DNA of 64,000 bases from Argopecten irradians (lineage: Eukaryota; Mollusca; Bivalvia; Pectinida; Pectinidae). This document shows, in pieces, positions 1 to 64,000 of the stretch; positions within the stretch are counted from its first letter, which is position 1; every line of letters starts with the position of its first letter. The translations under genes and the position numbers were made by a program. A model generated the notes under the pieces. That model ran no database searches, was not told the origin of the DNA, and worked only from the letters and a program-made list of their open reading frames with translations. The DNA is taken from contig NC_091143.1 of the NCBI RefSeq assembly GCF_041381155.1, positions 42,858,996 to 42,922,995 on the forward strand. Direction: 5' to 3'.

Positions 1-3000
1 AAAACATCTGATTGAGGTGTTACTAGGGTTATCGGGAAAGGCTAAAATCCTGATGTGGTGATATAACATTATAAGTATAACATTCTGATGTGGTGATATA
101 AATGTTATATAAGGCTAATCAATCTGATGTGGTGATATACAAAGTTTATAGCTAACATCTGATGTGGTGATATAATATTATAGAAATGTTAACATCATGT
201 GGTGATATAAGTTATAGGCTAACATCTGATGTGGTGATATAAGTTATATACTATAATTTATTATAGAGTGATATATGTTATATAACATCAGATGATATAA
301 GTTCATGGTTATTATGATGTGGTGATATACAATTATTATAGGCTAACATATTGATGTGATGATACAAAGTTATAGGCATTATATGATGTGGTATAACAAA
401 CAAATATATAATTCCAAATTGATGTGGTGATAGTTATAAAGTTATAAACTTCATATTCTGATATAAAAGTATAATATATTGATGTTAAATCATGATGTTA
501 TTATTATAAGTTATATAACATCAATGATAGTAATAGTTATTATCAAGGTGGATATACAATCAATGATAAAAGTATAGAATTAATGATGGTGATATAAGTG
601 ATATAGGCTAATATATGTTGTGATATATAACAACAATGGTAAAAACATATGATGTAATGATATAATTATATAAATAAATGGGATAAATGATGTCTAATAT
701 GATTATAAGAAATATAAGTGATAACATTGACACTAGTTATAATGATATAAATGAGTGATGTTAGATGATATACAACATATTATAGGCTAACATCTGATGT
801 GTATGTGATATAAGATATACTGTGTAGTGATGTAAGTGATAATAATTATGAGGTGGGAACATCATGTGGTGATATAAGTTAGGCAAACATTTCTGATGTG
901 GGGTGGATATCAATAACAGTATATAGGTAATTCATCTGATGAGGTGGATATAGAAATGTTATAGTACTTATGTCATAATTATCTGATGAGGTGATATAGT
1001 TATAGGCTTACAAACAATGATATAAGTATGCTAAACAACTTACAGATTATATAATATATAAGTTATCATGAAAATGTAATATGGTGGATACTTACACAGA
1101 TTTTTATAGGATATAAAAGTTATAGAAATGTTATGATGGATCAAACAACAATGATATTATATGATAGATATAAAATTATGATACATGATGTGGTGATATA
1201 AGTTATAGGCTAACATCTATGATGATATAAAAAATTATAATATCAAACACTGATGATTGTGATATAAGTTATGTAGGTTAATTATCAAATAGGTGATATA
1301 ACATTATAGTAACATCTGAAAATATTAGTTATAGTGGATATAACATATAATGATAGTATATAATTTATATTCTATTATGATGTGGTGATATATGTTAATA
1401 TGATATAATTTTTCTGATTGTGTATGATATGTTATATAACAACATCTGATAGTAATCATGAATTATTGATTATATGGGGTGGATATATACAAATATGTAG
1501 TATAGGCTTATGAATTATCTGATGTGGTGATATAAGTTAAGGCTATTCTGATATTCTATTGGTGATATAAGTTATATATAAACATCTGATGTGGTGATAT
1601 AAATTATAGGTCTAACATAATGATGTGGTGGATGATATAAGTTATATCTAAATTATCATGATGGTGGTGATATAATAATAGTTATAGGCTATCATCTAAA
1701 TGATTCTGATATAAGTATATATAACAACTGATAACAGAGGTGATATAAAAGTTATAGGCTAATATCTGATATGGTGATATAAGTTATATAAAAAGTTATC
1801 TGATATGTTGATATAATTATAGGGTAAATCTATGATATAGTGATATAGAAATGTTATATCAACATCTGATGTGATGTAAAGTTATAGTGTACAATCATAT
1901 AGTGATATGATTAACATCTGATGTGGTGATATAAGTTATAGTTAATCATCTGATTATTATGATGTGGTAATATAGTTATACAACATGATGTAAGGTCAAA
2001 GTTAAAGTTATAGTGGCTACAACATTATGATGAGGTGATAAGTTATAAAAAAGTGATATGTAATATCAATGAATAGTTTAGGCTAACACTGATGTGGATA
2101 TAAATGTTATAGGCTAACATCTGATGTGGGTGATATAAATTATTAGGCTAGATATAAAATTCTGATGAATGTTAATATCAAACTTATAACAATTATAGTA
2201 ATATATAAGTAATATAGGCTAACATATGAAATGTTAATATAAGTTATAGGCTAATTATTATATGATGGTGATATAAGTTATATATAACATCTGATGTTAA
2301 TATAAGTTATAGGCTAACATTATATCTAGATATAAAAGTTATAGAAATGATATAGTGATTATTATAGATATAAAATCTGATGAAATGATATACAGTTTAG
2401 GCTAAATCTGATGAGGTGATTATATAAGTTATATCAAACATCTGATGTGGTATATAAAGTTATGAAATGTTGATGATCAATATATAAAGTTATATCTAAC
2501 ATATTATGATGTGGTGATATAAACTTATAGGATTACATCTGATGTGGTGATATATGGTTATATATAACATCTGATTATTATGATATAAGTTATAGCATAA
2601 AATCTGATGTGGTGAATAAGTTATAGGCTAACACTGATGTGGTGATATAATTATAGGCTAATATCTGATGAGGTGATATACAGTGATATAGTCTAACATC
2701 TGATTGGTGATATACAAAAGTTTTAGGCTAAACATCTGATAAAAGTGGTGAAAGTTATAGAACTAACATTCTGATAGGTGATATAATATATATCAAACTT
2801 AACATTGATGTGGTGATATAAGTATTATAGGCTAACATCTGATGTGGTATATAAGTTATAGGTTAAATCTGATGTGGTGATATATAAGTTATAGGCTTAA
2901 CATCATTATATGATGTGGTGATACAACAATATAGCTAAATGTTATGATGTAATATTATAGTATTATAGGCTAACATATGATAGGGTTATAAAGTTATAGG

Positions 3001-3798
3001 CTAACATCTGATGTGGTGATATAAGTTATAGAAATGTAACATCTGATGTGGTGATATAAGTTATAGGCTAATATTCTGATGTGGTGATATAATTTTATAT
3101 ATCAAACTTACATCATGATGATGTGGTGAATAAGTTATAGGCTAACATCTGATGTGGTGATATAAGTTATAGGCTAACATATGAGGGTGGTGATATAAGT
3201 TATAGGCTAACATCTGAATGTGGTGATATAAGTTATAGGCTAACATCTGATGTGGTGATATAAGTTATAGGCATTAACATCTGATGATGTGGTGATATAA
3301 GTTATATATAAATCTGATGAGGTCTGATATAAGTTATAGGCTAACATGATGTGGTGATATAACAAAGTTATAGCTAACATATGATGTGGTGATATAAAGA
3401 TATAACAACATCTGATGATGTGGTGATAAAAGTAATATATAGGCTATTAAGATCTGAGGTGATATATAAGTGATTAAGGCTAACATTCTGATGTGGTGAT
3501 ATAAGTTATAGGCTAACATCATATGATGTGGTGATATAAGTTATAGTCATATAACATCTGATTATTGGTGATATAAGTTATAGTTAATTAAATTGATGTT
3601 ATTCTGATAGTTAAGTTATAGCTAAACTTCATGATTATTGATATAAAAGTATAGATATCAAACAACTGATATTCTAAAATTATGAGTTATACAAATGGTG
3701 ATCAACAAGATGATTAGTATAACAGACAAATGTTTGATGAGGGATGGTATAATAAAGTTCTAGTAGGGTCAACAAAAAATATGATGGTGGTATAAAAT
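1..3798. repeat. Scrambled 32-bp satellite (degenerate or badly assembled)
   Basis: Words of the 32-bp satellite that fills 5638-14888 (GATGTGGTGATATAAG, TATAGGCTAACATC) occur throughout, but spacing is irregular and many short AT insertions such as attat, aaatg and aaagtt interrupt them. Order improves around 2990-3560 and decays again after 3560. No gene is visible; the only long ORF (3334-3522, minus) is satellite read through. Either this is an old array edge or, more likely in my view, an unpolished consensus at a contig end. Confidence 0.8.
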
Positions 3799-5637
3799 AC
3801 CAGTCGATACTGTACAGATTATTTAGAATAATTATTATGATGTTAATGATCAAAACATTTTAAAATAGTAATTAATTTAATATATTTTAGGTATTTAAAA
3901 CAATATATAACGTAACAACAAATTATTCTGATATATACAAATCACGAAACTGAATTATTTTGATTGTTTTTTTTAATCCTATTAGATGCATCTCAACATA
4001 AAATGAATAAACCAGTCTGAATTTATTGGATAAATAAATATAATCATGTGAGTGTTAATGATTCATTCTGTCCATGAAATACATAGTCTTTGTCAAAGCT
4101 GAAGCTATTATTGTAACAATTAATAAAAATAAATGTATATAATACATGTAACATTATAAGATACCGGTATAGATTTCAAAGTTATTAATTAACACTGACA
4201 GTATATCACAAAGATGTAAAAAAAAATATACAATTCAACTAGTTATAAATGAATTATGTTGCATCCGTGGTAATAAAAAAATGATAGTTTGATGACTTTT
4301 GTGAATGTTAATATCAAACTTACTATACTTCCAAGATCCGGATTTTCAAGCAAAGCGGCTATTCCTTGATCATCTATATCCACACATACACAACATGTAG
4401 TTTCGTGAGGTGTGTATGTGATTGTTATAACTACATTTATGGAGCAATAGTAATTTATTGGTGGATATTGCACAGAGCTTGAAGGTTGTGGATATGGAAC
4501 AACTTTTTCTTTGCTAAAGCATATGATATGACATTTCTCGTTTCTTCGTGTTACTTAATTTTGATGAATAGTGCTTAAAACATATAGTAATTCATAATGT
4601 TAAATCTGACTATGTGTTTTGATATAACGATGATGTGTAAGTTATATAGTTCATATCCAACACATAGATATACATGTTGATATACAACAGTTATTGGAAT
4701 ATGTATTATAGCCTCTACAGATTATGGACTGATATATACCCTAGTTAGTAATTTTTACCAATATCAAACACATGTGTATGTACCAAACATGATTTTCGTC
4801 ATTAATCAAACTGTGGGGTCGCTGCCAAACATCTGATAGTAGTTAATTATATAATATGAATAATATCAAAACTTTGCATTACAGATTTGGGTCTCCTGAA
4901 AAAAAAATAATGTAAAAATTAACTATATATAACGTATAATGATTCAACTTACAGAAATATATGGATCTAACCTAGACCTTGTTGTTATAATGTATCTTTT
5001 GGATAATATATTATGAGTGGGGTTGATACAAATTACAGTAAGTAAAAGGTGACACGAGGAAAGTTTTAGATTGCCTAATGTAAGATATTATCTAGGCACT
5101 GATATGGACATTCGTGATTATACAAATTAAAAATATACATTACATACCTGGTTGCTCATACATTCTTATCTTGATGGATACATCAGCAGTATCTCCCATG
5201 TGGTTCTTTGTCAGCCTCGACACATTACAGGTAACATAAGTCTGCCGTCAAGTCAGATGCACTGTGTAATCATTTCTGGATATAATGTTAGAAATAAATT
5301 CATGAATCTACCTCTGTTACAAGATGTGTTATAACATCAACTCGAAGAATACTTTTATTGTAGAGTTATGGGTGTTTCTTCTGTGCTGATAAACTCCGCT
5401 GTCATATAGAAGATTCATGTCTGAATTCACTTATGATTTCTTTGTGTTTCACTTCGCCAATGATCCCTCTTTCTTGATTTTTCTGATACTGGATGAAATA
5501 GTCATTGGCGATCTTATCCGACGTCGTTGAAGTTATAGTGTTTTGCAGCCATATATCTTATAGATATAATGGTTTTTTTTTTAGCAAACATACTGCCGTC
5601 TAGATATATTTTTATGCGGGCGCAGTGAACTTCCGTA
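3799..5637 (-). mobile_element. Recombinase element copy 0, truncated and scrambled
   Basis: Aligned by eye with the clean copies downstream, this block runs from the outer end of the hairpin's second arm (CCAGTCGATACTGT near 3800) to the middle of exon 1 (CTTCCGTA at about 5637), where 32-bp satellite starts abruptly. The rest of the hairpin, the first ~63 codons, the promoter and the right end are missing. Many stretches are replaced by satellite-like words such as GATATAA, which ordinary decay would not produce. Confidence 0.75.
4235..5637 (-). pseudogene. Tyrosine recombinase relic, copy 0
   Basis: Recognisable pieces of the 437-aa recombinase gene are present on the minus strand: the C-terminal tail, the HKSE...HY region, the intron acceptor near 4890, the donor near 5150 and the middle of exon 1. 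No long frame survives. The 5' third of exon 1 is absent because the element is cut at 5637. The copy cannot encode the enzyme as written, though some or all of the damage may be consensus error. Confidence 0.7.
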
Positions 5638-8600
5638 TGCTAACATCTGATGTGGTGATATAAGTTATAGGCTAACATCTGATGTGGTGATATAAGTTAT
5701 AGGCTAACATCTGATGTGGTGATATAAGTTATAGGCTAACATCTGATGTGGTGATATAAGTTATAGGCTAACATCTGATGTGGTGATATAGGTTATAGGC
5801 TAACATCTGATGAGGTGATATAAGTTATAGGCTAACATCTGATGTGGTGATAAGTTATAGGCTAACATCTGATGTGGTGATACAAGTTATAGGCTAACAT
5901 CTGATGTGGTGATATAAGTTATAGGCTAACATCTGATGTGGTGATATAAGTTATAGGCTAACATCTGATGTGGTGATATAAGTTATAGGCTAACATCTGA
6001 TGTGGTGATATAAGTTATAGGCTAACATCTGATGTGGTGATATAAGTTATAGGCTAACATCTGATGTGGTGATATAAGTTATAGGCTAACATCTGATGTG
6101 GTGATATAAGTTATAGGCTAACATCTGATGTGGTGATATAAGTTATAGGCTAACATCTGATGTGGTGATATAAGTTATAGGCTAACATCTGATGTGGTGA
6201 TATAAGTTATAGGCTAACATCTGATGTGGTGATATAAGTTATAGGCTAACATCTGATGTGGTGATATAAGTTATAGGCTAACATCTGATGTGGTGATATA
6301 AGTTATAGGCTAACATCTGATGTGGTGATATAAGTTATAGGCTAACATCTGATGTGGTGATATAAGTTATAGGCTAACATCTGATGAGGTGATATAAGTT
6401 ATAGGCTAACATCTGATGTGGTGATATAAGTTATAGGCTAACATCTGATGTGGTGATATAAGTTATAGGCTAACATCTGATGTGGTGATATAAGTTATAG
6501 GCTAACATCTGATGTGGTGATATAAGTTATAGGCTAACATCTGATGTGGTGATATAAGTTATAGGCTAACATCTGATGAGGTGATATAAGTTATAGGCTA
6601 ACATCTGATGTGGTGATATAAGTTATAGGCTAACATCTGATGTGGTGATATAAGTTATAGGCTAACATCTGATGTGGTGATATAAGTTATAGGCTAACAT
6701 CTGATGTGGTGATATAAGTTATAGGCTAACATCTGATGTGGTGATATAAGTTATAGGCTAACATCTGATGAGGTGATATAAGTTATAGGCTAACATCTGA
6801 TGTGGTGATATAAGTTATAGGCTAACATCTGATGTGGTGATATAAGTTATAGGCTAACATCTGATGTGGTGATATAAGTTATAGGCTAACATCTGATGTG
6901 GTGATATAAGTTATAGGCTAACATCTGATGTGGTGATATAAGTTATAGGCTAACATCTGATGTGGTGATATAAGTTATAGGCTAACATCTGATGTGGTGA
7001 TATAAGTTATAGGCTAACATCTGATGTGGTGATATAAGTTATAGGCTAACATCTGATGTGGTGATATAAGTTATAGGCTAACATCTGATGTGGTGATATA
7101 TAAGTTATAGGCTAACATCTGATGTGGTGATATAAGTTATAGGCTAACATCTGATGTGGTGATATAAGTTATAGGCTAACATCTGATGTGGTGATATAAG
7201 TTATAGGCTAACATCTGATGTGGTGATATAAGTTATAGGCTAACATCTGATGTGGTGATATAAGTTATAGGCTAACATCTGATGTGGTGATATAAGTTAT
7301 AGGCTAACATCTGATGTGGTGATATAAGTTATAGGCTAACATCTGATGTGGTGATATAAGTTATAGGCTAACATCTGATGTGGTGATATAAGTTATAGGC
7401 TAACATCTGATGTGGTGATATAAGTTATAGGCTAACATCTGATGTGGTGATATAAGTTATAGGCTAACATCTGATGTGGTGATATAAGTTATAGGCTAAC
7501 ATCTGATGTGGTGATATAAGTTATAGGCTAACATCTGATGTGGTGATATAAGTTATAGGCTAACATCTGATGTGGTGATATAAGTTATAGGCTAACATCT
7601 GATGAGGTGATATAAGTTATAGGCTAACATCTGATGTGGTGATATAAGTTATAGGCTAACATCTGATGTGGTGATATAAGTTATAGGCTAACATCTGATG
7701 TGGTGATATAAGTTATAGGCTAACATCTGATGTGGTGATATAAGTTATAGGCTAACATCTGATGTGGTGATATAAGTTATAGGCTAACATCTGATGTGGT
7801 GATATAAGTTATAGGCTAACATCTGATGTGGTGATATAAGTTATCGGCGGCTAACATCTGATGAGGTGATATAAGATATAGGCTAACATCTGATGTGGTG
7901 ATATAAGTTATAGGCTAACATCTGATGTGGTGATATAAGTTATAGGCTAACATCTGATGTGGTGATATAAGTTATAGGCTAACATCTGATGTGGTGATAT
8001 AAGTTATAGGCTAACATCTGATGTGGTGATATAAGTTATCGGCTAACATCTGATGAGGTGATATAAGTTATAGGCTAACATCTGATGTGGTGATATAAGT
8101 TATAGGCTAACATCTGATGTGGTGATATAAGTTATAGGCTAACATCTGATGTGGTGATATAAGTTATAGGCTAACATCTGATGTGGTGATATAAGTTATA
8201 GGCTAACATCTGATGTGGTGATATAAGTTATAGGCTAACATCTGATGTGGTGATATAAGTTATAGGCTAACATCTGATGTGGTGATATAAGTTATAGGCT
8301 AACATCTGATGTGGTGATATAAGTTATAGGCTAACATCTGATGTGGTGATATAAGTTATAGGCTAACATCTGATGTGGTGATATAAGTTATAGGCTAACA
8401 TCTGATGGGTGATATAAGTTATAGGCTAACATCTGATGTGGTGATATAAGTTATAGGCTAACATCTGATGTGGTGATATAAGTTATAGGCTAACATCTGA
8501 TGTGGTGATATAAGTTATAGGCTAACATCTGATGAGGTGATATAAGTTATAGGCTAACATCTGATGTGGTGATATAAGTTATAGGCTAACATCTGATGTG

Positions 8601-11600
8601 GTGATATAAGTTATATAATCTGATGTGGTGATATAAGTTATAGGCTAACATCTGATGTGGTGATATAAGTTATAGGCTAACATCTGATGTGGTGATATAA
8701 GTTATAGGCTAACATCTGATGTGGTGATATAAGTTATAGGCTAACATCTGATGTGGTGATATAAGTTATCGGCTAACATCTGATGTGGTGATATAAGTTA
8801 TAGGCTAACATCTGATGTGGTGATATAAGTTATAGGCTAACATCTGATGTGGTGATATAAGTTATAGGCTAACATCTGATGTGGTGATATAAGTTATAGG
8901 CTAACATCTGATGTGGTGATATAAGTTATAGGCTAACATCTGATGTGGTGATATAAGTTATCGGCTAACATCTGATGTGGTGATATAAGTTATAGGCTAA
9001 CATCTGATGTGGTGATATAAGTTATAGGCTAACATCTGATGTGGTGATATAAGTTATAGGCTAACATCTGATGTGTGATATAAGTGATATATAGTTATAG
9101 GCTAACATCTGATGTGGTGATATAAGTTATAGGCTAACATCTGATGAGGTGATATAAGTTATAGGCTAACATCTGATGTGGTGATATAAGTTATAGGCTA
9201 ACATCTGATGTGGTGATATAAGTTATAGGCTAACATCTGATGTGGTGATATAAGTTATAGGCTAACATCTGATGTGGTGATATAAGTTATAGGCTAACAT
9301 CTGATGTGGTGATATAAGTTATAGGCTAACATCTGATGTGGTGATATAAGTTATAGGCTACTAACATCTGATGTGGGTGATATAAGTTATAGGCTAACAT
9401 CTGATGTGGTGATATAAGTTATAGGCTAACATCTGATGTGGTGATATAAGTTATAGGCTAACATCTGATGTGGTGATATAAGTTATAGGCTAACATCTGA
9501 TGTGGTGATATAAGTTATAGGCTAACATCTGATGTGGTGATATAAGTTATAGGCTAACATCTGATGAGGTGATATAAGTTATAGGCTAACATCTGATGTG
9601 GTGATATAAGTTATAGGCTAACATCTGATGTGGTGATATAAGTTATAGGCTAACATCTGATGTGGTGATATAAGTTATAGGCTAACATCTGATGTGGTGA
9701 TATAAGTTATAGGCTAACATCTGATGTGGTGATATAAGTTATAGGCTAACATCTGATGTGGTGATATAAGTTATAGGCTAACATCTGATGTGGTGATATA
9801 AGTTATAGGCTAACATCTGATGTGGTGATATAAGTTATAGGCTAACATCTGATGTGGTGATATAAGTTATAGGCTAACATCTGATGTGGTGATATAAGTT
9901 ATAGGCTAACATCTGATGTGGTGATATAAGTTATAGGCTAACATCTGATGTGGTGATATAAGTTATAGGCTAACATCTGATGTGGTGATATAAGTTATAG
10001 GCTAACATCTGATGTGGTGATATAAGTTATAGGCTAACATCTGATGTGGTGATATAAGTTATAGGCTAACATCTGATGTGGTGATATAAGTTATAGGCTA
10101 ACATCTGATGTGGTGATATAAGTTATAGGCTAACATCTGATGTGGTGATATAAGTTATAGGCTAACATCTGATGTGGTGATATAAGTTTATAGGCTAACA
10201 TCTGATGTGGTGATATAAGTTATAGGCTAACATCTGATGTGGTGATATAAGTTATAGGCTAACATCTGATGTGGTGATATAAGTTATAGGCTAACATCTG
10301 ATGTGGTGATATAAGTTATAGGCTAACATCTGATGTGGTGATATAAGTTATAGGCTAACATCTGATGGGTGTGATATAAGTTATAGGCTAACATCTGATG
10401 TGGTGATATAAGTTATAGGCTAACATCTGATGTGGTGATATAAGTTATAGGCTAACATCTGATGTGGTGATATAAGTTATAGGCTAACATCTGATGTGGT
10501 GATATAAGTTATAGGCTAACATCTGATGTGGTGATATAAGTTATAGGCTAACATCTGATGTGGTGATATAAGTTATAGGCTAACATCTGATGTGGTGATA
10601 TAAGTTATAGGCTAACATCTGATGTGGTGATATAAGTTATAGGCTAACATCTGATGTGTGTGATATAAGTTATAGGCTAACATCTGATGTGGTGATATAA
10701 GTTATAGGCTAACATCTGATATGTGGTGATATAAGTTATAGGCTAACATCTGATGAGGTGATATAAGTTATAGGCTAACATCTGATGTGGTGATATAAGT
10801 TATAGGCTAACATCTGATGTGGTGATATAAGTTATAGGCTAACATCTGATGTGGTGATATAAGTTATAGGCTAACATCTGATGTGGTGATATAAGTTATA
10901 GGCTAACATCTGATGTGGTGATATAAGTTATAGGCTAACATCTGATGTGGTGATATAAGTTATAGGCTAACATCTGATGTGGTGATATAAGTTATAGGCT
11001 AACATCTGATGTGGTGATATAAGTTATAGGCTAACATCTGATGTGGTGATATAAGTTATAGGCTAACATCTGATGTGGTGATATAAGTTATAGGCTAACA
11101 TCTGATGTGGTGATATAAGTTATAGGCTAACATCTGATGTGGTGATATAAGTTATAGGCTAACATCTGATGTGGTGATATAAGTTATAGGCTAACATCTG
11201 ATGTGGTGATATAAGTTATAGGCTAACATCTGATGTGGTGATATAAGTTATAGGCTAACATCTGATGTGGTGATATAAGTTATAGGCTAACATCTGATGT
11301 GGTGATATAAGTTATAGGCTAACATCTGATGTGGTGATATAAGTTATAGGCTAACATCTGATGTGGTGATATAAGTTATAGGCTAACATCTGATGTGGTG
11401 ATATAAGTTATAGGCTAACATCTGATGTGGTGATATAAGTTATAGGCTAACATCTGATGTGGTGATATAAGTTATAGGCTAACATCTGATGTGGTGATAT
11501 AAGTTATAGGCTAACATCTGATGTGGTGATATAAGTTATAGGCTAACATCTGATGTGGTGATATAAGTTATAGGCTAACATCTGATGTGGTGATATAAGT

Positions 11601-14600
11601 TATAGGCCAACATCTGATGTGGTGATATAAGTTATAGGCTAACATCTGATGTGGTGATATAAGTTATAGGCTAACATCTGATGTGGTGATATAAGTTATA
11701 GGCTAACATCTGATGTGGTGATATAAGTTATAGGCTAACATCTGATGTGGTGATATAAGTTATAGGCTAACATCTGATGTGGTGATATAAGTTATAGGCT
11801 AACATCTGATGTGGTGATATAAGTTATAGGCTAACATCTGATGTGGTGATATAAGTTATAGGCTAACATCTGATGTGGTGATATAAGTTATAGGCTAACA
11901 TCTGATGTGGTGATATAAGTTATAGGCTAACATCTGATGTGGTGATATAAGTTATAGGCTAACATCTGATGAGGTGATATAAGTTATAGGCTAACATCTG
12001 ATGTGGTGATATAAGTTAAAGGCTAACATCTGATGAGGTGATACAAGTTATAGGCTAACATCTGATGTGGTGATATAAGTTATAGGCTAACATCTGATGA
12101 GGTGATATAAGTTATAGGCTAACATCTGATGTGGTGATATAAGTTATAGGCTAACATCTGATGTGGTGATATAAGTTATAGGCTAACATCTGATGTGGTG
12201 ATATAAGTTATAGGCTAACATCTGATGTGGTGATATAAGTTATAGGCTAACATCTGATGTGGTGATATAAGTTATAGGCTAACATCTGATGTGGTGATAT
12301 AAGTTATAGGCTAACATCTGATGTGGTGATATAAGTTATAGGCTAACATCTGATGTGGTGATATAAGTTATAGGCTAACATCTGATGTGGTGATATAAGT
12401 TATAGGCTAACATCTGATGTGGTGATATAAGTTATAGGCTAACATCTGATGTGGTGATATAAGTTATAGGCTAACATCTGATGTGGTGATATAAGTTATA
12501 GGCTAACATCTGATGTGGTGATACAAGTTATAGGCTAACATCTGATGTGGTGATATAAGTTATAGGCTAACATCTGATGTGGTGATATAAGTTATAGGCT
12601 AACATCTGATGTGGTGATATAAGTTATAGGCTAACATCTGATGTGGTGATATAAGTTATAGGCTAACATCTGATGTGGTGATATAAGTTATAGGCTAACA
12701 TCTGATGTGGTGATATAAGTTATAGGCTAACATCTGATGTGGTGATATAAGTTATAGGCTAACAATTGATGTGGTGATATAAGTTATAGGCTAACATCTG
12801 ATGTGGTGATATGAGATAAAGGCTAACATCTGATTTGGCGATATAAGTTATAGGCTAACATCTGATGTGGTGATATAAGTTATAGGCTAACATCTGATGT
12901 GGTGATATAAGTTATAGGCTAACATCTGATGTGGTGATATAAGTTATAGGCTAACATCTGATGTGGTGATATAAGTTATAGGCTAACATCTGATGTGGTG
13001 ATATAAGTTATAGGCTAACATCTGATGTGGTGATATAAGTTATAGGCTAACATCTGATGTGGTGATATAAGTTATAGGCTAACATCTGATGTGGTGATAT
13101 AAGTTATAGGCTAACATCTGATGTGGTGATATAAGTTATAGGCTAACATCTGATGTGGTGATATAAGTTATAGGCTAACATCTGATGTGGTGATATAAGT
13201 TATAGGCTTAACATCTGATGTGGTGATATAAGTTATAGGCTAACATCTGATGTGGTGATATAAGTTATAGGCTAACATCTGATGTGGTGATATAAGTTAT
13301 AGGCTAACATCTGATGTGGTGATATAAGTTATAGGCTAACATCTGATGTGGTGATATAAGTTATAGGCTAACATCTGATGTGGTGATATAAGTTATAGGC
13401 TAACATCTGATGTGGTGATATAAGTTATAGGCTAACATCTGATGTGGTGATATAAGTTATAGGCTAACATCTGATGTGGTGATATAAGTTATAGGCTAAC
13501 ATCTGATGTGGTGATATAAGTTATAGGCTAACATCTGATGTGGTGATATAAGTTATAGGCTAACATCTGATGTGGTGATATAAGTTATAGGCTAACATCT
13601 GATGTGGTGATATAAGTTATAGGCTAACATCTGATGATGTGGTGATATAAGTTATAGGCTAACATCTGATGTGGTGATATAAGTTATAGGCTAACATCTG
13701 ATGTGGTGATATAAGTTATAGGCTAACATCTGATGTGGTGATACAAGTTATAGGCTAACATTTGATGTGGTGATATAAGTTATAGGCTAACATCTGATGT
13801 GGTGATATAAGTTATAGGCTAACATCTGATGTGGTGATATAAGTTATAGGCTAACATCTGATGTGGTGATATAAGTTATAGGCTAACATCTGATGTGGTG
13901 ATATAAGTTATAGGCTAACATCTGATGTGGTGATATAAGTTATAGGCTAACATCTGATGTGGTGATATAAGTTATAGGCTAACATCTGATGTGGTGATAT
14001 AAGTTATAGGCTAACATCTGATGTGGTGATATAAGTTATAGGCTAACATCTGATGTGGTGATATAAGTTATAGGCTAACATCTGATGTGGTGATATAAGT
14101 TATAGGCTAACATCTGATGTGGTGATATAAGTTATAGGCTAACATCTGATGGGTGATATAAGTTATAGGCTAACATCTGATGTGGTGATATAAGTTATAG
14201 GCTAACATCTGATGTGGTGATATAAGTTATAGGCTAACATCTGATGTGGTGATATAAGTTATAGGCTAACATCTGATGTGGTGATATAAGTTATAGGCTA
14301 ACATCTGATGTGGTGATATAAGTTATAGGCTAACATCTGATGTGGTGATATAAGTTATAGGCTAACATCTGATGAGGTGATATAAGTTATAGGCTAACAT
14401 CTGATGTGGTGATATAAGTTATAGGCTAACATCTGATGTGGTGATATAAGTTATAGGCTAACATCTGATGTGGTGATATAAGTTATAGGCTAACATCTGA
14501 TGTGGTGATATAAGTTATAGGCTAACATCTGATGTGGTGATATAAGTTATAGGCTAACATCTGATGTGGTGATATAAGTTATAGGCTAACATCTGATGTG

Positions 14601-14888
14601 GTGATATAAGTTATAGGCTAACATCTGATGAGGTGATATAAGTTATAGGCTAACATCTGATGTGGTGATATAAGTTATAGGCTAACATCTGATGTGGTGA
14701 TATAAGTTATAGGCTAACATCTGATGTGGTGATATAAGTTATAGGCTAACATCTGATGTGGTGATATAAGTTATAGGCTAACATCTGATGTGGTGATATA
14801 AGTTATAGGCTAACATCTGATGTGGTGATATAAGTTATAGGCTAACATCTGATGTGGTGATATAAGTTATAGGCCAACATCTGATGGG
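5638..14888. repeat. Main 32-bp satellite array, about 290 monomers
   Basis: Near-perfect head-to-tail array. The 32-bp monomer is TATAAGTTATA, then GGCTA, then ACATCTGATGT, then GGTGA: two perfect 11-bp dyads separated by two 5-bp spacers. Most monomers are identical. The commonest variant changes GATGTGG to GATGAGG, which spoils the second dyad; others change GGCTAAC to GGCCAAC or GATATAAG to GATACAAG. A few monomers carry small indels (near 7850, 8400, 8620, 9080, 10370, 13630). As 32 is not a multiple of three and stops occur in all frames, the array does not encode protein. Confidence 0.98.
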
Positions 14889-14898
14889 TTATATTATA

Positions 14899-15039
14899 CA
14901 GTTGTTGACTGGGGTTGAGGGCAACAGATGATTTGTTGGACCCGAAGACAAACTGTTGCCCGAGGCCGAAGGCCGAGGTCAACAGTTTGTGTGAGGGTCC
15001 AACAAATCATCTGTTGCCCGAAAACCCAGTCGATAACTG
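14899..15039. repeat. 141-bp subterminal hairpin of copy 1
   Basis: Two 69-bp arms face each other around a GAA loop inside GAGGCCGAAGGCCGAG. The arms match at roughly 85%. The best stretch, GGGCAACAGATGATTTG followed by TTGGACCC, is perfect over 25 bp. Each arm holds its own smaller inverted repeat (GGGCAACAG against CTGTTGCCC). The hairpin lies 3' of the gene, between satellite and 3' UTR. It may be a recombinase-binding or replication structure or an RNA 3'-end structure; nothing in the sequence decides. Confidence 0.9.
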
Positions 15040-15294
15040 TTTTGTTATACCCCAATGACTCAAAACATTTTAAATAGAGTAATTAATTTATTATTTTAAA
15101 CCACTTTAACAAATATATCAAATAACAAAACAACATAATACCACATCACGAAACAAGGAATTTTGTGTTGTTTTTTCCTATTAGATGCATCTTCTTAAAA
15201 TGAATAAACCAGTCTGAATTTATTCAAATTAAATCATTGTGAGTGTTAATGTTCATTCTGTCCATGAAATACATAGTCTTTGTCAAGCTGAAGC

Positions 15295-15300
15295 TTTATT
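15295..15300 (-). terminator. Candidate poly(A) signal, recombinase gene copy 1
   Basis: AATAAA on the minus strand, about 120 bp past the stop codon at 15422. It is conserved in copies 1-7 (for example 18587, 22098 and 35861 regions). A further AATAAA lies near 15217. This is a motif match only. Confidence 0.5.
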
Positions 15301-15421
15301 GTAACAATTAATGAAAAATACATGTATAGCATACATGTAACATTATAAGATACCGGTATAGATTTCAAAGTTATTAATTAACACTGACAGTATCATCACA
15401 ACATTGTGAAAAAAATCACAT

Positions 15422-16970
15422 TCAACTATTATAAATGTTGATGTTGCATCCGTGGAACGAAAAAACTGATTTTGCATGACTTTGCTGTGGAATATTTTCT
15501 ATACTTCCAAGCACATCCGGATTTTCAAGCAAAGCGGCTAGTTCCTTGTCATCTATATCCAGCACATCACAACATGTAGTTTCGTGAGGTGTATGTGAGT
15601 TGGGTATAACTACATTTACTGGAGCAATCTCCTTCATTGGTGGTTGCACAGAGCTTGAAGGTTGTGGAACAACTTTCTTTGCTAAAGCATATGACATTTC
15701 TCGTTTCTTCGTGTTACTTAATTTTGATGAATAGTGCTTCAAACTTGTTTCTGACTTGTGTTTTGATATGCCGATGATGTGTCGAGATTCATATCCACAT
15801 TCATCCAACATAGATATACATGTTGCCCTAATACAGTGGTTGGAATATGTAGTTCCGAGCCCAGCCTCACTACTTATGGACTGCATCATGTACCCTAGTT
15901 TATTTTTACCAAGTACCATGTTGTCGTACCAAACATGATTTTCGTCCTTAATTGACTGACGGGGTCGCTGCCAAAGCGCATCGCATAGTGGATTAAGTTT
16001 TACTGAATACTTCTCAAAACTTGCAACAGGACAATTTGGGTCTCCTGAAAAAAAAATAATGTAAAAATTAACTATTACTAACCGAATGATTCAAATACGA
16101 AATATGGATCTAACCTAGACCTTGTTGTTTAAATGTATCTTTTGGATAATCGTGGGGCGAGTGGGTTGAGACAAATTACAGTAGTAAAAGGTGACACGAG
16201 GAAATTTAGATTGCCTGTTGTAGAGCTTATCTCGGCACTTATGGACATTCGTGATTGGAATAAAAAATACATTACATACCTGGTTGCTCATACATTCTGC
16301 CCCCATCTTGATCATCATCAGCAGTATCTCCCCTGTGGTTCTTTGTCAGCCTCGACACACTACAGGTAACATAACGTCTGCCGTCAGCGTCAGACTGCAC
16401 TGTGTAATCATTTCTGGTCATGTTACGTAAATTTTCTCTACCTCTGTTACAAAAGTATAACATCAACTCGAAGAATACTTTCTGTTGTAGAGTTGTGGGT
16501 GTTTCTGTGCTGAACACTCCGCTGTCATACAGAACTTTCATGTCTGCTTCACTTATGATTTCTTTGTGTTTCACTTCGCCGGCTCCCTCTTTCTTGATTT
16601 TTACCATACTGGCATGAAATACGTCATTGGCGATCTTAAATCCGACGTCGTTGATTATGTCGATGCCATGGGACTTCTCAAAGGACTTTTGCAGCCCATA
16701 TCTTATAGATATCATGGTTTTTTTAGCATACATACTGCCGTCTTTTTTCCTTGCGGCGCAGTAGAACTTCCGTAGGATTTCACACAATTCGTCCACTGTA
16801 ACATTGGTAAGGGACGACCCAACTGTACATCCAACCGCTTCACAGTATTCATGAAGAAGATTTTCAGCAGTTCTGATAACGTTTTTAGTGTTTTTGCTAT
16901 CACGGTCGTTCAGAATCTTCTGAATTTCATCCTCTGTTGCTTCCGCAAATCGAGTGCTGCCTTCCGCCAT
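15422..16970 (-). CDS. Tyrosine recombinase (Crypton/DUF3504 type), copy 1, intact, two exons
   Basis: Exon 1 is 16970-16280 (691 nt), the intron 16279-16045 (235 bp, GTATGT...TTTTTTCAG), exon 2 16044-15422 (623 nt); together 437 codons plus stop with no break. The split codon joins GluGlnPro-Gly to AspProAsnCys. A helical N-terminal region (about 1-130) fits a core-binding domain. The catalytic set is visible: R176 in FCNRGREN, K210 in LTKNHRG, H300 and R303 in NHCIRAT, H326 in SKHKSE and nucleophile Y335 in LKHYSS; the 9-residue H-to-Y spacing matches known tyrosine recombinases. LGKNKLGYMM and DPNCPV resemble the recombinase-derived parts of KIAA1958/ZMYM-like proteins. The low-complexity tail ends in FHGCNINIYNS, a style seen in animal relatives. 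It would cut and rejoin DNA at element ends; the target is unknown. Confidence 0.88.
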
Positions 16971-17021
16971 TATGTTTGTTTACCAAACGATAAGAAGATT
17001 GACGTCGCATTGACATACCAT

Positions 17022-17166
17022 TGACGTCACGAATTGTTGGTGTGACGTCACTCCGGTCCAACAGCACATTTTAACAGTCGATTTTAACAGTTCTTTGGAC
17101 CGCTCGTCGGAACAGTTAATTTATTGGCATTTTTGTCAATAGAGTTTATATAGGAACTATTTTATA
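17022..17166 (-). promoter_or_regulatory. Recombinase promoter region: two CRE sites and TATA-like boxes, copy 1
   Basis: Two perfect TGACGTCA palindromes (17022-17029 and 17043-17050) lie 52-80 bp upstream of the ATG, with starts 21 bp apart (two helical turns); a half-site TGACGTCG lies at 17000. Further out, TATATAAAC (17144-17152) and TATAAAATAG (17157-17166) read on the minus strand are TATA-like. The arrangement is the same in copies 1-6. CREB/ATF control is an inference from the motif. Confidence 0.55.
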
Positions 17167-17174
17167 GGGGTATA

Positions 17175-18180
17175 ACATCTGATGAGGTGATATAAGTTAT
17201 AGGCTAACATCTGATGTGGTGATATAAGTTATAGGTCAACATCTGATGTGGTGATACAAGTTATAGGCTAACATCTGATGAGGTGATATAAATTATAGGC
17301 CAACATCTGATGTGGTGATGTTAATTTATATGCTAACACAGTGAGGTGATATAGTTATAGGCTAACATCTGATGGTGATATAAGTTATAGGCTAACATCT
17401 ACATCTGATGTGGTGATAAAGTTATAGGCTAACATCTGATGTGGTGATATAAGTTATAGGCTAACATCTGATGTGGTGATATAAGTTATAGGCTAACATC
17501 TGATGTGGTGATATAAGTTATAGGCTAACATCTGATGTGGTGATATAAGTTATAGGCTAACATCTGATGTGGTGATATAAGTTATAGGCTAACATCTGAT
17601 GTGGTGATATAAGTTATAGGCTAACATCTGATGTGGTGATATAAGTTATAGGCTAACATCTGATGAGGTGATATAAGTTATAGGCTAACATCTGATGAGG
17701 TGATATTAGTTATAGGCTTACATCTGATGTGGTGATACAAGTTATAGGCTAACATCTGATGTGGTGATATAAGTTATAGGCTAACATTTGATGTGGTGAT
17801 ATAAGTTATAGGCTAACATCTGATGTGGTGATATAAGTTATAGGCTAACATCTGATGAGGTGATATAAGTTATAGGCTAACATCTGATGTGGTGATATAA
17901 GTTATAGGCTAACATCTGATGTGGTGATATAAGTTATAGGCTAACATCTGATGTGGTGATATAAGTTATAGGCTAACATCTGATGTGGTGATATAAGTTA
18001 TAGGCTAACATCTGATGTGGTGATATAAGTTATAGGCTAACATCTGATGTGGTGATATAAGTTATAGGCTAACATCTGATGTGGTGATATAAGTTATAGG
18101 CCAACATCTGATGTGGTGATATAAGTTATAGGCTAACATCTGATGTGGTGATATAAGTTATAGGCCAACATCTGATGAGG
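17175..18180. repeat. 32-bp satellite spacer between copies 1 and 2 (~31 monomers)
   Basis: Same monomer as the main array. The first five monomers to the right of copy 1 carry a distinctive variant series (GGTCAAC, GATACAAG, TAAATTATAGGCC, then a TTTATATGC monomer) shared with copies 4 and 5 and partly with copy 2, so spacer and element were duplicated together. Confidence 0.95.
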
Positions 18181-18190
18181 TTATATTATA

Positions 18191-18331
18191 CAGTTGTTGA
18201 CTGGGGTTGAGGGCAACAGATGATTTGTTGGACCCGAAGACAAACTGTTGCCCGAGGCCGAAGGCCGAGGTCAACAGTTTGTGTGAGGGTCCAACAAATC
18301 ATCTGTTGCCCGAAAACCCAGTCGATAACTG
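18191..18331. repeat. 141-bp hairpin of copy 2
   Basis: Same two 69-bp arms and GAA loop as in copy 1, with no visible differences. Confidence 0.9.
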
Positions 18332-18712
18332 TTTTGTTATACCCCAATGACTCAAAACATTTTAAAAGAGTAATTAATTTATTATTTTAAACCACTTTAA
18401 CAAATATATCAAATAACAAAACAACATAATACCACATCACGAAACAAGGAATTTTGTGTTGTTTTTTCCTATTAGATGCATCTTCTTAAAATGAATAAAC
18501 CAGTCTGAATTTATTCAAATTAAATCATTGTGAGTGTTAATGTTCATTCTGTCCATGAAATACATAGTCTTTGTCAAGCTGAAGCTTTATTGTAACAATT
18601 AATGAAAAATACATGTATAGCATACATGTAACATTATAAGATACCGGTATAGATTTCAAAGTTATTAATTAACACTGACAGTATCATCACAACATTGTGA
18701 AAAAAATCACAT

Positions 18713-20263
18713 TCAACTATTATAAATGTTGATGTTGCATCCGTGGAACGAAAAAACTGATTTTGCATGACTTTGCTGTGGAATATTTTCTATACTTCCA
18801 AGCACATCCGGATTTTCAAGCAAAGCGGCTAGTTCCTTGTCATCTATATCCAGCACATCACAACATGTAGTTTCGTGAGGTGTATGTGAGTTGGGTATAT
18901 CTACATTGACTGGAGCAATCTCCTTCATTGGTGGTTGCACAGAGCTTGAAGGTTGTGGAACAACTTTCTTTGCTAAAGCATATGACATTTCTCGTTTCTT
19001 CGTGTTACTTAATTTTGATGAATAGTGCTTCAAACTTGTTTCTGACTTGTGTTTTGATATGCCGATGATGTGTCGAGATTCATATCCACATTCATCCAAC
19101 ATAGATATACATGTTGCCCTAATACAGTGGTTGGAATATGTAGTTCCGAGCCCAGCCTCACTACTTATGGACTGCATCATGTACCCTAGTTTATTTTTAC
19201 CAAGTACCATGTTGTCGTACCAAACATGATTTTCGTCCTTAATTGACTGACGGGGTCGCTGCCAAAGCGCATCGCATAGTGGATTAAGTTTTACTGAATA
19301 CTTCTCAAAACTTGCAACAGGACAATTTGGGTCTCCTGAAAAAAAAAATAATGTAAAAATTAACTATTACTAACCGAATGATTCAAATACGAAATATGGA
19401 TCTAACCTAGACCTTGTTGTTTAAATGTATCTTTTGGATAATCGTGGGGCGAGTGGGTTGAGACAAATTACAGTAGTAAAAGGTGACACGAGGAAATTTA
19501 GATTGCCTGTTGTAGAGCTTATCTCGGCACTTATGGACATTCGTGATTGGAATAAAAAATACATTACATACCTGGTTGCTCATACATTCTGCCCCCATCT
19601 TGATCATCATCAGCAGTATCTCCCCTGTGGTTCTTTGTCAGCCTCGACACACTACAGGTAACATAACGTCTGCCGTCAGCGTCAGACTGCACTGTGTAAT
19701 CATTTCTGGTCATGTTACGTAAATTTTCTCTACCTCTGTTACAAAAGTATAACATCAACTCGAAGAATACTTTCTGTTGTAGAGTTTTGGGTGTTTCTGT
19801 GCTGAACACTCCGCTGTCATACAGAACTTTCATGTCTGCTTCACTTATGATTTCTTTGTGTTTCACTTCGCCGGCTCCCTCTTTCTTGATTTTTACCATA
19901 CTGGCATGAAATACGTCATTGGCGATCTTAAATCCGACGTCGTTGATTATGTCGATGCCATGGGACTTCTCAAAGGACTTTTGCAGCCCATATCTTATAG
20001 ATATCATGGTTTTTTTTGCATACATACTGCCGTCTTTTTTCCTTGCGGCGCAGTAGAACTTCCGTAGGATTTCACACAATTCGTCCACTGTAACATTGGT
20101 AAGGGACGACCCAACTGTACATCCAACAGCTTCACAGTATTCATGAAGAAGATTTTCAGCAGTTCTGATAACGTTTTTTAGTGTTTTTGCTATCACGGTC
20201 GTTCAGAATCTTCTGAATTTCATCCTCTGTTGCTTCCGCAAATCGAGTGCTGCCTTCCGCCAT
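18713..20263 (-). pseudogene. Tyrosine recombinase copy 2, single-base frameshift near the start
   Basis: Exon 2 (19335-18713) is intact at 623 nt. Exon 1 (20263-19572) is 692 nt because a run of T near 20175 has one extra base, which puts the first ~22 codons out of frame with the rest. An internal ATG at 20196 opens a frame (MIAKTLK...) that continues through all catalytic residues, so a product about 22 residues shorter at the N-terminus is conceivable. A single extra base in a homopolymer is also a typical assembly error. One residue in the tail differs from other copies (NVDIPN for NVVIPN). Confidence 0.8.
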
Positions 20264-20314
20264 TATGTTTGTTTACCAAACGATAAGAAGATTGACGTCG
20301 CATTGACATACCAT

Positions 20315-20343
20315 TGACGTCACGAATTGTTGGTGTGACGTCA
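20315..20343 (-). promoter_or_regulatory. Paired CRE sites, copy 2
   Basis: TGACGTCA at 20315-20322 and 20336-20343, same 21-bp spacing and same distance to the ATG as in copy 1. Confidence 0.55.
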
Positions 20344-20467
20344 CTCCGGTCCAACAGCACATTTTAACAGTCGATTTTAACAGTTCTTTGGACCGCTCGT
20401 CGGAACAGTTAATTTATTGGCATTTTTGTCAATAGAGTTTATATAGGAACTATTTTATAGGGGTATA

Positions 20468-21691
20468 ACATCTGATGAGGTGATATAAGTTATAGGCTAA
20501 CATCTGATGTGGTGATATAAGTTATAGGTCAACATCTGATGTGGTGATAAAGTTATAGGCTAACATCTGATGAGTGATATAAATTATAGGCAACATCTGA
20601 TGTGGTGATAAGTTATAGCTAACATCTGATGGGTGATATAAGTTATAGGCTAACATCTGATGGGTGATATAAGTATAGGCTAACATCTGATGTGGTGATA
20701 CAAGTTATAGGCTAACATCTGATGTGGTGATATAAGTTATAGGCTAACATCTGATGTGGTGATAAAGTTATAGGCTAACATCTGATGTGGTGATATAAGT
20801 TATAGGCTAACATCTGATGTGGTGATATAAGTTTATAGGCTAACATCTGATGTGGTGATATAAGTTATAGGCTAACATCTGATGTGGTGATATAAGTTAT
20901 AGGCTAACATCTGATGTGGTGATATAAGTTATAGGCTAACATCTGATGTGGTGATATAAGTTATAGGCTAACATCTGATGTGGTGATATAAGTTATAGGC
21001 TAACATCTGATGTGGTGATATAAGTTATAGGCTAACATCTGATGTGGTGATATAAGTTAGTTATAGGCTAACATCTGATGTGGTGATATAAGTTATAGGC
21101 TAACATCTGATGTGGTGATATAAGTTATAGGCTAACATCTGATGTGGTGATATAAGTTATAGGCTAACATCTGATGAGGTGATATAAGTTATAGGCTAAC
21201 ATCTGATGAGGTGATATAAGTTATAGGCTAACATCTGATGTGGTGATATAAGTTATAGGCTAACATCTGATGTGGTGATATAAGTTATAGGCTAACATCT
21301 GATGAGGTGATATAAGTTATGCTAACATCTGATGTGGTGATATAAGTTATAGGCTAACATCTGATGAGGTGATATAAGTTATAGGCTAACATCTGATGTG
21401 GTGATATAAGTTATAGGCTAACATATCTGATGTGGTGATATAAGTTATAGGCTAACATCTGATGTGGTGATATAAGTTATAGGCTAACATCTGATGAGGT
21501 GATATAAGTTATAGGCTAACATCTGATGTGGTGATATAAGTTATAGGCTAACATTTGATGTGGTGATACAAGTTATAGGCTAACATCTGATGTGGTGATA
21601 TAAGTTATAGGCTAACATCTGATGAGGTGATATAAGTTATAGGCCAACATCTGATGTGGTGATATAAGTTATAGGCTAACATCTGATGAGG
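20468..21691. repeat. 32-bp satellite spacer between copies 2 and 3 (~38 monomers)
   Basis: Same monomer. The first ~250 bases next to copy 2 contain many one- or two-base deletions (GATAAAG, GATGAGTGATA, GATGGGTGATA), unlike the clean remainder, which suggests locally poor consensus. Confidence 0.95.
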
Positions 21692-21701
21692 TTATATTAT
21701 A

Positions 21702-21842
21702 CAGTTGTTGACTGGGGTTGAGGGCAACAGATGATTTGTTGGACCCGAAGACAAACTGTTGCCCGAGGCCGAAGGCCGAGGTCAACAGTTTGTGTGAGGG
21801 TCCAACAAATCATCTGTTGCCCGAAAACCCAGTCGATAACTG
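21702..21842. repeat. 141-bp hairpin of copy 3
   Basis: Same arms and loop as copy 1. Confidence 0.9.
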
Positions 21843-22223
21843 TTTTGTTATACCCCAATGACTCAAAATATTTCTAAAGAGTAATTAATTAATTATTTTA
21901 AACCACTTTAACAAATATATCAAATAACAAAACAACATAATACCACATCACGAAACAAGGAATTTTGTGTTGTTTTTTCCTATTAGATGCATCTTCTTAA
22001 AATGAATAAACCAGTCTGAATTTATTCAAATTAAATCATTGTGAGTGTTAATGTTCATTCTGTCCATGAAATACATAGTCTTTGTCAAGCTGAAGCTTTA
22101 TTGTAACAATTAATGAAAAATACATGTATAGCATACATGTAACATTATAAGATACCGGTATAGATTTCAAAGTTATTAATTAACACTGACAGTATCATCA
22201 CAACATTGTGAAAAAAATCACAT

Positions 22224-23772
22224 TCAACTATTATAAATGTTGATGTTGCATCCGTGGAACGAAAAAACTGATTTTGCATGACTTTGCTGTGGAATATTTT
22301 CTATACTTCCAAGCACATCCGGATTTTCAAGCAAAGCGGCTAGTTCCTTGTCATCTATATCCAGCACATCACAACATGTAGTTTCGTGAGGTGTATGTGA
22401 GTTGGGTATAACTACATTTACTGGAGCAATCTCCTTCATTGGTGGTTGCACAGAGCTTGAAGGTTGTGGAACAACTTTCTTTGCTAAAGCATATGACATT
22501 TCTCGTTTCTTCGTGTTACTTAATTTTGATGAATAGTGCTTCAAACTTGTTTCTGACTTGTGTTTTGATATGCCGATGATGTGTCGAGATTCATATCCAC
22601 ATTCATCCAACATAGATATACATGTTGCCCTAATACAGTGGTTGGAATATGTAGTTCCGAGCCCAGCCTCACTACTTATGGACTGCATCATGTACCCTAG
22701 TTTATTTTTACCAAGTACCATGTTGTCGTACCAAACATGATTTTCGTCCTTAATTGACTGACGGGGTCGCTGCCAAAGCGCATCGCATAGTGGATTAAGT
22801 TTTACTGAATACTTCTCAAAACTTGCAACAGGACAATTTGGGTCTCCTGAAAAAAAAATAATGTAAAAATTAACTATTACTAACCGAATGATTCAAATAC
22901 GAAATATGGATCTAACCTAGACCTTGTTGTTTAAATGTATCTTTTGGATAATCGTGGGGGAGTGGGTTGAGACAAATTACAGTAGTAAAAGGTGACACGA
23001 GGAAATTTAGATTGCCAGTTGTAGAGCTTATCTCGGCACTTATGGACATTCGTGATTGGAATAAAAAAATACATTACATACCTGGTTGCTCATACATTCT
23101 GCCCCCATCTTGATCATCATCAGCAGTATCTCCCCTGTGGTTCTTTGTCAGCCTCGACACACTACAGGTAACATAACGTCTGCCGTCAGTGTCAGACTGC
23201 ACTGTGTAATCATTTCTGGTCATGTTACGTAAATTTTCTCTACCTCTGTTACAAAAGTATAACATCAACTCGAAGAATACTTTCTGTTGTAGAGTTTTGG
23301 GTGTTTCTGTGCTGAACACTCCGCTGTCATACAGAACTTTCATGTCTGCTTCACTTATGATTTCTTTGTGTTTGACTTCGCCGGCTCCCTCTTTCTTGAT
23401 TTTTACCATACTGGCATGAAATACGTCATTGGCGATCTTAAATCCGACGTCGTTGATTATGTCGATGCCATGGGACTTCTCAAAGGACTTTTGCAGCCCA
23501 TATCTTATAGATATCATGGTTTTTTTAGCATACATACTGCCGTCTTTTTTCCTTGCGGCGCAGTAGAACTTCCGTAGGATTTCACACAATTCGTCCACTG
23601 TAACATTGGTAAGGGACGACCCAACTGTACATCCAACAGCTTCACAGTATTCATGAAGAAGATTTTCAGCAGTTCTGATAACGTTTTTAGTGTTTTTGCT
23701 ATCACGGTCGTTCAGAATCTTCTGAATTTCATCCTCTGTTGCTTCCGCAAATCGAGTGCTGCCTTCCGCCAT
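22224..23772 (-). CDS. Tyrosine recombinase (Crypton/DUF3504 type), copy 3, intact, two exons
   Basis: Exon 1 is 23772-23082 (691 nt), the intron 23081-22847 (235 bp), exon 2 22846-22224 (623 nt); 437 codons plus stop, same splice phase as copy 1. All six catalytic positions are present. Differences from copy 1 include TETPKTLQQ for TETPTTLQQ and QSDTDG for QSDADG, both away from the active-site motifs. With copy 1 this is one of two whole genes in the window, on the other sequence haplotype, so both haplotypes include a coding-competent member. Confidence 0.88.
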
Positions 23773-23823
23773 TATGTTTGTTTACCAAACGATAAGAAGA
23801 TTGACGTCGCATTGACATACCAT

Positions 23824-23852
23824 TGACGTCACGAATTGTTGGTGTGACGTCA
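23824..23852 (-). promoter_or_regulatory. Paired CRE sites, copy 3
   Basis: TGACGTCA at 23824-23831 and 23845-23852, conserved in spacing and distance to the ATG. Confidence 0.55.
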
Positions 23853-23976
23853 CTCCGGTCCAACAGCACATTTTAACAGTCGATTTTAACAGTTCTTTGG
23901 ACCGCTCGTCGGAACAGTTAATTTATTGGCATTTTTGTCAATAGAGTTTATATAGGAACTATTTTATAGGGGTATA

Positions 23977-25126
23977 ACATCTGATGAGGTGATATAAGTT
24001 ATAGGCTAACATCTGATGTGGTGATATAAGTTATAGGCTAACATCTGATGTGGTGATATAGGTTATAGGCTAACATCTGATGAGGTGATATAAGTTATAG
24101 GCTAACATCTGATGTGGTGATATAAGTTATAGGCTAACATCTGATGTGGTGATATAAGTTATAGGCTAACATCTGATGTGGTGATATAAGTTATAGGCTA
24201 ACATCTGATGTGGTGATATAAGTTATAGGCTAACATCTGATGTGGTGATATAAGTTATAGGCTAACATCTGATGTGGTGATATAAGTTATAGGCTAACAT
24301 CTGATGTGGTGATATAAGTTATAGGCTAACATCTGATGTGGTGATATAAGTTATAGGCTAACATCTGATGTGGTGATATAAGTTATAGGCTAACATCTGA
24401 TGTGGTGATATAAGTTATAGGCCAACATCTGATGTGGTGATACAAGTTATCGGCTAACATCTGATGTGGTGATACAAGTTATAGGCTAACATCTGATGTG
24501 GTGATATAAGTTATAGGCTAACATCTGATGTGGTGATATATGTTATAGGCTAACATCTGATGTGGTGATATAAGTTATAGGCTAACATCTGATGTTGATA
24601 TAAGTTATAGGCTAACATCTGATGTGGTGTAAGTATAATAGGCTAACATTGATGTGATAGTATAGGCTAACATCTGATGGGTGATATAAGTTATAGGCTA
24701 AATGGGGTATATAGTTATGGCTAACATCTGATGTGGTGATATAGTATAGGCTAACATGTGGTGATGATGTGGTGATATAAGTTATAGGCTAACATCTGAT
24801 GTGGTGATATAAGTTATAGGCTAACATCTGATGTGGTGATATAAGTTATAGGCTAACATCTGATGTGGTGATATAAGTTATAGGCTAACATCTGATGTGG
24901 TGATATAAGTTATAGGCTAACATCTGATGTGGTGATATAAGTTATAGGCTAACATCTGATGTGGTGATATAAGTTATAGGCTAACATCTGATGTGGTGAT
25001 ATAAGTTATAGGCTAACATCTGATGTGGTGATATAAGTTATAGGCCAACATCTGATGTGGTGATATAAGTTATAGGCTAACATCTGATGTGGTGATATAA
25101 GTTATATAGGCTAACATCTGATGAGG
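23977..25126. repeat. 32-bp satellite spacer between copies 3 and 4 (~36 monomers)
   Basis: Mostly clean monomers. A ~170-base patch near 24590-24770 has several short deletions and truncated monomers, again resembling poor consensus. Confidence 0.95.
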
Positions 25127-25136
25127 TTATATTATA

Positions 25137-25277
25137 CAGTTGTTGACTGGGGTTGAGGGCAACAGATGATTTGTTGGACCCGAAGACAAACTGTTGCCCG
25201 AGGCCGAAGGCCGAGGTCAACAGTTTGTGTGAGGGTCCAACAAATCATCTGTTGCCCGAAAACCCAGTCGATAACTG
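25137..25277. repeat. 141-bp hairpin of copy 4
   Basis: Same arms and loop as copy 1. Confidence 0.9.
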
Positions 25278-25658
25278 TTTTGTTATACCCCAATGACTCA
25301 AAACATTTTAAAAGAGTAATTAATTTATTATTTTAAACCACTTTAACAAATATATCAAATAACAAAACAACATAATACCACATCACGAAACAAGGAATTT
25401 TGTGTTGTTTTTTCCTATTAGATGCATCTTCTTAAAATGAATAAACCAGTCTGAATTTATTCAAATTAAATCATTGTGAGTGTTAATGTTCATTCTGTCC
25501 ATGAAATACATAGTCTTTGTCAAGCTGAAGCTTTATTGTAACAATTAATGAAAAATACATGTATAGCATACATGTAACATTATAAGATACCGGTATAGAT
25601 TTCAAAGTTATTAATTAACACTGACAGTATCATCACAACATTGTGAAAAAAATCACAT

Positions 25659-27211
25659 TCAACTATTATAAATGTTGATGTTGCATCCGTGGAACGAAAA
25701 AACTGATTTTGCATGACTTTGCTGTGGAATATTTTCTATACTTCCAAGCACATCCGGATTTTCAAGCAAAGCGGCTAGTTCCTTGTCTCATCTATATCCA
25801 GCACATCACAACATGTAGTTTCGTGAGGTGTATGTGAGTTGGGTATAACTACATTTACTGGAGCAATCTCCTTCATTGGTGGTTGCACAGAGCTTGAAGG
25901 TTGTGGAACAACTTTCTTTGCTAAAGCATATGACATTTCTCGTTTCTTCGTGTTACTTAATTTTGATGAATAGTGCTTCAAACTTGTTTCTGACTTGTGT
26001 TTTGATATGCCGATGATGTGTCGAGATTCATATCCACATTCATCCAACATAGATATACATGTTGCCCTAATACAGTGGTTGGAATATGTAGTTCCGAGCC
26101 CAGCCTCACTACTTATGGACTGCATCATGTACCCTAGTTTATTTTTACCAAGTACCATGTTGTCGTACCAAACATGATTTTCGTCCTTAATTGACTGACG
26201 GGGTCGCTGCCAAAGCGCATCGCATAGTGGATTAAGTTTTACTGAATACTTCTCAAAACTTGCAACAGGACAATTTGGGTCTCCTGAAAAAAAAAATAAT
26301 GTAAAAATTAACTATTACTAACCGAATGATTCAAATACGAAATATGGATCTAACCTAGACCTTGTTGTTTAAATGTATCTTTTGGATAATCGTGGGGCGA
26401 GTGGGTTGAGACAAATTACAGTAGTAAAAGGTGACACGAGGAAATTTAGATTGCCTGTTGTAGAGCTTATCTCGGCACTTATGGACATTCGTGATTGGAA
26501 TAAAAAATACATTACATACCTGGTTGCTCATACATTCTGCCCCCATCTTGATCATCATCAGCAGTATCTCCCCTGTGGTTCTTTGTCAGCCTCGACACAC
26601 TACAGGTAACATAACGTCTGCCGTCAGCGTCAGACTGCACTGTGTAATCATTTCTGGTCATGTTACGTAAATTTTCTCTACCTCTGTTACAAAAGTATAA
26701 CATCAACTCGAAGAATACTTTCTGTTGTAGAGTTTTGGGTGTTTCTGTGCTGAACACTCCGCTGTCATACAGAACTTTCATGTCTGCTTCACTTATGATT
26801 TCTTTGTGTTTCACTTCGCCGGCTCCCTCTTTCTTGATTTTTACCATACTGGCATGAAATACGTCATTGGCGATCTTAAATCCGACGTCGTTGATTATGT
26901 CGATGCCATGGGACTTCTCAAAGGACTTTTGCAGCCCATATCTTATAGATATCATGGTTTTTTTTAGCATACATACTGCCGTCTTTTTTCCTTGCGGCGC
27001 AGTAGAACTTCCGTAGGATTTCACACAATTCGTCCACTGTAACATTGGTAAGGGACGACCCAACTGTACATCCAACAGCTTCACAGTATTCATGAAGAAG
27101 ATTTTCAGCAGTTCTGATAACGTTTTTAGTGTTTTTGCTATCACGGTCGTTCAGAATCTTCTGAATTTCATCCTCTGTTGCTTCCGCAAATCGAGTGCTG
27201 CCTTCCGCCAT
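25659..27211 (-). pseudogene. Tyrosine recombinase copy 4, two small indels
   Basis: Exon 1 (27211-26520) is 692 nt, one base too long through an extra T near 26960, which breaks the frame after about 84 codons. Exon 2 (26283-25659) is 625 nt, with a two-base TC insertion near 25787 that gives an early stop (...DIDETRN) after the catalytic Y335. The exon 2 change would cost only the tail; the exon 1 change removes the catalytic frame. The same TC insertion occurs in copy 6. Confidence 0.8.
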
Positions 27212-27262
27212 TATGTTTGTTTACCAAACGATAAGAAGATTGACGTCGCATTGACATACCAT

Positions 27263-27291
27263 TGACGTCACGAATTGTTGGTGTGACGTCA
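27263..27291 (-). promoter_or_regulatory. Paired CRE sites, copy 4
   Basis: TGACGTCA at 27263-27270 and 27284-27291, conserved arrangement. Confidence 0.55.
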
Positions 27292-27415
27292 CTCCGGTCC
27301 AACAGCACATTTTAACAGTCGATTTTAACAGTTCTTTGGACCGCTCGTCGGAACAGTTAATTTATTGGCATTTTTGTCAATAGAGTTTATATAGGAACTA
27401 TTTTATAGGGGTATA

Positions 27416-28524
27416 ACATCTGATGAGGTGATATAAGTTATAGGCTAACATCTGATGTGGTGATATAAGTTATAGGTCAACATCTGATGTGGTGATACAA
27501 GTTATAGGCTAACATCTGATGAGGTGATATAAATTATAGGCCAACATCTGATGTGGTGATGTAATTTATATGCTAACATCTGATGAGGTGATATAAGTTA
27601 TAGGCTAACATCTGATGTGGTGATATAAGTTATAGGCTAACATCTGATGTGGTGATATAAGTTATAGGCTAACATCTGATGTGGTGATATAAGTTATAGG
27701 CTAACATCTGATGTGGTGATATAAGTTATAGGCTAACATCTGATGTGGTGATACAAGTTATAGGCTAACATCTGATGTGGTGATATAAGTTATAGGCTAA
27801 CATCTGATGTGGTGATGTGGTGATATAAGTTATAGGCTAACATCTGATGTGGTGATATAAGTTATAGGCTAACATCTGATGTGGTGATATAAGTTATAGG
27901 CTAACATCTGATGTGGTGATATAAGTTATAGGCTAACATCTGATGTGGTGATATAAGTTATAGGCTAACATCTGATGTGGTGATATAAGTTATAGGCTAA
28001 CATCTGATGTGGTGATATAAGTTATAGGCTAACATCTGATGTGGTGATATAAGTTATAGGCTAACATCTGATGTGGTGATATAAGTTATAGGCTAACATC
28101 TGATGAGGTGATATAAGTTATAGGCTAACATCTGATGTGGTGATATAAGTTATAGGCTAACATCTGATGTGGTGATATAAGTTATAGGCTAACATCTGAT
28201 GTGGTGATATAAGTTATAGGCTAACATCTGATGTGGTGATATAAGTTATAGGCTAACATCTGATGTGGTGATATAAGTTATAGGCTAACATCTGATGTGG
28301 TGATATAAGTTATAGGCTAACATCTGATGTGGTGATATAAGTTATAGGCTAACATCTGATGATGTGATATAAGTTATAGGCTAACATATGATGTGGTGAT
28401 ATAAGTTATAGGCTAACATTTGATGTGGTGATATAAGTTATAGGCCAACATCTGATGTGGTGATATAAGTTATAGGCTAACATCTGATGTGGTGATATAA
28501 GTTATAGGCCAACATCTGATGAGG
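27416..28524. repeat. 32-bp satellite spacer between copies 4 and 5 (~35 monomers)
   Basis: Same monomer. Opens with the A-type variant series (GGTCAAC, GATACAAG, TAAATTATAGGCC, GATGTAATTTATATGC) and ends with GGCCAACATCTGATGAGG at the copy 5 junction. Confidence 0.95.
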
Positions 28525-28534
28525 TTATATTATA

Positions 28535-28675
28535 CAGTTGTTGACTGGGGTTGAGGGCAACAGATGATTTGTTGGACCCGAAGACAAACTGTTGCCCGAG
28601 GCCGAAGGCCGAGGTCAACAGTTTGTGTGAGGGTCCAACAAATCATCTGTTGCCCGAAAACCCAGTCGATAACTG
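28535..28675. repeat. 141-bp hairpin of copy 5
   Basis: Same arms and loop as copy 1. Confidence 0.9.
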
Positions 28676-29056
28676 TTTTGTTATACCCCAATGACTCAAA
28701 ATATTTCTAAAGAGTAATTAATTAATTATTTTAAACCACTTTAACAAATATATCAAATAACAAAACAACATAATACCACATCACGAAACAAGGAATTTTG
28801 TGTTGTTTTTTCCTATTAGATGCATCTTCTTAAAATGAATAAACCAGTCTGAATTTATTCAAATTAAATCATTGTGAGTGTTAATGTTCATTCTGTCCAT
28901 GAAATACATAGTCTTTGTCAAGCTGAAGCTTTATTGTAACAATTAATGAAAAATACATGTATAGCATACATGTAACATTATAAGATACCGGTATAGATTT
29001 CAAAGTTATTAATTAACACTGACAGTATCATCACAACATTGTGAAAAAAATCACAT

Positions 29057-30609
29057 TCAACTATTATAAATGTTGATGTTGCATCCGTGGAACGAAAAAA
29101 CTGATTTTGCATGACTTTGCTGTGGAATATTTTCTATACTTCCAAGCACATCCGGATTTTCAAGCAAAGCGGCTAGTTCCTTGTCATCTATATCCAGCAC
29201 ATCACAACATGTAGTTTCGTGAGGTGTATGTGAGTTGGGTATAACTACATTTACTGGAGCAATCTCCTTCATTGGTGGTTGCACAGAGCTTGAAGGTTGT
29301 GGAACAACTTTCTTTGCTAAAGCATATGACATTTCTCGTTTCTTCGTGTTACTTAATTTTGATGAATAGTGCTTCAAACTTGTTTCTGACTTGTGTTTTG
29401 ATATGCCGATGATGTGTCGAGATTCATATCCACATTCATCCAACATAGATATACATGTTGCCCTAATACAGTGGTTGGAATATGTAGTTCCGAGCCCAGC
29501 CTCACTACTTATGGACTGCATCATGTACCCTAGTTTATTTTTACCAAGTACCATGTTGTCGTACCAAACATGATTTTCGTCCTTAATTGACTGACGGGGT
29601 CGCTGCCAAAGCGCATCGCATAGTGGATTAAGTTTTACTGAATACTTCTCAAAACTTGCAACAGGACAATTTGGGTCTCCTGAAAAAAAAAATAATGTAA
29701 AAATTAACTATTACTAACCGAATGATTCAAATACGAAATATGGATCTAACCTAGACCTTGTTGTTTAAATGTATCTTTTGGATAATCGTGGGGCGAGTGG
29801 GTTGAGACAAATTACAGTAGTAAAAGGTGACACGAGGAAATTTAGATTGCCAGTTGTAGAGCTTATCTCGGCACTTATGGACATTCGTGATTGGAATAAA
29901 AAAATACATTACATACCTGGTTGCTCATACATTCTGCCCCCATCTTGATCATCATCAGCAGTATCTCCCCTGTGGTTCTTTGTCAGCCTCGACACACTAC
30001 AGGTAACATAACGTCTGCCGTCAGCGTCAGACTGCACTGTGTAATCATTTCTGGTCATGTTACGTAAATTTTCTCTACCTCTGTTACAAAAGTATAACAT
30101 CAACTCGAAGAATACTTTCTGTTGTAGAGTTTTGGGTGTTTCTGTGCTGAACACTCCGCTGTCATACAGAACTTTCATGTCTGCTTCACTTATGATTTCT
30201 TTGTGTTTCACTTCGCCGGCTCCCTCTTTCTTGATTTTTACCATACTGGCATGAAATACGTCATTGGCGATCTTAAATCCGACGTCGTTGATTATGTCGA
30301 TGCCATGGGACTTCTCAAAGGACTTTTGCAGCCCATATCTTATATAGATATCATGGTTTTTTTAGCATACATACTGCCGTCTTTTTTCCTTGCGGCGCAG
30401 TAGAACTTCCGTAGGATTTCACACAATTCGTCCACTGTAACATTGGTAAGGGACGACCCAACTGTACATCCAACAGCTTCACAGTATTCATGAAGAAGAT
30501 TTTCAGCAGTTCTGATAACGTTTTTAGTGTTTTTGCTATCACGGTCGTTCAGAATCTTCTGAATTTCATCCTCTGTTGCTTCCGCAAATCGAGTGCTGCC
30601 TTCCGCCAT
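29057..30609 (-). pseudogene. Tyrosine recombinase copy 5, two-base insertion in exon 1
   Basis: Exon 2 (29679-29057) is intact. Exon 1 (30609-29917) is 693 nt because a TA is duplicated near 30343, splitting the frame after about 88 codons. The second half reopens from an internal ATG at 30244 and retains R176 and K210, but loses most of the core-binding region. Dinucleotide insertions of TA also occur in copy 6. Confidence 0.8.
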
Positions 30610-30660
30610 TATGTTTGTTTACCAAACGATAAGAAGATTGACGTCGCATTGACATACCAC

Positions 30661-30689
30661 TGACGTCACGAATTGTTGGTGTGACGTCA
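30661..30689 (-). promoter_or_regulatory. Paired CRE sites, copy 5
   Basis: TGACGTCA at 30661-30668 and 30682-30689, conserved arrangement. Confidence 0.55.
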
Positions 30690-30813
30690 CTCCGGTCCAA
30701 CAGCACATTTTAACAGTCGATTTTAACAGTTCTTTGGACCGCTCGTCGGAACAGTTAATTTATTGGCATTTTTGTCAATAGAGTTTATATAGGAACTATT
30801 TTATAGGGGTATA

Positions 30814-31893
30814 ACATCTGATGAGGTGATATAAGTTATAGGCTAACATCTGATGTGGTGATATAAGTTATAGGTCAACATCTGATGTGGTGATACAAGT
30901 TATAGGCTAACATCTGATGAGGTGATATAAATTATAGGCCAACATCTGATGTGGTGATGTAATTTATATGCTAACATCTGATGAGGTGATATAAGTTATA
31001 GGCTAACATCTGATGAGGTGATATAAGTTATAGGCTAACATCTGATGTGGTGATACAAGTTATAGGCTAACATCTGATGTGGTGATATAAGTTATAGGCT
31101 AACATCTGATGTGGTGATATAAGTTATAGGCTAACATCTGATGTGGTGATATAAGTTATAGGCTAACATCTGATGTGGTGATATAAGTTATAGGCTAACA
31201 TCTGATGTGGTGATATAAGTTATCGGCTAACATCTGATGTGGTGATATAAGTTATAGGCTAACATCTGATGTGGTGATATATGTTATAGGCTAACATCTG
31301 ATGAGGTGATATAAGTTATAGGCTAACATCTGATGAGGTGATATAAGTTATAGGCTAACATCTGATGTGGTGATACAAGTTATAGGCTAACATCTGATGT
31401 GGTGATATAAGTTATAGGCTAACATCTGATGTGGTGATATAAGTTATAGGCTAACATCTGATGAGGTGATATAAGTTATAGGCTAACATCTGATGTGGTG
31501 ATATAAGTTATAGGCTAACATCTGATGAGGTGATATAAGTTATAGGCTAACATCTGATGTGGTGATATAAGTTATAGGCTAACATCTGATGTGGTGATAT
31601 AAGTTATAGGCTAACATCTGATGTGGTGATATAAGTTATAGGCTAACATCTGATGTGGTGATATAAGTTATAGGCTAACATCTGATGATGTGATATAAGT
31701 TATAGGCTAACATATGATGTGGTTATAGGCTAACATCGTGATGAGGTGATATAAGTTATAGGCTAACATTTGATGTGGTGATATAAGTTATAGGCCAACA
31801 TCTGATGTGGTGATATAAGTTATAGGCTAACATCTGATGTGGTGATATAAGTTATAGGCTAACATCTGATGAGGTGATATAAGTTCTGATGAG
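30814..31893. repeat. 32-bp satellite spacer between copies 5 and 6 (~34 monomers)
   Basis: Opens with the A-type series. The last ~200 bases before copy 6 are disordered, with a partial monomer directly at the junction. Confidence 0.95.
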
Positions 31894-31903
31894 TTATATT
31901 ATA

Positions 31904-32044
31904 CAGTTGTTGACTGGGGTTGAGGGCAACAGATGATTTGTTGGACCCGAAGACAAACTGTTGCCCGAGGCCGAAGGCCGAGGTCAACAGTTTGTGTGAG
32001 GGTCCAACAAATCATCTGTTGCCCGAAAACCCAGTCGATAACTG
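31904..32044. repeat. 141-bp hairpin of copy 6
   Basis: Same arms and loop as copy 1. Confidence 0.9.
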
Positions 32045-32425
32045 TTTTGTTATACCCCAATGACTCAAAATATTTCTAAAGAGTAATTAATTAATTATTT
32101 TAAACCACTTTAACAAATATATCAAATAACAAAACAACATAATACCACATCACGAAACAAGGAATTTTGTGTTGTTTTTTCCTATTAGATGCATCTTCTT
32201 AAAATGAATAAACCAGTCTGAATTTATTCAAATTAAATCATTGTGAGTGTTAATGTTCATTCTGTCCATGAAATACATAGTCTTTGTCAAGCTGAAGCTT
32301 TATTGTAACAATTAATGAAAAATACATGTATAGCATACATGTAACATTATAAGATACCGGTATAGATTTCAAAGTTATTAATTAACACTGACAGTATCAT
32401 CACAACATTGTGAAAAAAATCACAT

Positions 32426-33968
32426 TCAACTATTATAAATGTTGATGTTGCATCCGTGGAACGAAAAAACTGATTTTGCATGACTTTGCTGTGGAATATT
32501 TTCTATACTTCCAAGCACATCCGGATTTTCAAGCAAAGCGGCTAGTTCCTTGTCTCATCTATATCCAGCACATCACAACATGTAGTTTCGTGAGGTGTAT
32601 GTGAGTTGGGTATAACTACATTTACTGGAGCAATCTCCTTCATTGGTGGTTGCACAGAGCTTGAAGGTTGTGGAACAACTTTCTTTGCTAAAGCATATGA
32701 CATTTCTCGTTTCTTCGTGTTACTTAATTTTGATGAATAGTGCTTCAAACTTGTTTCTGACTTGTGTTTTGATATGCCGATGATGTGTATCCACATTCAT
32801 CCAACATAGATATACATGTTGCCCTAATACAGTGGTTGGAATATGTAGTTCCGAGCCCAGCCTCACTACTTATGGACTGCATCATGTACCCTAGTTTATT
32901 TTTACCAAGTACCATGTTGTCGTACCAAACATGATTTTCGTCCTTAATTGACTGACGGGGTCGCTGCCAAAGCGCATCGCATAGTGGATTAAGTTTTACT
33001 GAATACTTCTCAAAACTTGCAACAGGACAATTTGGGTCTCCTGAAAAAAAAATAATGTAAAAATTAACTATTACTAACCGAATGATTCAAATACGAAATA
33101 TGGATCTAACCTAGACCTTGTTGTTTAAATGTATCTTTTGGATAATCGTGGGGCGAGTGGGTTGAGACAAATTACAGTAGTAAAAGGTGACACGAGGAAA
33201 TTTAGATTGCCAGTTGTAGAGCTTATCTCGGCACTTATGGACATTCGTGATTGGAATAAAAAAATACATTACATACCTGGTTGCTCATACATTCTGCCCC
33301 CATCTTGATCATCATCAGCAGTATCTCCCCTGTGGTTCTTTGTCAGCCTCGACACACTACAGGTAACATAAGTCTGCCGTCAGCGTCAGACTGCACTGTG
33401 TAATCATTTCTGGTCATGTTACGTAAATTTTCTCTACCTCTGTTACAAAAGTATATAACATCAACTCGAAGAATACTTTCTGTTGTAGAGTTTTGGGTGT
33501 TTCTGTGCTGAACACTCCGCTGTCATACAGAACTTTCATGTCTGCTTCACTTATGATTTCTTTGTGTTTCACTTCGCCGGCTCCCTCTTTCTTGATTTTT
33601 ACCATACTGGCATGAAATACGTCATTGGCGATCTTAAATCCGACGTCGTTGATTATGTCGATGCCATGGGACTTCTCAAAGGACTTTTGCAGCCCATATC
33701 TTATAGATATCATGGTTTTTTTAGCATACATACTGCCGTCTTTTTTCCTTGCGGCGCAGTAGAACTTCCGTAGGATTTCACACAATTCGTCCACTGTAAC
33801 ATTGGTAAGGGACGACCCAACTGTACATCCAACCGCTTCACAGTATTCATGAAGAAGATTTTCAGCAGTTCTGATAACGTTTTTAGTGTTTTTGCTATCA
33901 CGGTCGTTCAGAATCTTCTGAATTTCATCCTCTGTTGCTTCCGCAAATCGAGTGCTGCCTTCCGCCAT
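32426..33968 (-). pseudogene. Tyrosine recombinase copy 6, several indels
   Basis: Exon 1 (33968-33277) carries a one-base loss near 33372 and a TA insertion near 33454; exon 2 (33040-32426) carries a 10-base deletion near 32788, between the HxxR motif and H326, and the TC insertion near 32554 also seen in copy 4. The first 184 residues are open (33414-33968), which includes R176 but not the other catalytic positions. Confidence 0.8.
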
Positions 33969-34019
33969 TATGTTTGTTTACCAAACGATAAGAAGATTGA
34001 CGTCGCATTGACATACCAT

Positions 34020-34048
34020 TGACGTCACGAATTGTTGGTGTGACGTCA
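34020..34048 (-). promoter_or_regulatory. Paired CRE sites, copy 6
   Basis: TGACGTCA at 34020-34027 and 34041-34048, conserved arrangement. Confidence 0.55.
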
Positions 34049-34172
34049 CTCCGGTCCAACAGCACATTTTAACAGTCGATTTTAACAGTTCTTTGGACCG
34101 CTCGTCGGAACAGTTAATTTATTGGCATTTTTGTCAATAGAGTTTATATAGGAACTATTTTATAGGGGTATA

Positions 34173-35454
34173 ACATCTGATGAGGTGATATAAGTTATAG
34201 GCTAACATCTGATGTGGTGATATAAGTTATAGGCTAACATCTGATGTGGTGATATAGGTTATAGGCTAACATCTGATGTGGTGATAAAGTTATAGGCTAA
34301 CATCTGATGTGGTGATATAGGTTATAGGCTAACATCTGATGTGGTGATACAAGTTATAGGCCAACATCTGATGAGGTGATAAATTATAGGCTAACATCTG
34401 ATGAGGTGATATTAATTATAGGCTAACATCTGATGAGGTGATATAGGTTATAGGCTTACATCTGATGTGGTGATACAAGTTATAGGCTAACATCTGTTGT
34501 GGTGATAGAAGTTATAGGCTAACATCTGTTGTGGTGATAGAAGTTATAGGCTAACATCTGATGTGGTGATATAGGTTATAGGCTAACATCTGATGAGGTG
34601 ATATAAGTTATAGGCTAACATCTGATGTGGTGATATAAGTTATAGGCTAACATCTGATGTGGTGATATAAGTTATAGGCTAACATCTGATGTGGTGATAT
34701 AAGTTATAGGCTAACATCTGATGTGGTGATATAAGTTATAGGCCAACATCTGATGAGGTGATAAATTATAGGCTAACATCTGATGTGGTGATATAAGTTA
34801 TAGGCTAACATCTGATGTGGTGATATAAGTTATAGGCTAACATCTGATGTGGTGATATAAGTTATAGGCCAACATCTGATGAGGTGATATAGGTTATAGG
34901 CTAACATCTGATGTGGTGATATAAGTTATAGGCTAACATCTGATGTGGTGATATAAGTTATAGGCTAACATCTGATGTGGTGATATAAGTTATAGGCTAA
35001 CATCTGATGAGGTGATATAAGTTATAGGCTAACATCTGATGTGGTGATATAAGTTATAGGCTAACATCTGATGTGGTGATATAAGTTATAGGCTAACATC
35101 TGATGTGGTGATATAAGTTATAGGCTAACATCTGTGATGGGTGATATAAGTTATAGGCTAACATCTGATGTGGTGATATAAGTTATAGGCTAACATCTGA
35201 TGTGGTGATATAAGTTATAGGCTAACATCTGATGTGGTGATATAAGTTATAGGCTAACATCTGATGTGGTGATATAAGTTATAGGTAACATCTATGGGTG
35301 ATAGTATAGGCTAACATCTGATGTGGTGATATAAGTTATAGGCTAACATCTGATGTGGTGATATAAGTTATAGGCTAACATCTGATGAGGTGATATAAGT
35401 TATAGGCTAACATCTGATGTGGTGATATAAGTTATAGGCCAACATCTGATGAGG
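34173..35454. repeat. 32-bp satellite spacer between copies 6 and 7 (~40 monomers)
   Basis: Opens with the B-type series and is richer in variant monomers (GATATAGG, CTGTTGTGG, GATATTAATTATAGG) than the other spacers. It returns to consensus monomers toward copy 7. Confidence 0.95.
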
Positions 35455-35464
35455 TTATATTATA

Positions 35465-35605
35465 CAGTTGTTGACTGGGGTTGAGGGCAACAGATGATTT
35501 GTTGGACCCGAAGACAAACTGTTGCCCGAGGCCGAAGGCCGAGGTCAACAGTTTGTGTGAGGGTCCAACAAATCATCTGTTGCCCGAAAACCCAGTCGAT
35601 AACTG
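35465..35605. repeat. 141-bp hairpin of copy 7
   Basis: Same arms and loop as copy 1. Confidence 0.9.
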
Positions 35606-35987
35606 TTTTGTTATACCCCAATGACTCAAAACATTTCTAAAGAGTAATTAATTAATTATTTTAAACCACTTTAACAAATATATCAAATAACAAAACAACA
35701 TAATACCACATCACGAAACAAGGAATTTTTGTGTTGTTTTTTCCTATTAGATGCATCTTCTTAAAATGAATAAACCAGTCTGAATTTATTCAAATTAAAT
35801 CATTGTGAGTGTTAATGTTCATTCTGTCCATGAAATACATAGTCTTTGTCAAGCTGAAGCTTTATTGTAACAATTAATGAAAAATACATGTATAGCATAC
35901 ATGTAACATTATAAGATACCGGTATAGATTTCAAAGTTATTAATTAACACTGACAGTATCATCACAACATTGTGAAAAAAATCACAT

Positions 35988-36510
35988 TCAACTATTATAA
36001 ATGTTGATGTTGCATCCGTGGAACGAAAAAACTGATTTTGCATGACTTTGCTGTGGAATATTTTCTATACTTCCAAGCACATCCGGATTTTCAAGCAAAG
36101 CGGCTAGTTCCTTGTCATCTATATCCAGCACATCACAACATGTAGTTTCGTGAGGTGTATGTGAGTTGGGTATAACTACATTTACTGGAGCAATCTCCTT
36201 CATTGGTGGTTGCACAGAGCTTGAAGGTTGTGGAACAACTTTCTTTGCTAAAGCATATGACATTTCTCGTTTCTTCGTGTTACTTAATTTTGATGGAATA
36301 GTGCTTCAAACTTGTTTCTGACTTGTGTTTTGATATGCCGATGATGTGTCGAGATTCATATCCACATTCATCCAACATAGATATACATGTTGCCCTAATA
36401 CAGTGGTTGGAATATGTAGTTCCGAGCCCAGCCTCACTACTTATGGACTGCATCATGTACCCTAGTTTATTTTTACCAAGTACCATGTTGTCGTACCAAA
36501 CATGATTTTC
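35988..36510 (-). pseudogene. Tyrosine recombinase exon 2 fragment, copy 7
   Basis: Holds the HxxR, H326 and Y335 region and the tail. There is an extra G near 36294, just after the catalytic tyrosine codon, and the upstream part of the gene is lost at the 36510 junction. It is not functional as written. Confidence 0.85.
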
Positions 36511-38290
36511 TATGTCATTTGTTGAACAAACTTGGTAGCCCTTCATCCATATATGGTTGTAACCCATTCACGGATTAATATAAGGAGGAGTCAGATTTTA
36601 AAGCCAAATTTCAGCAAAGCTTCCATTTTGGACATCCGCCGTACTATCCCCATGGGTCTTAGCTCGGTCCTTTATAAAATATGATTGTCATCACCTAAAG
36701 TTCCCCCTTCTGAATCAATTAAAATCCCTATGGAACAATTTTCCTTGAGATCTGAGACTGAAACCTGAAAACAGGAAGTGGGTCAGCGGCCATCTTGGAA
36801 TACCAAAATCTTTATGAAAATGTTTGCATGTTGTTCGGCATCTATTTAAACCCCTATAGACCAATTTTCATTGAGATCAGAGACCGAAATTTGAAAACAG
36901 GAAGTGGGCCAGCTAAAATTAAGAAAATTTGCCCTTTTGGGGCCCCACCCCTCAGCCCCTAGGGGTCGGACCAGACTCATTTATATGAAAAATACATCAA
37001 AATACGATTGTCCTTCCCAAATGATGTTTCACACCAAATATGGATAAAATTCATCCAAGGATAAAGGAGGAGTAGGATTAAAAAGCTTAAATTAAGAAAA
37101 TTTGCCCTTTTTTTGGCCCCATCCATCAGCCCCTAGGGGTCGGACCAGGCTCAGTTGTACAAAATATGATTGTCCTTCCCCAATGATATTTTACACTAAA
37201 CATGGATGAAACCCATCCAAGGATGAAAGAGGAGTAGGATTTTAAAGCTTAAATTAAGAAAATTTGCCCTTTTGGGGCCCCACCCCTCAGCCCCTAGGGG
37301 TCGGACCAGACTCATTTATATGAAAAATACATCAAAATACGATTGTCCTTCCCAAATGATGTTTCACACCAAATATGGATAAAATTCATCCAAGGATAAA
37401 GGAGGAGTAGGATTAAAAAGCTTAAATTAAGAAAATTTGCCCTTTTTTTGGCCCCATCCATCAGCCGCTAGGGGTCGGACCAGGCTCAGTTGTACAAAAT
37501 ATGATTGTCCTTCCCCAATGATATTTTACACTAAACATGGATGAAACCCATCCAAGGATGAAAGAGGAGTAGGATTTTAAAGCTTAAATTAAGAAAATTT
37601 GCCCTTTTGGGGCCCCACCCCTCAGCCCCTAGGGGTCAGACCAGGCTCATTTAAATAATGTATGATTGTCCTTCCCCAATGATGTTTCACACCAAATATG
37701 GATGAAATCCATCCAAGGATGAAGGAGGAGTAGGATCTAGCTTAAATTAAGAAAATTTGTCTTTTTGGGCCCCATCCCTCAGCCCCTAGGGGTCGGACCA
37801 GGCTCATTGATATAAAATATGATTGTCCTTCCCCAATGATATTTTACACCAAATATAGATGAAATCCATTCAAGGATGAAGGAGGAGTAGGATTTTAAAG
37901 CTAAAATTAAGAAAATTTGCCCTTTTGGGGCCCCACCCCTCAGTCCCTAGGCGTTGGACCAGGCTCATTTAAATAATACATGATTGTCCTTCCCCAATGA
38001 TATTTCACACCAAATATGGATGAAATCCATCCATGGATGAAAGAGGAGTAGGATTTTAAAGCTTAAATTATGAAAATTTGACCTTTTGGGGCCACACCCC
38101 TCAGCCCCTAGGGGTCGAACTAGGCTTATTTATATAAAATATGATTGTCCTTCCCAAATGATTGTTTCACACCAAATATGGATGTAATCCGCTCAAGGGT
38201 TAAGGAGGAGTAGGCTTTTGTATAAATAGTCTTACGCACGACGCACCGCGGACGGTGCACGGCGCATGACCTTCGGTCAGATGACCTAAA
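36511..38290 (+). mobile_element. Non-autonomous element with ~160-173-bp core repeats (pearl/Helentron-like)
   Basis: Begins at the junction with copy 7. 36511-36921 holds two related ~130-bp segments ending AAAACAGGAAGTGGGYCAGC. Then follows a tandem array (36922-38220), and at 38240-38290 an ACGACGCACCGCGGACGG stretch and a short hairpin TGACCTTCGGTCA followed by GATGACCTAAAAA. The tail mirrors that of the clearer pearl-like element at 50201-51343 (palindrome, then GGTGAGCTAAAAA). No head sequence is seen, so the left end was probably lost at 36510. Confidence 0.55.
36922..38220 (+). repeat. Eight ~160-173-bp tandem repeats, part of them as a 335-bp dimer
   Basis: The phrase GAAAATTTGCCCTTTTGG...CCCCTAGGGGTCGGACCAG recurs at about 36931, 37104, 37266, 37439, 37601, 37760, 37919 and 38080. 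Steps of 173 and 162 alternate first, so 36922-37256 and 37257-37591 form two nearly identical 335-bp units. Confidence 0.9.
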
Positions 38291-38995
38291 AATAGTTATT
38301 TACAGTTGAAAATACTGTCAATAATTAGGTGAATTAATCAAGTCCCATAACTCTTGCAAATATTGATGGATTTTGACCAGTATCGAACCCATCTAGGATC
38401 TCATTGATATAAAGCAATATACCAAATTTGGTTGAAATCGGATAATAAATACTAAAGTTGTCAAGCGGAAGCCATGTTTTGAAGATTTAAGGTCCCGTAA
38501 CTCTTGCAAAATATTGACGGATTTTGACCAGTATTGAACCAATATAAGATATCATTGGTATAAAGCAACATACCAAATTTGCTTGAAATGGGACAATAAA
38601 TACTAAAGATATCAAGCGGAAACTATGCATTTATCTGTTTTGACGATTTTAAAGTCCCTTGACTCTTACAAATATTGATGGATTTTGACCATTATTGAAC
38701 TCATCCGAGATCTCATTGATATAAAACATTTTATCAAATTTGGTTGAATTTGGACGATAGATATTTAAGTTATCGAGTGGAAACCATGGATTTTTCTATT
38801 TTGACGATTTTAAAGTCCCATAACTCTTGCAAAATTTGACTGATTTTAACAATTATCAAACTCATCCGAGATCTCATTAATATGAAGCTATATACCAAAT
38901 TTTGTGAAATTGGACAATAAATACTTAAGTTATCGCACAGAAACTGTTTCCCGGACGCCGACGACCCTTCATTTTAAGAGGGTTTTACAGCAAAC
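38291..38995 (+). repeat. Four ~150-162-bp tandem repeats
   Basis: A module containing CCCATAACTCTTGCAAA, ATTGATGGATTTTGACCA, ATCTCATTGATATAAAGC and AAATTTGGTTGAAAT recurs with anchors at 38344, 38494, 38656 and 38817. It ends near CGGACGCCGACGACCC, a tail common in such bivalve elements. The copies differ by roughly 10-20%, so the array is older than its neighbour. Confidence 0.85.
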
Positions 38996-39097
38996 AAGAA
39001 TTTTTTTTATTTGGCCTGATGCTAATAGTAAGTGTAAAGTAAGTAACTTTTGAAGAAAAATATTCATTCATCTGCTCCATACATATGTAAGAATTTC

Positions 39098-39135
39098 AAT
39101 AAGAAGCCAAGAGGGCCTGTTTTAATTGCTCACCT
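39098..39135 (+). other. Relic of a pearl-type element end
   Basis: AAGAGGGCCTG...GCTCACCTGGTTTT matches the head of the element at 50201 with some damage. No core repeat follows. Confidence 0.45.
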
Positions 39136-39230
39136 GGTTTTAATTCGGTAATAACAAACATTTATCTGATAAAGCAGTCATGTATTACATGGATTCAAAT
39201 CAGACAGTGACAAACACAAACCTGTGTTGT

Positions 39231-39338
39231 TCACAGGGATCTTTTCTTTGGTGGTCTGTTACCATTGAATGGTATAGGAGTGACATCTGTTATTGATACT
39301 ACAGAAAGTCCAGCAGTCACCAAGGCTTTAAGACCAGC
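39231..39338 (-). CDS. MRPS11: Mitochondrial ribosomal protein S11 (uS11m), last exon
   Basis: After an acceptor (TTTTTAATTTTTAG) at 39339-39340, a 108-nt exon encodes 35 residues and a stop. The core [14 protein letters not shown], then NRPPKKRSL, matches the C-terminal signature of the S11 family (bacterial form [20 protein letters not shown]), and [11 protein letters not shown] fits the helix before it (IRALNAAGF in E. coli). In the family this tail contacts small-subunit rRNA near the mRNA exit; the animal nuclear gene is MRPS11. The usual HNGC is FNGN here. Upstream exons should lie at higher coordinates; I could not find the VKGLGPGR-coding exon up to 45 kb, so it may lie beyond inserted repeats or the assembly gap. 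Confidence 0.85.
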
Positions 39339-39374
39339 CTAAAAATTAAAAATCATAGCAATACACAATGCAAT

Positions 39375-39410
39375 CGAGACTGCCACTGTCACCAAGGCGT
39401 TAAGACCAGC
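39375..39410 (-). pseudogene. Partial duplicate of the MRPS11 last-exon start
   Basis: About 72 bp upstream of the true acceptor a second one (TTAATTTTCAG) is followed by ~30 nt nearly identical to the exon start (AGL-N-ALVT against AGLKALVT). Read on, it gives a short open stretch that ends in a stop inside the copy of the intron, so using this acceptor would replace the conserved S11 tail. It looks like a small tandem duplication; whether it is spliced is unknown. Confidence 0.7.
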
Positions 39411-39420
39411 CTGAAAATTA

Positions 39421-39960
39421 ACAAGAGGCCCATGGGCCTTAACAGTCCACCTGAGTTTGAATATATTATGAAAAAAATTAAAGACATATAAACACAATAT
39501 ACTGGGCCTTGAAGTTGGTCAGTGATCTTTTCAATCTATGAAGAGTATCTGGTTCCATCAAATCTGAATTCAGGAGAAGATTTTTGAAATTTTAGCCATT
39601 TTGACCCCTTTTGGTCACACCCCTCTGGTCCCTGGGGGTCAGCTATATCTTAGGCTAATAATTCTAACCAAGTTTGACTCATTTCCTATGAAAATTGAGC
39701 AAATAAAGTTCATAAAATTTGAATGTGTTTCTCCTATATAAACTATAGTAAATTTGATCCCTCCCCTCTGGTCCCTGGGGGTCAGCTAGGACCGATTTGG
39801 ATATTTTCAAATGCTATATCTCAGGCTAATATTTCTAACCAAACTTGACTCATTTCCTATGACAATTGAGTAAATAATGCTCATAAATGTGTTTTCCCTA
39901 TATAATAGTAAATTTAATCCCCTCCCCAGTCGGAACCATGAGACACAAGGGTCATATAAT
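39421..39960 (+). mobile_element. Pearl-type element fragment with two core repeats
   Basis: Starts with ACAAGAGGCCCATGGGCC and CCACCTGAG, the bivalve head motif, and holds two core modules sharing CCCCTCTGGTCCCTGGGG and TCAGCTA (near 39620 and 39760). No tail with CCAGGTGAGC follows, so it is probably 3'-truncated. It sits directly upstream of the duplicated MRPS11 acceptor. Confidence 0.6.
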
Positions 39961-39999
39961 TCACATTTTTGTAAAGGATCTCAGCCCCTGCGAATTGAT

Positions 40000-40284
40000 G
40001 TTCATGAACTTTCATGAACCATGAAATGTTCATGAATGTTCATGAACTTTCTGTAAATGTTCATGAATTGTTCATTAAATTTTTCATACAAAGTTCATGA
40101 ACCAGTTCATGAACTTTGGTTCATGAAGTGTCCATGAAGTTTCATGAACTATTCATGAATAGTTCATGAACATAATATTTAAATATGGTTTTCATGTAAC
40201 TGTTTATGAACATCAGTAGATTGTTCATGAACTTATTTTTAATTCATGAACTATTCATGAACATAAATTATATGTTCATGAACT
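40000..40284. repeat. Array of 15 TTCATGAA palindromes
   Basis: The 8-bp palindrome TTCATGAA, often extended to GTTCATGAAC, occurs 15 times in 285 bp with irregular spacing of about 9-45 bases. Linkers are variable and AT-rich. No ORF uses it. Confidence 0.95.
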
Positions 40285-41174
40285 AAATTGAAGTAACTGT
40301 ATATATTGATCATGTTTTAAAAAAACATACCTTGATTTTTTAATGCTAAATTTGGTTTATTTTCTTCTTCTATTTTTTAAAATATGTGAAGCTTTGGAAA
40401 AAAATTATTTTTTCATAAAATCAAAGTGAAGGCCTCATGCATGATCACATGACAAACATTCTGGCTTTTGATTGGGTGCTGGAATATAGGGTCATGACAT
40501 CACCAGATTTTAAACAGTGATGGAGGCATTTACAAAGAGATGAACTATGTGCAACAATTCTTAGGATATATTATAATCCAAAGGTTCATATTATGGATTG
40601 ATGACACAGTTTACAAGGTATGTTAAATATCTAATTATCTTCTTTGTTTGATTTCAATTTAATGTGCATAGTATATCTTTAGGAGCTGGAGTTTGCATGT
40701 ACATGTGTGTGCAACATAACATGGAGATCTTTGATTTGATTTCTACAAGTACACAAGCTAGTTTCATAACCTGAAAGGTGTGAAACAATAAAGAAATGTA
40801 TAAATAATTGGTATCTAAAAGATTAAAAGGTTACTATATATATGTAGAATCTGTTTTTCAAAAGTCACATTTTGACTATTGAAACTTTCCATTTACTGGC
40901 TCCAATTGTTTGACAAGAAATGCTTCCAATGTAGTCAATGTAGTACATGTAGCTAGTACTTTAATTAATAATAAATATTAGCATTTTGATAGATACAGAA
41001 GCTAAATCAAATTTAAGTAGTCAGTTGAAAGGGGTCAGGACATTTACTTTCACAAGTTAGTAGCCTGAAATGTATTAGGCCGGGATCTAGGGGGGGTCTA
41101 CGTGCACCCCCCACAACTTAACGAACCAATGTTTTTCTGAAGCCTTATGACCCACTGATAACGAAATCGAGAGG
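40285..41174. other. Non-coding stretch; GC palindrome at 41090-41112
   Basis: AT-rich sequence with no ORF I trust. A perfect-armed inverted repeat, GGGGGG, TCTACGTGCA, CCCCCC, lies near 41091-41112, just before the foldback element. A donor-like AAG/GTATGT on each strand (near 40326 on minus, 40615 on plus) is not joined to a recognisable exon. Confidence 0.5.
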
Positions 41175-44100
41175 TAACATTGTATAAACTGGGATGAACT
41201 TCCGGTTATGACGTCATCAAGATGGCCGCCATCTCGAATTTCACTAAAGATTGAAAAATAGTCATAACATTGACATTTTTCAACCGAAGAAGACAAATGA
41301 GGCATCAAAATGACCACAATAGAACAACAAATACATATCAGGACCATATAATCCAATATATGTAGTTATTTCTACGCAGGAAATGAAAAAATCGGATTTT
41401 AAGCTCAAAAATGGTAATTTTTTAGCAAATTTTTCATATTTGGCTTGACGCAGCAAAAATGTTTGCCAACAGCAAACTATTATTTCTAATCAGTTATTTG
41501 ACCTCTTATCAATCAGTAAAAACAACACCAACAAAAAAAACAATGTTAACATTGTATAAGCTCCGGTTATGACGTCATCAAGATGGCCGCCATCTCGAAT
41601 TTCACTAACAATTGAAAAATAGTCATAACATTAACATTTTTCAACCGAAGTAGACAAATGAGGTATCAAAATGATCATAATAGAACATCAAATTCATATC
41701 GGGACCACATAATTCAATATATGTAGTGATTTCTAGGTAGGAAATGAAAAAATCGGATTTTAAGCTCAAAAATGATAATTTTTAGCAAATTTTTCATATT
41801 TGGCTTGACGCAGCAAAAATGTTTACCAACAGCAAACTATTATTCGTAAACAGTTATTTGACCTCTAATCACTCAGTAAAACAATAAAATATATAGAGAT
41901 ACAAAAAAGAATTATTGTTATACCACCATTAAGTTTACAAAACATCACTGGGTGCGTATACTGGGTATATGCTATTTTTCTAACTCCAAACCGCTGACAC
42001 TACAGTTTCCTGGTGTATTATAAGTTCCTTAAATAAGTTTGACTATTGGCGATTTATAAGTAGGAAACATGAATGTAAAGTTGACAGAATATCTAGCCTC
42101 GGGTAGGACAAGTCACAGTTTCGTTTATTTCCTATGCATATTATTAGCAAAATGTCAGATAGTTACCACAATGTCACATATTTCTTTCGCTGGTTCTCAA
42201 TTATAACCATTATCATTGTGCGTGCTTTCCCACCTCACTGCACTATCCTCTGACGTGACTCGGCATGTCTGGTAGCTGGTACATGCAGTCCAAATCAGAG
42301 TAATCGAGATATCAGTATCCAATTCGTCGAAAGCCAGAGCGTCGTCTTCGATGTCGATGAGATGATGTGACACTACATTACCAGTGGTGTTCTAGCCTGT
42401 CATCTTTCATGGCCCATCCATGGCCAGAGTTTATATCAGGAACAACAGGTTCAGGGATGTGGGATCTCCTTCAGATTCTAACATATCGTATATGCTGTTT
42501 CAGACTTCTCAGGAAATTACACCAGATCCAGATTCTTCGAATGGTGGAATGATTCAAGCACCATTCATCAACCTTGTGGACACTCGTGCGACTATAGATG
42601 GCACAGGTGATATCCTCGAGGTCTTTAATGAGGTCATAAATGTTAAATGTTTTTCATTGGTCAGACTTTCCCATGTCCCTTGAAGGTACTGGTTGTGTCG
42701 CATCTGGTGTATGCGTGGATACACCATTGAAGACTCTCCAGAAAAAGTTTTCTACAGTGCTCTCCAGACTTGGCAAAGAGAGGAACTTCACTGTAGACCT
42801 CATTTATGACCTCAAATAATTCACCTGTGTCATCTATGGTCACTGAGGGTTCACAAGAATGAGGAATTGTGCTTCATACGAATTAAGGAGATGCAACTCA
42901 ACCCTTCGCAGAATGTGGCTCTGGTACGGTGTCTTTTCCATCCTACCGGAGAGGTCTGGAACATCATATACGATATGTGAATCACTAGGTTGAAAACAGG
43001 ATGAGCTCCCACATCCGCGAACCCGATGTTCTTGATGTTACCTCTGGCCATGGACGGTTGACAAGTTAGAACCACGATGGTAAACCGGTAATGTAATGTC
43101 ACATCAGCTCATCAGCTCATCGACACTCTGGCGAGAAAGCACGCACAAAGATAATGCTTATCATTAAGAACTATTGAAAGAAATATGTGATACTGCAGTA
43201 ACCATCTGACATTTCCTTACGTTACACACAGAAAAATAAAGTTAACAGTGGATGCGCTATTTCTAAAAGAAACAAATTTCGGAAAGTGTCGTGGTATTAA
43301 CGGAAACAAATGCTTTCTTCAGTTTTAATTTGATACCCTATTAGTTGGCGTTGTGCAGTAAAAATTCATTTTGAGACGCTACTAGTCTACAAACTTTCGA
43401 ACACGAAAATGGATTTTGTTAGGAAATTGTCAAGTCCCACTTAGATATTAAGCCACCTTAAAATTCAAATGTGTTAAGATATGGATCGTCAATTGCCAAT
43501 GTTATCTTCAGGAAGTTCTAAGACATCCGGAAACTGTAGTGTCAGCGGTTTGGAAAAAACAGCAATCATGTACCCTGTATACGCACCCGGTGATGTTTTG
43601 TAAACCAAATGATGGTATAACAATAATTCTCTTTTGAATTTCTATATATTTTTGTTGTTGTTGTTTTTACTAATTGATAAGAGGTCAAATAACTGATTTC
43701 GAATAATACTTTCTTTGTTGGGAAACAATTATAGCTGCGTAAAGCCAAAATATGAAAAAATTGCTAAAAAATTATCATTTTGAGCTTAAAATCTTATTTA
43801 CTTTTTTTTTCATTTCCTGCGTAGAAATCACTACATATATGGATTATATGTTCCCGATATGAATTTTTGTTTCTATTATGATCATTTTGATACACCTCAT
43901 TTGTCTACTTTGGTTGAAAAATGTTAATGTTATGACTATATTTCAATTGTTAGTGAAATTCGAGATGGCGGCCATCTTTGTATTGACGTCATAACCGGAG
44001 CTTATACAATGTTAATCAATGTTTTTTGTTTGTTGTTTTTAAATTGATAAGAGGTTTTTACTGATTTGAAATCAAGTTTGAGTTGCAACATTTTTGCTGC

Positions 44101-44381
44101 TGCGTCAAGCCAAATATGATGAAAAATTTGCTTAAAAATTACCATTTTTGAGCTTAAAATCCGATTTTTTCATTTCCTGCGTAGAAATAACTACATATAT
44201 TGGATTATATGGTCCTGATATGTATTTGTTGTTCTATTGTGGTCATTTTGATGCCTCATTTGTCTTCTTCAGTTGAAAAATTTCAATGTTATGACTATTT
44301 TTCAATCTTTAGTGAAATTCGAGATGGCGGCCATCTTGATGACGTCATAACCGGAAGTTCATCCTAGTTTATACAATGTTA
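41175..44381. mobile_element. 3.2-kb foldback element with compound inverted repeats
   Basis: The left end TAACATTGTATAAACT (41175) is answered by its inverse ending at 44381. Each arm starts with two direct copies of a ~370-bp module (41175/41547 on the left; ends 44014/44381 on the right) holding CCGGTTATGACGTCATCAAG and ATGGCCGCCATCTCG. The inverted match continues inward through GTTTACAAAACATCACTGGG (about 41930 and 43605) and CCGCTGACACTACAGTTTCC (about 41990 and 43540) to a centre near 42700, so each arm is about 1.5 kb. Arms are clearly diverged. No target duplication is evident. Superfamily not recognised. Confidence 0.8.
42367..43102. pseudogene. Inverted copies of one unknown coding fragment at the foldback centre
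   Basis: The plus frame 42420-42683 and the minus frames 43102-42851 and 42843-42661 translate to related peptides. MARVYIRNNRFRDVG corresponds to MARGNIKNIGFADVG, ISYMLFQTSQE to ISYMMFQTSP, and TIDGTGDILEVFNEV to TIDDTGELFEVINEV. So a coding segment, perhaps from the element's own gene, was captured in both arms and has decayed in each. I do not recognise the family. Confidence 0.6.
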
Positions 44382-44705
44382 CACACTGAAAGATAGAAAT
44401 GGACCATGGCCACTCAAGGCAATACTTAGTGGGGATAGGGCAGAGGGGTACAGAAAAGGAAACAGCTTGGACACAAAGGCCCATGCACGTATATACTTCT
44501 GTGCGTAACCTGCAACCACGTGAACACAATAGTGGAGTTTATACAAAATTATTTGCAATCAAGAAAATTATTTTTCAACTCTCCTTTAAAACAAAACAAC
44601 TTATATATAATAACTATATAATATTAATTTTAAAATTGTATGTAATGTATCAGTTATTTAGAAGACATTCCTATGTATTATCTACTAGTATTGAGTGCCC
44701 GATTT

Positions 44706-44715
44706 NNNNNNNNNN
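44706..44715. other. Assembly gap (10 N)
   Basis: Ten N, a placeholder of unknown true size. It interrupts the FANK1-like exon that starts at 44790. Confidence 1.
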
Positions 44716-45153
44716 CCAGTATAGTGGTTGCAACATCAAGGTACGACCGCTGAACTGCTTTATGTAACTGTTCTGCACATAGAGGCTCCTCTGTAAGACA
44801 AAACATTTTCAGAATTTCACATATCATATAACAAGAGGCCCAGAGAGCCTGTATTGCTGGCCTAGTTTGTTATGCCAAGTAATTTTTTGAATATATAGGT
44901 TCAAACTGGACTGATTTAAATCAGACAGATGGAGACAATGCTTTTAATACAAAGCTGGAGTGATATATTTGTGTTATGCTAATATGTGGACCTCCTACGA
45001 TTGGTACAGAGACAAGGATGATACTTACTTGTTGTTGTAACAGTTACATGGGGACTCCATTCACCCTTGTCAACATCGTTAGCAAACCTTAGTCTGTATG
45101 TATATTGTCGGAGTGGCTCCAATGCTGGGACAATATGTTTCTTTCCATAGCCC
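44716..45153 (-). CDS. FANK1: FANK1-like gene: end of FN3 domain and start of ankyrin region (two exons, partial)
   Basis: Exon A, 45153-45029 (125 nt), lies between TATATATTACAG and GTAAGT; exon B, 44790 to the gap at 44716, follows acceptor TTTTGTCTTACAG. The intron is 238 bp. The frame is continuous: GYGKKHIVPALEPLRQYTYR and LRFANDVDKGEWSPHVTVTT lead into TKEPLCAEQLHKAVQ. From memory, human FANK1 has [32 protein letters not shown] and EHLHRAV in the same order, i.e. the second half of the FN3 domain and the linker into ankyrin repeats. FANK1 in mammals is a testis- and cilia-associated nuclear protein. The N-terminal half of FN3 was not found upstream, and no ankyrin exon was found below the gap. 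Other FN3-ankyrin proteins remain possible. Confidence 0.72.
44831..44945 (+). mobile_element. Pearl-type element head inside the FANK1-like intron
   Basis: ACAAGAGGCCCAGAGAGCCTG, TTTGTTATGCCAAGTAAT and the following GTTCAAA match the head of the element at 50201-50270. It lacks core repeats and tail, so it is a truncated relic in the 238-bp intron. Confidence 0.6.
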
Positions 45154-48100
45154 CTGTAATATATAACCAAGGCAAATGTTAATAGGACACTCATAAAATA
45201 ATAAAATATATTTGTTTTGATAATGTATTCAACTCGTTAAGAGTGCAGGGCCCTAAAAAATTACTAAATAAAATAAAATAAAAGGACACTCAATAAAACC
45301 AAATTTTATAAGATTATTGTACAAAGCCACAAATCAATTAGCAAAAGATATAAAATAAAGAAAATGAACGGTTTTCATTTTTTCAGTCTGCATTTAATTT
45401 GAGTAAGTGAAATTGAGGCCTCAAACAGGGAGGGGTGCACTTAGGGCCAAAGATGGCAGCTAGATTTTAGTGATTGGCCATAACTACTATAGCTTGTGTT
45501 GCTTTATGCCATTTTCATTTTCCATAAAAAAATGCAAGGATTGCTAGTTTGAAATAAAATTGTAAATACTTTTTCTGTAGAAGAACTGGACAGTTAGACT
45601 TTAACATTTTATTAATCTCTATACTGATCAGGAGTCCAGCTGATTGCGTATACCTCTTTGGTTCAGTGAGTTTTGCAAGCAATTGTATTTATTCATTTAT
45701 CATTATTATTTATTTTTTTTTTTTTTTTTTTGCCAAAGAACCTAAACTCCATGGAAATATATATACATTTATACAATGTACACGAATATTTTAAGTTTTA
45801 CAAAGAGATTTGCTTTCATTCAATCTGGATTAAGATCTAAAGTAAATTATTAAATTCTTATCATGATTTTCTTTCAAAAACAAAGCTGAAAAATTCTTTA
45901 ATATATTGGTCATAGGTCTTATTCATTTTTTTCTTGTCAGTACTGTATTTTTTTCTTGTCAGTACTGTAAGAGTTATTTCCCCTTAACAGTAGTTTTGCA
46001 TCAAAGTCAATAAAAACAGCCAAACTGTATCATTTTATTGGGAATTTAATATTTTGAAACTGAAACAGCAGATATTGTCATTGTCACCTTGCATTCATGC
46101 AGAAATGAAACATCTTACTCTTTGACTCATAAACTGAGTATCAATTTCAAATAATTATTTTAGAAACAATCATCCTTTAAGTTTCTCTTTTTGATTTTAG
46201 CTTGAAACCCTCTTTATGGTCACTTTGCTTTTTTGAAATAATATTAATGCATCGTATTTGTACTGCTTATTCAATGCGAAAGAAAAATATGTAAATCAGA
46301 AAACTTTTTCCTATATGTGCAGGTTTGAGTCACGAAAGAAATATTTTGCCTGAAACATTTATACAATACTCTTAATATATTATGCTATCACATTATTTGA
46401 AGCTGAATTTGCCTTGGGATCACCATATTGTATTGATACTGAGATACTAAACCAACACAGTGTCCCAGGCCGGCCAATAACTATGTACACAGTCATCACA
46501 TGTTCTTGTCAATAAACATCCAGACATAGTAAAACACCAGGCAATGGTAAGGACTTCGTCGCCATTCACAGACATAGAAACATTTTTTATTTTAAATTTA
46601 AGTATTTTATTGAGCAGAACAATGACACATTTCTTATTTATTTAAATTTAAGTATTTTATTGAGCAGAACAATGACTTCTTCAGATAACAGAAATCAAAA
46701 CAATTCAGTTTTATTTTTTTCTACATTGTTATATAGTAAATTCTCTGTTGTAAAATAAGGAACATACAAAAATAATAGTTCATAGTTCGATTTATTTGAG
46801 TCCCTTTCCCATTTATTAATTTAGACTAGCAGTAGCTTGACTTTCTCTTTCTGAAAATGTTTTTGTTTTAAGCATAAGAGAGCATAGCTTCAGCCAAACC
46901 AACTAATACTGTCCAAGGGAGGTAAATCTAACACAGTAATTCCATGTGTAATTGGTATGTGGCCATATAAGGAATAGCATCAATCAACAACTTTTCCAGA
47001 TAGACCTAAGTAGTGAGCCAGAGCTAAGTAAGAATATTGATGTCTTACCAACCATCAGACACAAAAGATGTTTATAAACCATCAGTAAGCCTGTACTTTG
47101 GCAGGTTCACAACAGGAATTTTCTAGTAACAGACCCCACACAAATTCTATTATCTTCATTAGTTTAGCTAGAACAATAAAATATCACTTTCATTCAGATT
47201 CCACATTCCTATAGAAGTTATAAATGATGATTGTAAATTCCTCATTTGTATATTGTATATAACAATTTGAAACAAAATTCTTTTAAATCCCCCCACCATG
47301 TCTCTTAAGGAAAAGAAAAAAAAAAAAAAACCTGCATGACCTTAATTATATAATTGTTAATCTTTTTAAAAAAACATAGAAATGTGTACCATGCCTGTAT
47401 GACTAGTAAACCCAGCCAAATAATATAAATCTGATTTACTTAAACATGTAATATATCTTTAAGCAACATTATAGGAGCCTAACTGAAAAAAAATTCTCCC
47501 CAAATCTGATGGCTCGACAAGAATGTGAGGCTGGCTTGATAAGATTGCAATATTGTAAGTGATTGCCATCAGTGTAAGCCAGCTACTACAAGGTATGGAA
47601 TATTTACTGCTGAAATTAAGTGTTTTATAAATAGAAGAGAGATGTCCACTTGGTAGATTGTTTGTCACGATGATGACCCAAGTGTCCTTATAGACCAAAG
47701 TAAACACCTGTATAAGATGCCCTGCCTGTACTGTCGATATCAAAAGACTTCCATAAATACTTGAGAGCCCTATAACAGTAGCTTACTACATGTATAAAAC
47801 AGGAAAAGCAGCCAGGTGTGTACAGGTCAGTTTAATGAGAATACACAAACAATATATACCACTCATTTACACTTTGTATTGGACCAACAAAATATAGAAA
47901 TGGAAAACAAACATGTCAAGTGCCAGTGGTCTAAGTTTGTACAGGTCACTGTTGTAGGACGTTTCATCAACATTGGGTTATAGACCATGTATAATATTCC
48001 CCATTACAGTCCAGTAAAAAGTCCATTATCCAATTGACTGATATAACAGCAGTCTAAATATGAACTCTCTGTACATATTACATTCGAGGCACAAGACTTC

Positions 48101-48775
48101 TTATTCAAATTATTTCCCATTTTTATCTGAAATTCCAGTACAAACTCTGGCCATGTCCAAGCCTCCTTAACCTCATTTGAAGACACAGAAGTTGTAGACA
48201 GATTTTTGAAGCCTCTTATTGGTATATTACTGAAAAGCTTTTTGGTAAATATTGATTTCAACAATTTGTTGTGATTTAATTGTCTGATTTATATTAGTCG
48301 TACAGTAACCTGATGGTAACCTTTCATAGATGACTTAACAGGTACATAAATATAGGGTCTTAAATAAGTACTCATTTCATATAGAGATATTATGAAACTT
48401 GATCAAATCTACGATTTTTTTAAAAATTTTGTGAGTATTGACAAGTTCCATAAAATCCCATGAAATGAACACAAATTTAGCAACCTACATTTCAAAGAAT
48501 CTCATCATCAAATATGCTGCTAAAATCCAGTGGAGGTCGCTATTTTGTGATGTTGTGACATCCTAGAATCCTGATGTCAAGTTGTGATGTCACAATAAGT
48601 TTTCGGCCAATGCTTCTGCACTACTGAATACGGTAATCATAATGACTTCTGACTGGTCGCTCTTCAGACAAGTCCAGTCTCAATATACCCAGCTAAATCA
48701 TTGTGTACTCATTTCAATGTGTCAATGTTCTTTGTGCAACAGAGTACAAGATTAATATAAATTTATTTCATTGCC
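45154..48775. other. Probable FANK1-like intron or intergenic DNA
   Basis: AT-rich, with a T24 run near 45715, a duplicated CTTGTCAGTACTGTA (45935-45970) and A/T homopolymers. The minus ORFs at 47459-47743 and 48004-48264 have no recognisable domain or splice context. I see no exon here. Confidence 0.5.
46591..46676. repeat. Direct duplication with 50-bp period
   Basis: TTTAAATTTAAGTATTTTAT plus TGAGCAGAACAATGAC occurs twice, starting at about 46591 and 46641. Confidence 0.9.
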
Positions 48776-48832
48776 TCTGCACGGGATCAAACTCAGGACA
48801 TTTGGCACTCAACCAGTTAACTCGCGAGCTGT
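48776..48832 (-). repeat. tRNA-derived SINE relic (A and B boxes)
   Basis: On the minus strand CGCGAGTTAACTGGTTGAGT resembles a tRNA A-box region and GAGTTTGATCCC (48783-48794) a B box, at a tRNA-like distance. The acceptor stem does not pair well, so this is a SINE head rather than a tRNA gene. No body or tail was identified. Confidence 0.45.
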
Positions 48833-49552
48833 GAGGAATATTGTGGCTATATATAGAAAGTCACCAGGGTTTTTAACTTTCTCTAATAAACAGTTCTCAT
48901 CAGAACTGTCTGACAGATACTTAACCAGACTGATGGGGTAATGGTGTTGACACTTGAGTTAATCCTATTCCATATAACTACCATTTCAACACTGATACCT
49001 TTGATTATCAAACACATTTATTGCAGGCCAAACTTACATACTTGTATGCAATTTCCTTTATCTTGTTTTTCAGTTGGAAGATTAAGTTAATAATAAATGA
49101 AATTTACTACCGTATCATATATCTATCCAGATATAAAACCATACTTACATAAATCATCCCTCTTTGCAGAAGTGATGTCTGAGAAAACTGTCAAAGTGAG
49201 GGGATGATGATTTTGTTAGGGAGATAATCCAAACACTGTACAATATGTGGGAGAGAAAACTAAATCGAGGCCCTGCAAATCACAGGCCCATTTTAGGGCT
49301 GAGATCTCTACTTTCTGGCATTTCAGACATGGAAACCTTGCATGATACCCAGAGCTAGATTTTTCTTTCTCGTCTGTTCTGTCTAGTACCTTTATGGGAT
49401 TTTTGGGACATGTCTAAATCAGAAGGAGACACGGTCCAGAGTCCGGTATTTAAAAATCTGTATATCAGTTTGATCAAATTCCATGCTCATTTAAGCTAAT
49501 AAAACAAATTTGAACTAGGAGTCAAAGTGTCATGTTAGAACAAATGTGTTTT

Positions 49553-49665
49553 TCAAGGACTTTTCAAGGCCGTTTGGTGAATTTCTAGGACTTTTCAAGG
49601 CCAAACTCTTTATTTATGGACTTTCAAGGCTAACACATAAATTCAAGGACTTTTTAAGGCCTATG
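49553..49665. repeat. Four copies of AAGGACTTTTCAAGGCC
   Basis: A ~17-bp motif recurs four times in 113 bp with variable linkers (GGACTTTTCAAGGCC, GGACTTTCAAGGCT, GGACTTTTTAAGGCC). No function is evident. Confidence 0.8.
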
Positions 49666-49809
49666 CCCACCATGATCGACATATGATCAATTCAGGCATT
49701 TGTTAGAAAGGGTCAATGTTAAAGTGATTGTATATATACAGTTCGAAACAGTTGGTGCCACTAGAACTTTCTTTGAAATTGAAGGATTTAAAAATTTTGA
49801 CCTCTACAT

Positions 49810-50060
49810 TTTCAAAAGTGTTAATAGATGATTAGGGGGTTTGATTAGAGGTTCATCTCAAAGGTGTAAGTAAAGGTTATTGCATGGCTTTCGAGTAATA
49901 AGGGATTTATTATACTCGAGCGAAGCGAGAGGGTAATAAGTCCCGAGTGACGAGAAATCATGCAACAACTGATTTACTGCATGCTTCTTAGCCTCGAACA
50001 AAAAGACAGGTTGATTGAAAAAAATACACACCTTTCCATCCCTATACTCCCACTCCCCCA
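49810..50060. repeat. Interspersed repeat fragment (CTCGAGCGAAGCGAG, CATCTCAAAGGTGTA)
   Basis: Contains CGAGCGAAGCGAGAGGGTAA, CCCGAGTGACGAG and a CATCTCAAAGGTGTAAGTA phrase that returns three times at 51979-52090, on the far side of the pearl-like element. The pearl-like element therefore probably inserted into or beside an older repeat. The minus ORF 49858-50061 is incidental. Confidence 0.5.
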
Positions 50061-50200
50061 TTGTTCTCTGTTTTGATTTACCTGTACCTATTATGCTTGT
50101 GAGGACTTTTCAGTATTAGGGGTTCTTTGCTCAATGTTAATACATCAGTTTGTCATTATCCATTGTAAGGAACACAAGAGTTTTGCCATGTGTAGAGATA

Positions 50201-51343
50201 ACAAGAGGCCCAGAGGGCCTGTATCGCTCACCTGGTTTGTAATGCCAAGTAATGTTCTGAATACAAGTTCATTGTTTCTTTTCTGAAGGAATTTGAATAT
50301 TGACCTCTAATTCCCCTATTGGGCTCCACTTTTTTCTGCTCCAGGGGGTCAAAGCCAAAATTTATACAAATTCTGTTAACCCCAAGGATGTTTCTGGCCA
50401 AATTTGGGCAGTACAATCCATGCAGAACTCTAGGATAAGTAACTGTGGTAGCGATTTTTAGGATTTACCTCTATTTCCCTTATTGTGCCCCGCCCCTCCT
50501 GCCCCGGGGGGGGGGAGGTCAGAGCCAAAATTTATAAAGTTCTGTTCCCCTTCCCCCAAGGATGTTTCTGGCCAAATTTGGTTACAATCTATGCAGAACT
50601 CTAGGACAAGCAGCGATTTATAGGATTTACTTCTATTTTCCCTATTGGGCCCCGCCCCTCCTGCCCCCGAGGGGTCAGAGCCAAAATTTATACAAGTTCT
50701 GTTCCCCTTCCCCAAGGATGTTTCTGGCCAAATTTGGTGACAATCCATGCAGAACTCTAGGACAGGTAGCGATTTATAGGATTTTCCTCTATTTTCCCTA
50801 TTGGGCCCCACCCCTCCTGCCCCCGGGGGGTCAGAGCCAAAATTTATACAAGTTCTGTTCCCCTTCCCCTAAGGATGTTTCTGGCCAAATTTAGTTACAA
50901 TCCATGCAGAACTTTAGGACAAGTAGCGATTTATAGGAATTACCTCTATTTCCCCTATTGGGCCCCGCCTCTCCTGCCCCCGGGGGGTCAGAGCCAAAAT
51001 TTATACAAGTTCTGTTCTCCTTCCCCAAGGATGTTTCTGGCCAAATTTGGTTACAATCCATGCAGAACTCTAGGACAAGTAGCGATTTATAGGATTTACC
51101 TCTATTTCCCCCTATTGGGCCCCGGGCCGCCCCTCCTGCCCCCGGGGTGTCAGAGCCAAAATTTATACAAGTTCTGTTCCCCTTCACCCAAGGATGTTTC
51201 TGGCCAAATTTGGTTACAATCCATCCAGAACTCTATAACTAGTAGCGATTTAAAGGAAATGTTGACGGACGGACGGACGGACGGACGACGGATGCCGCGC
51301 CATGACATAAGCTCACGGCCCTTCGGGCCAGGTGAGCTAAAAA
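50201..51343 (+). mobile_element. Complete pearl/CvA-like non-autonomous element
   Basis: The head ACAAGAGGCCCAGAGGGCCT, with GCTCACCTGG, is answered at the end by GGCCCTTCGGGCCAGGTGAG and CTAAAAA, giving complementary ends that each contain a small hairpin. Between them lie six core repeats of 156-164 bp (AAGGATGTTTCTGGCC at 50394, 50558, 50714, 50871, 51027, 51190) and an ACGG microsatellite (51263-51292). This layout is that of the bivalve pearl/CvA elements, regarded as relatives of Helentrons that move by proteins supplied in trans. ORFs on both strands here (50458-51419) are repeat read-through. Confidence 0.85.
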
Positions 51344-51978
51344 TTTTGATTCTGCAAAATGCTGCATCAAAATATTTAAAGGGGATATGTACAGTATGAA
51401 ACAATTGGATTATTATCAAGCTCTGTTAAACAACTGCAAGAAAAAATAAGTAAATGAAAAAAGAAATTGTCTCAAACTTAAAATGTAAGTACATTTTATA
51501 TAAAATCAATTCCATCTGTGCTTTTAATTGTCAATGATAAAAAGCATATACAGATGTATATATTGAGGTTCCTGAAGAGTTAAAACTTCCTTACAATAGA
51601 GTCGCTATCATATAATACTTGAATTAATTGAAATATTAATTAATGAAGCTTTCTGATGTACTTTTAAATAAATGTAATATTCTTATTGCATTGTATTTTT
51701 TTTAAATCTTATCAGCATCTTTAGTTGGTCTATTGATTAATTTAATCATTAGAACAAGGAACAAGGTGAGTAATGATTATCTCCCCTCTCTTATAGCATT
51801 TGTTACCATGGTCAACGGTCATGTGAAAATCCTGATTGGCCACAAATGGGGGATTCAGCCCCATTCATGGTCAAGTAATCCTGATTGGCCATGAAAGGGG
51901 GTTATTGTGGACTCAACTGTGGTAGCAAGACATTTATTAGCCACTCTTTTCCTTTGTGAGAGGTTAGAAGTATGCAGT

Positions 51979-52090
51979 AAATAGATTTATTTAGGGGCCA
52001 TCTCAAAGATGCAGTAAATGATTTACGGTCATCTCAAAGGTGTATATAGATTTATTAGGGGGCCATCTCAAAAGTGAAGATAGATAATTA
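51979..52090. repeat. Three ~45-bp imperfect repeats (GGCCATCTCAAAG)
   Basis: TTTATT(T)AGGGGCCATCTCAA recurs with short linkers at about 51985, 52025 and 52060, related to the phrase at 49850-49870. Confidence 0.75.
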
Positions 52091-54726
52091 GGAGGTCAGA
52101 TTTCAAATTTGTTGGTTTATTTTCTTACAGTAAATGCAGCCTTTAAGAATGCATGTGTGATTGATATAAAATGTTATTTAACAAAGGGTTTGAACCTTTA
52201 CTACCTACAAAAAGACATGACTTTTTATAAATCTGTGGATTTAATGTTTTATGTTAATGACTAGGTCCTTTGATTAACAACTATAAGGTCTCTTCGTATA
52301 AGAACTGTTTGCTAGCAATGCTGGAGGGTCATAGCCTCTAAAACGATTCATAATGCATGATAAAAAGTCATGCAGGCACCAAAAGAAATTAAAATCTCAG
52401 CTTCAATAATAGGTTGGATTTACAATGCCTATCATGATTTTGTGCTGTTGTCCACAAATACAGGAAAGCAATGTTTGCAATATCTACTTGAACTAAGAAT
52501 GTAAAATAATGGTTCTCACAATGTCGGGGAGTGAGATTTAAACTGCATTAATCATTCCTTAGTGAACCTAGGAAACGTCAGGGTTTTATAAGTGGGTTAC
52601 TCGAAACTAACAATACAAATCTTTGGTCTATTAAAACAGATACCATTTTCATTTCAATCACATGTGTGAAAAACATTAAAATTGTGGAGTGAAATGGTAT
52701 GGTTGTCAAAAATCACTCCAATACAACTTGATTAATATAAGGAGACCTTGGAACATGACAATTACATGTACACGATTTTAGGATCAAACCACTTATTGCA
52801 TCTTTGACACAGAGGTTATCAATCTAGTTATAAACAAACCTATAAATATCATCAATCATTACAATATAAAACATTCCAAATTCCTTCTTCAATCTTAAAA
52901 TCTGGGCTCTACACGTAAACATCTATTGAAACATGCAGTGAAGATTCCATATATTGGTACCTCTGGGGATTGGCACTTATATTGGGTTGAATATGGTAGG
53001 TGAGATTTCCTGTCGAATGATTATACAACTGTAACCCTGATATAACCCATTGACCAGACTACACTCCGTCATTAATTGTTGATGATTTCGCTAGTGATCC
53101 TCTGATTATATGATGTAATACTACTACAACAGTCAGCTGTCATGCACAAAAATATCATAAACACCATAGATTTCTTACTTTCATCCTAAATTAATTTATT
53201 TTTTCATCCCCTGATAACAACATCTAGATAGAAAAACCTACAGCTAAGAAAACCATGGAATAACTATCTTGGTAAAACACCAACAAGAATTAATTGGAAT
53301 ATCAATATATAATGGGTTAGATTTCCTTTCATCACAGATGAAATTAAATCTATACTAGGGGCCCCTGTGGTGTTAACCTTATATAACAAGTATTGATGTT
53401 GTACGACTATTGTTGATGACGATTTGACTCCGATGATATTTGCCTGTCTGTAACAACAATATGACAGTATACAAGGTTTAGGCTACTTATACCCTATCTA
53501 TAAACTTAAGTCAGGAACAAATTAAATTTACAGATAAAACTTAGACTAAAATCAGTTTTAGCTGTGTTTACTGCAGAAAAAATATTTCTATAAATGAAAG
53601 GTCAATCTTTTAAGTACAAAGTACAGACACATTTGTAAGACATGCAGCACCTTAACCCCGGTAGCCTTGATTTAACTGATTTTCACTGAAAAAATGAAAA
53701 TGAAGGACAGAATGAAAGAGTTTTAGAATCACTATAAATATGATCAATAATGCATTGAGTTGTAGTGTTATTTTGAGATTATTAATGCAGACTTTTAATT
53801 GTTTCAGAATAAACAATGAATCTGTCCTTTAGATGACCTTAGATGTCACCATTATAAAATCCTTATCAGAGTTAAAACCAATATTGTGTAGATCGTTTAA
53901 ATACACAGTACTGTCAGTATAGACTCCAGTCATTATAGAAAATCACCTTTGACTAACTGCTACTCTCTTTTATACAATCCATTGAATCCATGTATAGTTT
54001 TTGATCAATAAAAAATTGAATAATAACCCCTAAACCGTAATTACAGTTCTTTAGATTAAAAACTTGCATCCTTGAATTAAAGAACTAAAAAAAAAAAAAG
54101 ACACATAAGAAAAATGAGACACATAAAACATATTCAACATTCAATGTTTGCAGATAGTGAAAAATAAAATCCTCATACAATAGTTTCATTGATTGATATT
54201 TGTAATTCAGTATACACGATTATTCAAGGTAATCAAATATGCCAAGTCATTATATCAATATTATATAATTGAGACGTATGATTGGGTGTGTGGATAGTTG
54301 GTAAACTATAGAACTAGTGGTCGGTATTGACTTAAGGAAAACGTGCCCAATCAATGGAAGTCTGTATCAATAACGCACTTTCCTGATTCTGTACCTGACC
54401 ACTGGTTTCATCGTGTCAGCTGTCACAAGAAGTTATGGTGGAGTGGTTAACGTGTCTGATATTTACATGTAGTCAATGTCCTATAAACACCCCGGATCTA
54501 CATTCAGACCCCGATTTCTTAGTCAAACATAATAAGCCTACCATAGACTTTAAACTCAAAACTGTTATGTAATAATGCAACTTCATTTTTAACCTATTTT
54601 ACGTAGCCTTTCTTGTTTCAAGAAATTGATTGCAATCAGAAAGTGCTTGCTATCATTAATGTACATCCGACATTCCGTCATGTCTATGGACAGGGATTAT
54701 GTACCTGACAGACATAATCACTTTCT
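52091..54726. other. No gene seen
   Basis: AT-rich unique-looking DNA without a convincing exon, repeat or RNA gene. A weak tRNA-like phrase (TGGTGGAGTGGTTAACGTG) lies near 54430. Confidence 0.5.
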
Positions 54727-54930
54727 CCAGTCTTGTTTTTGTCAGATCCTGGTATTCCTACCAGCTTCATCAATGTACTATATAGACAAAACATCCAGTC
54801 TTGTTTTTGTCAGATCCTAGTATTCCTACCAGCTTCATCAATGTACTATATAGACAAAACATCCAGTCTTGTTTTTGTCAGATCCTAGTATTCCTACCAG
54901 CTTCATCAATGTACTATATAGACAAAACAA
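54727..54930. repeat. Three 68-bp tandem repeats
   Basis: Units start at 54727, 54795 and 54863 (CCAGTCTTGTTTTTGTCAGA, then TTCATCAATGTACTATATAG). Copies are nearly identical (one G/A difference), so the expansion is recent. Confidence 0.95.
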
Positions 54931-55484
54931 TCAACTTCAGTGTAAATGCCGGTAGTTAGTATCAAACATGACTTTCACTGACATGGCACCGCCTATTTTC
55001 ACCATTGTCAACAACATAAATATTCTATACAGAGGTAAAACAAAATGTGGTCATAATATGTAACAAAAGGCAGTGTATATACAAACAAAAGGTACAGTAT
55101 CTATCAGCATTGTCAATGAAAACTATTCTCTGTAGATCCAAAACAAATAGTGTAAAGGCCATATCGACACAGCCATACAAAGTGTTGGAATGAATAATTT
55201 AGGGTTCCATCAATATCAGAGAGGAGTCACTGAACACTACATATCAACAGGATATAAACGCCACTACACGGGAGGTCCCATACCATTGTCTTGTCGTCTG
55301 TGTTAGAATCAATGCATACCTATGTCACATAAAGTATCCTTCCTATAGAAGCCTTTCAAAAGGCCCTACCATCTTCCGTAAATATTTGATATGGTTTTTT
55401 CTTATAAATCTTTATGTTTGGACATTTTTAGACAAATCAACCTGGAACTATAACAACATCCTATAAACAAACTCTATTGTTTGT

Positions 55485-55538
55485 GACGTGTCATTTACTT
55501 TTTAAAATTTCGACGTGTCATTTACTTTTTAAAATTTC
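55485..55538. repeat. 27-bp perfect tandem duplication
   Basis: GACGTGTCATTTAC plus TTTTTAAAATTTC occurs twice back to back. Confidence 0.95.
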
Positions 55539-57913
55539 ACAATCAACATAATTCACAAAATGTTATATTTGTAAACAAATATCTACCTCAAGTACATCAA
55601 ATACCATGAAAAACTTTCCAATTCATTTAAATATGTTGAATTTAATCTCTGCATGATAATTTGGAATGGAGATTATCAAACATGGTTAGCATCAAAAGCA
55701 GTAACGTCTTATCATTTACCATTTCATTTCAAGTTTTTATTATTTTTCCCAACTTGTCAAATGTCACTATCATTCACCGGTCACCAGGCGGTATGACTAA
55801 CTCGTCGTCGCACTTGTAAAGATATAACTATTCAACGTCGGAAAAATGTTGAAGCATACACAATGCAAATGCGAAGTCACATGCTGTTTGATTCAACCAT
55901 CAATTCGTGAAGTGACTGACCTTTTGTGGGTTTTTTTAATGATCTTCCCAAAACAATGGTTGCTACGCTAGCCACCAGCTATTACAAGGTCTGCGTTTCT
56001 TATACAAGATCCAGACCATAATCAAGTGTTTTAACTCAAAATGAAAGAGTGTGAAAATAATATCAAAGTGCATTTCAAAACTCCAGCTTCAGCATTTAGT
56101 GTCATATTATACAAGTAACATGTGATCATATATAGTACCATAGTAAGTCATACGGAACTGGGTTTTGTTGTTGTTGTTTTTTATTTATTCCAATTTATAA
56201 AATTTGAGAACTTTTATTTACCAACAATTTCAAAGATAATTGATCCTAGGAATTTTTCATTAGAAATTAATTCAAATGTTATTGGTACTTGTCGACTTCT
56301 ACTTTCATTTGTGCTTTGTAAATAGACTTTTATCTCAGCTGTTTACATACAATATCTGTAGGATTTTAAATTCATTTCCAACTCATTTGTATTGAATTTT
56401 AATCCAATGGCTTCGTACAGTTAAGTCCTCAATCCGAGTATCTATTTATGAGTGACATGATATTGGATCTAACACCAGAGCATTAGACCTTCAAACTCAA
56501 CAAAGTCGTATCAAAATATCATAGATCAAGGATAAAGCCTGATATTGAAAGTAAATCTCATCAAGAGTTAGACAATGGATCTAAATAAACATCAAATTAG
56601 CCAATATGTCTATACAACTCCTTCAAATTGAAATATTTTTGTTAATGCTTCAATACCAATTAATCTTGAAGCTAATGTAGTCAAGGCATCAGATGAGACT
56701 ACAGGCAGGCTATATCAGACTTGATTAGAACAGCCTATCCTCAGGTATGTTAGAGTATACACATACAATGCTGTAGCTGTGAAACATGTATAGTTACACT
56801 TACCACACAGATCTCATGAAAAACTCATTGAAGCACAGCACTTTTGATTTTAAAACAATTAATTCACAACTGTCATACAGTAAGTCAATAGTTTATTGCA
56901 TAAACAATGTCAATGGGATCCCTCATTTACAGTAACATTGCAATGAAATATCAACCATGACATGGCGTCTAATTCTGTCTTAGTCCTGGAGAAATCATAA
57001 CATTTTGGTAAATAAACCTTCATATATCTCTCTGCTAACCATCAGTTAAGGGCTATCAATGAACAGTACTTAACGTTTAAACATTTCTGGTAGTAGATAT
57101 AATTAAATCAGTCAATTCAATAAAATGTTCCCAACATTTATTGTAAACATTAATAATACTTCAGTATATGGTTAAAAAATTCAATAGAATATAAATAGAC
57201 CATGATAGTTTGTATTCAAGTGAATGAATTAACTTCTACCAAGATCTAAGATGACTAGTGTATTCCATACAGTGAAAATGGCACCATTACTATATTATAT
57301 AGAACAATGGTTCACAGTAAAATTTTCACATCAAATAATCTGCATATTTAATAATATCAATTATAAACATATTATACTAGGTACAAGTGTTTTGCAGTAA
57401 AGATTTATAAACTCTTTTGATTTCACGCTAAATTACAGATTAATACAAGCCTTTAAATGCAGTGTACCATCACTACTGTTAACTATACCACATGCTGAGG
57501 GTGCCACTTAACTGGATGTGACAGGTACTCTTTATATAATTCAATCTAACAGACACTTGACAATTCTTATATTAAGTTTCCTGTTCAGAGAATTTCACAG
57601 CCTGATGCAATAAGCATTTTTGATATCTTTAATTTCTAATACGTGAGACTAGTTTGGTAGATACTAAAGGTCTTATCAGGTCACAACAATGTGTGAAATG
57701 TCGATCAATGCTAACCTGGAACTTATTGCTTTTTCAGAGACAAACATACTAGGTATGAATTGCACGGAACATATTACCATGTCATAAGCAAACCTTACAA
57801 TGGCTTAGTTCAGAACATCTTGCTTTAATCACAGACAAACTTATCTTATATATTTCTAGAGTACTTTTTCACTGCGTTTACAAGTATAATACACTGGTAA
57901 CCCAAAATGTGTT
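55539..57913. other. No gene seen
   Basis: AT-rich sequence. A minus-strand open stretch with a GTAAGT donor near 56805 was examined as a possible upstream FANK1 exon, but does not resemble the FN3 N-terminal half. Confidence 0.45.
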
Positions 57914-57978
57914 AATCTTGCCGAAACTTGTTAGAATAACGGCAGAATACTTAATTTTTAACAAGTTTCGGCAGGATT
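57914..57978. repeat. 20-bp inverted repeat (CCGAAACTTGTTA)
   Basis: ATCTTGCCGAAACTTGTTA at 57914-57933 is answered by TAACAAGTTTCGGCAGGAT at 57959-57978, with a 25-base loop. It lies just upstream of the ~0.75-kb tandem repeats and may be an edge of a mobile element. Confidence 0.85.
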
Positions 57979-58261
57979 AGCATATGTGCTTTTTTATTCA
58001 GTATTAACCCTTTATATATTAAGACTTTTCCTCAGAATTCCATTTGATTAATAAAATTAAGTATTTCTGCCGTAAAATTAAGTATTTTTCTGTCCGTCGT
58101 GGGTCGTGACGGCTGACGGCCGAATAACAGAGGGTATCAGTCACAATTACCCAACTTCGTTACGTGCACGGCTATTTATTGCTACATTGTCGGAGGTTGG
58201 GAATCGCCTAAACTTTTCCGATGCGACGGTGAAATTAACAGATTCGGCGATAGAATTAAGA

Positions 58262-60390
58262 GTTTCTGCGTTTATATTCAGTGTTTCTGCGTTTATATTC
58301 AATGTTTCTGCGCTAATATTAACACATTTCGTCGCTTACAGCGAGCGGGCGCGCCGAGCCGTGACGGCCGAGCACACGGCTTACACAGGTAAACTTTACC
58401 TTGTGAAACGAGACTTTACAGTACGTACAGCCGCCAGCCGATTGTACCTGTAAAATAATTATGTTTACAATTCTCTTTTCTCCCTTTAAAAATACATATA
58501 TCCTCATTATCCTATTCTCCTATCTGTTTTTTTTCTTTCCCGCGTCTCGTATGCATTTTGCACCTTTTTTCGGAAGATTTACGATACGAGCGGGTAACAA
58601 ATGAATAAACTGTCTAGGTTATGTGTAAAATATGTGTATATATACACGGGGATTAACTATGACAAACAAATTATGTGTTTGATTATGTGCAATTACATGT
58701 ATGTATATTCTTCTCACAAATTTGAATTGTTGACGATATCAAAATAAGATCGTTTTCCATAAAATAAATAAATATTTGTTATTTACAGACGTTTTGAAAG
58801 ATATTTTGGTGTTGCCTTTAATTGTAAATTGCTGATTTAAGTGTTTATCATAATGATCTGCTTTTCAGGTTTGCTGAATTGATTTGATATACATTAAACG
58901 ACCGATATCATATTCTGGTAAATATTGATGTACATTTGTGGCTGGTATTTATTTAATGTTTCTGCGTGTTTATTCAATGTTTGTCACTCTCTGCGTTTTT
59001 TTTCTATGGTATTTGGATTTTTATTCTAATGCGAGCGTTTTTATTACAAGTGATTCTTCTGCGGCTAATATTACCAACATTTCCGTCCCCTTCCATAGCG
59101 GGTGCGCGCCGAGCCGTTTCGTGCACACTGGTTTAAAGGTAAACTTTACCTTGTGAAACGAGACTTTCAGTACAATACAGCCGCCAGCCGATTGTACCTG
59201 TAAAATAATTATGTTTACAATTCTCTTTTCCCCTTTAAAAATACATATATCCTCATTATCCTATTCTCCTATCTTTAATTGTTTTTTTTTCCTGCGTCTC
59301 GTCATTTGAGCTATGCATTTTGCACACCTTTTTTCGGAAGAGTTCCGATACGAGCGGTAACAAATGAATAACTGTCTAGGTTATGTGTAAAATATGTGTA
59401 TATACACGGGGATTAACTATGACAAACAAATTATGTGTTTGATTATGTGCAATTACATGTATGTATATTCTTCTCACAAATTTGAATTGTTGACGATATT
59501 AAAATAAGATCGTTTTCCATAAAATAAATAAATATTTGTTATTTTACAGACGTTTTGAAAGATATTTTTGCTGTTGCCTTTAATTGTAAAATGCTGATTA
59601 AGTGTTATACATAATGATCTGCTTTTCAGGTTTGCTGAATTGATTTGATATACATTAAACGACTGATATCATATTCTGGTAATATTTGATGTACTTTGTG
59701 GCACGTAATTCCAGTATTTATTTATTTCTGCGTTTATATTCAATGTTTTCTGCGTTTATATTCAATGTTTCTGCGTTTATATTCAATGTTTCTGCGCTAA
59801 TATTAACACATTTCGTCGCTTACATCGAGCGGGCGCGCCGAGCCGTAACGGCCGAGCACACGGCTTACACGGGTAAACTTTACCTTGTGAAACGAGACTT
59901 ACAGTACGTACAGCCGCCAGCCGATTGTACCTGAAAAATAATTATGTTTACAATTCTCTTTTCCCCTTTAAAAATACATATACCCTAATTATCCTATTCT
60001 CCTACATGTATATTTTGTTGTTTTCTTTCCCGCGTCTCGTCATTTGAGCTATGCATTTTGCATCTTTTTTCGGAAGAGAGTTCCGATATGAGCGGTAACA
60101 AATGTATACGGGGATTAACTATGACAAACAAATTATGTGTTTGATTATGTGCAATTACATGTATGTATATTCTTTCTCACAAATTTGAATTGTTGACGAT
60201 ATTAAAATAAGATAGTTTTCCATAAAATGAATAAATATTTGTTATTTACAGACGTTTTGCTGTTGCCTTTAATTGTAAAATGCTGATTAAGTGTTATACA
60301 TAATGATCTGCTTTTCAGGTTTGCTGAATTGATTTGATTATACATTAAACAACCGATATCATATTCTGGTAATTATTTGACTAATTAATG
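58262..60390 (+). repeat. Three ~0.70-0.76-kb tandem repeats with 20-22-bp subrepeats
   Basis: Anchors GTGAAACGAGACTT at 58402, 59152, 59888 and TTGAATTGTTGACGATAT at 58722, 59482, 60184 show three direct copies. Each begins with iterated TTCTGCGTTTATATTCAATG (two to three per unit in copies 1 and 3), followed by a GC-rich part (GAGCGGGCGCGCCGAGCCGT) and an AT-rich part. Short plus-strand frames (58106-58453, 59686-59934) share ERARRAVTAEHTAYTGKLYL but are otherwise subrepeat read-through. The middle copy is diverged in the GC-rich part. Confidence 0.9.
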
Positions 60391-60704
60391 CCAGTATAGA
60401 GGTATAGAAGCCAAACTTAACTGGTGAACTAATACGATAAAATTTAATTCATATTGTCAGAAACAATTATACATATATGTTTCTGATTAAATACATGTTT
60501 AGTTTTAAGAAGTATTCGTCAATTATTTATAATAAAATTTTAAATAGTTTACACGTGTCAATTTTCAGTTGTTTTTATTCATGCTAAAGATATATAATTT
60601 GTAATATATAAATGCGTATTTTCGAGTGTTCATGGGTCTTTTTTGTGATATTTGGGTAGCCATGAAAATGGCTTTTTTTTATAAAGGATTGGCTGATTAT
60701 AAGA

Positions 60705-61261
60705 TCAAGCCCTCATGTGTCTGATGGCCCGGTCAATGCTGTTGGAGAAAGCAACTTCCGCCGACGGTTTCAGGTGTGTACCATCTTTAGCTCGGATTGA
60801 GGTTGTCTTCAACAAGTCTCTGTCGTGTTGGCAAATGATGTCAGGGTGTTGTTTTCTTCATCATTCTGTTGATAAGTGATGCGGTCTTGTTGAATTTGTG
60901 ATCGTGTCTCGGAAAAAGCTCGCCGAACATCACCACTTCTACACCCTGGGCGATAAACAGTTGATGGATTTCTTGAAGAAGTCCAATTGTACGGGCCGTT
61001 GACTGGTCAGCGATGTCATTTTCGCCTATCTGTACAAAGACGGAGTGATAGATGGAAAAATCTTCGGCTAGTACGATGTCTCTCAGCTGTCGAATGCTTC
61101 AAACCACCTCGTCCGAAGGCATGGAATGACCAATTGGGTAGTGGTATTTCTTCTTTTCTCCATCGGGCGATGAGGCGTCTGACAAAGCTGTGACCGAGGA
61201 TGCAGGTCTTCTTGGTGTCGCTGGACAGGTATCGGTAGGTTGCTTCTTGAAAGGTATTCAT
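60705..61261 (-). pseudogene. SGNH-hydrolase relic, broken
   Basis: Minus-strand translation shows the blocks of an SGNH (GDSL-like) hydrolase in the expected order: ILGHSFVRRL (block I, GHS), FGRGG (block II), VQIGENDI (block III, GxND) and DGTHLKPSA (block V, DxxH). The likely start is the ATG at 61261 and the end a TGA at 60705. The frame is broken, about two breaks. SGNH-hydrolase ORFs are known in YR retrotransposons of the Ngaro type and in some LINEs, so this may be a fossil piece of such an element rather than a host esterase gene. No reverse transcriptase lies next to it in the window. Confidence 0.7.
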
Positions 61262-61485
61262 GTTGTATGATACTATAAGGATTGTGTGAGGGAGTATTTA
61301 TAGCCTTGGCTACTGATATTTTTTTGTCGGAATGACAAAGACTATAAAATCAAAACAAGATTCCGGCAATTAAGAAGTTTAATTGGTCATTAAAAAGATC
61401 ACTCTTTCTCACAATTTTTTTTTTTTTTATTTGATATTACATAATTACATGTTTGACTTAAATAAACAATGGTGATATACTGTCT

Positions 61486-61683
61486 TTGCTAATTAGTCAG
61501 TGTTATGGTAAAGGTTTTTACTACTACCCTAATTACGAGGCCATGCCCAGGCCTATGTTATTACAACGAAGCGAACTTAGCTTGGTCATGTATGATTTCT
61601 TTTGTGTCGTCAAAGAGAGGTACTCTGGATACGACCATAAGGAGAGTAGTATAGGGAGCTGTATTCATCGATTGGTTAAATGA
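61486..61683 (+). CDS. Short ORF of unknown nature
   Basis: 65 residues, with a mixed composition (GFYYYPNYEAMPRP, VMYDFFCVVKERYSGYDHKE) less biased than the surrounding AT-rich frames. No domain recognised, no clear splice sites, no neighbours in the same frame. It may be a fragment of a transposon gene or chance. Confidence 0.2.
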   Translation: MLISQCYGKGFYYYPNYEAMPRPMLLQRSELSLVMYDFFCVVKERYSGYDHKESSIGSCIHRLVK

Positions 61684-62923
61684 TAAAACGTGTATATTTC
61701 TTCATATTCCAGTTTACACATAATGGTAGTGAGGTTTTCTTTGTCGTCGATTAACTTATTGAATCTGAAACTTAACGACATACATTAATTTTTTATACGT
61801 TTCTGATTCAGTATGCATTTTTTTTATACTCGTGACGTCGTTACACCTAAAAATATCTTTAAAAGGGTTTTTTTTTCCTAATATTACTATCACTGGACAA
61901 TATTAAAAACGTCTTTAAAAGCAACTGGTTAGCTGGGGGATATTTGTTAGATCTATGTACAACTCGTTATAGGAAATGACATCAGGATATACCGGTGTCT
62001 GTATTAATCATCATATCTTATTTTTCTAAAAAAGAGACACAAAAGTGAAAATAATATTGGTTTGAATAAATATCCTGATGAACCGTCATGGCAGGAATCG
62101 AATAAAGCACTAATAAGAAGGTCACATAATAACAGAATTTTCATACAATTTTCAGTTTAAGAGCACACCTTTCGAAACCCAGTTACTGGGAGTTATCATA
62201 GCTGGCATGTTATTTATTACACCATAAAATACACATTAACATGGAATATTGTGTCAACACAAACCGACCAACGGCTAGCAATTTTTTCAAGGCTATATTT
62301 AGTGCCTGACGTAATCGATACACAACGTCACTATGATAAACATAAAATATCATATGAACGATCACTGTGCTATACATTTGTTAAAAATTATATATACTCA
62401 AAATGCTAATCAACGAAAGACAGAGACTAGATTGTCAGTGAAGTTCGGGAAGACCCTTTTTAACCCAGTACACTTTAATGGGGTTTACAAAGAATGAACT
62501 TTACAAAAAAAAAAAAACAATTTATTGCCAGTATATGTTCTTCTTTCTCTGTCAGGTGAATTATATTACCTGTACATTTACTTATATGTTGTCGCCATAG
62601 ATACACCTCTCAGGTGTACTGTGTACCGCACACGTGTCATCCGACTAATTAACTCCACAGATAACGGACACCGTGAACAAATTTAGCTATATTGCTTGCC
62701 CTATTGGGGCCATCCTGACACCACGGGTAGGAGCTAGCTAGCGGTACCCTGCGGGTTACGAAGGGGATGCGTATGCATTTTGGGGAGCTCGAAGTGAGAA
62801 AAATGGCCGACGATAGTTGTATACACTTTTTTCAATGCGATCATATGTGTATGATTTTTAACACCAGAAACACAGTCATACAGCTACCTAATAATTTAAT
62901 GAGACCATAGTATATATATAGTT

Positions 62924-63220
62924 TCATATGTAGTGTATGTCTAATTTCTGTGAGCACTTTTTCACACCGCGGTCGCTTATAATAAGATGATAATATGATA
63001 CTAAGGATTTTTGTCTAAAATACATCCTTGATGATACCAAGGACGTATGTGAGGTGAATAAGTCACGCTGGGTTTTGGGCAAGTACGACGTAGGAGCTTT
63101 TGTGTTTGTGTACTGACCGTGACGTTGGGCGACGACTGATTTTCTGTTGATATCCACCGGCGCAGCCTTTGATGTAGCTTGTGGGTGCGAGGGTAACCGT
63201 CTTACTTTCTGAAGCGTCAT
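62924..63220 (-). CDS. Putative coding exon or small gene, hypothetical
   Basis: From ATG at 63220 (or 63247, nine codons earlier) the minus strand reads MTLQKVRRLPSHPQATSK and on through VVAQRHGQYTNTKAPTSYLP. The first ~75 codons are near 50% GC with C or G often at third positions, in contrast to the AT-rich surroundings, which suggests real coding. After about 63035 the composition drops; a weak donor (TTG/GTATCA) is there, so the exon may end near 63036 rather than at the stop at 62924. It is basic, with no membrane segment or known motif. It could be the first exon of a gene read toward lower coordinates. Function unknown. Confidence 0.35.
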   Translation of the reverse strand: MTLQKVRRLPSHPQATSKAAPVDINRKSVVAQRHGQYTNTKAPTSYLPKTQRDLFTSHTSLVSSRMYFRQKSLVSYYHLIISDRGVKKCSQKLDIHYI

Positions 63221-63790
63221 TTCGTGAGTTGTCGTATTTTTTAACAAAAATCTTTAAGACATATCTTCTAAATCTTCCGTCCTTAAAGCAAGTACTAAAC
63301 GTTGTGAAATTTTATTAACTTTACATTGGTGTTTCGTTGGACTCGATTTCCCGGTTCGTCTAGCGTTACGCGTGGTGTTTAGTAGGGTAAAGAGACAGTT
63401 CTCACTTATAAATCCTTGACGATACTTTTGACGATGTTGGGATACAAAATGGGGGTGGTTTCAGTACCAAGTATTTATGAATTGGCATATATAATACATT
63501 CACTTGACTTTATATATATAATCATTGACACACACGCCATATTGCAAGTCAGCAATTTTAGGAGATTCACGTAACAGTACATCCGGGGTACTCCGTAATC
63601 TGTACACATTTACATTTTTATTATGATAAAATGGTGCGTTAGTCCGATAACTATTAGGCCTAAATCAAGTTCAAAAAGTGTTATAAAATAGAAAAAGTGT
63701 TTAAATAACAGGATAAATAAGCATTTATAAGCATTTATGATTCCATGATATATTTAAAGGATTTGTGCAGTCAAAAATGATAATTTCAGT

Positions 63791-63988
63791 TTATGCTGGA
63801 AATGGCTTTATTAGACCGTGTAGAAACCTCTCCGTGCCGAGCGCGACCGGAATAACCTGTAAACCGCCGATATCGAGGTCAAATTTTCTGACCGCCTGAT
63901 TATGCATATTTTCTAGCCCTAAACCGTGTGACGTCACAATAGTCCGTGACTTATTGCTGTACTTTAACTGATGTGCTATCACTAACAT
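63791..63988 (-). other. GC-richer block with TGACGTCA, probably interspersed repeat
   Basis: GACCTCGATATCGGCGGTTT, GGTCGCGCTCGGCACGGAGA and AATAAAGCCATTTCCAGC on the minus strand look like a conserved interspersed repeat. The 65-aa frame has no recognised domain. A TGACGTCA occurs near 63930. Confidence 0.3.
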
Positions 63989-64000
63989 CGACGGTCACAG

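Follow-up and report, generated by a model that had tools for sequence, protein, structure and literature searches.

How does a transposon that encodes its own recombinase come to alternate with a short satellite, and does the enzyme have any part in the array that results? The question is raised by a locus of the scallop Argopecten irradians, analysed here in a 64-kb window (the whole stretch of DNA studied; all positions refer to it). The explanation favoured here, with moderate confidence, is that a Crypton integrated once and site-specifically into the satellite, after which element and satellite were co-amplified by ordinary unequal exchange or gene conversion.

Organisation of the array

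A blastn search of the window with copy 1 as query returned seven copies (E1-E7) of a ~2.29-kb element, six complete and one truncated, all in the plus orientation and alternating with 31-39 monomers of a 32-bp satellite. The matches span 14895-17176 (the query), 18187-20469, 21698-23978, 25133-27417, 28531-30815, 31900-34174 and 35461-36510 (truncated); the seven same-orientation copies of the initial annotation are thereby confirmed, its starts marking the same junctions 6 bp further left. The recombinase gene lies on the minus strand of every copy: it is intact in E1 (14890-17173; blastn, spliced 437-aa ORF) and E3 (21693-23975; 437 aa) and frameshifted in E2 (18182-20466), E4 (25128-27414), E5 (28526-30812) and E6 (31895-34171), the last of which also has a 10-bp deletion and a disrupted left core. 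E7 (35456-36510) is truncated at 36510, beyond which the sequence is unlike either element or satellite. Identity to copy 1 is 98.99-99.69% by blastn and pairwise substitution divergence among E1-E6 is 0.09-0.44%, in keeping with the near identity first described. Several of the differences between copies are homopolymer indels.

By TRF, every two neighbouring copies are separated by the 32-bp satellite, at 17177-18181 (A1), 20470-21692 (A2), 23979-25127 (A3), 27418-28525 (A4), 30816-31894 (A5) and 34175-35455 (A6), and these intervening arrays differ from one another in length and variants. To their left is an uninterrupted array, A0 (5639-14889), of about 289 copies of the 32-bp unit with 98% matches; TRF counts 288.7 copies and places the array at 5639-14894.

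The recombinase gene and other features of the element

The E1 gene consists of two exons seen as ORFs on the minus strand, exon 1 at 16280-16970 and exon 2 at 15422-16044, separated by a 235-bp GT...AG intron (16045-16279). Intron removal gives a protein of 437 aa, the length of a public Argopecten irradians protein that is 97% identical to the spliced recombinase over 100%. Such a 437-aa product is obtained from E1 and E3, two of the six complete copies, while early stops occur in E2, E4, E5 and E6. The spliced copy-1 protein contains R176, E179, K210, H300, R303, H326 and Y335, which we take to be the catalytic residues of the tyrosine recombinase family, and the claim of two whole genes with a full catalytic set therefore stands. 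Across 36 homologues R176 and E179 are invariant and the other five residues are at least 90% conserved. The protein matches DUF3504 (PF12012) at 47.3 bits (cut-off 29.7, E 3e-12); the Pfam Phage_integrase model, matched by 31/36 homologues, has no match to the window recombinase. Foldseek with the predicted fold ranked QRICH1 best and Cre-loxP next, with modest TM-scores, and a sequence search of the PDB gave a single, irrelevant match (E 0.71). All 10 ORFs of at least 120 aa within the elements (12 window-wide) are YR exons, some of them frameshifted, and no Rep/helicase protein of the Helitron kind is present among them. The DUF3504 match, catalytic residues and fold matches support the earlier assignment to a Crypton-type tyrosine-recombinase transposon, which appears to be CryptonA-like.

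The left end of the element carries a 143-bp imperfect palindrome or hairpin (14898-15040) that matches its reverse complement at 82.5% identity; as single-stranded DNA, 14889-15045 has a predicted fold of -61.9 kcal/mol (z -17.4). Rfam gave no match at the gathering threshold. Near the right end are four plus-strand AACAG motifs (17060-17115; starts 17060, 17073, 17086 and 17111), which are candidate arm-type binding sites. Three plus-strand GACGTC motifs, presumably CRE-like, lie at 17001-17049, just upstream of the recombinase start codon.

Junctions with the satellite

The element is flanked by 15-bp direct repeats, AACATCTGATGAGGT, a sequence that belongs to the satellite monomer. It is exact at 5/7 left and 6/6 right junctions, the other two left junctions being without an exact core; at E2, for example, the plus-strand repeats occupy 18167-18181 and 20467-20481. 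Four of the six complete copies (E2-E5) return to the 32-bp register once the element is removed. These in-phase 15-bp direct repeats are new here and, because AACATCTGATGAGGT is part of the satellite monomer, they may belong to the target and not to the ends of the element.

The in-phase junctions lend support to a more limited form of the proposed satellite lifestyle, in which one satellite monomer was the site of integration, albeit with n=1, because one insertion could be the source of every copy. For the same reason the element might be an incidental hitch-hiker, inserted with no preference for its target and multiplied as the satellite amplified, the 15-bp repeats being the local trace of one event. 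A single insertion would be enough and the core dyad described below is not statistically exceptional; moreover, the 2011 survey by Kojima and Jurka reports animal Cryptons as lacking terminal repeats (PMC3212892). However, a 15-bp direct repeat together with a restored register in E2-E5 is the expected trace of site-specific recombination, and 15 bp exceeds the 4-6 bp repeats that the same survey reports for other Cryptons (PMC3212892), so that chance landing is considered unlikely.

Under the favoured model of site-specific integration, a CryptonA-like element, probably as a circle, would have entered one monomer of the pre-existing 32-bp satellite by crossover within the 15-bp AACATCTGATGAGGT, hence the copy now at either end. 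The predicted excision (circle) junction would read GGGGTATAACATCTGATGAGGTTATATTATAC, and its centre, TATAAC-ATCTGATGAG-GTTATA, looks like a recombinase core site, with arms that are perfect over 6 bp. The dyad was rejected as a statistical demonstration of such a site, since the best 11-bp-arm dyad is not exceptional against shuffles (P 0.25). No joined right-end/left-end junction occurs in the window, where 7/7 left-end matches lie at satellite junctions. Two further candidates were discarded: outside the core neither end of the element is significantly similar to the satellite (P 0.15 for the right end, P 0.30 for the left), and the satellite likeness of an interior 22-mer (15/22) was equalled by 285/300 shuffled monomers.

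Co-amplification of element and satellite

The elements are spaced by 31, 39, 34, 35, 34 and 39 monomers, and random insertion would give a range this small with P 1.75e-5. Non-consensus monomers of the right flank form 31 pairs shared at exact offsets versus 2.2 expected (0/5000 shuffles), and 16 pairs versus 1.9 expected without the first monomer (0/5000 shuffles). Left-flank sharing at exact offsets is not significant (P 0.19; without the nearest monomer P 0.82). A gap-tolerant test, for which the null has its 95% level at about 4.9, its 99% level at about 6.7 and maxima of 8.6 and 9.4, gave 10.4 for the right flank and 6.6 for the left. Without the nearest monomer the values are 6.7 and 5.2, which puts the right flank at about the 99% null level (6.70 vs 6.67), while the left flank lies between the 95% and 99% levels. 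A strong left/right asymmetry of sharing was rejected accordingly, as the gap-tolerant test shows some sharing on the left too. The initial statement that copies hold neighbouring satellite variants in common is therefore strongly upheld on the right and only weakly on the left. Its contention that element plus satellite is the amplified unit holds, because the spacing is too even and satellite variants are shared between copies.

The same two results bear on the alternative that one active element inserted repeatedly and independently into the satellite array. Two copies with intact enzyme genes, low divergence and intact junctions in a shared phase would suit such a history, but the even spacing and shared rare monomers require co-amplification; at most two independent insertions are arguable, one for the A1/A2/A4/A5 type of right flank and one for the A3/A6 type, and the alternative is very improbable.

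In the favoured sequence of events, the single integrated element would then have multiplied head to tail with ~1.1 kb of satellite. Unequal exchange between satellite tracts, or gene conversion between them, would be the simplest route, and sequence exchange among the copies would have continued thereafter. Four-gamete violations in 5/15 informative-site pairs, all involving site 1953, point weakly to such exchange. The circular intermediate, the making of the junction by the recombinase and amplification through unequal exchange are inferences.

The recombinase might itself maintain the array. Each monomer would then be a weak attachment site, with circles of element plus monomers excised and re-inserted in the same array, and the enzyme would drive the copy number of the element as well as the turnover of the satellite. 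The single junction phase, the single orientation throughout, the intact enzyme in 2/6 complete copies and the variable length and variants of the intervening arrays are all compatible with this, as is the greater sharing of right than of left flanks, the pattern that a fixed left and a variable right crossover should leave. Nevertheless, unequal exchange accounts for all of these features without enzyme activity, circles of variable size would predict less regular spacing, some variants are common to left flanks too, and the window is without a circle junction, all seven left ends being at satellite junctions. Maintenance by the enzyme is consequently regarded as rather doubtful. Enrichment of an AGG core variant was also tried as a sign of recombinase activity (30/184 inter-element monomers vs 16/278 comparison monomers, Fisher P 0.0004) and was set aside because substitutions as a whole are more frequent in the inter-element arrays; T>A changes taken together account for 44/130 substitutions there versus 21/39 in A0.

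The eighth fragment and sequence quality

An eighth, minus-strand element fragment at 3845-5637, which like the left-end hairpin is absent from the initial annotation, has 79.7% identity by blastn, with indel-rich, A/T-biased differences. Global alignment gives 86 substitutions, with transitions to transversions at 27:59 and just 6/86 starting from A, and 142 indel events; under its other scoring, blastn counts 166 mismatches and 95 gap openings. Long identical stretches are interspersed with garbled ones. The fragment contains 60 satellite 6-mers versus 15 in copy 1 (200 shuffles: mean 26, maximum 47), and its satellite 9- and 10-mers are within the shuffle range. The satellite at 1-3597 has the same indel-rich, A/T-biased pattern, with 240 substitutions and 329 indels in 3462 bp compared with 39 and 17 in 9254 bp of A0. 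The pattern thus spans 1-5637 and ends at the join to clean satellite (5637/5639), which suggests that the divergence of the fragment would reflect poor consensus sequence rather than age. As proof of an ancient partnership the fragment was rejected, being indel-rich and A/T-biased like the adjoining satellite.

A run of N is present at 44706-44715. This run, the error-like pattern at 1-5637 and the homopolymer indels between copies could all indicate an assembly product, in which the alternation or the copy number is wrong and long reads were stitched through repeats. Individual units nonetheless have substitutions and satellite variants of their own, and assemblers tend to merge the copies of such arrays, not to create distinct ones, making an artefact quite improbable.

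Discussion

To our knowledge, the way in which animal Cryptons select a target and join to it has not been established. A Crypton with both junctions in the same satellite phase provides a concrete, testable attachment site, and its in-phase position suggests where members of this little-understood class of animal transposons are likely to land. With satellite and recombinase physically linked, enzyme-driven satellite turnover becomes testable in this system rather than assumed. Were there a selfish partnership in which the Crypton enzyme uses each 32-bp monomer as an attachment site, which is unlikely, the Crypton would shelter in the satellite while expanding, contracting and spreading it, and turnover would be driven by an enzyme whose gene lies inside the array.

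Searches for relatives were made in collections of viral, bacterial and archaeal records, which have little bearing on animals. Viral contigs gave 0 satellite matches and, as non-animal records, 6 and 16 pattern stretches with 0 relatives; of the bacterial and archaeal genome contigs, one search gave 0 and another 35 pattern stretches with 0 relatives. Among the literature matches listed (titles and the starts of abstracts, most subscription journals being outside their scope), none describes a Crypton in a satellite.

Bacterial integrons combine a tyrosine recombinase with repeated recombination sites. The scallop units, by contrast, are without exchangeable cassettes and each has its own recombinase, so the likeness is at most mechanistic and the cassette array invoked in the initial annotation is an analogy only, no exchangeable cargo having been seen.

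The scallop element resembles CryptonA as described in the 2011 survey in its animal host, its single DUF3504-related tyrosine-recombinase gene and its retained catalytic residues, and differs in its 143-bp left-end palindrome, intron and tandem co-amplification with a satellite, and perhaps in the 15-bp direct repeats, which lie within the satellite (PMC3212892). The same survey gives domesticated KIAA1958/QRICH1-type genes as having lost the catalytic residues, whereas the scallop recombinase keeps them (PMC3212892). Endogenous nimaviruses of crustaceans likewise feature a eukaryotic tyrosine recombinase element seated in a tandem repeat: their recombinases are telomere-specific, the element lies in (TAACC)n, and reads suggest that some copies are concatemers or episomes (PMC10871703). 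These are, however, large DNA viruses that target a 5-bp telomere motif, with recombinases described there as not closely related to Cryptons (PMC10871703). Dada DNA transposons in multicopy small RNA genes are similarly lodged in a repeated, relatively harmless target, but are described with a DDE transposase, 6-7 bp target duplications and gene targets (PMC3706591). Helitron/Helentron-linked satellites in oysters also join a bivalve mobile element to a tandem repeat; there the repeats are central in the element (PMC11136912), whereas the scallop element, which codes for a tyrosine recombinase, is itself embedded in the satellite.

Array structure and co-amplification

Seven copies of a ~2.29-kb element lie in one orientation at 14895-36510, six complete (E1-E6) and one truncated, and all are separated by a single type of 32-bp satellite (ATCTGATGTGGTGATATAAGTTATAGGCTAAC) with 31, 39, 34, 35, 34 and 39 monomers in successive gaps, partial last monomer included. 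The truncated copy stops at 36510, where the following sequence resembles neither element nor satellite, while to the left of E1 the same satellite runs without interruption from 5639 to 14894. Pairs among the complete copies diverge by 0.09-0.44% in substitutions, and these copies also vary by small indels, several within homopolymers. Satellite divergence from consensus between the elements (17177-35455; 130 substitutions in 6717 bp) is nearly five times that of the uninterrupted array (39 in 9254 bp).

Random independent insertion would produce element spacing this even with P 1.75e-5. Furthermore, the right flanks of different copies have rare monomers in common at equal offset (31 such pairs where 2.2 were expected; 0/5000 shuffles), also when the first monomer is removed (16 against 1.9; 0/5000 shuffles). 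A gap-tolerant comparison scored the right flank at 10.4, above the null maximum of 8.6, and at 6.7 without the first monomer, i.e. about the 99% null level. Sharing between left flanks was not significant at exact offsets (P 0.19, or 0.82 without the nearest monomer), and their gap-tolerant score of 6.6 falls between the 95% (4.9) and 99% (6.8) levels. The right flanks are of two types, one in the arrays that follow E1, E2, E4 and E5 and the other in those that follow E3 and E6. We conclude that at this locus element and satellite together are the amplified unit; the spacing and the right-flank sharing thus bear out the initial annotation, which had proposed exactly this.

Unequal exchange or conversion would suffice to produce the array. 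In a four-gamete test, variant site 1953 was in violation with each of five others (5 of 15 pairs), a sequence pattern consistent with exchange between copies, albeit one in which every violation hangs on that single site. Alternatively, though less probably, the array may have arisen by recombinase-mediated re-insertion of circles.

At the left junction the satellite continues up to AACATCTGATGAGGT and the element starts TATATTATACAG..., and at the right the element finishes ...TTTTATAGGGGTAT and the satellite picks up again at AACATCTGATGAGGTGATATAAG.... A 15-bp direct repeat is exact in six of six right junctions and five of seven left junctions, being short by one base in E1 and disrupted in E6. 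Judging from the flank sequences, the satellite falls back into its 32-bp register once the element and one repeat are taken out of E2, E3, E4 or E5, i.e. in four of the six complete copies. Joining the ends gives a predicted circle junction, TATAAC-ATCTGATGAG-GTTATA, with perfect 6-bp inverted arms and 10 bp between them; when dyads in general were tested for, P was 0.25. Its likeness to a typical tyrosine recombinase site would be fair but imperfect, because such sites are described in the available text of Kojima and Jurka (PMC3212892) as 11-13 bp inverted repeats flanking 6-8 bp; the same text reports no terminal repeats for animal Cryptons.

The leftmost 143 bp of E1 (14898-15040) form an imperfect palindrome, 82.5% identical to its reverse complement, and 14889-15045 folds as single-stranded DNA at -61.9 kcal/mol (z -17.4). 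Of the 14 AACAG/CTGTT motifs in the element, nine lie no more than 150 bp from an end (P 1.2e-5, not corrected for the 475 5-mers), a clustering that is partly a by-product of the left-end palindrome; for the right end alone P is 0.002, uncorrected. Four right-end copies, spaced 13, 13 and 25 bp, are candidate arm-type binding sites. Three GACGTC motifs lie upstream of the recombinase start codon.

The recombinase

Removal of a 235-bp GT-AG intron from the E1 and E3 genes gives 437-aa proteins, and frameshifts in E2, E4, E5 and E6, part of which may be sequencing errors, lead to early stops. The E1 protein matches DUF3504 at 47.3 bits (cut-off 29.7) and had no match to the Phage_integrase profile. 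It is 97% identical to an Argopecten irradians protein of equal length, P0001 (12 of 437 residues differ). Its identity to a protein of the oyster Magallana gigas, from a cluster of 87 sequences, is 63%. On the evidence of this one protein family, a scallop is the most likely source of the window. Among 36 homologues, hand-picked from the best 120 of 145 matches, 31 match DUF3504 and 31 Phage_integrase; R176 and E179 are the same in all 36, and K210, H300, R303, H326 and Y335 are conserved in at least 90%. All seven, which we take to be the catalytic residues, are present in the E1 protein, which appears to be a tyrosine recombinase with its catalytic set complete.

An AlphaFold model of P0001 (mean pLDDT 79, pTM 0.62) first matched QRICH1 in the PDB (E 3.8e-9) with poor superposition (TM 0.32/0.44); the next matches were numerous structures of Cre (E from 4e-8 upward, TM about 0.4/0.5). 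Many of the aligned homologues share a short C-terminal motif, roughly FxxCxVxI (residues 426-437 of P0001), which follows a poorly conserved linker and is modelled as strands with low confidence.

Surrounding sequence

An element fragment at 3845-5637 differs from E1 by 86 substitutions and 142 indel events with strong A/T bias. We do not take positions 1-5637 as a sign of age, since the adjoining satellite has the same indel-rich, A/T-biased pattern, which ends where clean satellite begins at 5639; the segment is probably low-quality consensus or a mis-join.

Elsewhere in the window, arrays of ~161-bp (36999-38219) and ~156-bp (50299-51257) repeats contain similar words (GGGGCCCCACCCCTCAGCCCCTAGGGGTCGGACC and GGGCCCCGCCCCTCCTGCCCCCGGGGGGTCAGAGCC) and are apparently diverged members of a single repeat family. 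Palindromic TTCATGAAC-like words form a dense, irregularly spaced array at 39998-40285, a 68-bp repeat occurs three times at 54726-54929 with 99% matches, and two minisatellites 1.4 kb apart (58255-58320 and 59725-59804) have the word TTTCTGCGTTTAT in common. Ten consecutive N lie at 44706-44715.

Comparison with known systems

Judged by enzyme and structure, the element is CryptonA-like. Domesticated DUF3504 genes are described in the available text of PMC3212892 as having lost catalytic residues, whereas the E1 protein retains the full set. No relatives were confirmed in collections of viral and prokaryotic records. An earlier example of elements that seek out repeats and carry tyrosine recombinases is provided by the nimaviruses of crustaceans, which, in the portion of PMC10871703 available, are inserted in (TAACC)n and whose enzymes are placed apart from those of Cryptons. 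DNA transposons in multicopy targets are likewise known from Dada (PMC3706591, excerpt), and in oysters satellites are often linked to Helitrons (PMC11136912, excerpt), albeit with the repeats inside the element, whereas here the element lies within the satellite. Among the titles and opening lines of abstracts listed, a literature search returned no description of a Crypton held in phase in a satellite and co-amplified with it, and this arrangement appears to be a new variation on the systems compared here.
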